From positions 1 through 64,000 of the forward strand of contig JABABQ010000034.1 in the NCBI GenBank assembly GCA_014238155.1: a stretch of 64,000 bases of DNA, read 5' to 3'. Each line of letters starts with the position of its first letter. Position 1 is the first letter of the stretch. Below the pieces are notes generated by a model that was not told the origin of the DNA, made no database searches, and saw only the letters and a program-made list of their open reading frames with translations. Of the stretch, positions 1 through 64,000 are shown piece by piece. This DNA comes from Rhizobiaceae bacterium. Its GTDB lineage: Bacteria > Pseudomonadota > Alphaproteobacteria > Rhizobiales > Rhizobiaceae. The position numbers and the translations under genes were made by a program.

Positions 1-129
1 ACTTACCTTCGCCTTGTCATGGCCATAGGGCACAAGATCATCTGTACCAATGCCGAGCTTGGCACCAATCTCCTGGATCGGTCTCTTCGTCGCCTCGCGG
101 GCAATCTCAATATCCGTCTTAAACGCCAT
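1..129 (-). CDS. fhs: formate--tetrahydrofolate ligase, N-terminal part (runs off the left edge)
   Basis: Only the first 43 codons are in the window. The translation starts [18 protein letters not shown] and continues through a YGHDKAKV segment, which is the typical N-terminus of formate-tetrahydrofolate ligase. The enzyme makes 10-formyl-THF from formate, ATP and THF in the cytoplasm, or runs in reverse to release formate from methylene/formyl-THF during oxidation of methyl groups. It lies on the same strand as, and just downstream of, the N-methylglutamate-synthase-like operon, separated from it by an intrinsic terminator. This placement fits a role in oxidising C1 units from methylated amines. 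The ATP-binding loop and catalytic core are outside the window. Confidence 0.88.
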
Positions 130-166
130 CGTGGTTCTTTCTGGTGGGTCAAATCAGTTGCGATTG

Positions 167-205
167 AAAAAAAATCCTGCCAATTGTCCTCAATTGGCAG
201 GATTT
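167..205 (-). terminator. intrinsic terminator of the glutamate-synthase-like operon
   Basis: A perfect 15-bp inverted repeat (arms 172-186 and 191-205, 4-nt loop) is followed on the minus strand by an eight-T run (complement of 167-174). It lies 22 nt after the stop of the small gene at 228-638 and 37 nt before the fhs start. It therefore ends the upstream operon, and fhs must depend on read-through or on a promoter within or near the hairpin. On the plus strand no U-run follows, so it acts in one direction. Confidence 0.9.
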
Positions 206-227
206 ACAAGCAAAAATATTGCCTGGA

Positions 228-638
228 TTAAAATTTTCGGTAGGCGTTGTTCAAAACCACCATTGGATGATCCGGTGACATTTGAAATTTAATCAGCAAT
301 TCGCGGGCAATCATGTCCCTGTCTTGTTGATTGTCCGGAAGGTCGTAACTCTCCGGAATAGCCACCCAGCCATTGATATTGCGGTCAAAAACCGCCGGCT
401 TGCCGTCGTCATAGCCCATATGGACATCTTCCAACCAATTGAGATCTTCCCAACCCATGAATTCAACATAACCTTTGAGAAAATCTGTTATTCGTCCATA
501 GTCCGGCAACAGATTCACGTCATAACGATAGCCGATATGCTGACCAATTATCTGTTCCCGCTCTGAATCGATGCCACCGCCCTTCAGGAAGTGATCGACA
601 TCTTCAATTTCCGCACCTTTATAGCTTGTTCCAGCCAT
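228..638 (-). CDS. small conserved-looking protein of unknown function in the glutamate-synthase-like operon
   Basis: This 136-residue soluble, acidic protein has no signal peptide or membrane segment, and I do not recognise a named domain. Visible features are a central LPDYGRITDFLKGYVEFMGW stretch and a C-terminal DHPMVVLNNAYRKF tail. The start is supported by GGGAG 8 nt upstream. It follows the FMN-subunit gene by 12 nt, is the last gene before the terminator and is surely co-transcribed. Its position suggests an accessory or assembly role for the synthase complex, which is inference from context only. Confidence 0.75.
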   Translation of the reverse strand: MAGTSYKGAEIEDVDHFLKGGGIDSEREQIIGQHIGYRYDVNLLPDYGRITDFLKGYVEFMGWEDLNWLEDVHMGYDDGKPAVFDRNINGWVAIPESYDLPDNQQDRDMIARELLIKFQMSPDHPMVVLNNAYRKF

Positions 639-650
639 CTGACTGCTCCC

Positions 651-2024
651 TTATATGTGGTGATAGTCGGCGACACCGACAGTATATTCGGTACCAGCCA
701 ATGGAACCTGCGCAATGGCAGAAGCTTCCATGGTCAGCGCCGCCAGGTCTTCCGGTTCCAGCGAATGAATATTTGTCTTACCGCAAGCACGCGCCATCAT
801 CTGAGCTTCCATGGTCAGCGTGTGCAGAAAATTGTAAACCCGCTCGGCAGCCTCATCTGGATCCAGACGCTTTCTCAGTTCGGGATCCTGGGTGGCAACC
901 CCAACCGGACAACGACCTGTGTGACAGTGATAGCATTCACCAGCCTCAACGCCCATTTCCGATGGATAGTCAGCCTCGGGAATGTCCTTGTTGCAGTTCA
1001 GTGCCATCATTGCGGAGTGTCCAATGGCAATCGCGTCGGCACCAAGAGCCAAGGCTTTGGCAACGTCGCCGCCATTTCGGATACCACCTGCATAAACCAG
1101 CGAAATTTCGCCACGCTTACCGATATCGTCAATCGCCCGACGCGCCTGACGGATCGCCGCCATGCCGGGAACACCGGTCTCTTCGGTTGCCAGATGTGGC
1201 CCCGCACCAGTTCCGCCTTCCATGCCATCGATGTAGATGGAGTCCGGATCACATTTTGCAGCCATGCGCACGTCATCGTAAACGCGGGCTGCTCCCAATT
1301 TCAGCTGAATGGGAATTTGCCAATCGGTTGCTTCACGAATTTCCTGAATTTTCAGTGCCAGGTCGTCAGGCCCCAACCAATCGGGATGACGTGCAGGAGA
1401 ACGCTGGTCGATACCGGCGGGCAGCGACCGCATTTCAGCAACCTGGTCGGTAACTTTCTGCCCCATCAAGTGGCCTCCAAGACCAACCTTACAGCCCTGA
1501 CCAATGAAAAACTCGCAGCCATCTGCCAACTGCAAATGGTGTGGATTGAATCCATAGCGCGACTGGATGCACTGATAAAACCACTTGGAGGAATAACGGC
1601 GTTCATCGGGGATCATACCGCCTTCGCCCGAACAAGTGGCCGTACCTGCCATGGTCGCGCCACGGGCAAGCGCGGTCTTTGCCTCAAATGACAGCGCGCC
1701 AAAACTCATTCCGGTTATGTAGATTGGGATATCAAGTTCGATGGGCCGCTTGGCCCTTGGACCAATGATTGTTTTGGTGAGGCATTTTTCCCGGTATCCT
1801 TCAATCACGAAGCGGGTCAGCGTGCCGGGCAAAAATGTCAATTCGTCCCAGTGAGGTATTTTCTTAAACAGCGAAAACCCGCGCATCCGATAGCGCCCGA
1901 GTTCAGACTTGATGTGTATGTCGTTTACCACCTCCGGCGTGAAGACGGAGGATGAACCGAGCTTGTATTTTTTCTCGGCCTGCAGCTTTGAAAAGCCGGT
2001 TTCCTGTTTCGATTTGTCGAGCAT
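651..2024 (-). CDS. mgsC: FMN-binding glutamate-synthase-family subunit (GlxD/MgsC-like)
   Basis: This 457-residue protein corresponds to the FMN/Fe-S synthase domain of glutamate synthase as a free-standing subunit. Residues about 110-400 form the TIM-barrel FMN domain (ITGMSFGALS; GGTGAGPHLATEETGVP; YAGGIRNGGDVAKALALGA). A CYHCHTGRCPVGVATQDP segment provides the 3Fe-4S cysteines. In the N-methylglutamate pathway the equivalent subunit (MgsC) transfers a methylamine-derived group between gamma-glutamylmethylamide or glutamine and a 2-oxo acid. The rhizobial homologue is called GlxD. The AGGAA ribosome binding site lies 7 nt from the ATG. It follows the GXGXG gene by 33 nt. The symbol is by family and context; a plain glutamate-synthase-like role is possible. 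Confidence 0.82.
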   Translation of the reverse strand: MLDKSKQETGFSKLQAEKKYKLGSSSVFTPEVVNDIHIKSELGRYRMRGFSLFKKIPHWDELTFLPGTLTRFVIEGYREKCLTKTIIGPRAKRPIELDIPIYITGMSFGALSFEAKTALARGATMAGTATCSGEGGMIPDERRYSSKWFYQCIQSRYGFNPHHLQLADGCEFFIGQGCKVGLGGHLMGQKVTDQVAEMRSLPAGIDQRSPARHPDWLGPDDLALKIQEIREATDWQIPIQLKLGAARVYDDVRMAAKCDPDSIYIDGMEGGTGAGPHLATEETGVPGMAAIRQARRAIDDIGKRGEISLVYAGGIRNGGDVAKALALGADAIAIGHSAMMALNCNKDIPEADYPSEMGVEAGECYHCHTGRCPVGVATQDPELRKRLDPDEAAERVYNFLHTLTMEAQMMARACGKTNIHSLEPEDLAALTMEASAIAQVPLAGTEYTVGVADYHHI

Positions 2025-2057
2025 GTGTAAGTTCCTGTCTGGTTCTTTTTTGGAGCG

Positions 2058-2906
2058 TTAAAGCACCAGTTTTTTCTCGGAAGGTTCCAGGTTGTCGTAG
2101 CTCCAAAGCTGCTTCCCGGCGACAATTTTGGTGAAATGATCGACGCCATTTTCCGGCATCATATCGTATTGGGTGAGTTTTCTGGTCAGCCAGTCCTTGT
2201 CGAGCTGCGTCAGTTCTGCAGGCACCGCATCGACCCCCAGATCCTTGATCTCACCGCCAACAAAGATTGTTCCATCATACATGGAATCGCCCAGATTTTT
2301 TCCAGCATTTCCACAAACAACCATTCGGCCCCGCTGCATCATGAAGCCGGAAAAGGCGCCTGTGTCGCCACCCACAAGAATGGTGCCGCCCTTTTGATCA
2401 ATTCCGGTTCGGGATCCGACGGAGCCCTTGCAAACCAGATCGCCACCGCGAATTGCGGCGCCAAAAGTAGACCCGGCGTTCTTTTCGACGACGCACACGC
2501 CGGCCATCATGTTTTCGCCAAATGACCAACCAACCCGCCCCGAGATACGCACCATCGGGCCGTCGAGCAGACCACAACCAAAATAGCCAAGTGAGCCATT
2601 CACGATAAAATTCATCCGGTGCAGAATGCCAACGATGATGGAATGCTTGGCGCCTGGATTTTCAAGCACCACAGTGCCGTGACCGGACTTGATCAATTCA
2701 CGGATTTCGCCGTTAATTTCTGTAGCTTCCTTGCCCTCACAATTAATGGCACCCCGCTTGTTAAAGTCGACATCCGGTGCAAATGCATAGGCATATCCAC
2801 CTTCATTCTCCAGGGAGAACATGGTTTTGATATCCCGGCCCTTAAGGGGTTCGGTATGAAGTCCCAGAAACTCGTCCCGTTCTGCAGTTTCGCTCATGCC
2901 TGCCAT
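2058..2906 (-). CDS. mgsB: GXGXG-domain glutamate-synthase-family subunit (GlxC/MgsB-like)
   Basis: This 282-residue protein is mostly a beta-helix with repeating G-x-x-G-x-x-x-G turns (GSLGYFGCGLLDGP, GSTFGAAIRGGDL, GGDTGAFSGFMMQRG), the C-terminal GltB alpha-subunit domain as a separate polypeptide. That domain is structural and supports channelling between the amidotransferase and FMN domains. It overlaps the amidotransferase gene by 13 nt, and AGGAGG stands 7 nt before the start, so the two are translationally linked. With its neighbours it makes a split synthase of three subunits. The 136-residue downstream gene may be a fourth component. Substrate assignment rests on context. Confidence 0.82.
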   Translation of the reverse strand: MAGMSETAERDEFLGLHTEPLKGRDIKTMFSLENEGGYAYAFAPDVDFNKRGAINCEGKEATEINGEIRELIKSGHGTVVLENPGAKHSIIVGILHRMNFIVNGSLGYFGCGLLDGPMVRISGRVGWSFGENMMAGVCVVEKNAGSTFGAAIRGGDLVCKGSVGSRTGIDQKGGTILVGGDTGAFSGFMMQRGRMVVCGNAGKNLGDSMYDGTIFVGGEIKDLGVDAVPAELTQLDKDWLTRKLTQYDMMPENGVDHFTKIVAGKQLWSYDNLEPSEKKLVL

Positions 2907-3829
2907 ACTCTTACCTCCTCATCATAAGGGTCCCAGGTATCAATTTCGTGCGGAATAATCGCCCGGATGGCCACTTCTTCAGAGGCCAGCGCAACCATGT
3001 CATCGCTTTCATAGAGCACCATCGGTTTTGCAGCCATGGAGTCCTTGGCCATGCCCAACTGATCCTTGGTGGTGACCAGATAGGTGAACACACCATCGAT
3101 ATCGTCGATGGACTTGCGAAGCGTGTCTTCCAGGGTAAACCCCTTTTCCAGATGAGTCGCCACATAGACCGCAAGCAGTTCTGAATCACAGTTGGACACA
3201 AACCGTTGTCCCTCACGTTCCAACTGGCGCCGCATCAGCCAATAATTGGTGATCTGACCATTGTGAACCACTGCAATATCGCCATAGGGATAGGCCCAGT
3301 AAGGGTGCGCAGATCGAATATCAACGTCTGATTCGGTGGCCATACGCGTATGACCTATGCCGTGTGTGCCGGTGAAATTGTCGAGACCATAGGCATCTGA
3401 TACGACAGTTGCATCGCCCAGATCCTTTATCAGTTCCAGCGAGGAACCGATCGACAAGATTTCGGCACCTTCGATATCTTCAATGTGATCGGCGAGCGTT
3501 TTCATGTCTCCGTCATATTGAATCTCGTAACGGAAGGCATATTCGGTTGCCTCCTCCAGTTCCGTAACCTTCACTCCCAATGTCTTAAGCGTCTCATCGA
3601 CTGCGTCTTTGCGAAGCTTGATCTCGTCGTGAATTTTAAGTGCCCCGTGCAGGTCTTCCTGCTCGGCAACTTTGAAGCGAAGCACAAATATATTGGCTTC
3701 AGGTTCGCCATAAATGGCGAAACCGGTCGAATCCGGCCCCCGGTGTTTAAGCGCCTGCAACATATTGGTCATTTCCCGACCAACATTGCTGCTGCCCTTC
3801 CGGTGGATCAGCCCTGCAATTCCGCACAT
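2894..3829 (-). CDS. mgsA: class II glutamine amidotransferase subunit (GlxB/MgsA-like)
   Basis: An N-terminal-nucleophile amidotransferase of 311 residues. I chose ATG 3829, not ATG 3835, because this family needs a free N-terminal cysteine: the protein then begins M-CGIAGLIHRKG and Cys becomes residue 1 after Met removal. The AGGAG site is 10 nt from this ATG and only 4 nt from the upstream one. Other family motifs are LKHRGPDSTGFA, GIGHTRMATESD and AHPYW...VHNGQITNYW. It hydrolyses the amide of glutamine or of a gamma-glutamyl amide and passes the amine to the FMN subunit. It lies 77 nt after the glutamine-synthetase-like gene. Mid-protein acidic residues (about 50-130) form an insertion typical of the free-standing GlxB type. 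Confidence 0.84.
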   Translation of the reverse strand: MCGIAGLIHRKGSSNVGREMTNMLQALKHRGPDSTGFAIYGEPEANIFVLRFKVAEQEDLHGALKIHDEIKLRKDAVDETLKTLGVKVTELEEATEYAFRYEIQYDGDMKTLADHIEDIEGAEILSIGSSLELIKDLGDATVVSDAYGLDNFTGTHGIGHTRMATESDVDIRSAHPYWAYPYGDIAVVHNGQITNYWLMRRQLEREGQRFVSNCDSELLAVYVATHLEKGFTLEDTLRKSIDDIDGVFTYLVTTKDQLGMAKDSMAAKPMVLYESDDMVALASEEVAIRAIIPHEIDTWDPYDEEVRVWQA

Positions 3830-3906
3830 GGGCATAAGTCTCCTGTTGTTGAAGTGTTGACGGGTCGCTGACCCGCCAAATATTTGAGTGTAAGTTTAAG
3901 CAGCGT

Positions 3907-5382
3907 TTACGGCAGGCATTCCATGTAGGTCTCGTTATCCCAATCGGTCACTGTGGACATAGATCGGGCATATTCGTCATGCTTGTATTCGTGATACAGA
4001 CGGTACATTTCGCCGGGCAGGCCGCGGCGCACCACGTCGCTGTTTTCCAGATGTGCCAGAGCCTCTCCCAAAGACATAGGCAGTTTCTTCACCTGCTTAC
4101 CTTCCTTGATGGCGTCGTAAATATTTCGCTCTTCAGGCTCTCCCGGATCGAGCTTGTTGTCGATGCCGTCATCCATCGCGGCCAGCAAGGTGGTGCCCAT
4201 CAGATACGGGTTCACCATGGAATCCACCGACCGGTATTCAAAGCGGCCGGGTGCCGAAACGCGCAGGCCGGTTGTACGGTTCTGGAAACCCCAATCAGCA
4301 AATACCGGCGCCCAGAACCCGGTATCCCACAGGCGACGATAGGAATTAACCGTCGAACACCCCACGGCAGTCAGGGCCTGCAGATTGTGTACAACGCCGC
4401 CGATGGCTTCCAGACCTTCCACGCCGGGCATTTGAGGATCATCATCATCCGGCATGAAGGTGTTATCTCCACCTTTGACATACATATAATTGTCTTTCAT
4501 GCCCGGCAGATTGGCCGGGTCATTGCCGGTGCGCACAAATTCATCATCACCACCACGCCACAGAGACATGTTGTGATGACACCCGGACGCCGACACACCC
4601 ATGAACGGCTTGGTCATGAAACAGGCAAAAATGCCGTGTTCACGGGCCACCTGGGCACAAATCTGCCGGTAGGTCGTCAAACGGTCAGCGTTGCGCAGCA
4701 CGTCGTCATACATCCAGTTTAGTTCCAACTGGCCAGGCGCATCTTCGTGATCGCCCTGGATCATGTCGAGGCCCATCTTACGGGCATAGCGAATAACCTG
4801 CAGCGAAACCGGGCGCAGGCTCTCAAATTGGTCAATATGATAGCAATAGGGTTTTGAGAACCCGTCTTTCGGTTTGCCGTTTTCGTCAAATTTGAGCCAC
4901 ATCATTTCCGGCTCGGTGCCGATACGCAGGCTACGGCCATGCTTCTTTTTAAATTCCTCGTGCATGCGACGCAAATTGCCTCGGCAGTCCGATGTTAGAT
5001 AGGCGCCTGGATCAACCTTTTCCTCCCGGTTACGGAACAAGGTACAGTAAAAGCGCCCAATTTCTGGAGCCCACGGCAATTGCATGAATGTTTCTGGTTC
5101 CGGAATACCTACTAGTTCAGCGGCCTCCGGACCGTATCCCATGTAATTGCCAGCCCTGTCTGTAAACAGGTTCATGGTGGCTCCATAGACCAACTGGAAG
5201 CCTTTCTTGGCAACCTGCTCCCAATGGTCGGAGGGAATCCCCTTGCCCATGATCTTGCCGGTAATTGAAACGAACTGCAGGTAAAGATATTCAATACCCA
5301 GATCGTCGATCATTTTACGAACTTCACGGACTTTCTCGTCACGTCCCTCTTGCTCTACGAATTTTTCGATATCCATCGCCAT
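3907..5382 (-). CDS. glutamine synthetase family protein (GlnT/GmaS-type), first gene of the operon
   Basis: This 491-residue member of the glutamine synthetase fold has GTEPEMMW and GDHEDAPGQLELNW (metal and glutamate ligands) and a KPFMGVSASGCHHNMSLW segment matching the nucleotide/metal-binding histidine loop. RFEYRSVDSMVNPYL is near the C-terminal arginine-containing site. Type III GlnT and gamma-glutamylmethylamide synthetase (GmaS) are usually about 435-445 residues. This one is roughly 50 longer, mainly through an acidic insert around residues 285-310 (DNTFMPDDDDPQMPG). It probably ligates glutamate with ammonia or a small amine for the MgsABC-like complex. GGGAG lies 10 nt before the ATG. 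The amine cannot be read from sequence. Confidence 0.8.
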   Translation of the reverse strand: MAMDIEKFVEQEGRDEKVREVRKMIDDLGIEYLYLQFVSITGKIMGKGIPSDHWEQVAKKGFQLVYGATMNLFTDRAGNYMGYGPEAAELVGIPEPETFMQLPWAPEIGRFYCTLFRNREEKVDPGAYLTSDCRGNLRRMHEEFKKKHGRSLRIGTEPEMMWLKFDENGKPKDGFSKPYCYHIDQFESLRPVSLQVIRYARKMGLDMIQGDHEDAPGQLELNWMYDDVLRNADRLTTYRQICAQVAREHGIFACFMTKPFMGVSASGCHHNMSLWRGGDDEFVRTGNDPANLPGMKDNYMYVKGGDNTFMPDDDDPQMPGVEGLEAIGGVVHNLQALTAVGCSTVNSYRRLWDTGFWAPVFADWGFQNRTTGLRVSAPGRFEYRSVDSMVNPYLMGTTLLAAMDDGIDNKLDPGEPEERNIYDAIKEGKQVKKLPMSLGEALAHLENSDVVRRGLPGEMYRLYHEYKHDEYARSMSTVTDWDNETYMECLP

Positions 5383-5426
5383 GCTCGACGTTCTCCCTTA
5401 CGGATTCCAGTTTTGTACCTTTAACC

Positions 5427-5444
5427 TACCAATAGCATACCAAT
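5427..5444. promoter_or_regulatory. direct repeat TACCAAT x2 in the glutamine-synthetase/GntR intergenic region
   Basis: Two exact TACCAAT heptamers begin 11 bp apart (5427-5433 and 5438-5444), one helical turn, 45 nt upstream of the minus-strand operon. Spacing and position suit a regulator site, possibly for the divergent GntR protein. The intergenic region (5383-5676) is otherwise AT-rich and holds the divergent promoters, which I cannot place exactly. Confidence 0.35.
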
Positions 5445-5642
5445 TATGACAACAAGAAAATTCAACAATGGGCATTTTTTTTAATTTTGTTCACCATGAT
5501 CAGCGCATTTGCAGACAAATCGAAGCAACCGATCGGGCTATTGCATTGCAATTTTATTAATCTACACCTATTTTGACGTGGTAGGGGGGTGACTGTTTAA
5601 TTGGACACTCTTTACAAACCACTGATTGACAAGGGTTTTGAC

Positions 5643-5653
5643 AAATCGATAAT
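5643..5653. promoter_or_regulatory. shared 11-mer AAATCGATAAT upstream of the GntR gene
   Basis: AAATCGATAAT lies 23 nt before the GTG start of the GntR gene. The identical 11-mer recurs at 19760-19770 and, on the other strand, at 26017-26027. A one-mismatch form lies at 33923-33933. All are intergenic and next to amine/phosphonate genes, so a common operator is possible. Confidence 0.3.
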
Positions 5654-5676
5654 CCCGAAATTGGAGAACTGTATCT

Positions 5677-6384
5677 GTGAGTGTTGCTTTGACTGAAAAT
5701 CGATCAAGCAAAGGTTCTCGCTCCATCATGGCGCAAATCAAACGAGCGATTGAAGCTGGAACGATTGTCAATGGTGACCAATTACCACCAGAACGGGAGT
5801 TATCCGATACCTATTCAGCCTCTCGCAGCACCATTCGCAAAGCTTTAAACGAACTAGAAAAACTTGGTTTGCTTTCCCGAAAGGTTGGAAGTGGTACATT
5901 TGTTACCTATTCCGGGCCGGCAGAAATTGACGTTGAAAACGTCATCGATCAGATTAGTCCGCTGCAGCTTATTGAAGCTCGGGTCGGGTTCGAACGCCAA
6001 ATGGCGCGTTTGGCAGTTGTCCACGCAACCGGACGTGATATCGAAAAGATGGAAACCATTCTTACCCAGCTGGAATCCAGTCAGCACGACAAGGACAAAT
6101 TCACCCGCGCAGATAGCGAGTTCCACTTGATGCTGGCCAAGGCGTCGGGGAATCCATTAATGGTTCAGCTTTACAACCAGATCAACGAAGTGCGTTTGCA
6201 TTCGCAATGGCAGGCCGCCCGCGAACTGGTTCTTAGCCCCGATAAAATCCGACAATATAATGTACATCACCGATTGATTTACCAGGGACTGCGAAACCGC
6301 GACGCTCATGCAATTATTGAGGCGTTAAATGCCCATATGGAACTGGCGCATCAGGATCTCATGGGTACCCCGTCGCTGGACTGA
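5677..6384 (+). CDS. GntR/FadR-family transcription regulator (FCD domain)
   Basis: This 235-residue regulator has an N-terminal winged helix (residues 10-75: RAIEAGTIVNGDQLPPERE, SRSTIRKALNELEKLGLL) and a C-terminal all-helical FCD ligand domain (LIEARVGFERQMARLA, DSEFHLMLAKASGNPLM, HHRLIYQGLRNRD), whose histidines and aspartate bind a metal and a carboxylate effector. The GTG start at 5677 has GGAG 10 nt upstream. It is divergent from the glutamine-synthetase operon and is its likely regulator. Its 3' end overlaps the convergent nitrilase gene by 34 nt. Confidence 0.85.
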   Translation: MSVALTENRSSKGSRSIMAQIKRAIEAGTIVNGDQLPPERELSDTYSASRSTIRKALNELEKLGLLSRKVGSGTFVTYSGPAEIDVENVIDQISPLQLIEARVGFERQMARLAVVHATGRDIEKMETILTQLESSQHDKDKFTRADSEFHLMLAKASGNPLMVQLYNQINEVRLHSQWQAARELVLSPDKIRQYNVHHRLIYQGLRNRDAHAIIEALNAHMELAHQDLMGTPSLD

Positions 6385-7244
6385 TCCATTTTCGACAATT
6401 CATTAGGCAGGCCTTGTGGTGCTCTGGCGCTGAGGAACGAGCGATCGTGTTGTAATGCCGGAATGCGGTTACGCGCTTCTTCCACTTTTGCCATGTCCAG
6501 TTCCGCGCATATGATACTGTCCCCATCGCCAGCGTCGGCCAGAACCTCTCCCCAAGGATCGATAATCAGAGAATGCCCGTAACAGGCTCCTCCTCCACTC
6601 AGTTCTCCATGCTGGCACGGTGCAATGACGAAACATCCGTGCTCAATGGCCCGCGCTCTCTGCAAAACGTGCCAATGGGCCTGCCCGGTGACCCGGGTGA
6701 ATGCCGCTGGAGTGGTCAAAATCTGGGCCCCCATCTTAGCCAATGTTCGATACAGCGCGGCAAATCGCAGATCATAACAAATCGACAGGCCAAGTCGCGC
6801 CCATGGAATATCGGCAATAACGGCTTCAGAACCGGGAGAAATCGTCGCCGATTCCCGATAGGAGCCTTGCTCCAGATTAACATCGAACATGTGAATCTTA
6901 TCGTAGCGGGCGGTAATCTCACCCGCGTTGGACAACAGATAGGAACGGTTGGAGATACGGCCGTCATCATTGGTGATACCAATAGACCCAAGCAGCAACC
7001 AGACATTGAGCTGGCGAGCCGCCTCGGAAAATGCTGTCAAAACCGGATGAATGCTTTCTGGATAGGCTGATGGCAAAAACATGCCATTTGACGTTTCCAG
7101 TCCGGAAAAATATTCCGGCGTTGCTATAAATTGTGCGCCTTGAGATGCTGCGCGTCTCACCATCTGCAGGCACACATCTATATTATGCTGAACGTCGGGT
7201 GTTGCACAGTTTTGAATGCAGGCGACGGTAAATTGGTTCGACAT
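6351..7244 (-). CDS. carbon-nitrogen hydrolase (nitrilase superfamily, Nit1/Nit2-like amidase)
   Basis: A 297-residue nitrilase-fold protein with the Glu-Lys-Cys triad visible: Glu in ATPEYFSG (about 44), Lys in YDKIHMFDVN (about 115) and Cys in LSICYDLRF (about 155). LKPRAIEHG-like text appears as LQRARAIEHGCFVIAP, and the family PWG turn as IIDPWGEVLA. It fits the branch with omega-amidase and deaminated-glutathione amidase, which hydrolyses 2-oxo-acid amides. 2-Oxoglutaramate clean-up would suit the amidotransferase neighbourhood, but this is inference. Its 3' end overlaps the GntR gene. It may share a transcript with the MFS gene 72 nt upstream. Confidence 0.82.
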   Translation of the reverse strand: MSNQFTVACIQNCATPDVQHNIDVCLQMVRRAASQGAQFIATPEYFSGLETSNGMFLPSAYPESIHPVLTAFSEAARQLNVWLLLGSIGITNDDGRISNRSYLLSNAGEITARYDKIHMFDVNLEQGSYRESATISPGSEAVIADIPWARLGLSICYDLRFAALYRTLAKMGAQILTTPAAFTRVTGQAHWHVLQRARAIEHGCFVIAPCQHGELSGGGACYGHSLIIDPWGEVLADAGDGDSIICAELDMAKVEEARNRIPALQHDRSFLSARAPQGLPNELSKMDQSSDGVPMRS

Positions 7245-7316
7245 GATTAACTCCAGCTCGGATGCCTGATTTTAGTCAGCTATACCAATGCAGACCGTTT
7301 AACAACCAATCTCGTT

Positions 7317-8525
7317 TCACCGAACTGAAAATGAATGTCGCATTGCAACAAAAGATACGATGTTGAACCCGATGGCGATTATGAATGCCGCCGAGTAACT
7401 GGTTTGAGTGTCGTAGAGCAGGCCTGCCAACCAGGGCCCGAACAAGCCCGCACATCCCCAAGCCGTAAAAACCCTGCCATAGATTTGGCTGCCGATCACA
7501 GATCCGAATGTCTTGGTCAAGGTTGCTGGAAATCCGGCAATCAGAGCACCATAGGCAAAACCAACCACAGCCAAACCAATGACAATCCCAATATCTGATG
7601 GCAAGATCAACAAGGACACCAATCCCACTGCCGATAATCCTGGCAAACATGGCAACGCCCTGCCCGGCCTCGCATAATCCAATACGGTGCCACCCGTCAG
7701 GCTTCCCGCCAAATTGAAAACGGCGATGATGACCGGTGCCAGCCAGACCGGAATGTTTGCTCCATTTGCCTGAGCCACACCCGCAGCATGGCCGATAACC
7801 ATCAGACCGGCGATTACACCACCACCATAAGCCAACCACAGAATAAGTTCGCGGCGCGAGCCGGCAACCTGATCCACGTGACTTTTGTCTGGCGCGTCGA
7901 AAGAAATGCCAGATTGCCAAATCAACGTGGAGGCGATCGGCAAGACAACAAGCAACAACATCGCAAGGGATCCCATGGATCCGGCAAATCCATAATTGGA
8001 TTGCAATGTGCTTAAGACCACCGGTGCCACTGCAGCGCCCATTGCATAGCTTGCGGTGATGATGCCCATGGCCAGACCTTCTTTGGCCGGGCTTGAACGG
8101 GCCGCGATCTGCAGACTAAATCCGTAACCAATTCCATTGGCCAATCCAAAAACCAGTCCAAAACCCAACCAGATCCCCCAAATCGAAGTTGCAAAACCAG
8201 CGATCAGGCAACCGGCGGCGCCAAACAGGCAACTCAGTGTCGCAATAACTGTTGGCCGCACCGACGCCAAAAGATGATGTACGAACAGCACCGAAATGGT
8301 GATGGAAATCAGCGCCCCCGAATAGGCAAAACTCGCGCTTGCCCTGCCGACCCCGAAAGCCTGCTCTATTGGTTCCAGAAACACCGAATATGCGTGCACT
8401 GTTCCCATTGCGAAGCAAATCAGAGAGCCGGCAACAATGACCGAAACATTCAATGAGCCAGACAAACGAAACTCATCCTTCGCCAGATCGAACGCCCGAA
8501 CGAAGGATCGGACCGATACGACCAT
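7317..8525 (-). CDS. major facilitator superfamily transporter (OFA/monocarboxylate-like)
   Basis: A 402-residue inner-membrane protein with about 12 hydrophobic segments. The first begins near residue 28 (VSVIVAGSLICFAMGTVHAYSVF), and a central hydrophilic loop lies near residues 205-225 (FDAPDKSHVDQVAGSRRE). The N-terminal motif with SVFLEPIEQAFGVGRASASF resembles the oxalate/formate antiporter and monocarboxylate group. Substrate unknown; a small carboxylate is likely. It is followed on the same strand by the nitrilase gene. ATG 8525 has only a weak purine-rich ribosome binding site. Confidence 0.82.
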   Translation of the reverse strand: MVVSVRSFVRAFDLAKDEFRLSGSLNVSVIVAGSLICFAMGTVHAYSVFLEPIEQAFGVGRASASFAYSGALISITISVLFVHHLLASVRPTVIATLSCLFGAAGCLIAGFATSIWGIWLGFGLVFGLANGIGYGFSLQIAARSSPAKEGLAMGIITASYAMGAAVAPVVLSTLQSNYGFAGSMGSLAMLLLVVLPIASTLIWQSGISFDAPDKSHVDQVAGSRRELILWLAYGGGVIAGLMVIGHAAGVAQANGANIPVWLAPVIIAVFNLAGSLTGGTVLDYARPGRALPCLPGLSAVGLVSLLILPSDIGIVIGLAVVGFAYGALIAGFPATLTKTFGSVIGSQIYGRVFTAWGCAGLFGPWLAGLLYDTQTSYSAAFIIAIGFNIVSFVAMRHSFSVR

Positions 8526-8693
8526 AAGTGAATTTCTTGCAGGCTTTCGCAGAGGCTATAATCTGAATTGCCGTTTCAATCGATGTCGAAAATAGTTCCA
8601 TGGCATCGAGCATCGTTGACTGATCGTCATTAATCAATGCCGGGAGACAGACCAAATGCCACCGCAATCAATGGCCTCGGGAATCTTCCCTGT

Positions 8694-8900
8694 TTACATG
8701 AGTTCGGGTTCCTCCTCGAACTCTTCCTCAAACTCTTCTTCTGGAGGGTCTTCCGGCGTCCAATCCTCAAAAAATGGCAGTTTTCCGCCGGCATTCAGAG
8801 CGACGATGAAACCTGGAACGTCCAATGACGGCGGTCCTGAAGGATGATCGTGTGATCCGTCGTCAGATTTCTTTGCCTGACCTCTGTTAAAAAACTTCAT
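8694..8900 (-). CDS. small acidic protein of unknown function
   Basis: A 68-residue protein whose last 18 residues are almost all acidic (EEEFEEEFEEEPE pattern). The N-terminus is basic (MKFFNRGQAKK) and a proline/glycine-rich middle contains DVPGFIVALNAGGKLPFFEDW. AAGGAG lies 9 nt before the ATG, a strong argument that it is translated. No signal peptide. I do not recognise a family. It stands alone between the MFS gene and the LysR gene. The region 8526-8693 has no gene I can support. Confidence 0.5.
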   Translation of the reverse strand: MKFFNRGQAKKSDDGSHDHPSGPPSLDVPGFIVALNAGGKLPFFEDWTPEDPPEEEFEEEFEEEPELM

Positions 8901-9155
8901 ATCGCCAACTCCTTGCGTATCTTGTGGACTTTATCCTTTGGGGATGATTGGGGGAAACAAGCACGCAAGAAGCGAATTGTCATTTCAATCCTGCCCGGTT
9001 GCACAACGAACGATAAATGGCCTGATCACAATTTTGCATAAATGGATGAGAATTTTTTGCAATAAATACAATGTATTGAGTTTAGCAAGTGCGGCACCGA
9101 TGATCGGATCTGTGCCTGCATTGAGCGGCGTTAAAAACTGGACATTTTCCCACTC

Positions 9156-9186
9156 ATTTGGTCGTGCTAAACCGGCACGGCCAAAT
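9156..9186. other. hairpin in the gap between the LysR gene and the small acidic gene
   Basis: A 12-bp imperfect inverted repeat (9156-9167 with 9175-9186, one G-T pair) sits 15 nt after the LysR stop. No U-run follows, so it is at best a weak terminator or mRNA-end structure. The rest of 8901-9200 holds only the promoter region of the acidic gene; an open frame across it has no ribosome binding site and no recognisable protein. Confidence 0.4.
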
Positions 9187-9200
9187 GTGGCCTATTCCCT

Positions 9201-10061
9201 TTAGACTTCGGCAATTGTGGACTGAACTTTATCCCACTGAGATCGGGAGATCGCCCCCTTTCCGGCGATGACCCAATAAGTCTCATGATGATTCAATACA
9301 TCATCACCAAGCAGAACAAGCCGTTCCGCGTCCAGGTCGGCCTGGCAGAGCGGTAGTGATCCGAGCAGAACGCCCATACCGCACCGAGCGGCCGCCAATC
9401 CGGATACAAAAGTATCAAACCGCAAATGTGGCACGGGCGTTGTTGAAACGCCGAATTGTGCGGCCCAGGCCTGCCAGCCGGGGCGCGGGCCGGAACAAGC
9501 GATACGCGGCCAGTGTGTCCAATCACCTGCACTTTTGGCCAGATCTGGAGACGCCATTGGTGCGATCCGTTCGGCGTAAAGCGGCAGCTTGTAGACATGC
9601 GGCCAATCGCCAACTCCATAGCGAATTCTGATCACCTCATCCACTGGCACGTCTTGTGTACCCAGCACAATCGTTTGGACCGCCAATTGCCCACCGGAAA
9701 TTTGGCTAAGTTTTTTGAGGCGCGGAAGCAGCCAAAGATCGATTACGGATTGGCTAGCAGAGACGGTCAGGCGGTTCCGGTCAGCCCCGAATAAAGCCTC
9801 TGAACTATCCCGCACACTTTCCAGAGCAGATTGCACATGGGGCAGCCAGGTCTCGCCTTCGACCGTCAACGTGATTGATCGGGCGTTGCGAATAAACAGC
9901 GTTGTTCCAAGCAGCTTTTCCAACTGCCCAATTCGTTGACTGGTGGCAGACTGGGTGATGCCGATTTCTGCTGCCGCCAAGGTGAAGCTTCCACATCGCG
10001 CCGCCGCTTCAAAGGAGCGTATCCATTCCAGGGGGGGCAGTTTGAATTGACGGTTTGGCAT
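9201..10061 (-). CDS. LysR-family regulator (GcvA-like), divergent from the tmp operon
   Basis: This 286-residue protein has an N-terminal winged helix-turn-helix (residues 10-68: LEWIRSFEAAARCGSFTLAA, GITQSATSQRIGQLEKLLG, LFIRNARSITLT) and a periplasmic-binding-like effector domain. The LPPLEWIRSFEAAAR opening is the GcvA style. It lies 96 nt from, and divergent to, tmpA, so it very likely controls uptake or cleavage of trimethylaminoethylphosphonate or a product such as glycine betaine. The intergenic inverted repeat at 10077-10095 is a candidate site. The effector is not known. Confidence 0.87.
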   Translation of the reverse strand: MPNRQFKLPPLEWIRSFEAAARCGSFTLAAAEIGITQSATSQRIGQLEKLLGTTLFIRNARSITLTVEGETWLPHVQSALESVRDSSEALFGADRNRLTVSASQSVIDLWLLPRLKKLSQISGGQLAVQTIVLGTQDVPVDEVIRIRYGVGDWPHVYKLPLYAERIAPMASPDLAKSAGDWTHWPRIACSGPRPGWQAWAAQFGVSTTPVPHLRFDTFVSGLAAARCGMGVLLGSLPLCQADLDAERLVLLGDDVLNHHETYWVIAGKGAISRSQWDKVQSTIAEV

Positions 10062-10076
10062 TAGGAAACCAGATGC

Positions 10077-10095
10077 TTAGGGAGATAATTCCTAA
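10077..10095. promoter_or_regulatory. candidate LysR site in the LysR/tmpA intergenic region
   Basis: TTAGG and CCTAA arms separated by 9 nt (10077-10081, 10091-10095) give a dyad of the T-N11-A kind that LysR proteins recognise. It lies 15 nt from the LysR start and 62 nt from the tmpA start. Confidence 0.35.
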
Positions 10096-10100
10096 TTTGA

Positions 10101-11889
<1,789 letters not shown>

Positions 11890-11893
<4 letters not shown>

Positions 11894-12558
11894 CCGCACC
11901 TGAATACATATTCGAAGCCTCTACCAAACCGTCTCTGCCGTGGCACGAGGTTCCGCTAGTGCGTGCCGCCGAGACAAGTTTGACTGGCTACGGCTGTTTA
12001 GTGGACGATCCCGCAGACTTCAATATTGAGATCGTCCAATGGCCACGTCAGGGCTGGCGCCCCATCGATGATGGCACCGGCGATGAAGCGGGCTGGGTCG
12101 AAGGTGATTTTATCGGCGAATGGAAAGGCGATATACTTTTTGGCACCAACGCCGCTGTAAACGGCCACTACGTGCTGGGTTGGTCGACCGACCCAAAGTC
12201 TGCAAGCGAAACCGAGCAGACCGCGCCACGCGATCAAGTGCTGCTCTGGCACATGAATTATCATCCAGATGGTGGCCAGTTATTCTGGCCCAGGGAAAAA
12301 AAGCCGTTCATCGTGCCCGTCGCATTGCCAGGAGACAATCTAACACCCGATAAGGTGGTCGCTTTCTGGTGCGATGGATCAAAAGGCCTCTACATCCACC
12401 CCGGTATCTGGCACGAGGGAATATTTCCCGTCGAAGATAATCAGAGCTTTCTTGACCGTCAGGGGCGGGTTCATGCACGTGTCAGCGCCGATATCGGGCA
12501 GGAGTTCGGTGTCTATTTGTCGTGTCCACTACGCGTGGACAAAATCAAGGATTCCTAG
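11890..12558 (+). CDS. ureidoglycolate-lyase (AllA)-like cupin protein in the tmp operon
   Basis: A 222-residue soluble protein resembling the AllA/ureidoglycolate hydrolase cupin group. Visible features are LLWHMNYHPDGGQLFWP, a YIHPGIWHEGIFP histidine cluster, and DRQGRVHARVSADIG near the C-terminus, which looks like the family's closing strand. No other purine-catabolic gene is near. It overlaps tmpB (ATGA) and is followed directly by the next ATG (TAGATG), so its product should be needed in equal supply with TmpAB. The function here is unknown. It could act on a nitrogenous C2 by-product or sense or bind a ligand. Name it by fold, not by ureide degradation. Confidence 0.72.
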
Positions 12559-13389
12559 ATGAGCGGTAAAGTATGTCTGGTCGTTGTGGACGGTTTGAGA
12601 AACGACACGGCCCGAACTGACTGTGGTTATTTAATGTCGGCGGTGGAAGCCAAACAGGCGCAGGTCTGGACCATGTTAGCTTGCCTGCCGACAATTTCGG
12701 CTCCGCTTTATGAAACCATTCACACCGGAATGGCGCCTGCTGACCACGGACTGCTTTCCAACGAGTCCATTCGTCCATCGCCCCATCCGAACCTGTTTTC
12801 AGCGCTAAAAGCGGCCGGGAAAATAACCGGGGTTGTCGCCCATAGTTTCTTTCACACGCTTTATGGCGGTTCCAGCTTCGATGCGTTTGACCATGTTGAA
12901 ATCAACGATCCAAATGCGGCGATCCCCTATGCGCGCCATTATACGATGACGGGATACAATCAAGCCAACCCAACCATGCCGTCAGAATTTGATCTTTGCG
13001 CGCAGGCGTGGGCGATTGCGCGAGATCATGCGCCGGAATATTTGTTGCTCCACACATCAAGCTGCGACACTCTGGGACATTACTATACCGGCGAAGGTCG
13101 CGAATATCGCATTCAGGCGACCCATGTGGATAATGCACTGTCGCAGTTGATTCCACGTTTGCGGTCCACAGGGTATGATGTTCTGGTAACGGCAGATCAC
13201 GGGATGAATGCAGATGGACAACATGCTGGCGATGAGCAATGCCTGGGCGAAGTGCCATTCATTGCATTCAGCGAACGATTGAAAGTAGAGACCGATGTGA
13301 TACTGGACCAGCGCACGATCGCCCCTACGATCCTCGCCATGCTGGCTCTTCAGGCGCCAAAAACCATGAATATTCCAGCAATGCAGTAG
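12559..13389 (+). CDS. alkaline-phosphatase-superfamily hydrolase, last gene of the tmp operon
   Basis: This 276-residue protein is of nucleotide-pyrophosphatase/phosphonoacetate-hydrolase type. Two-metal ligands are seen in VVVDGLRND (Asp 10), SSCDTLGHYYTGEG (Asp, His), VTADHGMNADG (Asp-His) and a late His in DGQHAGDEQ. The nucleophile Thr is probably in PTISAPLYETIHTG. It is shorter than PhnA (about 415) and lacks an obvious cap insertion. No signal peptide, so it acts in the cytoplasm. Its ATG follows the upstream stop directly. A phosphodiester or phosphonate monoester linked to choline-like groups is a sensible substrate guess. It converges with the EamA gene with a 30-nt gap. Confidence 0.78.
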   Translation: MSGKVCLVVVDGLRNDTARTDCGYLMSAVEAKQAQVWTMLACLPTISAPLYETIHTGMAPADHGLLSNESIRPSPHPNLFSALKAAGKITGVVAHSFFHTLYGGSSFDAFDHVEINDPNAAIPYARHYTMTGYNQANPTMPSEFDLCAQAWAIARDHAPEYLLLHTSSCDTLGHYYTGEGREYRIQATHVDNALSQLIPRLRSTGYDVLVTADHGMNADGQHAGDEQCLGEVPFIAFSERLKVETDVILDQRTIAPTILAMLALQAPKTMNIPAMQ

Positions 13390-13419
13390 TGGTCAGAGGA
13401 ATGGTTTCCCGTGTTCCTA

Positions 13420-14265
13420 TCAGGCAGTTGCCAAAAGGATAACGCCACAGGCCACAATCAAGGCCGCAACCAAACGTGATTGCCATGGCCGTTCGCCAAA
13501 CCAAATGACACCTATCAGAGCTGCGATAATGACGCTGGATTCGCGAATGGCAGATACCGTGCCCAGTGTCGTTAAACTCTTGGCGTATATTGCCAGGCCG
13601 TAAGCGAGGCCCGAGATCATCCCGCCAAACAGTCCGATTGCATATCGCTTCAACGATACGCTTGGCAAAATATCTCGGCGATAAAACAACATCGCAAAAC
13701 CGGCAATGCTCTCAAGCAGAAACAGCCATCCGATATATCCCAGCGGACTGTTTGAGGCACGAACCCCCAATCCATCGACAACTGAATAGGATGCAATCGT
13801 TATCCCGGTTAAAATTGCAGCTGCAATAGCGCTTGCCGGAATTTTACCGTTCCTTCGGTTGAGCAATAGCGTCCCAATACCAAAGGAAACCAGTAATATT
13901 CCAGCCCACGCGACAGGTGGCAACACCTCCCCGGCGAAGAATTGCGCAGCAAGCGCAACGATGATCGGCGCCACTCCCCTGGCGATCGGATAGACTTGGC
14001 TCAGATCACCAAACCGATAAGACAATATCAAGAACCCATAATAGAAAAAATGGATCAGCGTTGAAGCTACAAGAAACGGCCATGCCTCCCTGGCAGGCGG
14101 CAAATAGACCATCACCATAACGGCAGAGGGCAAAAAATGGCCCAGATTGATTAAACCCATTGTCAAAATTCGGTCTGAAGAACCTTTGATTATCGCATTC
14201 CAGAACGCGTGCAAAACAGCAGCGGCGAGCACCAGCAAAATTGCAAAACTATTCGAAGATTCCAT
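13420..14265 (-). CDS. EamA-family (DMT) transporter at the end of the AEP operon
   Basis: A 281-residue inner-membrane protein with about ten hydrophobic segments in two EamA halves (ALLVLAAAVLHAFWNAIIKGS at the start; second half near residue 150). SYRFGDLSQVYPIARGVAPI is a family-typical loop. I start it at ATG 14265 because the first segment begins there. The longer frame to 14364 would add a basic tail overlapping the upstream gene. It follows the PbfA-like gene by 37 nt. Transport direction and substrate are unknown; export of an amine or aldehyde intermediate is one option. Confidence 0.78.
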   Translation of the reverse strand: MESSNSFAILLVLAAAVLHAFWNAIIKGSSDRILTMGLINLGHFLPSAVMVMVYLPPAREAWPFLVASTLIHFFYYGFLILSYRFGDLSQVYPIARGVAPIIVALAAQFFAGEVLPPVAWAGILLVSFGIGTLLLNRRNGKIPASAIAAAILTGITIASYSVVDGLGVRASNSPLGYIGWLFLLESIAGFAMLFYRRDILPSVSLKRYAIGLFGGMISGLAYGLAIYAKSLTTLGTVSAIRESSVIIAALIGVIWFGERPWQSRLVAALIVACGVILLATA

Positions 14266-14302
14266 CTGGAAATTCAGTTCCTGACGCAGTCGGGTATGTT
14301 GA

Positions 14303-15664
14303 TTAAGGTTGGACCGCCGATATGGCAGCTTCAACAATCGAAAGTGCGGTATCAAGGTCTTCACTGCTGATTGTCATTGGTGGAGACAAGGTCAGGACGC
14401 ATCCTTGAGAAATCTTGAAGCTCAAACCCGCATCGAGACACCGATAATATATTTGTTCGGCCAGCTCTGGCGCCGGAGTGCGAGCTTCCTTGTCAGACAC
14501 AATTTCGATGCCAAACATAAAGCCGCGCCCACGTACATCGCCAGCAATAGACGACGTCTTGGAAAACTCCTGCAACCGTGCAAGCGCGTCATTGCCCATT
14601 TTTGCGGTCCGCGCCACGAGATCTTCGTCCTCGATAATATCCAGAGTCGTCAGTGCGGCACGACCGGTAACCGGGTTTTTCTCATGGGTATAATGGCCAA
14701 TGGCAAAATCGGCACAGACATTCAGCCGCTCGCGGGCTACCACCGCCGCAATTGGCAACACACCACCGCCCAGTGCCTTGCCAATCACAACTATGTCCGG
14801 CTCAACATCATCATGCTCAAAGGAAAAGAACTTGCCGGTCTTCCCCAATCCGGTGGGTATTTCGTCAAATATCAACAGTGTGCCGTGTCTATTACAGGCT
14901 TCCCGTACCGCCTTCCAGTATCCTGCAGGCGGGACCTGAGGCACTGCCCGCATCGGTTCAGCCACAACGGCAGCCACATCGCCTTCTCGCTCCAGCACAT
15001 AGTCAACCATATTGGCGCAAGCCAAACCACATACATCCGGGCCGGCGTGACCATAAGGACACCGATAACAGGCAAATGGAGCTACATGTTCTGATCCCGG
15101 CAAAAGCGGCCCGGCAATATCGGAGCGAAATGTCGCTTCTCCGCCCACGGATGATGCGCCGAACCCTGCCCCATGAAACGCATCCCAAAACGAAAGCGTC
15201 TTAAACCGTCCGGTTGACGCTCGGGCGATCCTCAGCGCGACTTCAATTGCATCCGACCCACCAGTGGTAAAAAGCACGCGGTTGAGATCATCAGGTGCGA
15301 GCTTGCCAAGCCGTTCTGCCAACTGAACGGAGATGTCGTTGGTAAACCGACGTGGCGAGAAGCTCAATTGATCGAGCTGTTTCTTGATTGCGGCAATCAG
15401 CCTGGGATGACCATAGCCAATGTGATGAACACTATTGCCATGAAAATCCATATATCGTCGGCCATCGACATCTTCAATCCAGATGCCTTCGGCTTTGGCA
15501 ATCGTGGCGACACACGGGCTGGACAGGCTTTGATGCATGAAAGCGTCGGCATCGCGCTGCAACAGTGATCGCGATTTGCCTCGCTGATTCTTCTCTGCCC
15601 AATCCGACCGGGCTTGCGAAGTGTTCGATTCACCTTCCGTGTGTGGCCTGCCCGACCCGCTCAA
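14303..15664 (-). CDS. pbfA: class III PLP enzyme, PbfA-like (R)-1-hydroxy-2-aminoethylphosphonate ammonia-lyase
   Basis: A 453-residue class III aminotransferase-fold enzyme. PLP Lys is in VIGKALGGGVLP. PLP-binding TTGGSDAIEVALRIAR and LIFDEIPTGLGKTG are present. An FACYRCPYGHAGPDVCG loop with three cysteines and an HGNSVHHIGYGHP substrate-side motif match the branch found in AEP clusters. PbfA-type lyases convert (R)-1-hydroxy-AEP to phosphonoacetaldehyde and ammonia, which PhnY then oxidises. The frame opens with TTG at 15664 and has no clear ribosome binding site, but homology already begins at RSLLQRDADAFMHQ, so a start near 15664 is needed. It lies between phnY (63 nt) and the EamA gene (37 nt). 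A transaminase role is the alternative. Confidence 0.75.
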   Translation of the reverse strand: MSGSGRPHTEGESNTSQARSDWAEKNQRGKSRSLLQRDADAFMHQSLSSPCVATIAKAEGIWIEDVDGRRYMDFHGNSVHHIGYGHPRLIAAIKKQLDQLSFSPRRFTNDISVQLAERLGKLAPDDLNRVLFTTGGSDAIEVALRIARASTGRFKTLSFWDAFHGAGFGASSVGGEATFRSDIAGPLLPGSEHVAPFACYRCPYGHAGPDVCGLACANMVDYVLEREGDVAAVVAEPMRAVPQVPPAGYWKAVREACNRHGTLLIFDEIPTGLGKTGKFFSFEHDDVEPDIVVIGKALGGGVLPIAAVVARERLNVCADFAIGHYTHEKNPVTGRAALTTLDIIEDEDLVARTAKMGNDALARLQEFSKTSSIAGDVRGRGFMFGIEIVSDKEARTPAPELAEQIYYRCLDAGLSFKISQGCVLTLSPPMTISSEDLDTALSIVEAAISAVQP

Positions 15665-15727
15665 GAGACAAGCCCAACAGCGGGTTCAATGACGCAGTGT
15701 CTTGATTGCGGTGCCGGCATCATTTGA

Positions 15728-17179
15728 TCAACGCGGCCAGGGAAGAGAATATGTCTTCACATTGGTAAAAAATTTCATTGCCTCGGTCACACCTTCCTTA
15801 ACTGAATTACCGCTGTCTTTTATGCCGCCAAACGGAGAGGTTTCAATTCGATACCCCGGTTGTTCCCAGATATTGCAGGTACCAACATCGAGCCCATTGA
15901 TATAGGATATGGCGCGGTTGAGATCATTCGTGCAGACACCGGAGGACAGGCCGAAATCAGTGGAGTTGGAAATCGCCATGACTTCCTCATCATCGTCTGG
16001 AACCCGAACGATCGGAATTATGGGTCCAAAAGTTTCTTCCATCACAAGTTCGCTGTCATGGGGCACTTTGTCGACGACGATTGGCGGCAATAACGCCCCT
16101 TGTCGTGGCGGGTGATAGAGAATTTCCGCGCCGTCTTTTTCGGCCAGCAAAACCCTGTTTTCAAACAATTCGGCGGCTTGTGAATGAATGACACAACCGA
16201 GTTCTGTTTCAGGGTCCTGGGGGTCGCCAAACTTTATATCCTTGGCCTTTTTGAGAACCATGGGAACAAATTTGTCCGCGACGCTTTGCTGAACCAAAAT
16301 CCGCTTTATGGCGGTGCAACGCTGGCCAGAATTCCCGGTCGCGCCGGCAACGGCTATTGTTGCCGCTTTTTCAAGATCGGCATCATTGAGGTCATTACAG
16401 ATGATCAGCGGGTCGTTACCACCCAGTTCCAGAGCCTGCCGGGTGTAAGACGCCTTGGCGGCGATCAATTTGCCAACTGGCACTCCACCAGTGAAGGTAA
16501 TGATATCAATGTTTTCATTGACGATCATTTCCTCGCCAATGTCTTTTGGCAATCCGGTGACGACTTGAAACATTTCCGGTGGCAGTCCTGCCTCGTATAA
16601 AATGTCGGCCAACGCGATTGCCGTGAGAGGGGTCAATTCAGTTGGCTTGCAAACCATGCAGTTGTTGGTCGCAATTGATGGTGCGATTTTGTGGCTCACC
16701 ATATTCAGCGGGTGATTGAACGGAGTGATCGCTGAAATCGCTTTTACAGGCTCACGCTTGGTGAATATTTTGCGATCTTTACCGTTGTGGGTCAGATCAC
16801 AAGAGAAAATTTCACCGTCGTCGTTCAATGCCTGCTGGGAAGCAAATTGATAGACATCCTGGGCACGTTTGGTTTCATAGATTGCGTGTTGATGGCAAAT
16901 TCCAAGCTCAAGGGTCAGCCATTTCGCGAGGTAGTCGCGGCGGTCGCCGATCAATTCACCCGCGCGCTGCAGGATCTGGGAGCGCTCGTAACGAGACAGA
17001 TTGGACTTGTAAGCGGCAGCAAACTCAAATGCCTTGCGCGCGTGCTCGGCCTGACCAGCCGGAACCGTTCCTATAACTTCGTCGGTATAGGGATATTTCA
17101 CCTCTACGACCGCATCGGTAAATACGATCTCACCACCAATGCGCATGCCTTCGTTGCGAACTTCAATTTTCTCAGCCAT
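15728..17179 (-). CDS. phnY: phosphonoacetaldehyde dehydrogenase
   Basis: A 483-residue aldehyde dehydrogenase. The catalytic Cys is in [14 protein letters not shown] (near 290) and the general-base Glu in [11 protein letters not shown] (near 255). NAD binding is seen in [12 protein letters not shown] and [31 protein letters not shown] is typical of the PhnY branch. It oxidises phosphonoacetaldehyde to phosphonoacetate with NAD, the middle step of the PhnW-PhnY-PhnA route. AAGGAA lies about 9 nt before the ATG. It follows phnA by 18 nt, in one operon. Confidence 0.87.
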
Positions 17180-17197
17180 TTGGCAGGTTCCTTATAA

Positions 17198-18442
17198 TTA
17201 TTGTGCCGCAGCTTTGGTGGCAAAGAAAAACGCATCGAAATTACGCAGATCAGGTGCACTGTCCAGTTCCAACGTACGATTGACAATGAACGGCACGGTT
17301 TGCTCGTGCAATCCACCGTGTGAACGCAATGGTTCCTTCAACGCGGCAAGATCGTGGCGGTGCGCTGACGTGCCAATGGTAACTGTTTCACCCGAAGTTA
17401 AAACGATATCGCCAATTCGATCGGCTGGCAGGCCAAATCGGCCACACGCTTCTTCGCGTCCGCAAACAAATTCGATCCCATCGATTTTCGCAAGGCGATC
17501 GATAACGTCCTGTCGTTCAGTACTGTCTGGCAAATAAGCGGTAGCAAACGAGCCAAGCGCACCGTGGTGTACGACATAAGGATCGGTAATTGGCAATATG
17601 ACTCGTGCTGCCGCTTCACCCAGCCATTCATCCAGCAAGTCTTGAATATACACGACATTTGGTGAACCGTCGGAATGATGTTTTGGCTTCATACCGTGAT
17701 CGCCGGTAATGACGATTGCAGCACCCAATTCGTCCAATTGTCCAAGATAACGGTCAAAGTTTTCGTAAAATGCATTTGCAACAGGTTCACCCGGCGCGTG
17801 TTTGTGCTGAATGAAATCTGTGGTCGTCAAATACATCACATCTGGTTTCCATTCCTCCAGTAATTTGACACCTGCGGCGAATACAAACTCAGACAGCTCT
17901 GCCGAATAGACCTCGGGAACCGCCATGCCTGTCCACTTGCTGCCATTGTCAATTCCGTGTTCTGCAACTGTTGTAATGTCGGATCGCTCTGCGGAGAAAC
18001 AAATCGCCGTGTCATTGTCGAATTTAAGTTCGGCGCCCAACAAGGCGCGCAATTTATCTTTGGCAGTTACAATGGCGACGCGCGCACCGGCTTCCTGAAA
18101 CTTGTGAAAAATCGTCGGGGCACGCAAAAAGCGCACATCATTCATCATGACTTCGGCTTTGGTCTCTGGGTCGTAGAGATAATTGCCACAAATGCCGTGA
18201 ACAGCTGGTGGGCGCCCGGTAGCAATCGACAAATTGTTCGGGTTTGTGAAGGATGGAATGACCGAATGGGCCAATCTATCGGTCCCGCTGGCCTTGATCC
18301 GCTTTAAATTTGGCATCAAACCGGCAGCAATTGCTTTATCCAGATAGGCTGGTTCGCAACCGTCCAGGCATATGGCAATCGCACAGGTTTTAGGGGCCGC
18401 ATAGGTGCGGTCGTTGACCGTGACGGAAGATACGTCGTTCAT
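17198..18442 (-). CDS. phnA: phosphonoacetate hydrolase
   Basis: A 414-residue alkaline-phosphatase-superfamily enzyme, close to the usual 410-425 for PhnA. Metal ligands are in ICLDGCEPAYL (Asp), SFTNPNNLSIATG (Thr nucleophile), TTDFIQHKHAPGEP (Asp, His), ITGDHGMKPKH (Asp-His) and RSHGGLHEQ (His). It splits phosphonoacetate into acetate and phosphate. The start MNDVSSVTVNDRTY at 18442 has GGAG 8 nt upstream; the frame extends to 18550 without support. It lies 46 nt after phnW. Confidence 0.88.
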   Translation of the reverse strand: MNDVSSVTVNDRTYAAPKTCAIAICLDGCEPAYLDKAIAAGLMPNLKRIKASGTDRLAHSVIPSFTNPNNLSIATGRPPAVHGICGNYLYDPETKAEVMMNDVRFLRAPTIFHKFQEAGARVAIVTAKDKLRALLGAELKFDNDTAICFSAERSDITTVAEHGIDNGSKWTGMAVPEVYSAELSEFVFAAGVKLLEEWKPDVMYLTTTDFIQHKHAPGEPVANAFYENFDRYLGQLDELGAAIVITGDHGMKPKHHSDGSPNVVYIQDLLDEWLGEAAARVILPITDPYVVHHGALGSFATAYLPDSTERQDVIDRLAKIDGIEFVCGREEACGRFGLPADRIGDIVLTSGETVTIGTSAHRHDLAALKEPLRSHGGLHEQTVPFIVNRTLELDSAPDLRNFDAFFFATKAAAQ

Positions 18443-18488
18443 TAGTGAACTCCAATTGAAATAAGATAACCAACGGTGTGGCGTGAAA

Positions 18489-19691
18489 TTATGCCGCGAG
18501 TTTTGCGCGTTCGGAAAGTGCAGATTGCGGAGGACAGGCGTCGCTGACACCCATCTGCTTCAGGGCAGAGGCAGCGGCCATCACAACGCGTCGCATAACG
18601 TGTTCGTCCATCTGGCCAATGCACCCAACCCGGAAGCTATCAGCGACCGTCAGCTTGCCGGGATAAATAATAAATCCACTTTGCTTCATCAACTGATAAA
18701 ACTGCTTGAATTCAAACGCCGGGTCAGCCGGGTTGAAGAATGTGACGATGATCGGGGACAGCCAGCGGTCCTTCAACAGCGTTTCAAAGCCGAGTTCGCG
18801 CATCCCCTCAACCATAACGTCCCGATTGCGCGCATAGCGCGCGCCGCGCGCTGCAACACCGCCTTCTTCACGGTGGAGACGCAACGCTTCCACAAATGCT
18901 GCCACCACGTGGGTGGGTGGGGTAAACCGCCACTGACCCGTCTTCTCCATATGGACCCACTGATCATAGACATCGAGTGACAATGAAGGACAGTTACCTT
19001 TGGAAGCTTCCAACTCGGATTTGCGGGCAATGATGAAGCCGAAACCCGGAACACCTTCAATGCACTTATTGGCTGATGAGACAAATGCTTCGCATCGAAT
19101 ATCCGTCATGTCGATGGGTATGGCACCAAACGCGCTCATCGTATCAATCAGCAGTTTTCGTCCGGCACCGTAGGTCGCATCGGCAATTTCCTTGATTGGG
19201 TTCAAGATGCCGGAAGATGTTTCACAGTGGACCACGACAACATGTGTAATCGACGGATCAGCCTCCAGAGCAGCCGTGACTTCGGTGCCACGTGGCGGCA
19301 TGTAGTCGCCTTTGTCGATGACAACATGATTGCGGCCCATGCGGGCAATGGTCTGCACTATTCTTGAACCATAAGCACCGTTGCAGAGTACGAGGGTCTT
19401 GCTGCTGTCAGGGAGAAATGACCCCAGCATGGCCTCAACAGCAAAGGTGCCACTACCTTGCATCGGTACGCAGTCAAACTCATCTTTGAGATCACCGATC
19501 AGCGACAGAAGCTCGGATCGCATTTCAGCCGTTATACCACGAAAGTCAGCGTCCCAAGACCCCCAGTCGCACAGCATTTTTTCTTTCACACTGTAAGCCG
19601 TCGTCAGCGGACCAGGCGTGAGAAGGAATGGCTCTCCCAGGCGCGGTGTTTCGATTGGCAATGAACTGGCAATATTTGGCTTGGCTTCCAT
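18489..19691 (-). CDS. phnW: 2-aminoethylphosphonate--pyruvate transaminase
   Basis: A class V aminotransferase of 400 residues from ATG 19691. LLTPGPLTTAYSVKEKML opens the family-specific core, MQGSGTFAVEAMLGSF binds PLP phosphate, LIDTMSAFGAIPIDM holds the PLP-ring Asp and SSANKCIEGVPGFGF the PLP Lys. It converts AEP and pyruvate to phosphonoacetaldehyde and alanine. Start choice is weak: neither 19691 nor 19745 has a good ribosome binding site. I prefer 19691 because the extra 18 residues are unlike the family. It is the first catabolic gene of the operon, 59-113 nt after nptA. Confidence 0.9.
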   Translation of the reverse strand: MEAKPNIASSLPIETPRLGEPFLLTPGPLTTAYSVKEKMLCDWGSWDADFRGITAEMRSELLSLIGDLKDEFDCVPMQGSGTFAVEAMLGSFLPDSSKTLVLCNGAYGSRIVQTIARMGRNHVVIDKGDYMPPRGTEVTAALEADPSITHVVVVHCETSSGILNPIKEIADATYGAGRKLLIDTMSAFGAIPIDMTDIRCEAFVSSANKCIEGVPGFGFIIARKSELEASKGNCPSLSLDVYDQWVHMEKTGQWRFTPPTHVVAAFVEALRLHREEGGVAARGARYARNRDVMVEGMRELGFETLLKDRWLSPIIVTFFNPADPAFEFKQFYQLMKQSGFIIYPGKLTVADSFRVGCIGQMDEHVMRRVVMAAASALKQMGVSDACPPQSALSERAKLAA

Positions 19692-19759
19692 AATCGGTTC
19701 GTCCGCCGCGAGAAATGGTTGATTATTTCTCCAAATTTGCATCATTTTTATTATATGAA

Positions 19760-19770
19760 AAATCGATAAT
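19760..19770. promoter_or_regulatory. shared 11-mer AAATCGATAAT between nptA and phnW
   Basis: The same 11-mer as at 5643-5653, in the AT-rich 60-nt gap upstream of phnW. An internal promoter for phnW under a shared regulator would explain it. See the separate finding. Confidence 0.3.
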
Positions 19771-19804
19771 ATGTATTGATATATAACTTATGCCGATGAT
19801 CAAT

Positions 19805-21460
19805 CTACCCGTTGGAAACCCGGCTGGTCATTAACAACCCATATCTGGCAAGAACAGGATAAGCAAAGCTCACAAAGCGCGAATTTATCTCTTTTGTGCC
19901 CTGGATAACCTCAAGATGAATATCGCTCGTTGCAATGCTCTCGGCGTTGCCGCTCCCCAACCTTTCCATATGCCGGTCATGACTGCGTTGTTCCAACTGC
20001 CGCATTTCTTCCTTTTCATTTGCCAGTTGGCGTGCTGATTCCAGATCCTCGGATATCAGAACATTCAGCGCGAGCTGAATGTTGGCCATGACACGGGAAT
20101 GGAGGCCAGACAGTTCTTTTCTACCGCTGTCGGAAAACCTCAACCGCTCCCTGTGCTTGACTTCGCTCAACCTCAACAGGTCCTTGCAGATAATATCACC
20201 GACCCGTTCGAGACTGATAGCGAAATTAATCAGCTCCATGCTGGTCTGCGACTGTTCCTGCGTTAGAACCTGCTGATTGAGTTTTGCCAGATAGAGTTTG
20301 ATTTCGGTATGAGACTCATTGATGTTTTCATCCATATCGCGGATTTGCCGCACCTTTTCCGGGATTGATGTATCAAATATCTCCATCAATGGCGCGAACA
20401 TGATTTCAATCTGTTCGCTCATCCGCAGCAGTTCTCTAGTGGCGCTGGCCAATGCCAGATTTGGACTTTCCAACACACCGTAATCCAGAGCAATCTGAGG
20501 CTTGTCCGTCTGCAGGTTGGAGCCGCCGTTTTCATGCACCAGAACTTTTACCAGCCGCGCCAGTGGAACAACGAGGGGCAAACACAACACGACCAATGCG
20601 GTGTTAAACAGAAGGTGAAAATTCACCATCTGACGCGCTGGAGTTGCTCCCAGTTGATCGAGAGGCAGCAAGGCCCAACCAAGAGCCACGAGTGCCAACA
20701 GACCACCACCAAGTCTGAAAATGAGGTTGGCCAGTGTTATACGGCGGGCCTTAACATGCATGTTGCGGGTCAACCACACTGCGACCATACCACCACCAAC
20801 ATTTGCACCCAGAACAAGCGGCAACCCAGCAGCCAGCGGTAATATCCCCTGGCCGGCAAAGACAGCAAACAGAAGAATGGCGGCAACGCTGGAATGAAAA
20901 AAGAACGCTATCACCGCACCGCCGATAAAGGCTGTGATAATGTCGTCTCCAAGATACTGAACAACGACCGGGAATACCGTGCTTTCTCGCATCGGACCGC
21001 TGGCTTCACCGAGCATCTTCAAGGATAGAAGCAAGAATCCAATTCCGATTAAAATTCGACCAATCTGCTTGGCAGTTCGGGATTCAAATTTCAGAAATAA
21101 TATGCCGCCAACTGATAACAGTGCCGGGGTCAGCCACAATAAGTTTAAACTGAGAAACTGGACGACAAGTGCAGTACCGAAATCGGCACCCAAAACAACC
21201 GCCAAGGATCCGGTAACACCCATCGCGCCAGTTGCGGCAAAACTGGACACCAAAAGGGCTATCGCGGTGGAACTCTGCAACAATACAGCCCCAAAGGCTC
21301 CCGCACAGACATTCAGGAACACATTACGCCGCGTCCCATTGAACAAGTCACGCAACGAAGAACCTGCGGCCCGCTCAACCCCCGTTCGAACCATGCGGGT
21401 GGAATACAGCAGGAGCATCACTGCAGCACATAACTGCAACAGGAACATTAGTATATGCAT
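19805..21460 (-). CDS. Na+/phosphate cotransporter family protein with PhoU-like tail
   Basis: A 551-residue NptA/PNaS-family membrane protein with two repeated transport units carrying QSST-type motifs (VLLQSSTAIALLVSSFAATG near 60; FFHSSVAAILLFAVFAGQG near 205). A soluble PhoU-like helical tail covers residues about 340-540. AAGGAA stands 6 nt before the ATG. It is the first gene of the AEP operon and divergent from the LysR regulator. Cleavage of AEP as carbon or nitrogen source releases more phosphate than is needed, so export through this carrier is a reasonable inference. Uptake is the textbook direction of the family. Confidence 0.83.
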   Translation of the reverse strand: MHILMFLLQLCAAVMLLLYSTRMVRTGVERAAGSSLRDLFNGTRRNVFLNVCAGAFGAVLLQSSTAIALLVSSFAATGAMGVTGSLAVVLGADFGTALVVQFLSLNLLWLTPALLSVGGILFLKFESRTAKQIGRILIGIGFLLLSLKMLGEASGPMRESTVFPVVVQYLGDDIITAFIGGAVIAFFFHSSVAAILLFAVFAGQGILPLAAGLPLVLGANVGGGMVAVWLTRNMHVKARRITLANLIFRLGGGLLALVALGWALLPLDQLGATPARQMVNFHLLFNTALVVLCLPLVVPLARLVKVLVHENGGSNLQTDKPQIALDYGVLESPNLALASATRELLRMSEQIEIMFAPLMEIFDTSIPEKVRQIRDMDENINESHTEIKLYLAKLNQQVLTQEQSQTSMELINFAISLERVGDIICKDLLRLSEVKHRERLRFSDSGRKELSGLHSRVMANIQLALNVLISEDLESARQLANEKEEMRQLEQRSHDRHMERLGSGNAESIATSDIHLEVIQGTKEINSRFVSFAYPVLARYGLLMTSRVSNG

Positions 21461-21617
21461 GGAATTCCTTGTTGAATTGCGTTTTGGCTTCGAATCAAAT
21501 ATCGGGCATCGCGCAAGTTAACAGGCTCCTCGATATTTGTGGCGCCATTTGACGTGATATGCATCACTGGCGCTCGAATCGAATTGTATCCTTGATAAAG
21601 AAAATATTGCATTAGTC

Positions 21618-21640
21618 AAAACGATAGTTTTAATCGTTTT
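21618..21640. promoter_or_regulatory. candidate LysR operator for the AEP operon
   Basis: AAAACGAT and ATCGTTTT arms (21618-21625, 21633-21640) with a 7-nt spacer form a perfect 8-bp dyad, 32 nt upstream of the LysR start in the divergent nptA/LysR region. The location suits autoregulation plus activation of the operon. Confidence 0.5.
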
Positions 21641-21671
21641 ATAGATTTTACTTATAGGATAGTATGGTCCC

Positions 21672-22550
21672 ATGCGATATGTCCAACTGCGTGCTTTCCA
21701 CTATGTCGCCATTTCCGGCGGGTTTTCACGTGCTGCTGAGGCTCTTCTTCTCACCCAGCCAGCCATATCTGACCAGGTACGTTCTCTGGAGACAGAATAT
21801 GACGTACGACTGTTCAATCGAGAAAAGAAGCAGGTAACGCTGACGTCTTCTGGAGATAAACTGCTGGAAATTACCCGGCGAATGTTTGAATTTGAGAGTC
21901 AGGCTCAGGAATTGTTGTCACAAACCCGGGCGGTCAAATCGGGAAGGCTGACAATCGTCGCTGATGCAGCACACCATGTGACCAGTATTCTCAAACCCTT
22001 TTGCCAAAAATACCCCGGTGTGCAGGTATCGGTCAGCGCTGGAAATACTGAATCCGTTGTGTCCAATCTAAACTCCTATCAGGCTGATATTGGTATTTTG
22101 GGTCAGTGGCCCAAAAGCGGAGAATATGAGACCATTAAGCTGAGCTCGACTCCCATCGTTGCCTTCGTATCGACCGACAACCTGATCAGCCGGAAACAGT
22201 CGATTAGAATGGAGGATCTCGCCTTCCTGCCACTTGTTATGCGGGAACCGGGGTCGAAAACCAGAGCAAAATTTGAACAACTCGCCCGACAACTTGGCAT
22301 CGAGCTCAATATCCAGATTGAAGCCGAAGGACGTGAGGCGGTGCGAGAGATTGTGGCGTCAGGCGATGGTGTAGGCATTGTATCCGACGCTGAGTTTGGC
22401 AGTGATTCCCGGCTTAAGAAAATCACTATCTCAGATTCGGACCTGACACTGGACGAGGCCCTGATTTGCCTGAAAGAACGGCAGGACAGTCGGCTTATTC
22501 GCTCATTTATGGAAGTCGCTCGAGAAACGATCAACTCTGTTTCAGCGTGA
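21672..22550 (+). CDS. LysR-family regulator of aminoethylphosphonate catabolism
   Basis: A 292-residue LysR protein. The winged HTH covers residues 1-60 (LRAFHYVAISGGFSRAAEAL, LTQPAISDQVRSLETEY, LFNREKKQVTLT) and the effector domain residues 90-290. The N-terminal sequence and the position divergent from an nptA-phnWAY operon match the LysR group associated with AEP catabolism. The likely inducer is AEP or phosphonoacetaldehyde (inference). ATG 21672 has a modest AGGA site further upstream. It converges with the DeoR gene, with a 45-nt gap. Confidence 0.87.
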   Translation: MRYVQLRAFHYVAISGGFSRAAEALLLTQPAISDQVRSLETEYDVRLFNREKKQVTLTSSGDKLLEITRRMFEFESQAQELLSQTRAVKSGRLTIVADAAHHVTSILKPFCQKYPGVQVSVSAGNTESVVSNLNSYQADIGILGQWPKSGEYETIKLSSTPIVAFVSTDNLISRKQSIRMEDLAFLPLVMREPGSKTRAKFEQLARQLGIELNIQIEAEGREAVREIVASGDGVGIVSDAEFGSDSRLKKITISDSDLTLDEALICLKERQDSRLIRSFMEVARETINSVSA

Positions 22551-22595
22551 TTGCCCGAGCCACGTCTGGACTTCGCTTACTGCCTGACATTGACT

Positions 22596-23366
22596 TCAAC
22601 TCATTGATTCTGCACTCAGAACCTCCAGACCCAAATCGGTGAGATGGCTGAAAACATCTTTATCCGGGCACTTGTCAGTCACAAGATATTGGGCGCAATC
22701 AGCATTCTTTAACTTCACTGGTGCGGTCCGGTTGAATTTTTCATGGTCCGCCAGAAATAAAGAGCTAGTTGCCAATGAGATCATTTCATCTCTCATTTTG
22801 GCGCCTAACCGGGTGAAGTCTGTGAAGCCGTGTGTTGCGCTTATGCCGCCAACTCCAATGAGTGAATAATCTGCTCTGTAATTGGACAACATCTCCAGCG
22901 TATCCAATCCGCTTGTGGAGTGTTCAGAACGCCCAAGCTTTCCCCCAAGCAGATGAACTTCATGAGCGCTTGAAACCAGCGATACAGCAACTGTGAGATC
23001 ACTTGTATAAATTGTCAGATCCGATTTTCCCGCCAGCGCACGCGCAACAATCTGTGTCGTGGAACCTGAATCGATGATTACCGATGCCTTATCTGGAATG
23101 AGGCCGGCGACAATTTCTGCAATTTTGAGTTTCCCGGCATAATTGATATTTTCTCGTTCACTTATCGCTGCTTCGGTCTTTTCAATCCACGCTGCCCCGC
23201 CCCTCACCTGTTGCAGCAAATTTTTTTTCGCCAAAATCGAAATATCGTTTCTGATTGTTTCGCGTGTAACGTTCAGCTGTTTTCCCAGTTCGACGATCGA
23301 GACAAACTTGTTGCGCTCTACCTGGTCCATGATGACCGAATAGCGTTTTTCAGGAAGCGGGCTCAA
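22596..23366 (-). CDS. DeoR/GlpR-family transcription regulator
   Basis: A 256-residue regulator with an N-terminal winged HTH (EKRYSVIMDQVERNKFVSIVE, VTRETIRNDISILAKKN) and a C-terminal sugar-phosphate-isomerase-like sensor domain (SVIIDSGSTTQIVARAL; LIGVGGISATHGFTDF). I start it at TTG 23366 (LSPLPEKRY) because AGGAG stands 6 nt upstream and the HTH begins at the expected distance. The longer frame to 23414 begins inside operator-like repeats. Phosphorylated effectors are usual for the family. It is divergent from the first dehydrogenase gene and should regulate it. Confidence 0.83.
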   Translation of the reverse strand: MSPLPEKRYSVIMDQVERNKFVSIVELGKQLNVTRETIRNDISILAKKNLLQQVRGGAAWIEKTEAAISERENINYAGKLKIAEIVAGLIPDKASVIIDSGSTTQIVARALAGKSDLTIYTSDLTVAVSLVSSAHEVHLLGGKLGRSEHSTSGLDTLEMLSNYRADYSLIGVGGISATHGFTDFTRLGAKMRDEMISLATSSLFLADHEKFNRTAPVKLKNADCAQYLVTDKCPDKDVFSHLTDLGLEVLSAESMS

Positions 23367-23407
23367 TGATGACTCCTGTGAGGAAGGGTAAATTCTTCTT
23401 GCGTTAA

Positions 23408-23434
23408 TTTGCAATATTTTGCAATAATTTGCAA
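23408..23434. promoter_or_regulatory. three TTTGCAA iterons, candidate DeoR operator
   Basis: TTTGCAA occurs three times at an exact 10-bp period (23408, 23418, 23428) in the 101-nt gap between the DeoR gene and the divergent dehydrogenase gene. DeoR-family proteins often bind such phased repeats. Confidence 0.55.
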
Positions 23435-23467
23435 ACAGGAAATACCGAATTTAGAAAGTGCAAAGCG

Positions 23468-25921
23468 ATGTCATCAAACGAACTTCCGGATTCTGCAGGA
23501 ATTGTAATTATCGGTGGCGGCATTATCGGCTGTTCAGTCGCCTATCACCTCACCAAACTCGGTTGGAGGGATGTTGTCCTGTTGGAACAAGGGCAATTGA
23601 GTTCGGGAACAACTTGGCATGCTGCTGGATTGGTGGGTCAGTTACGCAGCCACTCGAGCATGACCGGCCTCATTCAATATTCAACGAAACTTTACGCCGA
23701 ATTGGAGGCAGAAACAGGCCTGGCAACAGGTTGGAAAAATTGCGGCTCGTTGGCGGTCGCCCGGACCAGCGAACGCATGACACAACTGAAACGCACTGCT
23801 TCTTCTGCAAGGGCGCAGGGTGTTGATGTGGAGTTGATTTCTGCCAAAGAGGCCGGAGACTTGTGGCCGATCATGGCGATTGACGACCTACAGGGTGGTA
23901 TTTGTTTGCCAGGAGATGGCAAAGCCAACCCCACCGATCTCACCCAGTCTCTGGCCAAAGGTGCCCGAAATGGTGGGGCTAAAATTATTGAGAGAATTCG
24001 GGTAACGGACGTGATCACAAAAAACAGAGTCGTATCTGCAGTTGAAACAGATCAGGGCACGATCAAAACGCAGATAATTGTCAACTGTGCGGGTCAGTGG
24101 GCGCGCAAGGTCGGCAAGATGTGTGGAGTTTCGGTGCCTCTGCACTCTGCTGAACACATGTATATTGTCACCGGTCAGATAGAAGGCGCTCACACCGATC
24201 TGCCCGTCCTGCGCGATCCGGACGGGTACATCTATTTCAAGGAAGAAGTTGGGGGTCTGGCGATGGGAGGTTTCGAACCAGAGGCCAAGCCCTGGGGTAT
24301 GGATGGGATACCCGATGATTTTGAATTTTCTCTGCTGCCCGATGATTGGGATCACTTCGAAATCCTGATGGAAAATGCGTTGCAACGCGTCCCCCAATTG
24401 GACCGGGCAGAGGTTCGAAAATTTTACAACGGGCCGGAAAGTTTTACACCTGACAATAATTTTCTGTTGGGAGAAGCGCCTGAGCTAAAAAACTTCTTCA
24501 TCGGCGCCGGGTTTAACTCGATGGGCATCGCCAGTGCGGGCGGCGCCGGTAAAGCCCTGGCCGAATGGATTGTCAACGGCGCCCCGACCTTGGATCTTTG
24601 GCCTGTCGATATCCGTCGATTTGCCGGCTTCAACAACAATCCTACGTGGTTGCGGGAGCGGATCAAAGAGACACTTGGCCTGCACTATGCCATGCCCTGG
24701 CCCAACCGCGAGTTGGAGACAGCCCGGCCATTCAGGCGTTCGCCGCTGTATGACAGGTTAAGTGACAAAGGCGGTGTATTTGGTTCCAGAATGGGGTGGG
24801 AACGTCCCAACTGGTTTGCCGCAGCAGGCGAGCAAAAAACGGCGGAATATTCGTTCGGCAGACAAAACTGGCATGAAGCCGTGCGCCGCGAACACGAAGC
24901 AGTGCGCAATCATGTCGGGATATTCGATCAGTCCTCGTTTTCAAAACTGATGGTCGAGGGCAAGGATGCCTGCCAGGCATTAAACTATATTTGTGCAGCA
25001 GATATCGACAAAGCGGTTGGTACTTCAGTCTATACAGGCATGTTGAACGAGCGTGGCACATATGAAAGTGACTTGACGGTATTAAGGCTCGGCGATCAGA
25101 AATTCCTCATTATCACCGGTTCTGCACAGACCATTCACGACGCTGACTGGATTAGAAAAAATACTGCAGACGACGCGCATTGCCATGTCAGCGATGTCAC
25201 CTCTGCCTGGTCTGTTCTTTCGATCATGGGTCCAAATTCCCGAAAACTGCTGGAGCGGGTATCCCGCGCCAACTTTTCCAATAAGGCTTTTCCGTTCTCT
25301 ACCGTTCAGGAGATCGATATCGGATATGCGACTGCTTATGCAAACCGGATGACCTATGTTGGCGAGTTGGGCTGGGAACTGATTGTGCCGACAGAATTTA
25401 CCGTTGGCGTTTACGACCTGCTGCATCTCCACGGCAGCGATTTTGGCCTTCGTGACGCAGGATATTATGCACTTGAGGGGCTACGGATCGAAAAAGGTTT
25501 CAGGGCCTGGAGTCGGGAATTGTCGCCGGAAATCAATCCTTTCGAAGCTGGGCTAGCATTTGCAGTTGATATGAACAAGCCCGATGGTTTCATTGGCAAA
25601 CAGGCACTTATGAAACAACAGGCGGCGGGTGTGTTGAAACGGCGGATTGTGCTGTTCACGCTTGAAGATCCCGATGCCCAATTATGGGGAGGTGAACTGA
25701 TCATCAGAAACGGAACCCCCATCGGGGAAGTCCGCTCAGCCTCCTATGGTCATACACTGGGATCCAGCATTGCTCTTGCTGTGCTCGAAAACCAGGCCGG
25801 AATCGATTCATCATTCATTGCAACTGGACAGTATCAAATTGATCTGGCCGGAGAATTACACAATGCCACGGCCCATTTGCGCACGCCGTATGATCCCAAG
25901 TCGCAAAGGGTCAAGGCCTAA
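23468..25921 (+). CDS. FAD-dependent dimethylglycine/sarcosine dehydrogenase-like protein with GcvT-type folate domain (copy 1)
   Basis: An 817-residue protein. Residues 1-390 are a DAO-type FAD domain (IVIIGGGIIGCSVAYHL; TTWHAAGLVGQLR, whose His is the usual site of covalent FAD). Residues about 440-810 are the aminomethyltransferase-like domain (HVGIFDQSSFSKLMVEG, YVGELGWELIVP, GLRIEKGFRAWSRELSP). The family oxidatively removes an N-methyl group from glycine betaine derivatives and gives 5,10-methylene-THF. The start at 23468 (MSSNELPD) fits the FAD motif spacing, though its ribosome binding site is weak. It is divergent from the DeoR gene and upstream of the AEP-type importer. The substrate may be dimethylglycine, sarcosine or an N-methylated aminophosphonate. 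Confidence 0.83.
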   Translation: MSSNELPDSAGIVIIGGGIIGCSVAYHLTKLGWRDVVLLEQGQLSSGTTWHAAGLVGQLRSHSSMTGLIQYSTKLYAELEAETGLATGWKNCGSLAVARTSERMTQLKRTASSARAQGVDVELISAKEAGDLWPIMAIDDLQGGICLPGDGKANPTDLTQSLAKGARNGGAKIIERIRVTDVITKNRVVSAVETDQGTIKTQIIVNCAGQWARKVGKMCGVSVPLHSAEHMYIVTGQIEGAHTDLPVLRDPDGYIYFKEEVGGLAMGGFEPEAKPWGMDGIPDDFEFSLLPDDWDHFEILMENALQRVPQLDRAEVRKFYNGPESFTPDNNFLLGEAPELKNFFIGAGFNSMGIASAGGAGKALAEWIVNGAPTLDLWPVDIRRFAGFNNNPTWLRERIKETLGLHYAMPWPNRELETARPFRRSPLYDRLSDKGGVFGSRMGWERPNWFAAAGEQKTAEYSFGRQNWHEAVRREHEAVRNHVGIFDQSSFSKLMVEGKDACQALNYICAADIDKAVGTSVYTGMLNERGTYESDLTVLRLGDQKFLIITGSAQTIHDADWIRKNTADDAHCHVSDVTSAWSVLSIMGPNSRKLLERVSRANFSNKAFPFSTVQEIDIGYATAYANRMTYVGELGWELIVPTEFTVGVYDLLHLHGSDFGLRDAGYYALEGLRIEKGFRAWSRELSPEINPFEAGLAFAVDMNKPDGFIGKQALMKQQAAGVLKRRIVLFTLEDPDAQLWGGELIIRNGTPIGEVRSASYGHTLGSSIALAVLENQAGIDSSFIATGQYQIDLAGELHNATAHLRTPYDPKSQRVKA

Positions 25922-26010
25922 AACGGATTTGACCCGGACACGGATGTTCTGAGACTATCAACCTTCAACTTTGTAGATCGAATTATTCAATAAACCAAAT
26001 CGATGGGTTC

Positions 26011-26037
26011 ATCATAATTATCGATTTTAATTATGAT
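26011..26037. promoter_or_regulatory. large AT-rich palindrome upstream of the importer genes
   Basis: A perfect 10-bp inverted repeat (26011-26020, 26028-26037) with a 7-nt spacer lies 128 nt upstream of the binding-protein gene. It contains the shared ATTATCGATTT 11-mer (26017-26027). AT-rich arms without a U-run argue for an operator, not a terminator. The gap 25922-26164 holds no gene. Confidence 0.45.
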
Positions 26038-26164
26038 CACCCAACAGGCATGTTGAACCTTGAGGCTGGCATAGACCCGCCGGGAGAAAGAGAGTTGCCA
26101 GAACTGATAAATTCGGCGACGCTGGAAGTAACAAAAATATGAAATTTAAAACCGGGAGAAGAAT

Positions 26165-27187
26165 ATGATCAAGAACACTATCAAAACGCTGTCAATTGGC
26201 GTCGCTTTCAGCATTGCAGCTTTTGCGAATGCAAGCGCTGTCGATCTGACCGTTTATACGGCTGTAGAGGCCGAGGATCTGGCTCGCTATGCCTCCGAAT
26301 TCAACAAGGACCATCCTGATATCAAAATCAATTGGGTTCGGGATTCAACCGGTATTGTAACCGCCAAACTGCTGGCAGAAAAAGACAATCCACAAGCCGA
26401 TGTGGTTTGGGGATTGGCTGCAACATCACTTCTTTTGATGAAATCTGAAGGAATGCTGGAAGCCTATGCGCCCAAGGGTGTTGGCAATCTGGACCCGAAA
26501 TTCGTCGACAAAAGCTCGCCTCCAACCTGGACTGGGATGGATGCCTGGGTCGCTTCGGTTTGCTACAATACGGTTGAGGCTGGAAAAGCCGGACTAACGC
26601 CGCCAACAAGCTGGGCTGATTTGACCAAGCCCGAATATGCTGGCCATGTCATTATGCCAAATCCGAATTCTTCCGGAACCGGGTTTTTGGACGTTTCCAG
26701 TTGGTTGCAGATGTTTGGTGAAGAAGGTGGCTGGAAATATATGGATGGACTTCACGCCAATATCGCGCGCTACACCCATTCCGGTTCTAAACCTTGCAAA
26801 TTGGCCGCTGCTGGCGAAATTCCAATCGGTGTTTCATTTGCCTTCCGAGGCGCCAAGTCAAAAGCTGCTGGCGCGCCGTTGGAAATCATCGTTCCATCAG
26901 AAGGTGTTGGTTGGGATATGGAAGCTACGGCAATCATTGCCGGCACCGAGAAACTCGACGCAGCCAAAACTCTGGTTGATTGGTCGATTACCAAAAAGGC
27001 CAATGCGATGTACAATACTGGCTATGCCGTTGTTGCATATCCAGGAGTTGCCAAACCTGTTGAGCACTTCCCCACAAATCTGACAGAGAAGATGATCGAC
27101 AACGATTTTGAGTTCGCCGCCAACAACCGCGCAGCGATTTTGAAAGAATGGCAGGCCCGCTACGATTCCAAATCAGAACCAAAATAA
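26165..27187 (+). CDS. ABC transporter substrate-binding protein, 2-aminoethylphosphonate type (PhnS2-like)
   Basis: A 340-residue periplasmic binding protein with a signal peptide (first 25 residues, cleavage near NASA-VD). The mature start VDLTVYTAVEAEDLARYA and the segment WVRDSTGIVTAKLLAE match the iron/AEP-binding-like family of PhnS2. PNPNSSGTGFLDVSSWL and HSGSKPCKLAAAG are further family stretches. It delivers substrate to the two genes downstream. The ribosome binding site GGGAGAAG is strong, and a leaky terminator follows, as expected for an abundant binding protein. The AEP specificity is by family similarity; a methylated AEP is possible. Confidence 0.85.
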   Translation: MIKNTIKTLSIGVAFSIAAFANASAVDLTVYTAVEAEDLARYASEFNKDHPDIKINWVRDSTGIVTAKLLAEKDNPQADVVWGLAATSLLLMKSEGMLEAYAPKGVGNLDPKFVDKSSPPTWTGMDAWVASVCYNTVEAGKAGLTPPTSWADLTKPEYAGHVIMPNPNSSGTGFLDVSSWLQMFGEEGGWKYMDGLHANIARYTHSGSKPCKLAAAGEIPIGVSFAFRGAKSKAAGAPLEIIVPSEGVGWDMEATAIIAGTEKLDAAKTLVDWSITKKANAMYNTGYAVVAYPGVAKPVEHFPTNLTEKMIDNDFEFAANNRAAILKEWQARYDSKSEPK

Positions 27188-27205
27188 TCATTACACAATA
27201 CGACG

Positions 27206-27237
27206 AAAGGCGCCGCATATTGGGGCGCCTTTCTAAT
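27206..27237 (+). terminator. leaky intrinsic terminator between binding protein and ATPase genes
   Basis: A 9-bp G/C-rich perfect stem (27206-27214, 27224-27232) is followed by a poor U-tract (CTAATTTT). It lies 18 nt after the binding-protein stop. It likely lowers expression of the ATPase and permease relative to the binding protein. Confidence 0.65.
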
Positions 27238-27308
27238 TTTGGGGTGGCTGATTTTGGGCTCCCCATGGTAGCTAGTTCTACCGATGCCGGCGTTTTTGGG
27301 AGGCGATA

Positions 27309-28469
27309 TTGTCAGCTGTAGAAACTAAAATGGCGACCAGTAACCCGCCTGCACCAGAGCAATCATTTCTGAAAATTGAAGAATTGTGGAAAGCTTTTGG
27401 TAATTTTATTGCGCTGAAAGACATCAGCCTGGAAATCAATAAGGGCGAGTTTGTTTGCTTTCTGGGGCCATCCGGCTGCGGAAAAACCACATTGCTGAGA
27501 GCCATTGCCGGACTAGATATTCAATCGCGCGGGTCCGTTTCTCAAGACGGCAACGATGTCTCCAACCTTCCGCCCTCAGAACGGGATTTCGGCATCGTAT
27601 TTCAATCCTATGCGCTGTTTCCAAATCTGACGATTGAAAAGAACATCGCGTTTGGCCTTGAAAATACTGGTGTTCCTAAGAAGGAAATCACTGCAAGAGT
27701 AGACGAGTTGCTGGCACTGGTTGGTTTGCCTGATCAGGGGAAGAAATATCCGGCTCAACTTTCTGGCGGCCAACAACAGCGTATTGCTCTGGCTCGGGCC
27801 ATCGCTTCAAAACCCGGCCTGCTGCTACTCGACGAACCCCTTTCCGCATTGGACGCGAAAGTAAGGGTATCGCTGCGACATGAAATCAAGGAACTGCAAA
27901 GAAAGCTTGGTGTCACCACGGTTATGGTTACCCATGATCAGGAAGAAGGTCTTTCAATGGGCGACCGGATTGTGGTGATGAATCACGGTGTCGTCGAACA
28001 AATTGGCACGCCAACCGAGATTTACCGCGATCCCAATAGTCTGTTCGTGGCGGATTTTATTGGCGAAATGAACCAGTTGGATGCGACAGCTCCATCAAAA
28101 AATACAGTCATGGTCGGGAATACCGAGTTTTCCTGTATCCCCCATTCTCTTTCGCCGGATAACCCGGTCATTGCCACAATCCGTCCAGAAGACATTGTTC
28201 CGCATAGAAGCGGCGCCCGCTCTCCTGGCGCAGTAGATACGGTCTCATCGCCGCAGAATACGATCGACGTCGACATTGTGGACATGGAATTTCTTGGATC
28301 TTACTGGAGGGCCGGGCTGAGTGGCGAGCCATTGGGCAATATGCGCCTGGTTGCCAACTTTTCCATCAACGCCATCAGACGCATGGAACTTGCCGTTGGC
28401 CAGCGACTGTCGATAGAGTTGTCTCCCAATCGTTTAAGGGTATTTCCTGCAAACGTTCAGGCCAACTAA
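27309..28469 (+). CDS. ABC transporter ATP-binding protein, 2-aminoethylphosphonate type (PhnT-like)
   Basis: A 386-residue ATPase. Walker A is GPSGCGKTTLL, Q-loop FQSYALFPN, signature LSGGQQQRIALARA, Walker B LLLLDEP and H-loop VTHDQEE. A C-terminal TOBE region covers residues about 250-380. TTG 27309 is the likely start: GGGAGG stands 5 nt before it, and the next ATG (27330) has no such site. The stop is 1 nt from the permease start, so the two are coupled. Confidence 0.87.
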   Translation: MSAVETKMATSNPPAPEQSFLKIEELWKAFGNFIALKDISLEINKGEFVCFLGPSGCGKTTLLRAIAGLDIQSRGSVSQDGNDVSNLPPSERDFGIVFQSYALFPNLTIEKNIAFGLENTGVPKKEITARVDELLALVGLPDQGKKYPAQLSGGQQQRIALARAIASKPGLLLLDEPLSALDAKVRVSLRHEIKELQRKLGVTTVMVTHDQEEGLSMGDRIVVMNHGVVEQIGTPTEIYRDPNSLFVADFIGEMNQLDATAPSKNTVMVGNTEFSCIPHSLSPDNPVIATIRPEDIVPHRSGARSPGAVDTVSSPQNTIDVDIVDMEFLGSYWRAGLSGEPLGNMRLVANFSINAIRRMELAVGQRLSIELSPNRLRVFPANVQAN

Positions 28470-28470
28470 T

Positions 28471-30486
28471 ATGAGTGTTGCTGCCCAAACGAAACTTCCA
28501 TCAGGCAAGGCAATCAAGCCGAAGCTCGGATCAGATGATTGGATCATGCGTGGTTTTATCGCGATGATTGCAATCTATCTGGTTGTTGCTCTCGCCCTCC
28601 CGCTTTATGCAATGCTGTCGAAGTCATTTGCAACGTACCAATTCGACTTGACTCAATTTGAATTTCAGGTCAGCGACGAAGCTGGTGTCTTCAGCGGTGA
28701 AGTGGTCTCTGCACAAGCATTGAACGACCAAACAAGTGCTTACGGCCCCGATGATCTCATTGCCGGATCAAATGGACGGTTGAAGGTCACCGCGTTCTTT
28801 CCAGAATTTTCGTTCCGCAGTCCGGTCCGCTACAAGATACGCGGTTTGAGCAACAGCGCTGTTTATCTGATTGGATCAGAACGACAAGTGGGTACAAATT
28901 GGGTCGAGACAGACTCAAACAAGTTTCGACGAATTGTCCTTCGGCCTTTGGCTTCCACCGGTTTCAGCAACTTTAAAACCTATTTTTCAACGCCTTCACT
29001 CGTCCGGTCTATTAACAACTCACTGTTGATCTCAACCATCAGCACAATCATTACTGTCACCCTTGCCTTTGGATTTGCATATGCATTGGCGAGAAGCTGC
29101 ATGCGCTTCAAAGGGGTTTTCAGGTTGCTGGCCATGGCGCCGATATTGGTACCCTCGCTGCTGCCCGGCATCGCCCTGGTCTATCTGTTTGGCAATCAGG
29201 GCATGCTGAAATCGGTGATGATGGGGGAATCGATATACGGGCCCTACGGCATTGTCGCAGGGTCGGTGTTCTTTACGTTTCCCCATGCAATGCTGATCAT
29301 CACCACCGCATTAGCCATTTCCGATGCCCGACTTTATGAAGCTGCCGTCACTTTGCGGGCGAGTGCGTGGAAGACTTTTTGGACCGTAACAATTCCGGGT
29401 GCCCGCTACGGATTGATATCAGCCGCTTTCGTGGTCTTCAATTTGGTTATCACCGACTTTGGACTTCCGAAGGTGATTGGCGGCCAGTACAATATGTTGG
29501 CGGTGGATATTTACAAGCAGGTGATCGGGCAACAGAATTTTGAAATGGGTGCGGTTGTGTCCGTGGTATTGTTGATCCCGGCAATGTTTGCATTTGCCAT
29601 CGACAGGATAATCCAGCGCAAACAGGTTGCATTGTTGTCTGCACGGTCCGTTGTCTATGAACCCAAGCCGAACAAACGTTTCGACTGGCTGTGCTTTGCC
29701 TATTGCTCGCTGATAGCAATCTTTATCGCTGGCATTTTGGGGGTCTGCCAATATGCCGCACTGATAAAATTCTGGCCTTATGATTTGAGTCTCAGCCTAA
29801 AAAATTATGCATTTGACCTGATGGATGGTGGCGGTTGGGCAGCTTACCGCAACTCCATCAAATTGGCGCTGCTGACCGCATTGTTTGGTACGATTGTTGT
29901 CTTCACCGGTGCCTATATGGTCGAAAAAACCCAGGGGTTCAAAACCGGTCGCACGTTGTTCCAATTCTTGGCGATGTTGCCAATGGCAATACCCGGCATG
30001 GTGTTGGGTCTGGCCTATATCTTTTTCTTCAACAATCCCGATAATCCGCTGCACTTTATCTACGGCACGATGGCCATATTGGTGCTGTGTACAGTTACCC
30101 ACTTTTATACAGTGTCACATCTGACCGCCGCCACTGCACTAAAACAGATGGATAATGAGTTTGAATCTGTATCAGCAAGCCTGAAGCAGCCATTCTATAA
30201 GCTGTTTGTCCGGGTTAGCGTTCCGGTTTGCCTACCGGCCATTTTGGACATTTCGATCTATCTTTTCGTCAATGCAATGACCACTGTATCTGCCGTTGTG
30301 TTTTTGTATTCTTCCGGTACTGCGCTGGCATCGGTGGCCGTATTGAACATGGATGACGCCGGAGATGTAGCTCCGGCTGCGGCAATGGGGATGATGATTT
30401 TCTACACCAACGTCATTGCCCGAACCATACATGCACTGGCTTCCAAAGGACTGATCCGGCATACACAGGCTTGGCGAACCCGATAG
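28471..30486 (+). CDS. fused ABC transporter permease, 2-aminoethylphosphonate type (PhnU2-like)
   Basis: A 671-residue inner-membrane protein made of two permease halves. Each carries an EAA loop (YEAAVTLRASAWKTFWTV near 290; EFESVSASLKQPFYKL near 570). Between the first two membrane segments there is an insertion of about 110 residues (roughly 52-170), hydrophilic and probably periplasmic. This makes it longer than I expect for PhnU2 (about 550). It ends 23 nt from the convergent second dehydrogenase gene. With the preceding two genes it forms a complete importer. Confidence 0.85.
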   Translation: MSVAAQTKLPSGKAIKPKLGSDDWIMRGFIAMIAIYLVVALALPLYAMLSKSFATYQFDLTQFEFQVSDEAGVFSGEVVSAQALNDQTSAYGPDDLIAGSNGRLKVTAFFPEFSFRSPVRYKIRGLSNSAVYLIGSERQVGTNWVETDSNKFRRIVLRPLASTGFSNFKTYFSTPSLVRSINNSLLISTISTIITVTLAFGFAYALARSCMRFKGVFRLLAMAPILVPSLLPGIALVYLFGNQGMLKSVMMGESIYGPYGIVAGSVFFTFPHAMLIITTALAISDARLYEAAVTLRASAWKTFWTVTIPGARYGLISAAFVVFNLVITDFGLPKVIGGQYNMLAVDIYKQVIGQQNFEMGAVVSVVLLIPAMFAFAIDRIIQRKQVALLSARSVVYEPKPNKRFDWLCFAYCSLIAIFIAGILGVCQYAALIKFWPYDLSLSLKNYAFDLMDGGGWAAYRNSIKLALLTALFGTIVVFTGAYMVEKTQGFKTGRTLFQFLAMLPMAIPGMVLGLAYIFFFNNPDNPLHFIYGTMAILVLCTVTHFYTVSHLTAATALKQMDNEFESVSASLKQPFYKLFVRVSVPVCLPAILDISIYLFVNAMTTVSAVVFLYSSGTALASVAVLNMDDAGDVAPAAAMGMMIFYTNVIARTIHALASKGLIRHTQAWRTR

Positions 30487-30509
30487 CTACATTTCAGTTG
30501 CCCTGATGG

Positions 30510-32957
30510 CTACGCCTTCATCCGCGACATCGACGGATCATACAATGGCTCAAGATGAACTTCGCAAGGAACTCGTTCGGTTTCGATTTCCAGTTCATAG
30601 GTGCCAGACCTGACATAGCCTGCATTTACCTCAGCCTCGCTGCGAACATAGCCGTAACCTATGGACCGTTGAACGGTGTAACCGAACCCACCGCTTGTCA
30701 GCCATCCAACCCGCTCGCCATTTCGATATATGGTCTCCCTCCCATGGATAACCCATTCTGGATCTACGGTAAAGCCTGCAAGCAACTTGCGAACTCCACG
30801 CTTTTTTTGATTTTCAAGTACGTCGCGGCCCCTGAAATTAACATCACTGCCTAACTTCACAGCCCAACCTAATCCGGCTTCCAGTGGAGAGTGATCCGGG
30901 CCGATATCGGAGCCCCAGGCGCGGTAGCCTTTTTCCAACCGCAAGGATTCGATGGCTCGATATCCGCCATTGATAATTCCGTGATCTTCCCCCGCCTGCT
31001 TAAGCGCTGCATAGACCGTCGTTGCATATTCAACCGGAAAATGCAGTTCCCAACCGAGTTCACCGACATAGGAAACCCGCATCGCACGTACCGGACAACC
31101 GGCGATGCCAATTTTGCGCTGCTGACCAAATGCAAATGCCGCATTGGAGACATCCACCGCCGTGACAGATTGCAGGACTTTTCGGGAATTCGGACCCATC
31201 AGGGAAAGCACTGCATTGCTCGATGTGATGTCGAACAGCTGGCAATTCATTGCCTCGGGAATGTTGCGGTCAATCCAGTTAAAGTCACGAGTTGCAAAAC
31301 CTGTTCCCGTAACAATGTAAAACTCTTGTTCGCCTAATCGGGTGATTGTCAGGTCAGATTCGATCCCACCCTTGTCGTTGAGCATTTGTGTATAGACCAG
31401 CGAACCCACAGGCTGATCCACGTTGTTTGCCGCAATCCAGTTCAGCGTCGCCAGCGCATCGGGGCCCTTCAAGATGAATTTTGCAAATGATGACTGATCA
31501 AATAGTGCAACGGCCTCACGGGCGGCCCTGTGTTCGCGACCAACCGCTTCAAACCAATTGGGTCGACTAAAACTATAGACATCTTCGGGCTGTTCACCCG
31601 CAGAACAATCAGCAAACCAATTGGACCGTTCCCAGCCGAGTTTTTCGCCAAAACAGGCACCCTGTGTCTTCAATATTTCATAAAGTGGTGATTTCCGACT
31701 CGGTCGCCCGGATGAATGTTCCTCGCCCGGCCAGGCCATCGTGTAATGTTTGCCATAGGCTTCCACGGTCCGGGTACGAACCCAGTCGGTGTCAAAATGT
31801 GGGCGCCCGAAACGCCTTATGTCGGCGGCCCATAGATCGAATGGCGGTTCGCCCTTATGGACCCATTCGGCCAGCGCCATGCCCGCACCACCACCAGCAG
31901 CGATGCCAAAGGCGTTAAAACCCGCGCCGACGTAAAAATTGTTCAGTTCCGGCGCCTCCCCGAGAATGAAATTCCCATCGGGAGTAAAACTTTCTGGTCC
32001 GTTGGTCAGCGCCTTGATGCCAGCAGTGTTCAATGCAGGTACCCGGCCCAACGACAATTCCATCAATGGCTCGAAATGGTCGAAATCTCCATCCAGCAGC
32101 GAATAGTGAAATCCTTCCGGAATCCCTTCAACCGCCCAGGGCTTGGGATTTGGTTCGTACCCCCCCATGACAAGACCGCCAACTTCCTCCTTATAATATG
32201 TAAGCCGATCAGGATCCCTCAATGTTGGTAGATTTGGTGTGACACCCTTGATCGGTTCAGTCAAAATATATTGGTGTTGCATGGAGACGAGTGGGACGTT
32301 GACTCCAAAACGTGCAGCAAAATCGCGACTCCATTGTCCAGCGCAGCAAACTACATTTTCACACTCAATTCGCCCCTGATTGGTTATGACAGCCCGGATG
32401 CGGCCCTTCTCGATTTCAAGATCAATGACCTTGGTGTCTTCAAAAATCTGAGCACCAGCCATGCGCGCGCCCTTTGCCAAAGCCATGGTGATATCGGAGG
32501 GATTGGCCTGACCATCGGTGGGCATGAAGGCGGCACCCACAACATCATCAACGTTCATCAGCGGCCAAATATCCAACGCTTCTTTGGGTGTCAGCAGTTC
32601 CATCTCAAGATTGAAACTATGGGCAGTGGTTGCCTGCCGCTTGACTTCCGTCCATCGCTCCTGATTGCAGGCAAGGCGCAAACCGCCGTTCATTTTCCAT
32701 CCTGTGGCCTGACCGGTCTCCTGCTCAATCGAGTTGTACAGATCGACAGAATATCCCAGCAACTGGGTGATATTGGCACTGGATCGCAATTGTCCCACCA
32801 AACCTGCAGCGTGAAAAGTGGTTCCCGAGGTTAGCTTTTTTCGCTCCAACAAAACGGTGTCGGTCCAACCGAGTTTGGCCAAATGATAGGCAGTTGAGCA
32901 GCCAACTATACCGCCGCCAACGATCACTGTCTTTGCTGTTGATGGTAGTTCGCCCAA
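30510..32957 (-). CDS. FAD-dependent dimethylglycine/sarcosine dehydrogenase-like protein with GcvT-type folate domain (copy 2)
   Basis: An 815-residue paralogue of the protein at 23468-25921 with the same layout: TVIVGGGIVGCSTAYHL, TTFHAAGLVGQLRS (covalent-FAD His; Phe replaces Trp), then the folate domain from about 430 (AVALFDQSSFAKF, YVGELGWELHFP, SLRLEKGYRAWGSDIGP). It should demethylate a different methylamine from copy 1. TTG 32957 has a GAGGA site that lies on the stop of the kinase gene, 9 nt upstream, so the two are translated together. Convergent with the importer operon. Confidence 0.83.
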   Translation of the reverse strand: MGELPSTAKTVIVGGGIVGCSTAYHLAKLGWTDTVLLERKKLTSGTTFHAAGLVGQLRSSANITQLLGYSVDLYNSIEQETGQATGWKMNGGLRLACNQERWTEVKRQATTAHSFNLEMELLTPKEALDIWPLMNVDDVVGAAFMPTDGQANPSDITMALAKGARMAGAQIFEDTKVIDLEIEKGRIRAVITNQGRIECENVVCCAGQWSRDFAARFGVNVPLVSMQHQYILTEPIKGVTPNLPTLRDPDRLTYYKEEVGGLVMGGYEPNPKPWAVEGIPEGFHYSLLDGDFDHFEPLMELSLGRVPALNTAGIKALTNGPESFTPDGNFILGEAPELNNFYVGAGFNAFGIAAGGGAGMALAEWVHKGEPPFDLWAADIRRFGRPHFDTDWVRTRTVEAYGKHYTMAWPGEEHSSGRPSRKSPLYEILKTQGACFGEKLGWERSNWFADCSAGEQPEDVYSFSRPNWFEAVGREHRAAREAVALFDQSSFAKFILKGPDALATLNWIAANNVDQPVGSLVYTQMLNDKGGIESDLTITRLGEQEFYIVTGTGFATRDFNWIDRNIPEAMNCQLFDITSSNAVLSLMGPNSRKVLQSVTAVDVSNAAFAFGQQRKIGIAGCPVRAMRVSYVGELGWELHFPVEYATTVYAALKQAGEDHGIINGGYRAIESLRLEKGYRAWGSDIGPDHSPLEAGLGWAVKLGSDVNFRGRDVLENQKKRGVRKLLAGFTVDPEWVIHGRETIYRNGERVGWLTSGGFGYTVQRSIGYGYVRSEAEVNAGYVRSGTYELEIETERVPCEVHLEPLYDPSMSRMKA

Positions 32958-32966
32958 TTCGTTTCC

Positions 32967-33842
32967 TCAGTGCTGAGATAAGTTTTTATGCGCGGCACGA
33001 AACCGCGCGAGATTTTCAGCAGTATAATCTGCAAAACCAAAATCCAGATCAGAAGTAACCTCAGACACCATGCTCCACATTGTTTCCCGCAGCAGAGAAG
33101 CGCACTTCATGATCTCAAAATGACGACGCAATTGATCGGTAACCGCGGTTTCAAAATAGGTTTCCAGTGCAACATTCTCCAACTTTTCGCCCAATTCATT
33201 GTTCGATGACAATCCGCCCAGATCGAATAACGGTGAATTGTAGCCGGCATAGTCAAAATCAATGAGCCACAGCCTTTTGTCGTCGTTAATAAAATTTGCA
33301 GCCAGCAAATCATTATGGCCCAGTACGATGTCGTAGGGAGCCGATGCTGTTTCATAGCTGTTTCCAAGTTCAACGAGTTCCTGGGCCAGTATCCGGTGGG
33401 AGCTGTCGTTTTGAATAAGAAACGCACCATAATCCCGGATCACGTGAAACACCCAGAACATCAACACAGGGCCGCGCAGGAATTTTGGCGTCACGGTATG
33501 AAATTGTTTCACCAGCTGAATTATTCGCCGCAACAGTTCTGGAGACCCAACATCCTGTGGGTTCAATGTTTGCCCCTCAACAAACTCCATAACCATTATT
33601 TCCGGTTCGTGATGAACGATGCCAGGTGACAAGCCAGCTTCGGAAGCTGCCTGTGCTACAGCCAGTTCATTAAACCTCAAAACGTGGTGCTGGACGATAT
33701 CCGCACCCACTCTGACGACATATTTTCCGGCGGAATCTTTAACCCGATAATTGGTATTCGTCATGCCGCCCTGGAGTGGTTCAACTTCCGCAGCGCCATT
33801 CCAGCATGGCAGATTTTCAATTCGTTGGATGTCGACGACCAT
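32967..33842 (-). CDS. choline/ethanolamine-kinase-like phosphotransferase (APH fold)
   Basis: A protein of 291 residues from ATG 33842 (a GTG at 33854 is possible). LQGGMTNTNYRVKD is the nucleotide loop, KYVVRVG holds the ATP-binding residue, VLGHNDLLAANFIND the catalytic Asp and LIDFDYAGYNSPLFDLG the metal Asp. This is the aminoglycoside-phosphotransferase/choline-kinase fold. The neighbour oxidises an N-methyl amine, so an amino-alcohol such as choline or N-methylethanolamine is the natural guess. The family is promiscuous and I do not name the substrate. Confidence 0.78.
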   Translation of the reverse strand: MVVDIQRIENLPCWNGAAEVEPLQGGMTNTNYRVKDSAGKYVVRVGADIVQHHVLRFNELAVAQAASEAGLSPGIVHHEPEIMVMEFVEGQTLNPQDVGSPELLRRIIQLVKQFHTVTPKFLRGPVLMFWVFHVIRDYGAFLIQNDSSHRILAQELVELGNSYETASAPYDIVLGHNDLLAANFINDDKRLWLIDFDYAGYNSPLFDLGGLSSNNELGEKLENVALETYFETAVTDQLRRHFEIMKCASLLRETMWSMVSEVTSDLDFGFADYTAENLARFRAAHKNLSQH

Positions 33843-33922
33843 GGTCACTTTCACTGTATTTCAGCCAAAATGGTATCATTGAAAAACACTGTTTGGGTAC
33901 CCCTTGGGGCAAGTAGACACCG

Positions 33923-33933
33923 ATTATCGAATT
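33923..33933. promoter_or_regulatory. near-copy of the shared 11-mer upstream of the kinase gene
   Basis: ATTATCGAATT differs at one base from ATTATCGATTT found at 26017-26027. It lies 81 nt before the kinase start. The rest of 33843-34061 is AT-rich and holds no gene that I can support. Confidence 0.22.
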
Positions 33934-34061
33934 GTTGGGGAAAATTTGGAGCTGGAGAATCCCGTCCATCAAACGACAGTGCGCTGCCGCAAGACGTTTG
34001 GAAGAATGGATCCTCCAAGTCTTGCTCGAAAATGCAGGAACTCATCATACATTATTTAAAA

Positions 34062-34108
34062 CGGTGCTCCCATCAACACCCGAACTCGGGATCGACTGAT
34101 CATAAATC
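34062..34108 (-). other. degenerate tRNA-Thr 3' half, candidate attachment-site remnant
   Basis: Aligned without gaps to the 3' half of the tRNA-Thr at 51823-51898 (CCA end through anticodon loop), 32 of 47 positions match (my hand count). The orientation is the same, with the CCA end on the left, as expected for the far junction of an element inserted at the tRNA 3' end. Similarity fades past the anticodon. It is too degenerate to be a working tRNA. The alternative is an unrelated tRNA relic. Confidence 0.5.
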
Positions 34109-34272
34109 CTACGTTGCGTCATTCTATCTGGTTCGGTATCTTTCACAGAATTACCTTATATTTCCGTTTATATTTTGTATTCATAACTATTTGTGTTATT
34201 CTTTTCATTTTCTTTTTTTTTAAATTTTACTTACAAATGCTTACCTTATGCTTACCCAATTAATTACATCAA

Positions 34273-34640
34273 TTGGAGGCCGACGCCAAAATCCGGTTTC
34301 CAAAAACGACAGTAGACAGGCTCCCCACCCTGCCTTTGGAACAACTGCATTGGGACACATTGCTTGCCGGTTTCGGCATCCGGGTGAAACCAAACAATAT
34401 GAAAAGTTTCGTGGTCCAAATTCGGAACCGATTTTCCGGCAGGTCACGCAGTGAAATCATGGGCCAGCATGGTTCGCTAATGAACTTCTCTCAGGCGAAA
34501 GAATTCGCGACCGGGATATTCTTTGACGCTGCGACCCGGTGGCGGATGCCCATGATATCCGCGCGTCCCCAACCGTGCGCGAAAAGGCAAGCAACTCGCA
34601 GACGACTCCCTACGCGACGCAGCGGAATTGATCGCTAGGA
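34273..34640 (+). pseudogene. tyrosine recombinase (integrase) N-terminal fragment, DUF4102 arm-binding domain
   Basis: The translation from 34273 shows AKIRFPKTTVDRLP, HWDTLLAGFGIRVKPN, KSFVVQIRNRFSGRSR and IMGQHGSLMNFSQAKEFA, the arm-DNA-binding domain of P4-type integrases. Near 34530 the frame shifts: the continuation DPVADAHDIRASPTVRE is read in another frame and stops by about 34632. The catalytic domain is absent. It lies 165 nt inside the tRNA half-copy and reads into the island. Confidence 0.7.
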
Positions 34641-34804
34641 AGTTCAATTAGCAACTTCACCCAGCGGTAGTTGTATGGGCGTTAAATAGTCAAACAGTGC
34701 AATTTGTTGACCAGACTGTTAGGCGTCACGATTGGCTTGGTTGCGGGAATTGAGAACAGGATTGCATTTGAAGGATTTGAAAACAGAATCCTAATTGCTG
34801 TGCT
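34641..34804. other. gap downstream of the giant gene
   Basis: No gene. Two weak 6-bp inverted repeats are present (around 34640-34660, GAAGTT/AACTTC, and around 34770-34795, AGGATT/AATCCT). Neither has a U-run on the minus strand, so I see no convincing terminator for the 16.3-kb gene. Confidence 0.4.
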
Positions 34805-37800
34805 TCAAACCAAAGGTTCATTATAGGGTTGCGGGCCACTTAGGTCTGCATGAAGTATTCGATCGTCATCATTGGGATCAACTTCGGCGAACCAGACGTC
34901 TTCGGTCACGATGATGGATCCGTCAGTGCGTGTTGCCGTTGAACGGAACAGGTCGCGGCCTTCTTGGTCTGTTGCGCCTTGCTCGAGTTCGACGCTGATC
35001 TCGGAAATTCCCATTTCCTCCAGGGAGAACAACTCACCTTCATCAACGCGGGCATTGCCGTCGTCTACCCAAAGGTTCAGTCCAGTGCCTTCTTCTCCTG
35101 AAATCACACCGTCTGAATTGCCATCGAATTCGGCCAGTTGCTCATAGCCGTGATCATAGGTTCCACCCTGATCGCCAAATAAGCGAGTGCCGTCCATATC
35201 AGTAGCAGCGTTGCCATCAACATTATTGACCAACAATGCGTCACCAGATCCATCGAGCCATTCGATTGTTTCTGGACTATCATCACCGTCCATATCAAAA
35301 TAAACAGTTTTTCCGATCTCCGAGATGCCGGACTTGTCCTTTGCTGTTGTTTCACCGCTGACATTTATGCGCCCATCCCCGGACAAGTCGAAGGCAATGG
35401 GTGACACTGCCGTGACTGCCGATTCCACATCAATCGCTTGATCGGCAAAATCGAGATCTTCGATATTTTGGATAGTATCGGTGCCATCAGGAGAACCACC
35501 GCGGGTATCGGTCACCACATATGTACCGTCCTGATTGTCATGCACGGTGTAGTCTGCTCGATTTCCCGAATAGAACGCAACATCAATGCCAAGGTCACCG
35601 CCGTCAAGCATATCATCGCCAGCGCCGCCCAACAGATAATCAACTCCCCCGCCTCCCAAAAGTACGTCATCGCCATCTTCGCCAAATAAATCGTCAGGCC
35701 CCCCACCCCCTTCGACATAATCGTCTCCTGAGCCTGCATAGATAATGTCATACCCGCCCAAACCAAATATTTCGTCGTTGCTGTCGGTGCCGTTGAGATT
35801 GTCATCTCCACCGGTTCCGGTCACGGTATTTGCGTTGGTCACCTGTATTGTGAATATTTTTGAGTATACGAGACCACCAGAATCCTGTGCCTCTATTGTC
35901 ACAAAGTGACTTGTTGATGTTTCATAGTCGAGCGTCGCCCCGGTCGTGACGCGAAGTTCATCGCCGACAATCTCAAAAAATCCGGAAGGGTCGCTGGTTA
36001 ATGTGTAGGTGAAAGTATCGCCTGGGTCAGGATCGATGGAGGTCAAAGTTGCCAACAAAGTGCCAACTGCTCCATTCTCCATAACAGAAATTACCTCGGC
36101 TGGTGTGCTGGACGTAAATCCCGGTTCGCTGGACTGATTCAAACTAAGATTATTGCCAGACACAACATCGATGATTGTTGCAGATTCGCCTTCCGCAAAT
36201 TGCCAATTCGCCACCATGTTGGGTTCAGATGCAGGGAGAGTAGTATTGACACTCGCGGCAATTTCACCCGCAGTGCGTTCATCATCGAAAATACGAATAT
36301 CGTGATAGGTACCGCTAAATACCTGACTTGTATCAAATCCCCCATTTTCACTGTCTTGTTCCTGCCCAAACAGCAGAGATCCACCTGTCGCTATCGTCTG
36401 CCCGGTCGCCACTCCACTTCCTTGGATAGCCAACACGCCGTCTTGATACAGTGCAAACCTGCCTATCGTGTTATCCCAGATCATTGTAAACGTGTGCTGC
36501 CCCCCATCCATCAGCGCGCTTGCATCCCACGACGTGAGATCGACATTGGAAGTGCCAATCTCCAGATAGATAAATGGAGTAGCAGATTTGCCAGTATCAT
36601 AGGCAAGAGACGCTTCGAACCTGTCGTCTCCCGAAACGTTATAGGAGAAGAATGCCAGCGCTTCACCATCAACAAGCGGCACATCAAGGCTGAACTGAAC
36701 TTCAACTGTCGCAGATGTCAGGCCGCCGACAATCGCATCGGGGTTGGACGCAAGATAATAGGCGCCGTTTCCACCATCAGTATTAATCGACGTTCCATTA
36801 TTGCCCGATGCCAAAATGTCGGTGGGCGGATTTTCATTCGCATCGGTGACATCAATGTTGAAGGATTTTGACGTCGTAAGACCACCTGAATCTGTTGTTT
36901 CGATAGTCACCGCATGGGTTTTTGCCGTTTCAAAATCGAGTATCGCTCCAGCCTTGACTCGAATTTCATCGCCGACAATCTCAAAAAAGCCTGATGGGTC
37001 ACTGGTGAGGGCATAGCTAAACGTGTCACCGATATCGACATCACTGGTTGCCAAAACTGCTACGACCGTTCCGGAACTGGCGTCTTCGCTGATCCGCGGT
37101 GAGGATTCTGGATTGGCATAGATACGTTGATAGACGCCATTGAGATCACCATCAGCACCGTTGATGTCGGTCCAGTTAAATACCACATCGCCATTATTGA
37201 GCACGGTGAGGCGCGGGTAGCGTTGTTCATCAGCTGCGTTGGTGACCACAACATTATCTTCGAGCAAGGTGCCATCGGCAGCGTAACGCTCCATAAACAC
37301 GTCAAAGTCACCGTCTGCATTGCTGCGCCAGCTGGCGATCCATCCACCACCCGGCAGCCCTTCAACTTCAATGTCTGACAGGACAATCGCGCCAGCTTCC
37401 TCGTCAATGGCCATCTCGCCACCAACCGGTGATCCGGCAACATCATAACGTTGATAATACACCCCGGACCCGGCGCCCGCCAGATGATCATTTGATGTCC
37501 AGGCGACGATAAATCCGCCATCGGAAAGCATCGTGATGTCGGCGGCGGCCTGATCTCCCAATATCGTGGTATTTGCCTGAATTTCTCCACCGATCTTGCT
37601 GCCAGCTGCATCAAAACGTTGAAAAACAACCGCTGTCCCCGCTGCATCTACGTTATCTGAATGCCATGCAACCAAATACCCGCCTCCAGGCAGAGCCGCC
37701 AAAGCTCCGGAGCTCTGGTCACCAAGCGTCGTTGTGTTGGCTTGTATTTCTGCTGACAATGGCGCGCCTGATGCGTCAAATTTGCGGGTGATGACAGCAT

Positions 37801-40800
37801 AGCCGTCCCCGTCGACATTTTCCGACCTCCACGTGAGGACGAATCCGCCGTCATCGGTGCCGACAATGTCGCTTGGAAATTGCTGGCCAAGGGTCGTAGT
37901 GTTGGCGTTTACCTCTCCGCCAACTGTATTTCCAACCGCATCATATACTTGAAAATGCACGCCGTATTCGCCGGGCACTCCACCTTCGGCAAAATCGAGC
38001 CAGGAGATCACAAATCCACCACCGGTTAATCCTGCAACATCGGCCCAATACTGGTGATGGTCGTCGTCGGTATTTACTCGGAATTCTGTACCAATCTTTT
38101 GCCCTGTGGAACTATACATTTGAGCGTAGATATCCCAATGCCCATTGCCGTCCTGATCCATCGAGTACCAGGTCGTGACATAGCCACCATCCTGCATTGC
38201 GTCGCTGGTGCCAAGGCGCTGACTGTTGACGGTGGTTGTAGTGACCATGTCACTGGAGCTGATACTGGAAGTACTGGTTGCGTCTATGTCGGTGGGCGCA
38301 TCATTTACCGGTATGATATTGTACGCGAAAGTGGCAGCATTTGATGTTGCGCCCTGATCATCCTGCACCGTATATGTGATATCCGTCACAGGGCCATTGT
38401 AATCTGGTTCGGGGGTAAATCGGATAACCCCGGTCACAGTATTCACATACCATGTGCCTTCTCCGGCAACTACCAGACTGTCTCCGGCGGAAGCCGTGCC
38501 ACCAATCTGAATTGTCGCCGGATCCAGGGTTCCGTCAACGTCATAGTCATCGGCCAACACATTCCGGCCGCCGGTTAAATCCTCATTTACGTTGAGAATT
38601 TCGTCGCCTGCCACGGGCGCATCGTTGACCGGATTTACTGTGATTGAAGCATAAACCGGTGTTGACGTGAGACCCTGATCGTCTTCGAGCACAACAGTAA
38701 AGGTGCGAATGCCGACAGTTGGGTCTTCTGACGCGTTGCGATAGGATAGGCTTTCCAAAATTTCTTCAGCGTCAGCAACTGTCAGCGGATCACCGGGACC
38801 GGTAAAATTAGTCAGCACGAGTTCCCGTGTGGCTGCGGTATAGACATAAGCTGCCTGAAGTCCGCTACCCAGGGTCGTCATACCGGCATTGTCACTGGCA
38901 AGGGAAAATGTTGGTGAGTTGACGGTCAGAATTTCCGATGATCCGTCAAGGACTGCATCGAGGGTTACGGTAACGCTGGCAAGCGAATCTTCCACATCTA
39001 TTGGCGCGGTGTTCAGACCAGTGATCTTGATGCTCGCCATGCCCTCGTTAAATATGGTTGTGTAATTGCTGCCACCTGTGGTGCTGTCGAGGTCGAGTGA
39101 TGGTGCGACATTTGCAGCAACAATCGACATGGAGATTGTTGCCGGGTTGGAAACTCCACCTTCATCGTCTTGCACCGTATAGCTTATATCGGTAACCGGA
39201 CCGGAATAGGCAGCTTCCGGCGTGAAGGTAATTTCTCCTGTCGCAGTGTTGACCGACCAGATGCCTTCCCCCGCCACCACAAGTGAATCGCCTGGATCTG
39301 CAGTTCCCGTGATCTGTACGGTCGCTGGCACCAGGGAACCGTCAATGTCGCTATCATTGGCCAGTACATCGATAGCTACTGAGGCGTTTTCATTCACCAT
39401 TCCGCTTTCACCCACTGCGACAGGCGCATCGTTGACGCTGATGATTGCAATTGTCGAAATTGCTGCGGGTGACTGATTGCCGTCCATGTCTTGCAGTAAA
39501 ACCACAAATTCGCGATCGATTTCGGTGGGGCTCTCTGACAGGTTTTGATATGTCAGGCTTTCTAGCGCCTCTTCGACTTGAGCGTTTGTAATCGGTGTTG
39601 CGGGTCCACTCAGGTGATTGATCAACAATTCCTTGGTGATCGCGGAATAGGAATACGAGATTGTCAGTCCACTGCCGAGCAACGTTGAACCAGAAGCATC
39701 TGTGTCAAGGTTAATACTGTCACCATTGACGGTTAAAACATCATCTGATCCGTCATGCATGTTGGCAATGACTATGGAAATAAATGAAACCGAACTTTCA
39801 GGATCCGACGAAGCCACATCGATATCTGTCACCGAAACCGCTGCGCCTCCTTCCGAAAACGATGTTGTATATCCGCTGCCCACCGCGCTGTCGTCCAGAT
39901 CAAGCGATAGCGGATTGTTTACTCCAACTATCTGATCCCAATATTCGATCAACTCGATATTGGTCAGCAGATCAGTACCCTCGGGCGAACCCGGGCGGTC
40001 ATCGCGCAGTGTGTAGGTTCCGTCAAGATTGTTGATCAACGTAAAATCGGCCCGAAAGCCATTTGCATAATATGTATCAGTGTCTGCACCACCGTCAGCC
40101 GTATCGTCTCCCATTCCACCAGCAATCAGATCGCTGTCGTCGCCACCATAAATCGTATCATCGCCAGCTTCGCCACGAAGATTGTCATTGCCCTGTTCAC
40201 CGGTGATGATGTCGTCACCATCTCCGGTGCGAATGGTATCATTGCCGTCACCGCCGGAGATATCATCGACGGCAACCTGAGTAGAATCATTGTCAAATAC
40301 ATCATCTCCGGCACCAAGTTCGACCGTGGTACCCGCGTTGAGGCCGAATATCCGGTCGTCATGATCACTGCCGACCACTCGTTCGACACTGACATAGGTG
40401 TCGCTTGCAGCTTCGCCGGTCTGTCCTCCGGGGCCACCGCTGGCATATGCCCCGTCAATGCCAAACGCATCCGCGGTGGTCAATAACAAGTCAACGCCAG
40501 ACGTCGCATTGGCATAAGAGGCCGTATCAAAACCGCTGCCGCCATTAATCAGATCAGCGCCCGCTCCCCCCTCAAGAGTGTCGTCACCGTCTTCACCAAA
40601 CAGGCTGTCATTGCCTGCGCCGCCAGATAAATAGTCGTCACCACCCCCCGTGCGAATTGTATCTGAACCAAATCCACCAAGAACCGTATCGATGCCGGTT
40701 GAAGATGCATCATTATCAAAATCATCATCGCCATAGCCGAGGCTGGCGGACATGCCAGTAGCGGTGCCGTAGAATGCGTCGTCGAAATCGGAGCCTTCCA

Positions 40801-43800
40801 CCCGTTCAAAAGAGGAATAAGTGTCGCCGGCAGCGTCACCAGTCTTGCCACCCGCTGTCGAGCTGGCAAAAGCACCTGCAATGCCTCCCGCATCGGAATC
40901 TTCAAACAATGCCGCTACACCGCTGGTGGCCGAAATAAATGATACGACATCCACTCCATCTCCACCGTCCAGACTGTCGGCGCCGCTGCCACCATCAATC
41001 CAGTCGTCGCCGTCACCACCCGAAACAATATCATCCCCGCTGCCGCCTGAAACAATATCGGCACCGGCTGTGGATTTGGTTTTGACGATAACGCTCACCA
41101 CTTCACTGCCGTTGCCGCCACCTGTTACATCAGCCCAGTCGTCGGTTTCCCAGCTGATCATGACGTTGCCATCGATCATCAGCGTCGCGGTCAGCGGCGG
41201 CATGTCTATCGCGTTGTCGCCCTCCACCGGATAGCTGCCAATATCAAGTTGGGGTCCGGATTTGCTACCATCGCTGTTTAACAACTGCGCCTGGACCACC
41301 ATGCCCGACACATCATCGAAATCGCCACGTTTGTACCAGGTAGCGAGTATCCGGCCGTCGCCCAGTGCGACCAGAACAGGTGCCGATAATTTCGAACCCG
41401 TTGGGTCACTGATCTGCAAGTCTGCGCCGACGATATGGGTAGAGACATCAATCAGATTTGCAACAATGTCCGATCCGAGGCTGTTATCTTCCAACCACGA
41501 AACCAAAATGTCCCCATTGGCGTTCTTAACAGCCGTTAGTGGTGGCATATCGTAACTGGCACTGCCTTCAATGTGAGCTGACCCAATATCGATTTCTGGC
41601 CCGTCAAGGTCTCCTCCGGCGTCAACAAAACGCCCTTTGAGCGTCATATCAGCGTCATTGTCGTTCCATGAGTCACTATAATAGACGAGGAAAACACCAC
41701 CATCGTCCAAAGCTACGGCAACCGGAGGTGACTGATGTCCAGTTGAATAGTCGTTGATAATCGTTTCTTCACCGGCAATGCCGGTTGCCGGATTGACAAG
41801 CACGCCGATGACAGCGCTACCGCTGCCATCTACGTTATCATCGCCAAAGGATGCCCAACTGACATAGACGCTGCCTGTGGTCAAAACGACACTGGTCAAT
41901 GGCGGCATATCAATAAAATCGATGCCGGTGACCCCGAATGAACCGATATCAAACTCCGGTGTTGTCACCGTTCCGTCAGGATTGACAATGCGTCCATGGA
42001 CCTGGGCATTGGTTCCGCCATCGCGGCCTTCATCGAACCACACAACCATGGCGCGGCCATCGTCCATGGCGGTAACCGAGGTGCCGGATTGTGGTCCCGC
42101 CGAGGTCTGGTTAATCAGGAAAGGTAGGCCGGGGCCACCGCCAGTTGTATCTACGACGACACCGAATATTGCTTCACTGTCACCATCCTGGTCGTGCTGA
42201 CTTTCTGTCACCCAGGTGACCAATACATCACCGGTTGCCAGCAGAGTGGAGTTCAACACCGGCATATCGTGCAGATCGCGGCCCTCGACTTCAATATTGG
42301 AGAACTCAAACTGTGATCCGTCGAGCGTGCCATCTGCATTGACGAATTGTCCTTGCACCCGCGCTTGATGATCGTTGTTCTCCTGCGCCTGGTCGTACCA
42401 GGTTACCAATGTGCGCCCATCGGCCAGGGTGACCACGGTCGGACCGGACTGATTGCCAGTCAGATCGGTGTTGATTATGTGCTGGACCGGATCCACCAGG
42501 TCAGTGGCCTGGCTTTCGCGGTCAGCAAATATCACATCATCGCCTGCGCCACCTTCAATCGTGTCCGAACCATCCTGGCCATGAATCGCGTCATTGCCAC
42601 CATTTCCGTAAATGATGTCATCATCACCAAGACCGAAAATGAACTCGCCTTCAACTGTACCGACCAGGGTATCGGGATTTGGCGTTCCGACAATCTGCGT
42701 CGATGTGCCGCCAATGAAACCGCTGTCATTGAGCACGGCAATTGTCACGTTTTCAGAATAGGTCAGTCCGCCTTCATCGGTCACTTCGATTATGATCGTA
42801 TGGAAGGGATCGGTGGCGAAATCCATCGTAGCGCCGGAGGCAACAACAAGTTGATCTCCATTGATTTCGAAATTGCCTGATGGGTCACTGGTGATTGCGT
42901 AGGTAAAACTCTCGTTGAAGTTGGGGTCCACCGCTGAGAGTGCAGCAACAAAACTGCCATCAGGGGCATTTTGAAATATGCCAAGGGTGGATTCCGGTGT
43001 GCTGGTTGTGAAACCGCCACCAGTTGCCTGGCCCAAATTGAGATTGTTGCCCCCTGCAACGTCGATGATTTGTGATCCGCCACCTTCACCAAATTGCCAG
43101 TTGGCCACCAACCCGTCTTCGGTCGGTGCAACCGATTCTCCGGCATTCAGCGCGATTTCGGTCGCGGTTCGCAGATCGTCAAAAATGCGAATATCGTAAT
43201 ATGTTCCGGTAAATACCTGATCGGTTTCAAAGCTGCCGCCGGCGGTATCCTGATCGATGCCAATAACCAAATTGCCGCCAATATTCAGGCTGCTGCCGTT
43301 GGCGAGACCAGTGCCGTTGTCCAATCTGACACCGTCAATATACATCTCCCAGACGCCACCAAAACTGGTCCAGGCGAAAGAAATTGTATGTACATTTCCA
43401 TCCAGCAATGGGCTGGCATCCCAAGACGGGAAGGCATTCTGCCCATCAATTCGCGCACGAATTTGCGGCGAACCATTGGGGTCAACAATGCGAAAGTCAA
43501 ACTGGTCTGAGGTACCGACCAGATAGTTCAGCATCGGTAGGTCAGTCAGACCGGAATAGTCCTGAACTGCAAATTGCGCTTCAACCGTCAATGTGGTCAT
43601 GCCGCCAAACAAAGCCGAGCTGTCATCGGGCGAGTAATAAGCCGCATTGCCACCATCGTGATTGATCGACGTGCCGTTGGTGCCAATCGCATGAATGTCG
43701 GTCGGCGCCAGATTGTCGACTTCGTTGAGCACATCGATGTTGACTATCTGGCTGGTGGTCAGCCCGCCGCTGTCCTGCGCTTCAACCGTAATTGCATGGA

Positions 43801-46800
43801 GCTGTTGTGTGTCATAATCGAGGGCGGCACCGGACGCCACACGCAGCTCATTGCCCACTATTTCGAAAAAACCTGACGGGTCACTTGTTATTGAAAAGGT
43901 GTGAGAATCTCCGACATCGACATCGCTAGCAGTGAGAGTAGCGACGACGGTACCATCGGCAGAGGCTTCGCTCAATCCGACCATCGAAACTGGCACACTC
44001 GGGATAAATCCGGCACCTGCCGCTTGGTTCAATATAAGATTGTTGCCCGAAACCACATCAACGATATCATCGGTTTCGTCTGCCCCGAACTGCCAATTGG
44101 CGATCATATTTGGGGATGAAGGCGGCAATGTCGCGTTGACCCCTGATAATATCTCAGTCGGTGTCCGCACGTCGTTAAACAGACGGATGTCATAGATTGT
44201 GCCAGAAAAACCTTCTGCAGGGACAAGTCCACCGCCAAGAGTATCCTGATCTTTGCCAAAGATGAGCACGCCACCGGGGTTTAGGGTTGTGCCCACCTCA
44301 TGGCCGGTTCCGCTGATAACCTCAACTCCGTCCATAAAGAAGGACCAATCGCCAGCGCTGTTTGACCAAGCGAAGGATACGGTGTGCTGTGCTCCATCCA
44401 GCAATTCAGCGGCATTCCAAGGGGTTGATATCTGGTTCTCGTTGATTTCGAAAACCACAACCGGTGAGGCACTGTTTGGGTTCAAGATAGCCAACTGGAT
44501 ATCGTCTGATGGGCCACCTGAGTGATAGCTGAACAGCTCGACAGTTGTCAGACCTGTCGTGTCATCAATGGCAAATTGAGTTTCGATGGTGAAGGCATCT
44601 AAACCGCCCATCAGCGCGCTACCGTCAGCCGCCTGATAGTAGGCCGCATTGCCACCATCGGTGTTGATTGCCGTGCCGCGATTAGCAGTGAATTGAATAT
44701 CGGACGGAGCTTCGTTGAGGTTGTTGACCACAATTGTAAAGTTTTCCGAATAAGTCAGCCCGCCGGAATCGGTAACTTCAACGGTAACGTCATGACTTGT
44801 TGCCGTTTCAAAATCGATATTTGCACCGGATTTGACGACTATCTGGTTGCCAATGATCTCAAAGAAACCTGAAGCATCGCTGGTCAGCGCATAGGTGAAA
44901 CTGTCGCCCGTGTCCGGATCAATCGTGGCCATTGAGGTGGCGACGCTGCCCGGTGTTGAATTCTCATCAACTCCACCGGCCGTAAAAGTCATGTCGGTGG
45001 GTGCGTCATTCATCGCCTGCACGGTCACGACGGCAACTGTGGGTGGCGATGTCAGCCCACCTGAGTCCTCCAGCAAAATGGTGAACCGGCGGTCCGCTGT
45101 GGTTGGCGCATCGGATAGGTTCTCGTATGCAAGTGCTTCGATCGCCTCTTGCACGTCGGCGCTTGTCAGCGGTGTGCCGGCACCACCGATATGAGTGATA
45201 ATCAGCTCCCTGGTGGCGGCAGTGTAGGTATAGGCAATCTGCAATCCGCTGCCCAATGTTGTAGACCCGGAACTGTCAGCATTTAGCGCGAAAGTTGGGG
45301 CATTCACCGTAAGCATTTCAGCCGCCCCGTCGGGCAGCGCATCGAGCGTAATGATGATCCGGGAAAGGCTGTTCTCAGGATCAAGTACCAAAACGTTTGC
45401 GCTCGCAACCGCGACAGAACCTGCGTCTTCGATAAATGTGCTGCTGCTTCCAATTCCGACAACACCGCTATCCAGATCCAGATCGGGTGCATCATTGGTA
45501 TCGGTAATTGTCACCGAAATGTTTGAGGCATTTGACGTGGCGCCTAAATCATCTCGAACGGTATAGGTAATATCGGTCACGGCGCCGATATAATCTGGCT
45601 CTGGCGTAAACGTGATTTCACCCGTAACAGAATTAACCGACCAGGTTCCTTCGCCAACGACGATCAATGGATCGCCAGCAAGAGCGGTTCCAGTGATCTG
45701 AACCGTTGCCGGATCGAGGGAGCCGTCTATATCTGAATCATTGGAAAGAACATCGATCACCACCGATCCGTCTTCGAGCACCACATCAGCATCATCAGTT
45801 GTGACCGGTGCATCGTTGACCGACGTGATCGAAACGGAAACGGCAGCCGGATTGGACACTGCGCCGCTATCGTCCATTACCGTATATGTGATGTCACTGA
45901 CCGGGCCATCATAGTCGGCTTCCGGTGCAAAGCTGATTTCCCCGGTGACTAGATTGACACTCCAGGTGCCTTCACCCGGTACAACCAGCGAGTCACCTGC
46001 GGATGCGGTGCCGGTAATCTGAACCGTGGCAGGGTCCAGCGATCCATCAATATCGACGTCATTGACCAGAATATCGATGGCAATTATTGAGTCTTCCGCG
46101 ACACTGGCGCTGTCGGCAACAGCATTTGGGGCATCGTTGACCGCAGTGATGGAAACTGACACCGTTGCCGGATTGCTGATGAGTCCAGCAGTGTCCCGCA
46201 AAGTATAGGTTATATCACTGACCGGACCGGTGAAATCCGATTCCGGGGTAAACGTGATTTCACCCGTGATGGAATTAACAGACCAGGTTCCCTCACCGGC
46301 AACCACGAGTGGATCACCTGCAAAAGCAGTTCCAATGATCTGCACCGTTGTCGGATCAACTAGATTGTCGATATCGCTGTCATTGGCCAGAACATCGATC
46401 GCCACAGATCCGTCTTCGGTCACATTGTCGGAATCATCTGCGGCAACTGGGGCGTCGTTGACCGGGGCGATTGACACAGCAACAGTGGCCGGATTGGACA
46501 CTGCACCGCTATCGTCCATCACCGTATAGGTGATGTCACTGACCGGACCATCATAGTCGGATTCCGGTGTAAAACTGATTTCCCCGGTGATTAGATTGAC
46601 GCTCCAGGTGCCTTCACCCGGTACAACCAGCGGATCACCTGCCGACGCGGTACCGGTAATCTGAACAGTGGCTGGGTCCAGCGAGCCATCAATATCGACG
46701 TCATTGGCCAGAGTATCGATGGCAATTATTGAGTCTTCCGTCACACTATCGCTGTCGGAAATTGCATTTGGTGCATCGTTGACCGGAGTAATGGAAACCG

Positions 46801-49800
46801 ACACCGTCGCCTGATTGCTGATGAGTCCACCAGTATCGCGCACAGTATAGTTGATATCGCTTACCGGACCGGCAAAATCCGCCTCCGGAGTAAACGTGAT
46901 TTCACCCGTGATAGAATTTACAGACCAGGTTCCCTCCCCGGCAACTACCAGTGGATCACCTGCAAGTGCGGTTCCGGTGATCTGCACCGTCGTTGGATCA
47001 ATTAAACTGTCGAGATCGCTGTCATTGGCCAGAACATCGATCACCACAGATCCGTCTTCGGTCACATTGTCGGAATCATCTGCAGCAACCGGGGGATCGT
47101 TGACCGACGTGATCGATACGGAAACTATGGCCGGATTGGACAACGCACCGCTGCTATCCATGACCGTATAGGTGATGTCCGTGACTATACCCGTATATTC
47201 AGCTTCCGGTGTAAAGCTGATCTCGCCAGTGATAACATTGACGCTCCAGGTGCCTTCGCCCGGTACAACCATCGGATCTCCGGCCGATGCGGTGCCGGCA
47301 ATCTGAACAGTGGCGGGGTTCAGACTGTCATCCACGTCATTATCATTGCCTAAAACATTGATGGTTACCGAACCATCTTCAGTGACCGTGTTTGCATCGT
47401 TATTGGCGACAGGAGCATCGTTTATTGCAGCTACAAAAATCAACTTTGTGCCTGAAGTCGCACCCCCATTTCCGTCATCAATGGTGTAAGTAATTGTATC
47501 AACACCATTAAAATTCAGATCAGGCGTATAGTTGAGCGTACCGTCGGGGTTAACCGATACAGTACCATTAAGAGCTGCAGGCCCCGTGACTGTTAAAACA
47601 TCCCCATCGATATCACTGGCGTGGGAGAGCACGCCTAAGCTGATCGACGCTGTGTCTTCGTCAGTGCTGCCCAACGGAGGAGAACCGGCATCCGGATCGT
47701 CGTTAACCGGAGCAACAATCACGTCCAGGGAGCCTGAATTAGTGCCTCCGTTACCGTCCGACAATTGATAGGTAATGGTGTCGATGCCGTTGTAGTTGGG
47801 GTTTGGAGTATAATTCAGACTGCCATCCGGATTGATCGTGACGACCCCATTGACCGCAGAAGCACCAGTTACGGAGACTGTGTCACCATCCACATCCGCA
47901 GCAAATGACAGCACATCAATATTGTTGACGGCCAAATCTTCGTTGGTGCCAGAATCGGGCACTGTTCCGGTATTCGGATTATCATTGACCGACGTGATGC
48001 TAACAGAAACTGAAATCGGGTTACTGATCAGGCCTTCGTTGTCGTGCACGGTGTAGGTAATGTCGCTCACCGGGCCGATAAAGTCGGCTTCCGGCGCGAA
48101 GGAGATCTCGCCAGTTATCGTGTTGACGCTCCAAACTCCCTCACCAGCGACTGACAATGGATCACCAGCCAGGGCAGTGCCAGAAATTTGTACAGTGGCA
48201 GGGTCAAGCGTGCCATCAAGATCGCTGTCATTGGCAAGAACGTCGATGCTGACTATGCCATCTTCAAGGACGTTGGTGCTGTCGGCCACTGCGACGGGCG
48301 CGTCGTTGACCGGCACGATCGAGACCGACACTGTAGCAGTATTGCTGGTCAGGCCTCCGTCATCGCGAACGCTGTAGGTAATATCCGTGACCGGGCCGGC
48401 ATAATCAGTTTCCGGGATAAATGTGATTTCGCCGGTGATGGAATTTACGCTCCACACGCCTTCTCCTGACACGGTCAACGGGTCGCCTGCAGAAGCTGTT
48501 CCCGAAATTTGAACAGTCGCAGGATCTAGCGTGCCATCGAGATCGCTGTCATTAGCCAGAACATCAATGACAACGACACCGTCTTCATTGACGCCGACCG
48601 AATTATCATTGGCGACCGGCGCATCATTAACCGCTGAAATGGATACCGACATCGTTGCAGCGTTGCTGGCCAGGCCACTATCATCCTGAACGGTATAGGT
48701 AATGTCGGCGACGGGACCTGTATAATCAGTCTCAGGCACGAATGTGATTTCACCTGTTACGGCGTTGACACTCCAGACCCCCTCACCCGGCACGGTCAAC
48801 GGGTCCCCAGCAGCAATTGTCCCAACTATCTGCACCGTTGTCGGGTCAATTAGGCCATCCAGATCGGTGTCATTGGAAACTACGTTCAGCGTCACAGAGC
48901 TGTCTTCAATCACGAAAGCTGAGTTTGCGTCTGCAACAGGTGCATCGTTTACCGGTGAAATTGATATAGAAACCGAAAATGGGTTGCTGGTCTCACCCGC
49001 ATCGTCCTGAACAATGTAACTGATTGGTGTGACTGGACCATCGTAGTCCGCTTGGGGAGTGAATGTGATCCAGCCGGTCGCCAGATTTACACTCCAGTTG
49101 CCCTCACCTGGCACCATCAATGGATCACCCGGCGCGCCAGTGCCAACAATTTGCACTGACCCGGGATTTATTAGCCCGTCAATATCACTGTCATTGGCAA
49201 GTATATCAATTGATATTGACCCGTCTTCAACGACCGTAGCGGAATCGGCCACGGGTCTTGGAGCATCATTAACGGCGGCAATGGTAACCGTGTAATTACC
49301 GAAATCGACACCGCCGTTACCGTCGCTGATTGCGTAGGTTACCGTGTCTGACCCGTTAAAATCAGCGTTTGGGTTGTAAGTGATGGTCTGATCAGCGTTG
49401 ATGGTCACAACGCCGTTGCTGGCCGAAACAGACGAAACAACCAGCACATCGCCATCCACATCGCTAGCCGCGCTGACCACACCGGTTGTGACGGGCGAAT
49501 CTTCGCTGGTTGTCTGCATGGTCATTGACCCGGCCTGCGGAGCGTCGTTTACCGGTACAATCGTCATACCCAACGAACCTGTTGCGCTGTTTCCTGCAGC
49601 GTCGACAATTGTGTAGGCGATCGTATCCGGCCCATTATAGTTGAGATCCGGCGTATAGCTGAGCGTGTTGTCGCCGTTGATAAATACATTGCCGTGCTCG
49701 GCCGCAGCCCCTGTAACGGAAAGATTATCTCCTTCTGTGTCAAATGCCGCTGCCAGCACGTCAATATTGGTGTTGGTATGGTCCTCAGGCAAGACTATTG

Positions 49801-51121
49801 TCGGCGGTGTTCCGGCGAACGGGGCTTCATTTGCTTCTCCCGAACCAATCCCGCCAAGTGCACTGGTTGGATCAGTGTTTGCTGTGGTTGGTAAGGTGTC
49901 AGAAGCAGACTCGATTGTTTCGTCAATTGTCAGCTTCACAGGGGGTGCCGCAATCTCCAGTTCGCTGAGCCTTTCGTCCTCCTGTTCAGCGCCTTCCGGA
50001 GCTTCGACCTGCAAATTAAAAAGGTCGTTCGCTTCGAACCCTAACGAATTCGACGTACCGTCCCGTCCTGCAGTCTGGGATTGGGCAGCAAGTTCAAATG
50101 ATTCCGACCCCGCGGTCTTGTTGGCTTCCCCGTGGGTTCGCGTTGCCAGGAAGGCCTTGGTAGCGAGGGCCGATTGAGATGCGATCGAATACAAAATTGC
50201 GGCGCCGGCAGCATCATTTTGTGACGAAATCGGTGGTACTGCCCGCACCAGGGCATCATTTCTGTCTTGTGAACTGCCGTCGCGGACCGTCCACTTGAAG
50301 TGAGTCTTGATCAGTTGGCGGTCTTTTGTTCGAAGAGTCACTTCAACTGAGTGGGCCTGACTATCTCCCAAATCGCCTATTACTTTTCCTTCAATGCGCA
50401 TACTTGCAGCATTGAATGTCAGCCCCAAAGGCAGGCCGTTAACCGAGACGGAAACACCCTCGTCCAACAAAAGGTCTGCGATATATCCGCCCAGATCCAG
50501 GCTGACGTCGGCGTCGATAATATCAAACTGATCGGGAACAAACTGGGTACCCAGTTCAACAACTGGTTCAAGATTTTCCAGACGGATCTTCTTAACTTCC
50601 GTCGACCAGTGACCGTCGTTGACGACGAAACTCACCTCATCGCGACCGGAATTTTCTTTTGGATGTCGGTAAGTGAGAGTTGCATCGTCATTGATGGTGA
50701 CTTCACCAAATTTTGCCCACGCCTTGGAAATATGGAGGTGATTGCTAATCTGTTCCGTTATATGGTCACGAGCGTCAATCAGGATTGAATCTTTACCGCC
50801 CGGTTGCTCAGGAATATCGACATCGTCGACTGAGGCATCAATGCTGGCATCATTCGACATAGCATCGTCGTCATCAGACGAAACTTCGGGCGCCCGAGTG
50901 GACATTAGGCCGGCATCATCGATGGCCACCACCAGGTCGTCAAAACGGATCTCACGACAGTTTTTCAACACATCATAAGCGGAATTTGACCACAGCAGCG
51001 CCGAACTCCCGGCCGTCAGCTTCCATTCAAAATCAGTCGAAGAACCGGGTACTGAATATACGTACCCCCCGACAACTTCATGAGCGTGTTGACTAAATTT
51101 TCCTGTTTCATGTTGTTCCAA
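34805..51121 (-). CDS. giant cadherin/tandem-95/LamG/RTX repeat protein, probable type I secreted surface adhesin
   Basis: A single uninterrupted frame of 5438 residues. Approximate layout: 1-430 unique N-terminus without a signal peptide, with an Ig-like part near 190-290. 430-620 and 1050-1240 hold 95-residue VNDAP-type repeats. 620-1050 and 1240-1880 hold ten 107-residue repeats (EDGSVVIDVLANDSD, GEGTWSVNSITGEITF). 1880-2040 is a second repeat type, seen again near 3730-4230. 2040-2810 has cadherin-like domains with two LamG-like domains. 2810-2870, 3354-3730 and 5094-5230 are RTX blocks (GGXGXDX; GGSGDDIVSGGDGDDWIDGG). 2874-3354 and 4288-4688 are propeller-like repeats with VTWYD/SWRS cores. 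4688-5094 is cadherin, LamG, cadherin. 5234-5438 is a tail with calcium-loop motifs (FDLSGDGRINVSGE, EFDGNSDGVISGEE). The start is TTG 51121; the frame is closed by TGA 18 nt upstream. No secretion genes are near. Adhesion is inferred. Confidence 0.85.
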   Translation of the reverse strand: MEQHETGKFSQHAHEVVGGYVYSVPGSSTDFEWKLTAGSSALLWSNSAYDVLKNCREIRFDDLVVAIDDAGLMSTRAPEVSSDDDDAMSNDASIDASVDDVDIPEQPGGKDSILIDARDHITEQISNHLHISKAWAKFGEVTINDDATLTYRHPKENSGRDEVSFVVNDGHWSTEVKKIRLENLEPVVELGTQFVPDQFDIIDADVSLDLGGYIADLLLDEGVSVSVNGLPLGLTFNAASMRIEGKVIGDLGDSQAHSVEVTLRTKDRQLIKTHFKWTVRDGSSQDRNDALVRAVPPISSQNDAAGAAILYSIASQSALATKAFLATRTHGEANKTAGSESFELAAQSQTAGRDGTSNSLGFEANDLFNLQVEAPEGAEQEDERLSELEIAAPPVKLTIDETIESASDTLPTTANTDPTSALGGIGSGEANEAPFAGTPPTIVLPEDHTNTNIDVLAAAFDTEGDNLSVTGAAAEHGNVFINGDNTLSYTPDLNYNGPDTIAYTIVDAAGNSATGSLGMTIVPVNDAPQAGSMTMQTTSEDSPVTTGVVSAASDVDGDVLVVSSVSASNGVVTINADQTITYNPNADFNGSDTVTYAISDGNGGVDFGNYTVTIAAVNDAPRPVADSATVVEDGSISIDILANDSDIDGLINPGSVQIVGTGAPGDPLMVPGEGNWSVNLATGWITFTPQADYDGPVTPISYIVQDDAGETSNPFSVSISISPVNDAPVADANSAFVIEDSSVTLNVVSNDTDLDGLIDPTTVQIVGTIAAGDPLTVPGEGVWSVNAVTGEITFVPETDYTGPVADITYTVQDDSGLASNAATMSVSISAVNDAPVANDNSVGVNEDGVVVIDVLANDSDLDGTLDPATVQISGTASAGDPLTVSGEGVWSVNSITGEITFIPETDYAGPVTDITYSVRDDGGLTSNTATVSVSIVPVNDAPVAVADSTNVLEDGIVSIDVLANDSDLDGTLDPATVQISGTALAGDPLSVAGEGVWSVNTITGEISFAPEADFIGPVSDITYTVHDNEGLISNPISVSVSITSVNDNPNTGTVPDSGTNEDLAVNNIDVLSFAADVDGDTVSVTGASAVNGVVTINPDGSLNYTPNPNYNGIDTITYQLSDGNGGTNSGSLDVIVAPVNDDPDAGSPPLGSTDEDTASISLGVLSHASDIDGDVLTVTGPAALNGTVSVNPDGTLNYTPDLNFNGVDTITYTIDDGNGGATSGTKLIFVAAINDAPVANNDANTVTEDGSVTINVLGNDNDVDDSLNPATVQIAGTASAGDPMVVPGEGTWSVNVITGEISFTPEAEYTGIVTDITYTVMDSSGALSNPAIVSVSITSVNDPPVAADDSDNVTEDGSVVIDVLANDSDLDSLIDPTTVQITGTALAGDPLVVAGEGTWSVNSITGEITFTPEADFAGPVSDINYTVRDTGGLISNQATVSVSITPVNDAPNAISDSDSVTEDSIIAIDTLANDVDIDGSLDPATVQITGTASAGDPLVVPGEGTWSVNLITGEISFTPESDYDGPVSDITYTVMDDSGAVSNPATVAVSIAPVNDAPVAADDSDNVTEDGSVAIDVLANDSDIDNLVDPTTVQIIGTAFAGDPLVVAGEGTWSVNSITGEITFTPESDFTGPVSDITYTLRDTAGLISNPATVSVSITAVNDAPNAVADSASVAEDSIIAIDILVNDVDIDGSLDPATVQITGTASAGDSLVVPGEGTWSVNLVTGEISFAPEADYDGPVSDITYTVMDDSGAVSNPAAVSVSITSVNDAPVTTDDADVVLEDGSVVIDVLSNDSDIDGSLDPATVQITGTALAGDPLIVVGEGTWSVNSVTGEITFTPEPDYIGAVTDITYTVRDDLGATSNASNISVTITDTNDAPDLDLDSGVVGIGSSSTFIEDAGSVAVASANVLVLDPENSLSRIIITLDALPDGAAEMLTVNAPTFALNADSSGSTTLGSGLQIAYTYTAATRELIITHIGGAGTPLTSADVQEAIEALAYENLSDAPTTADRRFTILLEDSGGLTSPPTVAVVTVQAMNDAPTDMTFTAGGVDENSTPGSVATSMATIDPDTGDSFTYALTSDASGFFEIIGNQIVVKSGANIDFETATSHDVTVEVTDSGGLTYSENFTIVVNNLNEAPSDIQFTANRGTAINTDGGNAAYYQAADGSALMGGLDAFTIETQFAIDDTTGLTTVELFSYHSGGPSDDIQLAILNPNSASPVVVFEINENQISTPWNAAELLDGAQHTVSFAWSNSAGDWSFFMDGVEVISGTGHEVGTTLNPGGVLIFGKDQDTLGGGLVPAEGFSGTIYDIRLFNDVRTPTEILSGVNATLPPSSPNMIANWQFGADETDDIVDVVSGNNLILNQAAGAGFIPSVPVSMVGLSEASADGTVVATLTASDVDVGDSHTFSITSDPSGFFEIVGNELRVASGAALDYDTQQLHAITVEAQDSGGLTTSQIVNIDVLNEVDNLAPTDIHAIGTNGTSINHDGGNAAYYSPDDSSALFGGMTTLTVEAQFAVQDYSGLTDLPMLNYLVGTSDQFDFRIVDPNGSPQIRARIDGQNAFPSWDASPLLDGNVHTISFAWTSFGGVWEMYIDGVRLDNGTGLANGSSLNIGGNLVIGIDQDTAGGSFETDQVFTGTYYDIRIFDDLRTATEIALNAGESVAPTEDGLVANWQFGEGGGSQIIDVAGGNNLNLGQATGGGFTTSTPESTLGIFQNAPDGSFVAALSAVDPNFNESFTYAITSDPSGNFEINGDQLVVASGATMDFATDPFHTIIIEVTDEGGLTYSENVTIAVLNDSGFIGGTSTQIVGTPNPDTLVGTVEGEFIFGLGDDDIIYGNGGNDAIHGQDGSDTIEGGAGDDVIFADRESQATDLVDPVQHIINTDLTGNQSGPTVVTLADGRTLVTWYDQAQENNDHQARVQGQFVNADGTLDGSQFEFSNIEVEGRDLHDMPVLNSTLLATGDVLVTWVTESQHDQDGDSEAIFGVVVDTTGGGPGLPFLINQTSAGPQSGTSVTAMDDGRAMVVWFDEGRDGGTNAQVHGRIVNPDGTVTTPEFDIGSFGVTGIDFIDMPPLTSVVLTTGSVYVSWASFGDDNVDGSGSAVIGVLVNPATGIAGEETIINDYSTGHQSPPVAVALDDGGVFLVYYSDSWNDNDADMTLKGRFVDAGGDLDGPEIDIGSAHIEGSASYDMPPLTAVKNANGDILVSWLEDNSLGSDIVANLIDVSTHIVGADLQISDPTGSKLSAPVLVALGDGRILATWYKRGDFDDVSGMVVQAQLLNSDGSKSGPQLDIGSYPVEGDNAIDMPPLTATLMIDGNVMISWETDDWADVTGGGNGSEVVSVIVKTKSTAGADIVSGGSGDDIVSGGDGDDWIDGGSGADSLDGGDGVDVVSFISATSGVAALFEDSDAGGIAGAFASSTAGGKTGDAAGDTYSSFERVEGSDFDDAFYGTATGMSASLGYGDDDFDNDASSTGIDTVLGGFGSDTIRTGGGDDYLSGGAGNDSLFGEDGDDTLEGGAGADLINGGSGFDTASYANATSGVDLLLTTADAFGIDGAYASGGPGGQTGEAASDTYVSVERVVGSDHDDRIFGLNAGTTVELGAGDDVFDNDSTQVAVDDISGGDGNDTIRTGDGDDIITGEQGNDNLRGEAGDDTIYGGDDSDLIAGGMGDDTADGGADTDTYYANGFRADFTLINNLDGTYTLRDDRPGSPEGTDLLTNIELIEYWDQIVGVNNPLSLDLDDSAVGSGYTTSFSEGGAAVSVTDIDVASSDPESSVSFISIVIANMHDGSDDVLTVNGDSINLDTDASGSTLLGSGLTISYSYSAITKELLINHLSGPATPITNAQVEEALESLTYQNLSESPTEIDREFVVLLQDMDGNQSPAAISTIAIISVNDAPVAVGESGMVNENASVAIDVLANDSDIDGSLVPATVQITGTADPGDSLVVAGEGIWSVNTATGEITFTPEAAYSGPVTDISYTVQDDEGGVSNPATISMSIVAANVAPSLDLDSTTGGSNYTTIFNEGMASIKITGLNTAPIDVEDSLASVTVTLDAVLDGSSEILTVNSPTFSLASDNAGMTTLGSGLQAAYVYTAATRELVLTNFTGPGDPLTVADAEEILESLSYRNASEDPTVGIRTFTVVLEDDQGLTSTPVYASITVNPVNDAPVAGDEILNVNEDLTGGRNVLADDYDVDGTLDPATIQIGGTASAGDSLVVAGEGTWYVNTVTGVIRFTPEPDYNGPVTDITYTVQDDQGATSNAATFAYNIIPVNDAPTDIDATSTSSISSSDMVTTTTVNSQRLGTSDAMQDGGYVTTWYSMDQDGNGHWDIYAQMYSSTGQKIGTEFRVNTDDDHHQYWADVAGLTGGGFVISWLDFAEGGVPGEYGVHFQVYDAVGNTVGGEVNANTTTLGQQFPSDIVGTDDGGFVLTWRSENVDGDGYAVITRKFDASGAPLSAEIQANTTTLGDQSSGALAALPGGGYLVAWHSDNVDAAGTAVVFQRFDAAGSKIGGEIQANTTILGDQAAADITMLSDGGFIVAWTSNDHLAGAGSGVYYQRYDVAGSPVGGEMAIDEEAGAIVLSDIEVEGLPGGGWIASWRSNADGDFDVFMERYAADGTLLEDNVVVTNAADEQRYPRLTVLNNGDVVFNWTDINGADGDLNGVYQRIYANPESSPRISEDASSGTVVAVLATSDVDIGDTFSYALTSDPSGFFEIVGDEIRVKAGAILDFETAKTHAVTIETTDSGGLTTSKSFNIDVTDANENPPTDILASGNNGTSINTDGGNGAYYLASNPDAIVGGLTSATVEVQFSLDVPLVDGEALAFFSYNVSGDDRFEASLAYDTGKSATPFIYLEIGTSNVDLTSWDASALMDGGQHTFTMIWDNTIGRFALYQDGVLAIQGSGVATGQTIATGGSLLFGQEQDSENGGFDTSQVFSGTYHDIRIFDDERTAGEIAASVNTTLPASEPNMVANWQFAEGESATIIDVVSGNNLSLNQSSEPGFTSSTPAEVISVMENGAVGTLLATLTSIDPDPGDTFTYTLTSDPSGFFEIVGDELRVTTGATLDYETSTSHFVTIEAQDSGGLVYSKIFTIQVTNANTVTGTGGDDNLNGTDSNDEIFGLGGYDIIYAGSGDDYVEGGGGPDDLFGEDGDDVLLGGGGVDYLLGGAGDDMLDGGDLGIDVAFYSGNRADYTVHDNQDGTYVVTDTRGGSPDGTDTIQNIEDLDFADQAIDVESAVTAVSPIAFDLSGDGRINVSGETTAKDKSGISEIGKTVYFDMDGDDSPETIEWLDGSGDALLVNNVDGNAATDMDGTRLFGDQGGTYDHGYEQLAEFDGNSDGVISGEEGTGLNLWVDDGNARVDEGELFSLEEMGISEISVELEQGATDQEGRDLFRSTATRTDGSIIVTEDVWFAEVDPNDDDRILHADLSGPQPYNEPLV
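35425..35840 (-). repeat. RTX (calcium-binding) nonapeptide repeats, C-terminal block
   Basis: Glycine/aspartate nonapeptides (GTGGDDNLNGTDSNDEIFG, GDDYVEGGGG, GEDGDDVLLGGGG) followed by the usual RTX C-terminal GNRADYTVHDNQDGTYVVTD strand. Such blocks fold with calcium outside the cell and mark type I secretion substrates. Confidence 0.8.
39930..41065 (-). repeat. RTX repeats, central block with two copies of a longer unit
   Basis: Two similar units of about 100-110 residues (SYANATSGVDLLLTTADAFG; ISATSGVAALFEDSDAGG), each followed by GGXGXDX nonapeptides and an ERVxGSDxDD motif. They suggest an internal duplication of the RTX unit. The block closes with the RADFTLINNLDGTYTLRDD strand. Confidence 0.75.
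45490..49250 (-). repeat. tandem repeats of about 321 bp encoding 107-residue modules
   Basis: Ten modules occur in two runs (about 49250-47980 and 47410-45490) separated by two 95-residue modules. Two more lie near 39400 and 38600. Modules at about 47090-45810 alternate in two types (ADDSDNVTEDG and DSxSVxEDSIIAID) in the order A-B-A-B, showing duplication of a 642-bp dimer. Confidence 0.8.
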
Positions 51122-51603
51122 CGAAACATCACTCTTTGCTCAAACCATACATTTGCCGCATCGGGGAAAGATGAATATCCAATGCGGTCAATTGATGCAT
51201 TCCAATTCCGGCCGCAGATATTCCAACCCTCATGCCCAACAGTTTACGCAAGGTGAGCTATTTATAATGATCGATGGTTAATGAAGCGTATAAGTCATAT
51301 GATGGTTATTCAGAACTCGGCTGACTGATATTCGATGCTCGCCCGACATCGCTGCATGGGCAAAGTTTTATTCAGTGTTGCCAGTTCAGGTGACGTTTTT
51401 CATACAATCGACAATGATGTCCAATCTTTTCAGATTTGGTCACACATCTTCTTTTGCGACCTATATATTTCAATGGGCTACAACTCGTCTTGGTCACACC
51501 TTTCTGACAACCGTCCACATACTTTGCATCGGTTGAATTTCATCTTTGCAGCACGAAGCAGATCCAAAAAAAATCGGTCCCTACAGAGGCAAGGAGCTTT
51601 CTC
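51122..51603. other. gap between the giant gene and the HTH remnant
   Basis: About 480 nt, AT-rich near 51250-51310, where the minus-strand promoter of the giant gene may lie. An open frame at 51335-51616 on the plus strand shows no family similarity that I can see and no good ribosome binding site. I make no gene call. Confidence 0.4.
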
Positions 51604-51755
51604 ATGGAGAAGGTGAAGCAGGAACAACTGGCGGAACGGTGGCAGATTAGCGAAAAAACCTGAACGCAAAAGCTAGATCAGAAGAGATTCGGTCGCTTGC
51701 GGGCTTTTAGTTTCGTGAGGCCGATTTACAGGCGCGTTGCGACGCATATGCCTAG
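51604..51755 (+). pseudogene. frameshifted excisionase/AlpA-like HTH gene remnant
   Basis: AAGGAG stands 8 nt before ATG 51604. The frame reads EQLAERWQISEKT and then TGA. Moving back one base at 51660 continues with LNAKARSEEIRSLAGF, a stop, then FREADLQARCDAYA, which fits the wing of a small MerR-like/excisionase HTH. One lost base plus one stop therefore kills the gene. It lies 68 nt from tRNA-Thr, where an integrative element's excisionase would be expected. Confidence 0.4.
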
Positions 51756-51822
51756 ATGTTGCAGAACCACTCAATCAAATTCTTGCTTGGGAAATTGTAT
51801 CGTTTATTTTCAATAAACTAAA

Positions 51823-51898
51823 TGGTGCCCCCACACGGACTCGAACCGCGGACCTACTGATTACAAATCAGTTGCTCTACCAGCTGAGCTATAAGGGC
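51823..51898 (-). tRNA. tRNA-Thr (anticodon UGU)
   Basis: 76 nt, starting GCCCTTATAGCTCAG and ending GGGGGCACCA with an encoded CCA. Anticodon stem CTGAT/ATCAG with loop TTTGTAA gives anticodon TGT. D-stem AGCTCAGCTGGTAGAGC and T-loop GGTTCGAACC are standard. Three acceptor pairs include G-U. It is the probable integration site of the island to its left. Confidence 0.95.
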
Positions 51899-52448
51899 AT
51901 TGGCGTGTTGTTTAAGGGAAAAGCATAAAATTTACAACCTATAAATCGAATGTTTTCCCCAATGAATTCAATGCATTATCTGTGGCCACGAAAATTTCTA
52001 CTAATCTTCAGGTCAAATGAATCTAAACTCCGTAATTGCGTGCCAATTTCCAATCCCCAACAATCTGACGCTCTTCCACAGTGGACACGTAAAATATTTC
52101 TCTTTGTCGCCGAAAGCAGAAATATTCTGGTGTCAACGACATCCCTTTGTTTTGGCATCGAGAACAGAAATGACGGAGGCAATAACGATGCACCAATTCG
52201 AAATATTCATACGCGCAAATAGAAATTGTTCAGGGCCAACTTGCGTCCACCGTAGACTATCACAACCGCATGAACGCATTCAGCCGGACTGGATTGTGAA
52301 ATCGGATTTGGAATGGTTTCTTTTTGATCCACAAGGGCTTAATGATGCTGAATAAATCCCTCGCCTCCCGCGATCTTTCGTAACAACCCAGATCACTTAT
52401 TTGCCCTGAACAACTCAATATCGGGACATCAGACAAACAGGACCTTCC
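51899..52448. other. gap upstream of pntA
   Basis: 550 nt with no gene I can support. An open frame at 52017-52355 (plus) has no ribosome binding site and no recognised family. The pntAB promoter must lie here; the leader ends with AGGA 7 nt before the pntA ATG. Confidence 0.4.
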
Positions 52449-54011
52449 ATGACAATTATTGGTACGCCAAAGGAATCCGCATCTGGCGAGAACAGAGTCG
52501 CCATGACTCCGCAAAGCGCCGGTGACCTGCAAAAACTGGGCTTTGAGTGCATCATCCAGTCGGGTGCAGGAAAGGCAGCACGGTTTTCTGATGCTGATTT
52601 TAAGGCTGCAGGAGTAAGTGTGGTTAAATCCGCGGCCGACTTGTGGAAGAAAGCTGATGTAGTTGCCAAGGTCCGGCCTCCCTCCTCCGCAGAAACCAAA
52701 AAAATGCGCAAGGGCCAGACGATCGTATCCTTCATCTATCCCGGAGAGAACAAAACCCTTCTGGTCGCGGCAGTTGAATCCGGCAGCACGGTTATTGCCA
52801 TGGACATGGTGCCGCGTATTTCCCGGGCACAGAAAATGGACGCCCTGTCGTCGACCGCCAATATCGCCGGATACCGCGCCGTCATCGAAGCCGGTAATTC
52901 CTTTGGGCGGTTCTTTACCGGACAGATAACCGCCGCCGGCAAAGTACCGCCTGCAAAAGTGCTGGTCATCGGCGCTGGAGTGGCCGGACTGGCCGCAATT
53001 GGTGCGGCTCAGTCTCTTGGCGCAATCGTAAGGGCCTTTGATGTGCGTCCCGAAGTAGCTGAACAGATTGAGTCCATGGGTGCTGAATTTCTGTTTCTGG
53101 ACTTTGATGAATCCGGATCCGGAGACGGCGGCTATGCCGCCCCCTCCTCTCCTGAATTTCGTGAAAAGCAGTTGGAATTATTTCGTCAACAAGCTCCAGA
53201 CGTTGATATCGTAATCACCACGGCATTGATCCCCGGGCGCGACGCACCAAAATTGTGGCTCAAGGACATGATCAAGGCGATGAAGCCGGGTTCGGTGATC
53301 GTTGATCTGGCAGCAGAACGGGGTGGCAATTGTGATCTGACCAAGAAAGATGAAAAGATCGAAACGCCCAATGGTGTAACGATCATTGGCTATACCGATC
53401 TGGCGAGTCGCATGGCGACGCAGGCGTCGACACTTTATGCCACCAATATCCGCCATATGATGAGTGATCTGACGCCGGAAAAAGACGGCGTCATTGTTCA
53501 TGATATGGAAGATGATGTGATCCGCGGAGCAACTGTGGCTCATCAGAAAGAAATTACATTTCCGCCGCCGCCACCAAAAATTCAGGCGATTGCCAAACAA
53601 GCGCCCAAACCGCCAGAACCGACCAAGGAAGAGCTTGCCGTCCAGGAGGCCGCCGACATGCGCCGCGCCGGCATTCGCGAGATTTCCATGTTGGCGGCAG
53701 GCGGCTTGTTGATGATGCTGATCGGCCTGTATGCACCGGCGAGTTTCATGCAACATATGATCGTGTTCGCACTGGCATGCTTTGTGGGGTTCCAGGTCAT
53801 CTGGAACGTCAGCCACGCCCTGCACACACCGCTGATGGCGATCACCAATGCCATATCGGGCATTATTATTGTCGGAGCGCTATTGCAAATTGGCTCGGGC
53901 AGCTGGCTGGTCATGATCCTGGCTGCAATTTCGGTATTTATTGCCACGATCAACATTGTTGGCGGATTTATGGTGACGCGCCGGATGCTCGCCATGTTCC
54001 AGAAGAGCTAG
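52449..54011 (+). CDS. pntA: NAD(P) transhydrogenase subunit alpha
   Basis: A 520-residue protein with the full E. coli-like layout: the NAD-binding domain I ([53 protein letters not shown]), a proline-rich linker near 370-400 ([20 protein letters not shown]) and four C-terminal membrane segments. With PntB it uses the proton gradient to drive hydride transfer from NADH to NADP. The ATG has AGGA 7 nt upstream. The pntB start is 10 nt after its stop. Confidence 0.93.
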
Positions 54012-54021
54012 AGGCAGACAA

Positions 54022-55395
54022 ATGGAAAACGGATTTATTACTGCAGTTTATGTAACTGCGAGCATCCTGTTCATTCTCGCCCTTGGTGGGATGAGCAATC
54101 AGGAAAGTGCCAAACGCTCCATTTGGTATGGTATTGTCGGCATGGGACTGGCCTTTTTGGCTACACTGTTCGATTCACTCGTCGGCAATTACTGGCTGAT
54201 TGTATTGATGGTTGGCGGTGGTGCCATTGTCGGGTCTATCGTGGCGCGGCGGGTTGAAATGACCGGAATGCCACAACTTGTGGCGGCTCTGCACTCATTC
54301 GTTGGTCTTGCAGCTGTGTTTATTGGCCTCAATTCCGCATATGCGCCACCGGCTGGCATGGTGGGTGCTGAATTGGTCATCCATGAATGGGAAATCATTA
54401 TCGGCGTCTTTATTGGCGCTATTACTTTTACCGGATCAATAATTGCCTATGGCAAGCTTGCCGGTTCAATTGATGGCAAACCGCTAACCCTGCCCGGCCG
54501 TCATGCCCTGAACGCCGCGGGCATTTTGCTTTGCCTGCTCCTCGGCTTCATGTTCAGCGCCCATTACGGTATCTGGACGCTGATCATCATCATGATCATC
54601 GCATTTGCGGTCGGCGCTCATCTGGTCATGGCAATTGGTGGTGCCGATATGCCGGTCGTTGTATCAATGCTCAATTCCTATTCCGGTTGGGCAGCTGCGG
54701 CGACTGGATTCCTGTTGGGCAATGATCTGCTGATCGTGACTGGTGCGCTTGTCGGTTCTTCGGGTGCCATCTTGTCCTACATCATGTGCCGGGCGATGAA
54801 CCGCAATTTTGTCTCCGTTATTCTCGGCGGATTTGGTGGAACCACTGGCCCGGCGATGGAGATTGATGGTGAAATGGTTGCCACAAACGCCGATGCAGTC
54901 GTTGCCGCACTGGAGGATGCTGACAGTGTGGTTATCGTGCCTGGTTACGGCATGGCAGTTGCGCAGGCTCAGGGATCGATTTCTGAACTGACTCGCCGGT
55001 TGCGCGATCAGGGCAAGAATGTCCGATTTGCGATTCATCCGGTGGCAGGACGCCTGCCTGGCCACATGAACGTATTGCTGGCTGAAGCAAAAGTGCCTTA
55101 CGATATCGTTCTTGAAATGGACGAAATCAACGATGATTTGCCCGGTACCGACGTGGTTATGGTGGTTGGTTCCAACGATATCGTCAATCCATCTGCGCAG
55201 GACGACCCCAATTCCCCGATCGCAGGCATGCCGGTTTTGGAAGTCTGGAAGGCCAAGCAGGTATTTGTCTCAAAAAGGGGAGCAGGAACTGGCTATTCCG
55301 GGGTTGAAAACCCGCTTTTCTTCAAGGAAAACACACGCATGTTCTATGGCGACGCCAAAGCATCTCTGGATGCGCTGCTGCAGAAAATGGGATAG
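54022..55395 (+). CDS. pntB: NAD(P) transhydrogenase subunit beta
   Basis: A 457-residue protein with about eight to nine membrane segments, then the NADP-binding domain III from about 285 ([69 protein letters not shown]). Forms the proton channel with PntA. A hairpin lies 15 nt after the stop, and the NAD kinase gene follows 177 nt later. Confidence 0.94.
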
Positions 55396-55409
55396 GAACT
55401 TGATGCTGG

Positions 55410-55449
55410 AAGCACCTGTTTTGGGAGAGGAGTCTCAGAACAGGTGCTT
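55410..55449 (+). other. long hairpin after pntB without a U-run
   Basis: An 11-bp perfect stem (55410-55420, 55439-55449) with an 18-nt loop that itself contains a GAGA/TCTC pair. GGCCC follows instead of Us, so it is a poor intrinsic terminator. It may protect the pntAB mRNA end or be an attenuated terminator before nadK. Confidence 0.5.
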
Positions 55450-55572
55450 GGCCCAACGATGGTGCCCCACCACCGTATTTGGACACTCCAGCCACTTATT
55501 GTTAGCAATGGACAACGCAGTTTGGATTGATCAAGATCAAGCTTCTCTCAATATTTAGGTGAATTCCGGGCC

Positions 55573-56340
55573 ATGGCCAAACCTACAATTTGCTTCATTG
55601 CCAATTCCACCGACATTGCAAAGCAGTCTTGCGCCGCTCTGATCGAACGCTATGGGCAGACCGACCGCGACAAGGCGAATATAATCGTCGCCCTGGGCGG
55701 CGATGGATTCATGCTGCAAACCCAATTGGATTTCATGAATTCAGGAACGCCAGTATTCGGAATGAATAAGGGCACCGTCGGTTTTTTGATGAACGAATAT
55801 CGTGATGAAGATCTCTATCAACGATTGGATCTGGCACTAAGAGCGACCATTCATCCCTTGCAGATGGTGGCGATCGACGAAGACGGAAAGCGCCATGAAT
55901 CAATGGCGTTCAACGAAGTTTCCCTCTTTCGTCAGTCTCATCAAGCTGCGAAGTTACGTATCGAAATTGATGGCAAGGAACGCATGGCGGTGTTGTCGTG
56001 TGACGGTATAATGGTGGCGACACCGCAAGGTTCAACCGCCTACAATCTGTCGGCTCATGGCCCGATTTTGCCGCTTAAATCTCCATTGCTTGCGTTGACT
56101 CCGGTCAGTGCCTTTCGCCCAAGAAACTGGCGCGGAGCACTGTTGCCAAACACCGCAAAGGTTCACATCACCGTGCTGGAACCCGACAAGCGTCCGATAA
56201 ACGCGGTCGCCGACAATACCGAAATAAAATCTGCAGTCGAAGTCTTTATACACGAAGACCGGGATGCCAGCGGCATATTGCTGTTCGACCCAGAACATAC
56301 CTGGGACGAACGCATTCTTGATGAACAGTTTCGGTATTAG
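55573..56340 (+). CDS. nadK: NAD kinase
   Basis: A 255-residue protein. LGGDGFMLQT is the family GGDG motif (about 41), NKGTVGFLMNE the second and ATPQGSTAYN the conserved triphosphate/NAD site (about 155). It phosphorylates NAD to NADP in the cytoplasm. Placement directly after pntAB groups NADP formation with NADP reduction. The size is typical of alphaproteobacterial NadK. Confidence 0.93.
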   Translation: MAKPTICFIANSTDIAKQSCAALIERYGQTDRDKANIIVALGGDGFMLQTQLDFMNSGTPVFGMNKGTVGFLMNEYRDEDLYQRLDLALRATIHPLQMVAIDEDGKRHESMAFNEVSLFRQSHQAAKLRIEIDGKERMAVLSCDGIMVATPQGSTAYNLSAHGPILPLKSPLLALTPVSAFRPRNWRGALLPNTAKVHITVLEPDKRPINAVADNTEIKSAVEVFIHEDRDASGILLFDPEHTWDERILDEQFRY

Positions 56341-56346
56341 AGCCGC

Positions 56347-57459
56347 TCAGGCCGCTGCCAACATCAGCTGACGGCTGTAATCTTGCGCGGCTTCGCGGTT
56401 GACCTCGCAGGCCATCTGGCTGAGCATTGCAAGCAGAGCGCCATCCACCTGTTGATCGGCTTCAGCCCGCGAAATGATCTGGCCGATCAATTGCGGCATT
56501 TCCTGTGGTGCGCGCCATGCTTCGATTGCGGCAACGAAAACCGGATAAGCCGAACTTGGCAGACCCGTGCGTCCGTAAAGCGATTTGAAGGCAGCCACGC
56601 GTCCATCATCGACAATTGACTGAACCCGTTTCAAGGACGCACCGCTGAGGAGTGACAATGCGTTTTCAAGAAGCGCCGCATGGCCCATGCAGCAGGCACG
56701 GATCAACAAGGCTGCGCTCAACTGGCCGGATGTTTGCAAATGTTCAACAAATTCCGGCATCTGCTCTGGTGCGGTTTGCATGGCGATTTCGACCGTAACT
56801 TTATTGCGGGCATCGTTGGCGGTGTTCTGCAAACGGCCAGGGTCTCCCCAGCCCATTGTATCGGCGAAATTCAACAGGCAACCAGACAATCGGTTTGCCA
56901 GCATTTGCCGGGTCGCGGCGCCAATGCCGTCGTCGTCCAGGAGTATTGTACGTATATCGGCATCGTCGCCGAGTCGCTCCGCAATGTCGTGTTTCAGGCC
57001 TGGACCAAGTACAACCTGTCGATTTTGCATCAATTGGCAAATGGCATCAGCTCCTGCATGTTTGACCAGCCCACGAATTGTATCTCCATCCAGTTCCTCG
57101 CGGTTTGCGATGGCACACTGGATGGCCACCTCACCCCGGCAAACTGCATCGATCAGGTCTCGACTGCGCAAAATGGTTGATTGAGCATAAATATTTTCAG
57201 CAACTTCGGTGATGTCGCGGGCCAATGCCCAGACCAGATGACGCGGCGCGTTATCGCAGCGCGCGACTGCTTGGGCCAACGCTTTTCGCACTTTCGAGCT
57301 GGGATCTTCCAGATAAAGAGTCAGGGCCTGTTCGACATCGGACCGGTCCGCTTCGGGAATCCGGCCGTTAAATAACTTCACAGCCAAACGACTGATTGCC
57401 TTGGCTCTTTGATCTGCACCTGACTGAACAGACCACGTCATAAAACGCTCTACAAACAT
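56347..57459 (-). CDS. DUF2336 domain-containing protein
   Basis: A 370-residue helical protein with HEAT-like features (RSDVEQALTLYLEDPSSKVRKALAQAVA; DTIRGLVKHAGADAI). The opening pattern matches DUF2336 proteins common in alphaproteobacteria, whose function is not established. I use ATG 57459 (MFVERFMTWSV); the frame runs to 57516, which would add a hydrophobic stretch with little support. Convergent with nadK, 6-nt gap. Confidence 0.72.
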   Translation of the reverse strand: MFVERFMTWSVQSGADQRAKAISRLAVKLFNGRIPEADRSDVEQALTLYLEDPSSKVRKALAQAVARCDNAPRHLVWALARDITEVAENIYAQSTILRSRDLIDAVCRGEVAIQCAIANREELDGDTIRGLVKHAGADAICQLMQNRQVVLGPGLKHDIAERLGDDADIRTILLDDDGIGAATRQMLANRLSGCLLNFADTMGWGDPGRLQNTANDARNKVTVEIAMQTAPEQMPEFVEHLQTSGQLSAALLIRACCMGHAALLENALSLLSGASLKRVQSIVDDGRVAAFKSLYGRTGLPSSAYPVFVAAIEAWRAPQEMPQLIGQIISRAEADQQVDGALLAMLSQMACEVNREAAQDYSRQLMLAAA

Positions 57460-57649
57460 ATTACTACCCAACACCACAGTTACCACTAAACCCACCCGAC
57501 CTACCCGGGATTGCAAATGAGGCTACACAAAAGTTCTTAACCGAACGTTCACCATAAATATTTGCAATTTGATAAGCTTGATTTCGAGCAGAGGACATGC
57601 TGCACGATAGGTAAGAGATGCCGCCCCTGTTTGGCGATTGGAGTAAAAG

Positions 57650-58111
57650 TTGGCCGGATTGTATTTTGAAGAATTTCAGGAAGGTCAGGTGTTTGAACAT
57701 GAGTTGCGCAAAACGCTGACCGAGAGTGACAACATGTTGTTTTCAACCATGACGCTCAATCCGCAACCGCTGCATATCGACCGGCACTTTTCGCAACAAA
57801 CCGACTGGGGCCAACCGCTTATGAACTCGGTACTGACGTTGGGACTTGTTATCGGAGTTTCCGTTGGCGATACAACGCTGTGTACGACGATCGGCAATCT
57901 TGGCATGAAGGACACACAATTTCCGCATCCGGTGTTTCAGGGGGATACGATAAGAGCCACCACCGAGGTAGTTGGAGTGCGGGCATCGCGATCAAAACCT
58001 GACCGGGGGATCGTCGACTTCCTGCACAAGGGGTACAATCAGGATGACGTCCTGGTTTGCCAATGCCACCGGCAGGCCATGATGCTGCGCAAACCACAGG
58101 GAGCCGGTTGA
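57650..58111 (+). CDS. MaoC-family hot-dog dehydratase
   Basis: A 153-residue single hot-dog domain with a MaoC-type hydratase pattern (TESDNMLFSTMTLNPQPLHIDRHFS, Asp/Asn and His pair) followed by NSVLTLGLVIGVSVGDTT. It likely hydrates an enoyl-CoA such as mesaconyl- or itaconyl-CoA. TTG 57650 has GGAG 6 nt upstream. Its stop overlaps the next start by 1 nt (TGATG), so it works with the CitE-like lyase; the pair resembles a citramalyl/malyl-CoA hydratase-lyase module. Confidence 0.8.
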   Translation: MAGLYFEEFQEGQVFEHELRKTLTESDNMLFSTMTLNPQPLHIDRHFSQQTDWGQPLMNSVLTLGLVIGVSVGDTTLCTTIGNLGMKDTQFPHPVFQGDTIRATTEVVGVRASRSKPDRGIVDFLHKGYNQDDVLVCQCHRQAMMLRKPQGAG

Positions 58112-58989
58112 TGCGATCTGGTCTGTTCGTTCCCGGAGACAGCGAAAAGAAACTGACCAAGGGTATTTCCTGCGGTGCGGACAGTCTTTTTGTTGACCTG
58201 GAAGACTCCGTATCTTTGGACAATAAGCAGTTCGCACGTCAGATCGCCAGCGGGTTTCTCAGCGAAGTGAACCAACAGGCTCAACGACCCGGTTTGTTTG
58301 TGCGGGTCAATGCATTTGATACTGAACTGACCGAAGACGATCTCGCTATCGTGATGAAGTCTCGTCCTGATGGTATTGTACTACCCAAATGCGAGCATGG
58401 TCAGGATGTCACCCGCCTGGATGCAATTTTGCGGGTTCATGAAGTCGAAAATGACATCGTGGACGGGTCCACGAAGATCATCGCCATCATCACCGAATCG
58501 GCGATCGGTGCGCTGAACGCCGGCACATATCGACGCTCCAGCAAACGTCTGCAGGCCGTTGCATGGGGGGCTGAAGATTTATCAGCTGATATCGGTTCAG
58601 CTCGCCGAAAAGAAGATGGCACCTATCGGGATGTCTTTCGCTATGCCCGTGTTCAAACCTTGCTCGGCGCGATCGCTGCTGGCGTCGAACCAATTGACAC
58701 AGTCTATACTGATTTTCGCGACGAGGCGGGATTGGCGCGGGAATGCCGCGAAGGCAAGCTCGACGGGTTTACCGCCAAAATGGCAATTCATCCGGCGCAG
58801 GTGCCGATCATCAATCAAATTTATACACCCGGTGCCGACGAAATTGCTCGGGCGCAAAAGATAGTTGATGCATTTGATGCGGCGGGAAATCCAGGCGTTT
58901 TGGGCGTCGATGGCGAGATGCTGGACCGCCCTCACTTGCGCAAAGCGCAAAACCTTCTGACAAGATATAAGCGATTGAAACTGAAATGA
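58111..58989 (+). CDS. HpcH/HpaI-CitE-family CoA-ester lyase
   Basis: A 292-residue TIM-barrel lyase. RSGLFVPGDSEKKLTK is the family N-terminus, SLFVDLEDSV carries the metal Glu/Asp, FVRVNAFDTE the CoA-loop Arg and AVAWGAEDLSADIGS the second metal Asp. FTAKMAIHPAQVPIIN is the family C-terminal motif. It probably cleaves or forms malyl-CoA or citramalyl-CoA. The start is fixed by homology and the overlap with the MaoC stop. Its stop overlaps the truncated GNAT start (ATGA). Confidence 0.83.
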   Translation: MRSGLFVPGDSEKKLTKGISCGADSLFVDLEDSVSLDNKQFARQIASGFLSEVNQQAQRPGLFVRVNAFDTELTEDDLAIVMKSRPDGIVLPKCEHGQDVTRLDAILRVHEVENDIVDGSTKIIAIITESAIGALNAGTYRRSSKRLQAVAWGAEDLSADIGSARRKEDGTYRDVFRYARVQTLLGAIAAGVEPIDTVYTDFRDEAGLARECREGKLDGFTAKMAIHPAQVPIINQIYTPGADEIARAQKIVDAFDAAGNPGVLGVDGEMLDRPHLRKAQNLLTRYKRLKLK

Positions 58990-59060
58990 ATGACGTCCTG
59001 ACAATCCGCAGGGCGCAAGTTGAAGATTTTCAACAAGTGGTTGCGCTAATCCGCGCGCCG
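58986..59060 (+). pseudogene. truncated GNAT acetyltransferase N-terminus
   Basis: ATG 58986 overlaps the lyase stop. The first 25 codons read LTIRRAQVEDFQQVVALIR, a typical GNAT opening strand and helix. The similarity ends there, and the frame runs into the terminator of the downstream cold-shock gene and stops at 59171. The rest of the acetyltransferase is missing, so a deletion or rearrangement has joined the two regions. Confidence 0.5.
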
Positions 59061-59074
59061 GTTAACCCAGCCAA

Positions 59075-59111
59075 CAAAAAAGCCGCCGTTTCTGGAGGAA
59101 AAGGCGGCTTT
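59075..59111 (-). terminator. intrinsic terminator of the cold-shock gene
   Basis: 9-bp arms (59079-59087, 59103-59111) followed on the minus strand by a six-T run. It lies 37 nt after the cspA-like stop. Confidence 0.8.
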
Positions 59112-59148
59112 GACATTCGGTTTGAGCCGGTTGGCTCAGATTGTGACT

Positions 59149-59358
59149 TTAAGAAGCTTCGATTTTGCTAACGGCAGGCTTGCCGGAACGCGGATCGACG
59201 TCAGTCTCAAAACTCACTTTTTGGCCTTCAGAAAGGCCCGTCAATCCGTTACGCTCAAGAGCAGTGGCGTGAACAAATACGTCCTTGCCGCCGTCGTCTG
59301 GCTGGATAAAGCCAAATCCCTTGGTTTCGTTGTAGAATTTTACGGTACCTGTGGTCAT
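59149..59358 (-). CDS. cold-shock domain protein (CspA family)
   Basis: A 69-residue single OB-fold RNA/DNA-binding protein. RNP1 is KGFGFIQP and RNP2 DVFVHATAL. It melts RNA structure in the cytoplasm, or acts as an RNA chaperone. Monocistronic, with its own terminator and a long (up to 230 nt) non-coding stretch upstream that may be a regulated 5' leader. Confidence 0.93.
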
Positions 59359-59589
59359 GGTAGTTCTTTCACTTCAAGTTTGCATTGAGACACGAAATTG
59401 TGCCCCTGTATTTCGAGATTGGAGAATAGTCTGAATGCAAAACCATCGGCGATGGGGAGGCAGAGCAGGTGTTCGTCAAACATCGATAACATCAACTAGG
59501 CATGAATTACGACTTTAACAAGTCATATTGCGCTGTTGGTAAAATAAAGTTGAACGCGGAAAACCGTGAAACACTTCCAATCATCACGC

Positions 59590-60189
59590 TTATTGTGGCC
59601 TCACCAGCTCGAACAATTCATCAAGACACACATAGTCGTGATAACCAGAACGCAAGATCGGATCAGCTTTCATGGTGTCAAAACGGCCCTCTGGTGTGAT
59701 CATCGCATCGTCGATATGAACACCTACCACCTGTCCCAGTATCAGGAAATATGGCGCCTTTGTTCCATCAAGTAACGTTGGATTGATGATTTCCAACAAT
59801 TTGCACTCCAGCGCCGCAGCAGCACCACTCACTCGAGGACAGGCCACAGTTTCACCGGCGGCCATTTCCAGACCAGCCTTTTCGAATTCATTGACCCCTG
59901 GAGGCAGCATGGCTGAGGTGATGTTCATCTCTTCCTTCATGGAGCGACTGACATAGTTGAAGGTGAATTCGCCCGTCTGGGAGATATTCTTGGCGCTGTC
60001 TTTCAAGCCGCCGGAAGAAAACATCAATATTGGGGGCGTGTCACAGACCCCATTGAAGAATGAATAAGGTGCAAGGTTGGGCAGTCCCTCACTGTCGAGA
60101 CTGGAAATCCATCCAATCGGGCGCGGAGCAACAATGGCTTTGAAGGGGTTGTAAGGAAGCCCATGTGGTTCGTCTGCTTTGTAGAACAT
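59590..60189 (-). CDS. flavin reductase family protein (FMN-binding split barrel)
   Basis: A 199-residue protein with IVAPRPIGWISSLD and NLAPYSFFNGVCDTPP, the flavin-binding stretch of the DIM6/NTAB group. It could reduce FMN for an oxygenase or act on small molecules. It follows the nitroreductase gene by 5 nt in the same direction. Confidence 0.8.
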   Translation of the reverse strand: MFYKADEPHGLPYNPFKAIVAPRPIGWISSLDSEGLPNLAPYSFFNGVCDTPPILMFSSGGLKDSAKNISQTGEFTFNYVSRSMKEEMNITSAMLPPGVNEFEKAGLEMAAGETVACPRVSGAAAALECKLLEIINPTLLDGTKAPYFLILGQVVGVHIDDAMITPEGRFDTMKADPILRSGYHDYVCLDELFELVRPQ

Positions 60190-60194
60190 AATTG

Positions 60195-60764
60195 CTAGCT
60201 TTCTCGTATGGAGAAATGATTGTCGATCTCGGGCCTTGGCCGTTCTGATTTGGCAATTTCTGAAGTGCCTATGTGAATAATCCCGGCAATCTGTTCACCG
60301 TCCTTCAGCCCTAGAATTTTACGGGCCTTGTCTTCATAGACATACCAGGCCGTCAGCCACTGGGCTTCAAAGCCTAGTGAATTTGATGCGATCAGCGTGT
60401 TCATACAGGCTGCACCAGCCGACAGGTGCTGTTCCCAAATCGGTATTTTTGGATGTGCTTGCGCAGTGCTGATAACCACCAACACACAAGGCGCATGAAG
60501 TAGTTTACGGGTGGCCTGTACCTGCTTTTCTCGATCGGGCATATCTTCCAAGCCCGCAAGCAGTTGCAGCAGATCTTCGTGAATTTTTTGCCGCACCGGG
60601 CCTGGCCACAATTCAAATCGCCAGGGAGCCAGTTTTCCGTGATCGGGAACCCGGGTAGCTACATGCAATATTGTGCGCAATTGCGTGTCGTCGGGGCCCG
60701 GCGGATCCAGAGTGAGCGACAGCGAGGAGCGTCGTGTTTTCATATATTCTGTGAGATCTGTCAT
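60195..60764 (-). CDS. nitroreductase family protein
   Basis: A 189-residue FMN protein. KTRRSSLSLTLDPPG and RVPDHGKLAPWRFELW are the FMN-binding start, and the C-terminal IAGIIHIGTSEIAKSERPRPE closes the fold. It is the short, YdjA-like type. First gene of a pair with the flavin reductase. The substrate is unknown. Confidence 0.82.
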   Translation of the reverse strand: MTDLTEYMKTRRSSLSLTLDPPGPDDTQLRTILHVATRVPDHGKLAPWRFELWPGPVRQKIHEDLLQLLAGLEDMPDREKQVQATRKLLHAPCVLVVISTAQAHPKIPIWEQHLSAGAACMNTLIASNSLGFEAQWLTAWYVYEDKARKILGLKDGEQIAGIIHIGTSEIAKSERPRPEIDNHFSIRES

Positions 60765-60850
60765 CGTTGAACTTACTTTGTTTCGACGAACCTTACCTAC
60801 TTCACCAATTGCGACTTGAAAATGCCATAAGAGTAAGAGAAAGGTTCGAA

Positions 60851-61723
60851 ATGCAAATTCGAGTCTTTATTGCTGGCCTAATTCTTCTGATTGCGTTCCC
60901 GTCATGGGCACAGAATGCAAACGTGGAGTATTCGGCCGGACTGTCGCCTTCCAATAACACCCGTCCAGCATATCAATTGTTGCTCGATGCGTATTTGGTA
61001 TCTGAAGGTCCCGCCATCGAACGAGGAGTGGTGTGGCGAGTATTTCGCGACAAAGCCGATATCGACGGGAAGTTACCGGTTATCGCAACCGCGCGCGGGG
61101 GCTCCGCATCAATCAACCTGAATTCGGGCACATATCTGGTTCACGCAGCATTTGGCCGTGCCGGTGCCAGCAAGCGCATTAACATTGGCGCCGAAAATTT
61201 GGCCGAAAGCTTCATTCTCCAAGCCGGTGGATTGGTGCTGAATGCGGAGACGGCAAATCATGTAATTCAGCCCAAACATCTGCGTTTTTCTATTTTCGAA
61301 AGACAGCAGAATGAAGAAGGCCAACGCAAAATGATCGCTCCCAATGTAGAGCCAAATAAAATTGTCCAGCTCAACGAAGGCACTTATCATGTGCTTTCAC
61401 GCTACGGCACGATTAACGCCACCGTGCGAGCCGATCTTGAAGTCAAGGCCGGTCAAGTCACCAAAGCCGTCTTGCAGCACCGCGGCGCCGGTGTATCTCT
61501 CAGGCTCGTTTCAAGGCCCGGAGGTGACCCGGTTGCCAACACTTCCTGGTCGGTCTTCACCGAAGATGGAGACAATGTTTTCAGCAGCCAGTTGGTGTCG
61601 CCGTTCCTGGTCCTTGCAGAGGGATCGTATGAAGCGGTCGTGCGCAACGGTGACGACAATTATCGACGGACTTTCGCGGTTCGATCCGGGGAGAATGCCG
61701 CAATTGAAGTTCTGCTGGAATAA
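60851..61723 (+). CDS. secreted protein of unknown function
   Basis: A 290-residue protein with a signal peptide (MQIRVFIAGLILLIAFPSWA, cleavage before QNAN). ATG 60851 has AGAAAGG about 7 nt upstream; the frame from 60767 is not needed. After the signal it seems to hold three similar beta domains of about 90 residues (SWSVFTEDGDNVFSSQLV and related VWRVFRDKADIDG), each ending in a 'SYEAVVRNGDDNYRR' type strand. I do not recognise a named family. Convergent with thrS. Confidence 0.72.
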   Translation: MQIRVFIAGLILLIAFPSWAQNANVEYSAGLSPSNNTRPAYQLLLDAYLVSEGPAIERGVVWRVFRDKADIDGKLPVIATARGGSASINLNSGTYLVHAAFGRAGASKRINIGAENLAESFILQAGGLVLNAETANHVIQPKHLRFSIFERQQNEEGQRKMIAPNVEPNKIVQLNEGTYHVLSRYGTINATVRADLEVKAGQVTKAVLQHRGAGVSLRLVSRPGGDPVANTSWSVFTEDGDNVFSSQLVSPFLVLAEGSYEAVVRNGDDNYRRTFAVRSGENAAIEVLLE

Positions 61724-61740
61724 ACCGCATCCGGAGCCGT

Positions 61741-63732
61741 TCAGTGACGGTTGGCCCGGGCCAGTTTTTTGCGCCGCACATCTGGAGGCACAGCCTCATC
61801 CGATAGACTGGTGACCGCCTCTTCCAGCGTCATCGATGCCTGATGTTTGGAACCAAGACGTCGAATACTCACGGTACCCTGTTCGGCTTCACGCGCACCA
61901 ATTGCGATAATTGCCGGGACCTTGGCCAACGAATGTTCCCGCACCTTGTAATTGATCTTTTCGTTTCGAAAATCAGTTTCCACATGCAGGCCAGCATCCC
62001 GCAATGCTTCGGCGACCTTTGCACCATAATCATCGGCTTCTGACGTGATTGTCGCAACTACCGCTTGCACCGGTGCCATCCACAGGGGGAAATGGCCTGC
62101 ATAATGCTCAATCAAGATGCCGATGAACCGCTCCATGGACCCGCAAATAGCACGGTGGACCATGACAGGTTCCTGCTTTTCCGAATTCTGATCGATGTAG
62201 AAAGCTCCGAATCTTTCTGGCAGGGCAAAATCCACTTGAGTGGTGCCGCATTGCCAGTCCCGACCGATAGCATCGCGCAAAACATACTCGAATTTTGGGC
62301 CATAAAAGGCCCCCTCACCCGGATTGAGTTCGGTTTTGATGCGACCTTCGGAGTCCGCTTCAATCTTGTCCAGAACCTTTTGCATAACGGCTTCTGCGCG
62401 GTCCCAGCCCGCATCGCTGCCGACACGCTTTTCAGGTCGGGTCGACAGTTTGACCACGATATTGTCAAAACCAAAATCAGCATAGGTGGTCAGGATCAGA
62501 TCGTTGATGCGCAGGCACTCATCTTCGAGCTGCTCAGGTGTACAGAACACATGGGCATCGTCCTGCGTAAATCCACGCACCCGCATCAGACCGTGCAGAG
62601 CACCCGAGGGCTCGTATCTGTGCACATTGCCAAATTCAGCCATTTTGACCGGCAATTCCCGATAGGAGCGCAATCCGTTCTTGAATATCTGAACGTGGCC
62701 GGGACAATTCATCGGTTTGATAGCGAATTGACGGTCGTCTTCGGTCACCGTGATAAACATGTTTTCGCGGTACCAGTCCCAGTGACCGGAAGTCTGCCAC
62801 AGCGCTTTGTCGAGGATTTGTGGCGCATTAACCTCGTCATAGCCGTGTTCTTCGATCCGTCGACGCATATAATTGACCAGATTCTGAAAAACCCGCCAGC
62901 CCTTGGCATGCCAGAAGACCACCCCGGGGCCCTCTTCTTGAAAATGAAACAGATCCATTTCGCGACCCAGTTTGCGGTGGTCACGTTTTTGCGCTTCTTC
63001 CAACATAAAGAGATAGTTCTTCAATTGCTTCTCATCGGCCCAGGCGGTGCCGTAGATACGGCTCAACATCTGGTTGTCGCTATCGCCACGCCAATAGGCA
63101 CCGGCGACGTTCATCAGCTTGAACGCGTTGCCGACATTAGCCGTTGACGGCCCATGGGGCCCCAGACACAGATCAAGCCACTCACCTTGTTTGTAAATAT
63201 TGAGATTTTGGTCAGCATCGATCGCATCAACCAGTTCCACCTTGTAGGTTTCGCCGGTTGTTTCAAAATAGGCTTTGGCGTCGTCGCGGCTCCACACTTC
63301 CTTGGAAAAAGAATCATTGCGGGCAATGATCTGACGCATTTTTTTCTCAATGACGCCCAGATCTTCGGGGGTAAATGGTTCATCGCGGTCGAAATCATAA
63401 TAAAAGCCGTTCTCGATGACCGGACCGATGGTCACCTTTGTTTGTGGCCACAAATCCTGAACGGCTTCTGCCAACACATGTGCACAATCGTGGCGAATGA
63501 GCTCCAATGCCCGTTCGTCAGCACGAGTCACAATTTCTATTTGTCCTGAATGTTCAACGGGTTCTTGTAAATCCTTCAAGTCACTGTTTAGCGTATACGC
63601 AACAGATTTCTTAGCCAGGGATTTGGAAATTCCTTCGGCGATCTGAAGCCCGGAAATGCCGGCTTCAAACTCGCGGACAGTGCCATCGGGAAATTCTAGA
63701 GATACGACGGGGGATTGGGCTGGATTTGCCAT
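61741..63732 (-). CDS. thrS: threonine--tRNA ligase
   Basis: A 663-residue enzyme. An N-terminal TGS domain ([14 protein letters not shown]), the editing domain with an HxxxH ([15 protein letters not shown]), then class II catalytic motifs ([59 protein letters not shown]). The zinc Cys/His residues are in these motifs. The start is ATG 63732 (MANPAQSP) with AGGAG 7 nt upstream; the frame goes on to 63759 without need. Charges tRNA-Thr, of which one gene is at 51823-51898. Confidence 0.95.
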
Positions 63733-63836
63733 GACATGCTCCTGTATCCAGTCCCGCAAACAACGCGGGTGGTTTATTTATGGCTCTGCTCTTATGCGAT
63801 GGTTTTAGCCGGGTCAACGGTTGCAAGTTTTGAAAC

Positions 63837-64000
63837 TCAATCCGGCACTGGGTCATGGCCGTGGGAACCGCCCAGTGATTTCCATGGATTGCACCTTGCA
63901 ATACGCGCCAGACTTAGCCTGCCACCACGCCACAGACCGTGGCGGGCAATGGCCTCATAGGCGTATTCGGAACAGGTCGGCAGAAATCGACAATTGCTGC
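63837..64000 (-). CDS. yidD: membrane protein insertion efficiency factor YidD, C-terminal part
   Basis: 54 codons are in the window (53 residues and the stop). They show [30 protein letters not shown] and RCNPW, with DPVPD at the end: the full core of YidD, a small membrane-associated helper of protein insertion. The 5' part is outside. thrS lies 104 nt downstream on the same strand, an order seen in Hyphomicrobiales. Confidence 0.88.

Follow-up and report, generated by a model that had tools for sequence, protein, structure and literature searches.

A phosphonate gene island of a Rhizobiaceae bacterium with a candidate folate-linked demethylase for N-methylated aminoethylphosphonates

Among natural phosphonates, the N-methyl form of aminoethylphosphonate (AEP), M1AEP, is a common one; the transaminase PhnW cannot process it, and the answer known for it consists of three groups of FAD oxidoreductases, only remotely akin to one another, which release methylamine (PMC10590968; PMC10574752). 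PbfB, PbfC and PbfD are DAO-family flavoenzymes that recur in phnWX and phnWYA clusters and have M1AEP as their expected substrate (PMC10590968). For N,N,N-trimethyl-AEP (TMAEP), TmpA and TmpB yield glycine betaine, and in Leisingera caerulea their genes form a two-gene operon (PMC10574752). Within the accessible open-access literature, which leaves subscription papers mostly out of scope, no link between a DMGDH-type enzyme and phosphonate catabolism was found; the nearest papers use mitochondrial DMGDH only for sequence comparison (PMC10590968) or predict that HpnW may bind N,N-dimethylglycine (PMC11203657).

The window analysed here is a 64,000-nucleotide stretch of DNA from a Rhizobiaceae bacterium (assembly GCA_014238155.1, contig JABABQ010000034.1, positions 1-64,000, forward strand), in which the span under study covers 9201-33842. 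The gene set that the original prediction had placed in this span was confirmed: TmpA, TmpB, PbfA, PhnY, PhnA, PhnW and the PhnS2, PhnT2 and PhnU2 proteins score above curated NCBIfam cut-offs, and two dimethylglycine/sarcosine-dehydrogenase-like proteins, DMG1 and DMG2, carry DAO, FAO_M, GCV_T and GCV_T_C domains. For NCBIfam and structure matches as strong as those of TmpAB, the AEP enzymes, the importer and the DMGDH-like pair, chance is ruled out. The tmpAB genes, the AEP route and the importer indeed form a single island.

By homology, TmpA (10158-11303, plus strand, with ATG 10158 as its likely start; NF049936, 575 bits, cut-off 400) is a 2-oxoglutarate dioxygenase hydroxylating TMAEP and TmpB (11300-11893, plus strand; NF049941, 351 bits, cut-off 300) is an HD-domain di-iron oxygenase cleaving the C-P bond, so that the pair is assigned the conversion of TMAEP to glycine betaine and phosphate. 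Both match their solved counterparts over nearly the full length (TmpA to 6npb, E 1.9e-153; TmpB to 6npa, E 9.5e-109). The overlapping genes and the matches above curated cut-offs are shared with L. caerulea, whereas the operon of the window has four genes and lies in the same island as an AEP route. The third gene encodes a ureidoglycolate-lyase-fold protein (11890-12558, plus strand; partial PF04115 match, 45 bits; AlphaFold pLDDT 90.8; Foldseek match to 2bdr, E 1.1e-9) and co-occurs with TmpA. The fourth encodes a type I phosphodiesterase/alkaline-phosphatase-superfamily protein (12559-13389, plus strand; PF01663, 65 bits), and such a gene also follows tmpB in locus L206 and in Labrenzia (L249).

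The AEP enzymes are encoded in one cluster on the minus strand, and all four exceed the cut-offs of their equivalog models: PhnW, AEP-pyruvate transaminase (18489-19745; TIGR02326, 482 bits, cut-off 401; NF010006, 561 bits, cut-off 296), PhnA, phosphonoacetate hydrolase (17198-18550; TIGR02335, 516 bits, cut-off 408), PhnY, phosphonoacetaldehyde dehydrogenase (15728-17179; TIGR03250, 731 bits, cut-off 636) and PbfA (14303-15664; NF049939, 680 bits, cut-off 525). The importer genes are adjacent on the plus strand and likewise exceed three of three equivalog cut-offs, as an AepX/PhnS2-type AEP-binding protein (26165-27187; TIGR03261, 511 bits, cut-off 393), an AepV/PhnT2-type ATPase (27309-28469; TIGR03265, 511 bits, cut-off 458) and an AepW/PhnU2-type permease (28471-30486; TIGR03262, 795 bits, cut-off 593). 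Homology shows PhnW, PhnY and PhnA as the route from AEP to acetate and phosphate, PbfA as the entry for hydroxy-AEP and the AepXVW-type genes as the means of import. Equivalog-level enzymes, the order phnW-phnA-phnY, an AEP-type LysR regulator and an AepXVW-type importer are common to this locus and the PhnW-PhnY-PhnA plus PbfA pathway of Sinorhizobium meliloti and Vibrio. The accessible parts of the published pathway descriptions do not include DMG1, although the S. meliloti AEP cluster carries a DMG1 orthologue too; the window adds tmpAB, DMG1 and DMG2 with its kinase. Two further transporters are encoded on the minus strand, an NptA-like Na/Pi transporter with a PhoU domain (19805-21460; NF037997, 109 bits, cut-off 50; PF02690, PF01895) and an EamA-family protein (13420-14364; PF00892) whose nearest model is the phosphonate-associated type TIGR03340 (142 bits, below the cut-off of 288).

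Four regulators had been expected in the span and three DNA-binding ones were recognised among open frames of more than 150 aa. The first, a GcvA-like LysR regulator (9201-10061, minus strand; GcvA model 175 bits, below the cut-off of 288), is divergent from tmpA and is a probable TMAEP regulator; a gene like it adjoins tmpA in 15 of 31 fetched loci. The second, a LysR regulator of the AEP-catabolism type (21672-22550, plus strand), narrowly misses the TIGR03339 cut-off (335.8 versus 341.1 bits), and the third is a DeoR-family regulator adjoining DMG1 (22596-23414, minus strand; PF00455, PF08220), whose real start probably lies downstream of the listed TTG. A GntR regulator (5677-6384) lies outside the span, and the final gene of the span encodes a choline/ethanolamine-kinase-like protein (32967-33854, minus strand; PF01633, 91.9 bits, cut-off 29) and no regulator.

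Joining of tmpAB, phn and DMGDH-like genes into one set is real but rare. That tmpAB and DMGDH-like homologues would never be found together had been named beforehand as a refutation, and this is disproved by two genomes: one (G492) has APH-DMG2-tmpA-tmpB adjoining phnWAY and the importer, and in the other (G485) tmpAB lies about 8 kb or less from a sarcosine-dehydrogenase-like gene and an MttB gene. Across the 31 tmpA loci, from which tblastn matches covering less than 0.4 of the query were dropped, phn genes are near tmpA in three and a DMGDH-like gene in two. At the genome level the association is weak as well, with tmpA in 3 of 10 genomes with a DMG1 orthologue versus 11 of 141 (p 0.05).

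Both DMGDH-like proteins are, as predicted, of the FAD plus folate type and match rat DMGDH over nearly the full length. In DMG1 (23468-25921, plus strand, likely start ATG 23468), His51, His230, Tyr256 and Asp535 align with His84, His225, Tyr259 and Asp552 of DMGO, the first of which we take to be the covalent link to FAD, so that the FAD-linking His, the catalytic His/Tyr dyad and the folate-site Asp are all kept. These residues and the whole architecture are common to the DMGDH/DMGO structures (rat 4pab, human 5l46, Arthrobacter globiformis 1pj5); the DMG1 model superposes on THF-bound rat DMGDH (4pab) with a TM score of 0.94, and the structural alignments to this group give TM 0.94 and 0.90 at 35% and 30% identity. 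DMG1 is not PbfD, as it scores 60.8 bits against the PbfD/HpnW model TIGR03364 (DMG2 61.8; cut-off 285.1 bits), and no PbfB- or PbfC-named model appeared among the best 25 of 32 NCBIfam families for DMG1 or the best 25 of 35 for DMG2. No residues telling a phosphonate from a carboxylate substrate were identified in DMG1; comparison with five betaine-type relatives gave candidate contrast positions, but several are common to DMG2 and we therefore make no claim on specificity from them.

The main result concerns the company that DMG1 keeps in other genomes. Among loci with both flanks of at least 8 kb, phn genes lie within 11 kb of the DMG1-clade gene in 27 of 32, versus 1 of 37 for paralogues (0/30 DMG2-type, 1/7 other), a count that leaves out the two window rows and the duplicate rows L238 and L225, uses identity thresholds rather than an HMM for each locus as gene labels and includes related genomes as non-independent samples. 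The contrast persists after dereplication at 90% (14/19 versus 3/41), 80% (7/10 versus 3/31) and 70% (5/7 versus 2/23). With any flank, phn genes are found at 35 of all 55 DMG1 rows, many of the remaining rows having a contig end on one side. Five full-flank loci have no phn gene within 11 kb (L048, L051, L057, L183, L178), and at the last the phn cluster lies just past this distance, as seen via L245. In a tree of 127 proteins, each 700 aa or longer, one branch (support 78) separates the DMG1-type rows from all others, and a 50-row core has support 96; L055, which has a stop inside the matched stretch, was excluded from one alignment yet is counted in the tree, phn-context and dereplication figures.

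Single loci show how close this company can be. One genome (G131) has phnW-phnA-phnY-DMG1-pbfA in a same-strand row whose junctions, overlapping or spaced, measure about 50 bp at most, Ruegeria has DeoR-DMG1-EamA-AepXVW on a common strand, and in S. meliloti DMG1 (75%; CP050512.1 1270179-1272656) stands beside LysR-NptA-PhnW-PhnA-PhnY-AepXVW. A DeoR gene (35-47%) is near DMG1 outside the Reyranella group, e.g. in L009-L011, L045, L177-L184 and L248. In this comparison, as in those that covered L206, L245 and the tmpA and gmaS genes near DMG1 and DMG2 relatives, tblastn matches to less than half of the query were dropped. Moreover, with the best 6 candidates scored for most genomes, PhnW exceeds its cut-off in all ten sampled genomes of the family that have a DMG1 orthologue, versus PhnW in 25 of 141 without DMG1 (23 above cut-off); this counts for demethylation because AEP, the product of demethylation, needs PhnW. 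In one genome (G096) DMG1 and PhnW are on different contigs. Against the reading stands that beside DMG1 at the 32 loci, folD and ETF genes were found at none and purU at two, and that C-P lyase (PhnJ), another route to such compounds, occurs in 8 of the 10 DMG1 genomes.

Folate-linked removal of methyl groups from N-methylated AEP is the reading of DMG1 that fits best, given the recurrence of its clade in AEP clusters and the conservation of its catalytic and folate-site residues. On the evidence of sequence and gene order, we put it somewhat above even that the island serves the breakdown of AEP and its N-methylated derivatives, with DMG1 as an N-methyl/N,N-dimethyl-AEP demethylase and DMG2 with its kinase as a related demethylase. 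The flavin of DMG1 would oxidise an N-methyl group of M1AEP and/or N,N-dimethyl-AEP (M2AEP), the one-carbon unit would cross the internal chamber of the enzyme to tetrahydrofolate and give methylene-THF, and AEP would be released as substrate for PhnW. The proposal that the island passes methyl groups to folate thus stands for DMG1, while DMG2 more likely belongs to another module; that the set handles AEP in all N-methylation states is something we only infer.

MABO (4-methylaminobutanoate oxidase, formaldehyde-forming) is a member of the two-domain DMGO family. In the pAO1 nicotine pathway it demethylates an N-methylamine other than a glycine derivative, with folate involved, and leaves the free amine, beside a rival enzyme that forms methylamine from the same substrate (PMC6214936). 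DMG1 may likewise demethylate where the PbfB/C/D oxidases form methylamine, in the way that MABO and the methylamine-forming MAO differ in nicotine breakdown; the likeness is drawn from the described chemistry of MABO, whose substrate is a carboxylate, unlike that proposed for DMG1. In the literature as accessible, no experimental precedent was found for demethylation of M1AEP as opposed to its oxidative deamination to PAA. If the reading holds, a recurrent flavin-folate demethylase would add a fourth way of dealing with M1AEP, in which no methylamine is formed, the methyl group is kept as methylene-THF and AEP returns to PhnW, and phosphonate use would be tied to one-carbon metabolism; a gene of this type adjoins the AEP cluster of the well-studied S. 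meliloti.

It is quite unlikely, in our judgement, that DMG1 and DMG2 are ordinary dimethylglycine/sarcosine dehydrogenases which finish the glycine betaine from TmpAB and that their phosphonate company merely follows. Their near-full-length homology to DMGDH, the proximity of tmpAB to SarDH-like and MttB genes in G485 and the product of TmpAB agree with it, but tmpA is present at 0 of 80 loci within the available flanks although phn genes stand at 27 of the 32 full-flank DMG1 loci, and a context of phn rather than betaine genes argues against dimethylglycine as the DMG1 substrate. Furthermore, contig C26 of the same genome holds a separate DMGDH/SarDH-like pair flanking a homocysteine methyltransferase gene, near an MttB gene, so DMG1 need not serve betaine, and a role of DMG1 and DMG2 as betaine-pathway enzymes was rejected. 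The host's own betaine-linked DMGDH on C26 falls outside the DMG1 clade in the tree, and this cluster may demethylate the glycine betaine from TmpAB.

We rate it less likely again that DMG1 acts on a non-phosphonate methylated amine (methylated ethanolamine, an N-methyl amino acid or N-methyltaurine) and met phn genes through headgroup co-occurrence or common transport or regulation. Reyranella-type loci have a HyuAB-TRAP-GS-like-FeADH-DMG1 run with DMG1 last, beside a phn cluster, the GS-like gene being seen at 17 and FeADH at 14 DMG1 loci out of 32, and this FeADH is 60% identical to that of the Salipiger DMG2 operon, which also includes ETF, folD and purU; the run and this match make another amine substrate possible in the Reyranella group and point to an other or additional substrate there. 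The S. meliloti DMG1 also adjoins the taurine genes tauA, xsc and pta. Against this, DMG1 of G131 lies inside a phnWAY-pbfA run, the Rhizobiaceae-type loci and Ruegeria show phn genes with GS-like and FeADH genes not seen, and xsc, pta and tauA (S. meliloti queries) were found among the DMG1 loci searched only in S. meliloti itself.

Least likely of the three is that DMG1 deaminates oxidatively, as PbfB/C/D do, yielding phosphonoacetaldehyde and methylamine from M1AEP (or phosphonoacetaldehyde from AEP), with the methylamine used by the gmaS-mgs operon, which in the window lies 18-23 kb away from DMG1. The DAO superfamily is common to both, and PbfC, PbfD and probably PbfB act in this way in like clusters (PMC10590968). 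However, DMG1 is a two-domain DMGDH-type protein which retains the folate domain and the folate-site Asp of DMGO and lies far below the PbfD/HpnW model, and its products would be AEP and methylene-THF instead of PAA and methylamine; the main text of PMC10590968 contains neither "tetrahydrofolate" nor "GcvT", and its accessible sections mention no folate domain for the deaminases. The retention of PhnW in all ten DMG1 genomes also argues against deamination, and in those genomes no PbfD/HpnW-type gene was found with TIGR03364, a model that matched nowhere, controls included.

The predicted methylglutamate-synthase-like operon is present on the minus strand (651-2024, 2058-2906 and 2894-3835; PF01645, PF01493, PF13522), its three genes presumably being mgsABC by their domain order, next to a gmaS-like glutamine synthetase family gene (3907-5382, minus strand; PF00120; NCBIfam type III GS 297 bits, below the cut-off of 470). 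Its membership in the system is unsupported and was rejected, as gmaS is not kept at DMG1 loci, where the GS-like gene differs (about 28-34% identity to the window gmaS); near DMG2 relatives gmaS at 86-87% identity occurs only in L059, L061 and L076. The predicted neighbour fhs (formate-THF ligase) is there as well, but only as an N-terminal fragment of about 40 codons cut by the contig end (1-131, minus strand). In the whole-genome search it matches the first 40 positions of PF01268 (C1:1-120, minus; 32.9 bits against a cut-off of 27), and the 42-aa fragment scanned by itself gave no Pfam or PDB match. For fhs, too, membership in the system is unsupported.

DMG2 (30510-32957, minus strand; DMGDH 4p9s, E 2.6e-164) lies inside the island, yet its place in the phosphonate set is doubtful. 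Its upstream partner is the choline/ethanolamine-kinase-like gene, a relative of which accompanies DMG2-type genes at 29 of the 33 loci that extend at least 5 kb on both sides, and in the tree DMG2 groups with this kinase-linked clade; a kinase-linked module for methylated ethanolamine-type amines is more likely, and DMG2 with the kinase would probably form a second demethylase for such amines. A homarine operon or DMSP transporter locus was considered as well, the DMSP transporter paper containing neither "dimethylglycine" nor "choline kinase", "phosphotransferase" or "DeoR". The Salipiger operon is a single case, folD and purU being found at 0 of 33 other DMG2-type loci with the Salipiger proteins as queries. 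In three lineages (the window, G492 and G065) the kinase-DMG2 pair neighbours tmpAB or AEP genes. It is conceivable, though we would not expect it, that DMG1 and DMG2 are one flavin-folate lineage specialised for methylated two-carbon headgroup amines, DMG1 on N-methylated aminoethylphosphonates and DMG2 on kinase-phosphorylated N-methylated ethanolamines as their phosphate isosteres. This would explain the recruitment of the pair beside tmpAB/AEP genes in the three lineages, the island would return methyl groups from the headgroups of both phosphonolipids and phospholipids to folate, and M1AEP would have a demethylating route next to the three known deaminating enzyme groups.

Scans for promoters and terminators scored no better than shuffles. 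The DeoR-DMG1 intergenic region holds three phased TTTGCAA direct repeats (23408-23434, exact-pattern matches) as a possible operator. The repeat pattern has no other exact match in the window, and with up to 3 mismatches it has 10 matches versus 4.45 expected; comparable direct repeats of about 10 nt, as judged by eye, lie upstream of DMG1 in several relatives.

By curated-model scores, the gene set predicted at 9201-33842 stands with small corrections. The span opens with a LysR gene on the reverse strand, followed on the forward strand by tmpA, tmpB, a ureidoglycolate-lyase-fold gene (ugl) and a phosphodiesterase gene, which overlap or abut. EamA, pbfA, phnY, phnA, phnW and nptA then lie on the reverse strand, followed by a second LysR gene (+), DeoR (-), the first dimethylglycine-dehydrogenase(DMGDH)-like gene, DMG1 (23468-25921, +), and the importer genes aepX-aepV-aepW (+). 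The span ends on the reverse strand with the second such gene, DMG2 (30510-32957), and a choline-kinase-like gene, separated by 9 bp. Of the four regulators originally predicted in the span, three were recognised, the GntR gene lying outside it, and the supposed neighbouring fhs gene proved to be a fragment at the contig edge. The window consists of the first 64,000 nt of contig C1 of a 4.8 Mb genome in 77 contigs, and its G+C is uniform (0.48-0.54 in 2-kb steps). Profile matches to fhs cover its N-terminus at the ends of contigs C1 and C7 and its C-terminus in two others (C19, C33), and these paired fragments suggest that two near-identical fhs copies broke the assembly. In this genome PhnX scored below the cut-off and PhnJ was not found, which leaves phnWYA and tmpAB as the routes of C-P cleavage found in it. 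The nearest named relative seen, a Hyphomicrobiales MAG (L012), shows 89% identity to both DMGDH-like proteins, and the taxa of the hits (Shinella, Sinorhizobium) suggest a member of the Rhizobiaceae or a near relation.

DMG1 carries all four domains of the DMGDH/dimethylglycine oxidase (DMGO) family in a domain scan and can be aligned along almost the whole protein with rat DMGDH (E 2.8e-154) and Arthrobacter globiformis DMGO (E 3.2e-107). Its AlphaFold model (pLDDT 87) superposes with a TM-score of 0.94 on tetrahydrofolate(THF)-bound rat DMGDH and of 0.90 on DMGO. Retained are the residues aligned to the DMGO His that we take to be FAD-linking, to the His225/Tyr259 dyad and to Asp552; in a 21-sequence alignment the Asp is conserved in at least 90%, and the other three do not vary. 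The structure 3gsi is, by its title, the D552A mutant. The His/Tyr dyad and an internal chamber passing the intermediate to THF are described in PMC5082570.

Scanning a genome collection with DMG1 as query yielded 80 loci, picked by sequence and not by context, which together with further genome stretches gave a tree of 127 proteins (FastTree, local supports only): 56 DMG1-type rows set apart by a branch of support 78, 47 DMG2-type rows set apart by one of support 100, and 24 others. Excluding window rows and duplicates, relatives of PhnW, PhnA, PhnY, PbfA or AepX lay within 11 kb of 35/55 DMG1-type, 3/44 DMG2-type and 1/24 other rows; where both flanks reached at least 8 kb, these became 27/32, 0/30 and 1/7. 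For one of the five full-flank DMG1 exceptions (L178) the whole cluster lies just past the fetched stretch (L245), and at the other four (L048, L051, L057, L183) no phn cluster was seen. Among rows flanked by 5 kb or more, the contrast between DMG1-type rows and the rest persisted after dereplication at 90% (14/19 versus 3/41), 80% (7/10 versus 3/31) and 70% identity (5/7 versus 2/23).

Gene order in relatives places DMG1 within or beside these clusters. In genome G131, phnW, phnA, phnY, DMG1 and pbfA follow each other on one strand, neighbours overlapping or lying no more than about 50 bp apart, and in Ruegeria (two loci) DeoR, DMG1, EamA and AepXVW are co-stranded, with 1-2 kb gaps around EamA. 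Sinorhizobium meliloti CP050512.1 carries xsc-pta-DeoR-DMG1, LysR and NptA-PhnW-PhnA-PhnY-AepX-AepV-AepW, an order taken from annotation, with PhnY and AepW placed by tblastn. Counting against such placement, in the Reyranella group DMG1 closes a run of HyuAB, TRAP, glutamine-synthetase(GS)-like and iron-alcohol-dehydrogenase (FeADH) genes, followed by the phn cluster, so that its direct partners there are non-phn genes. Across DMG1 loci (n=32), the GS-like gene occurs at 17 and FeADH at 14. Runs of the Reyranella type next to a phn cluster were seen in L016-L018, L020-L025, L027, L029, L031, L032 and similar loci, some members missing in places. Between DMG1 and the divergently oriented DeoR gene lie three phased TTTGCAA direct repeats (23408-23434); by eye, similar repeats of about 10 nt precede DMG1 in several relatives.

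At genome level, DMG1 orthologues occur in 10 of 151 family genomes (69-100% identity, the next match falling to 52%). PhnW exceeds the cut-off in all ten and is present in 25 of the 141 genomes without DMG1, over the cut-off in 23 (Fisher 1.5e-7 on raw genome counts, uncorrected for kinship); in G096 DMG1 and phnW sit on separate contigs. TmpA, over the cut-off in 14/151 family and 28/385 class genomes (own genome in both counts), also accompanies PhnW (10/14 versus 25/137 without TmpA, p 7e-5). TmpA and DMG1 associate only weakly by genome (3/10 versus 11/141, p 0.05).

The joint phosphonate and methylamine reading of the original prediction is right in outline for tmpAB, plausible for DMG1 and weak for DMG2. 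N-methyl- and N,N-dimethyl-aminoethylphosphonate (M1AEP, M2AEP) would be imported by AepXVW; DMG1, in a proposed and unproved step, would oxidise the N-methyl group and pass the one-carbon unit to THF; the AEP released would enter PhnW-PhnY-PhnA. The trimethylated form, TMAEP, would be converted by TmpAB to glycine betaine, feeding a cluster on contig C26. PbfB/C/D provide a methylamine-releasing fate for M1AEP (PMC10590968; PMC10574752). That one N-methylamine can meet either of two fates has a precedent on the nicotine plasmid pAO1, where MAO yields methylamine and MABO yields GABA and methylene-THF (PMC6214936). The PbfB/C/D survey was built on homologues of three representatives (PMC10590968), and this sampling may explain why DMGDH-type proteins go unreported in the portion of it consulted. 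The finding reaches past the window: AEP clusters recurrently carry a flavin-folate enzyme of which no description was found in the literature searched.

Of the 33 DMG2-type loci flanked by 5 kb or more, 29 have a choline/ethanolamine-kinase-like gene, 12 a choline/betaine-type ABC transporter and 7 ETF. On a Salipiger abyssi plasmid (L288), DeoR and an ABC transporter come before a run at 8112-20448 in which the kinase, DMG2, ETF, folD and purU are followed by N-formylglutamate amidohydrolase, a GS-family gene, aldehyde dehydrogenase, iron alcohol dehydrogenase and glyA. We infer an apparently complete pathway that imports a quaternary or methylated amine, probably an ethanolamine-type one, and demethylates it with folate as partner; no relative of folD or purU was found at the 33 DMG2-type loci, and the full run is one case. 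In a Pelagibacteraceae locus (L085, 9096-16336) the kinase-DMG2 pair precedes genes that read as ETF beta, ETF alpha and ETF-QO.

The joined set is rare in other genomes. Among the 31 tmpA loci fetched (40 other genomes exceed the TmpA cut-off), 15 have an adjacent LysR1-like gene, three have phn genes nearby (G492, G315, G413), and two, in G492 and G485, a DMGDH-like gene. G492 is the nearest parallel to the window locus: the kinase-like gene (APH), DMG2, tmpA and tmpB are co-stranded, each 0-26 bp from the next or slightly overlapping it, and past tmpB lie LysR, phnW, phnA, phnY, aepX, aepV and aepW. In G065 a DMG2-kinase pair lies about 4 kb from AepXVW; neither genome has a DMG1 orthologue (best match 50-51%). 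Because the G065 protein groups with the window and L012 DMG2 proteins (support 94), with that of G492 close by, one DMG2 branch has either come to phosphonate loci repeatedly or remained in them. Relatives of MttB and sarcosine dehydrogenase (SarDH) sit no more than about 8 kb from tmpAB in G485, an arrangement that fits glycine betaine as the TmpAB product.

Two further genes travel in the tmpAB operon. For the ugl protein (11890-12558), 22 other class genomes hold a clear relative, at 42-76% identity, and four more hold a weak match; TmpA exceeds the cut-off in 13 of these 22 genomes versus 14 of 362 others. As tmpA was seen in 0/14 stretches fetched around ugl relatives, the two are linked at genome level rather than by location. 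In G311 (L284) a ugl relative lies 7 bp past phnW, and the small phn cluster there includes a TmpB/PhnZ-like gene. The phosphodiesterase/alkaline-phosphatase-superfamily gene (12559-13389) also follows tmpB in L206 and in a Labrenzia plasmid (L249). As a guess, the substrate of both proteins may be a TMAEP ester or adduct. At 34805-51121 (-) lies a single repetitive ORF of 5438 aa that, by reading, resembles surface or secreted proteins of the cadherin/RTX type.
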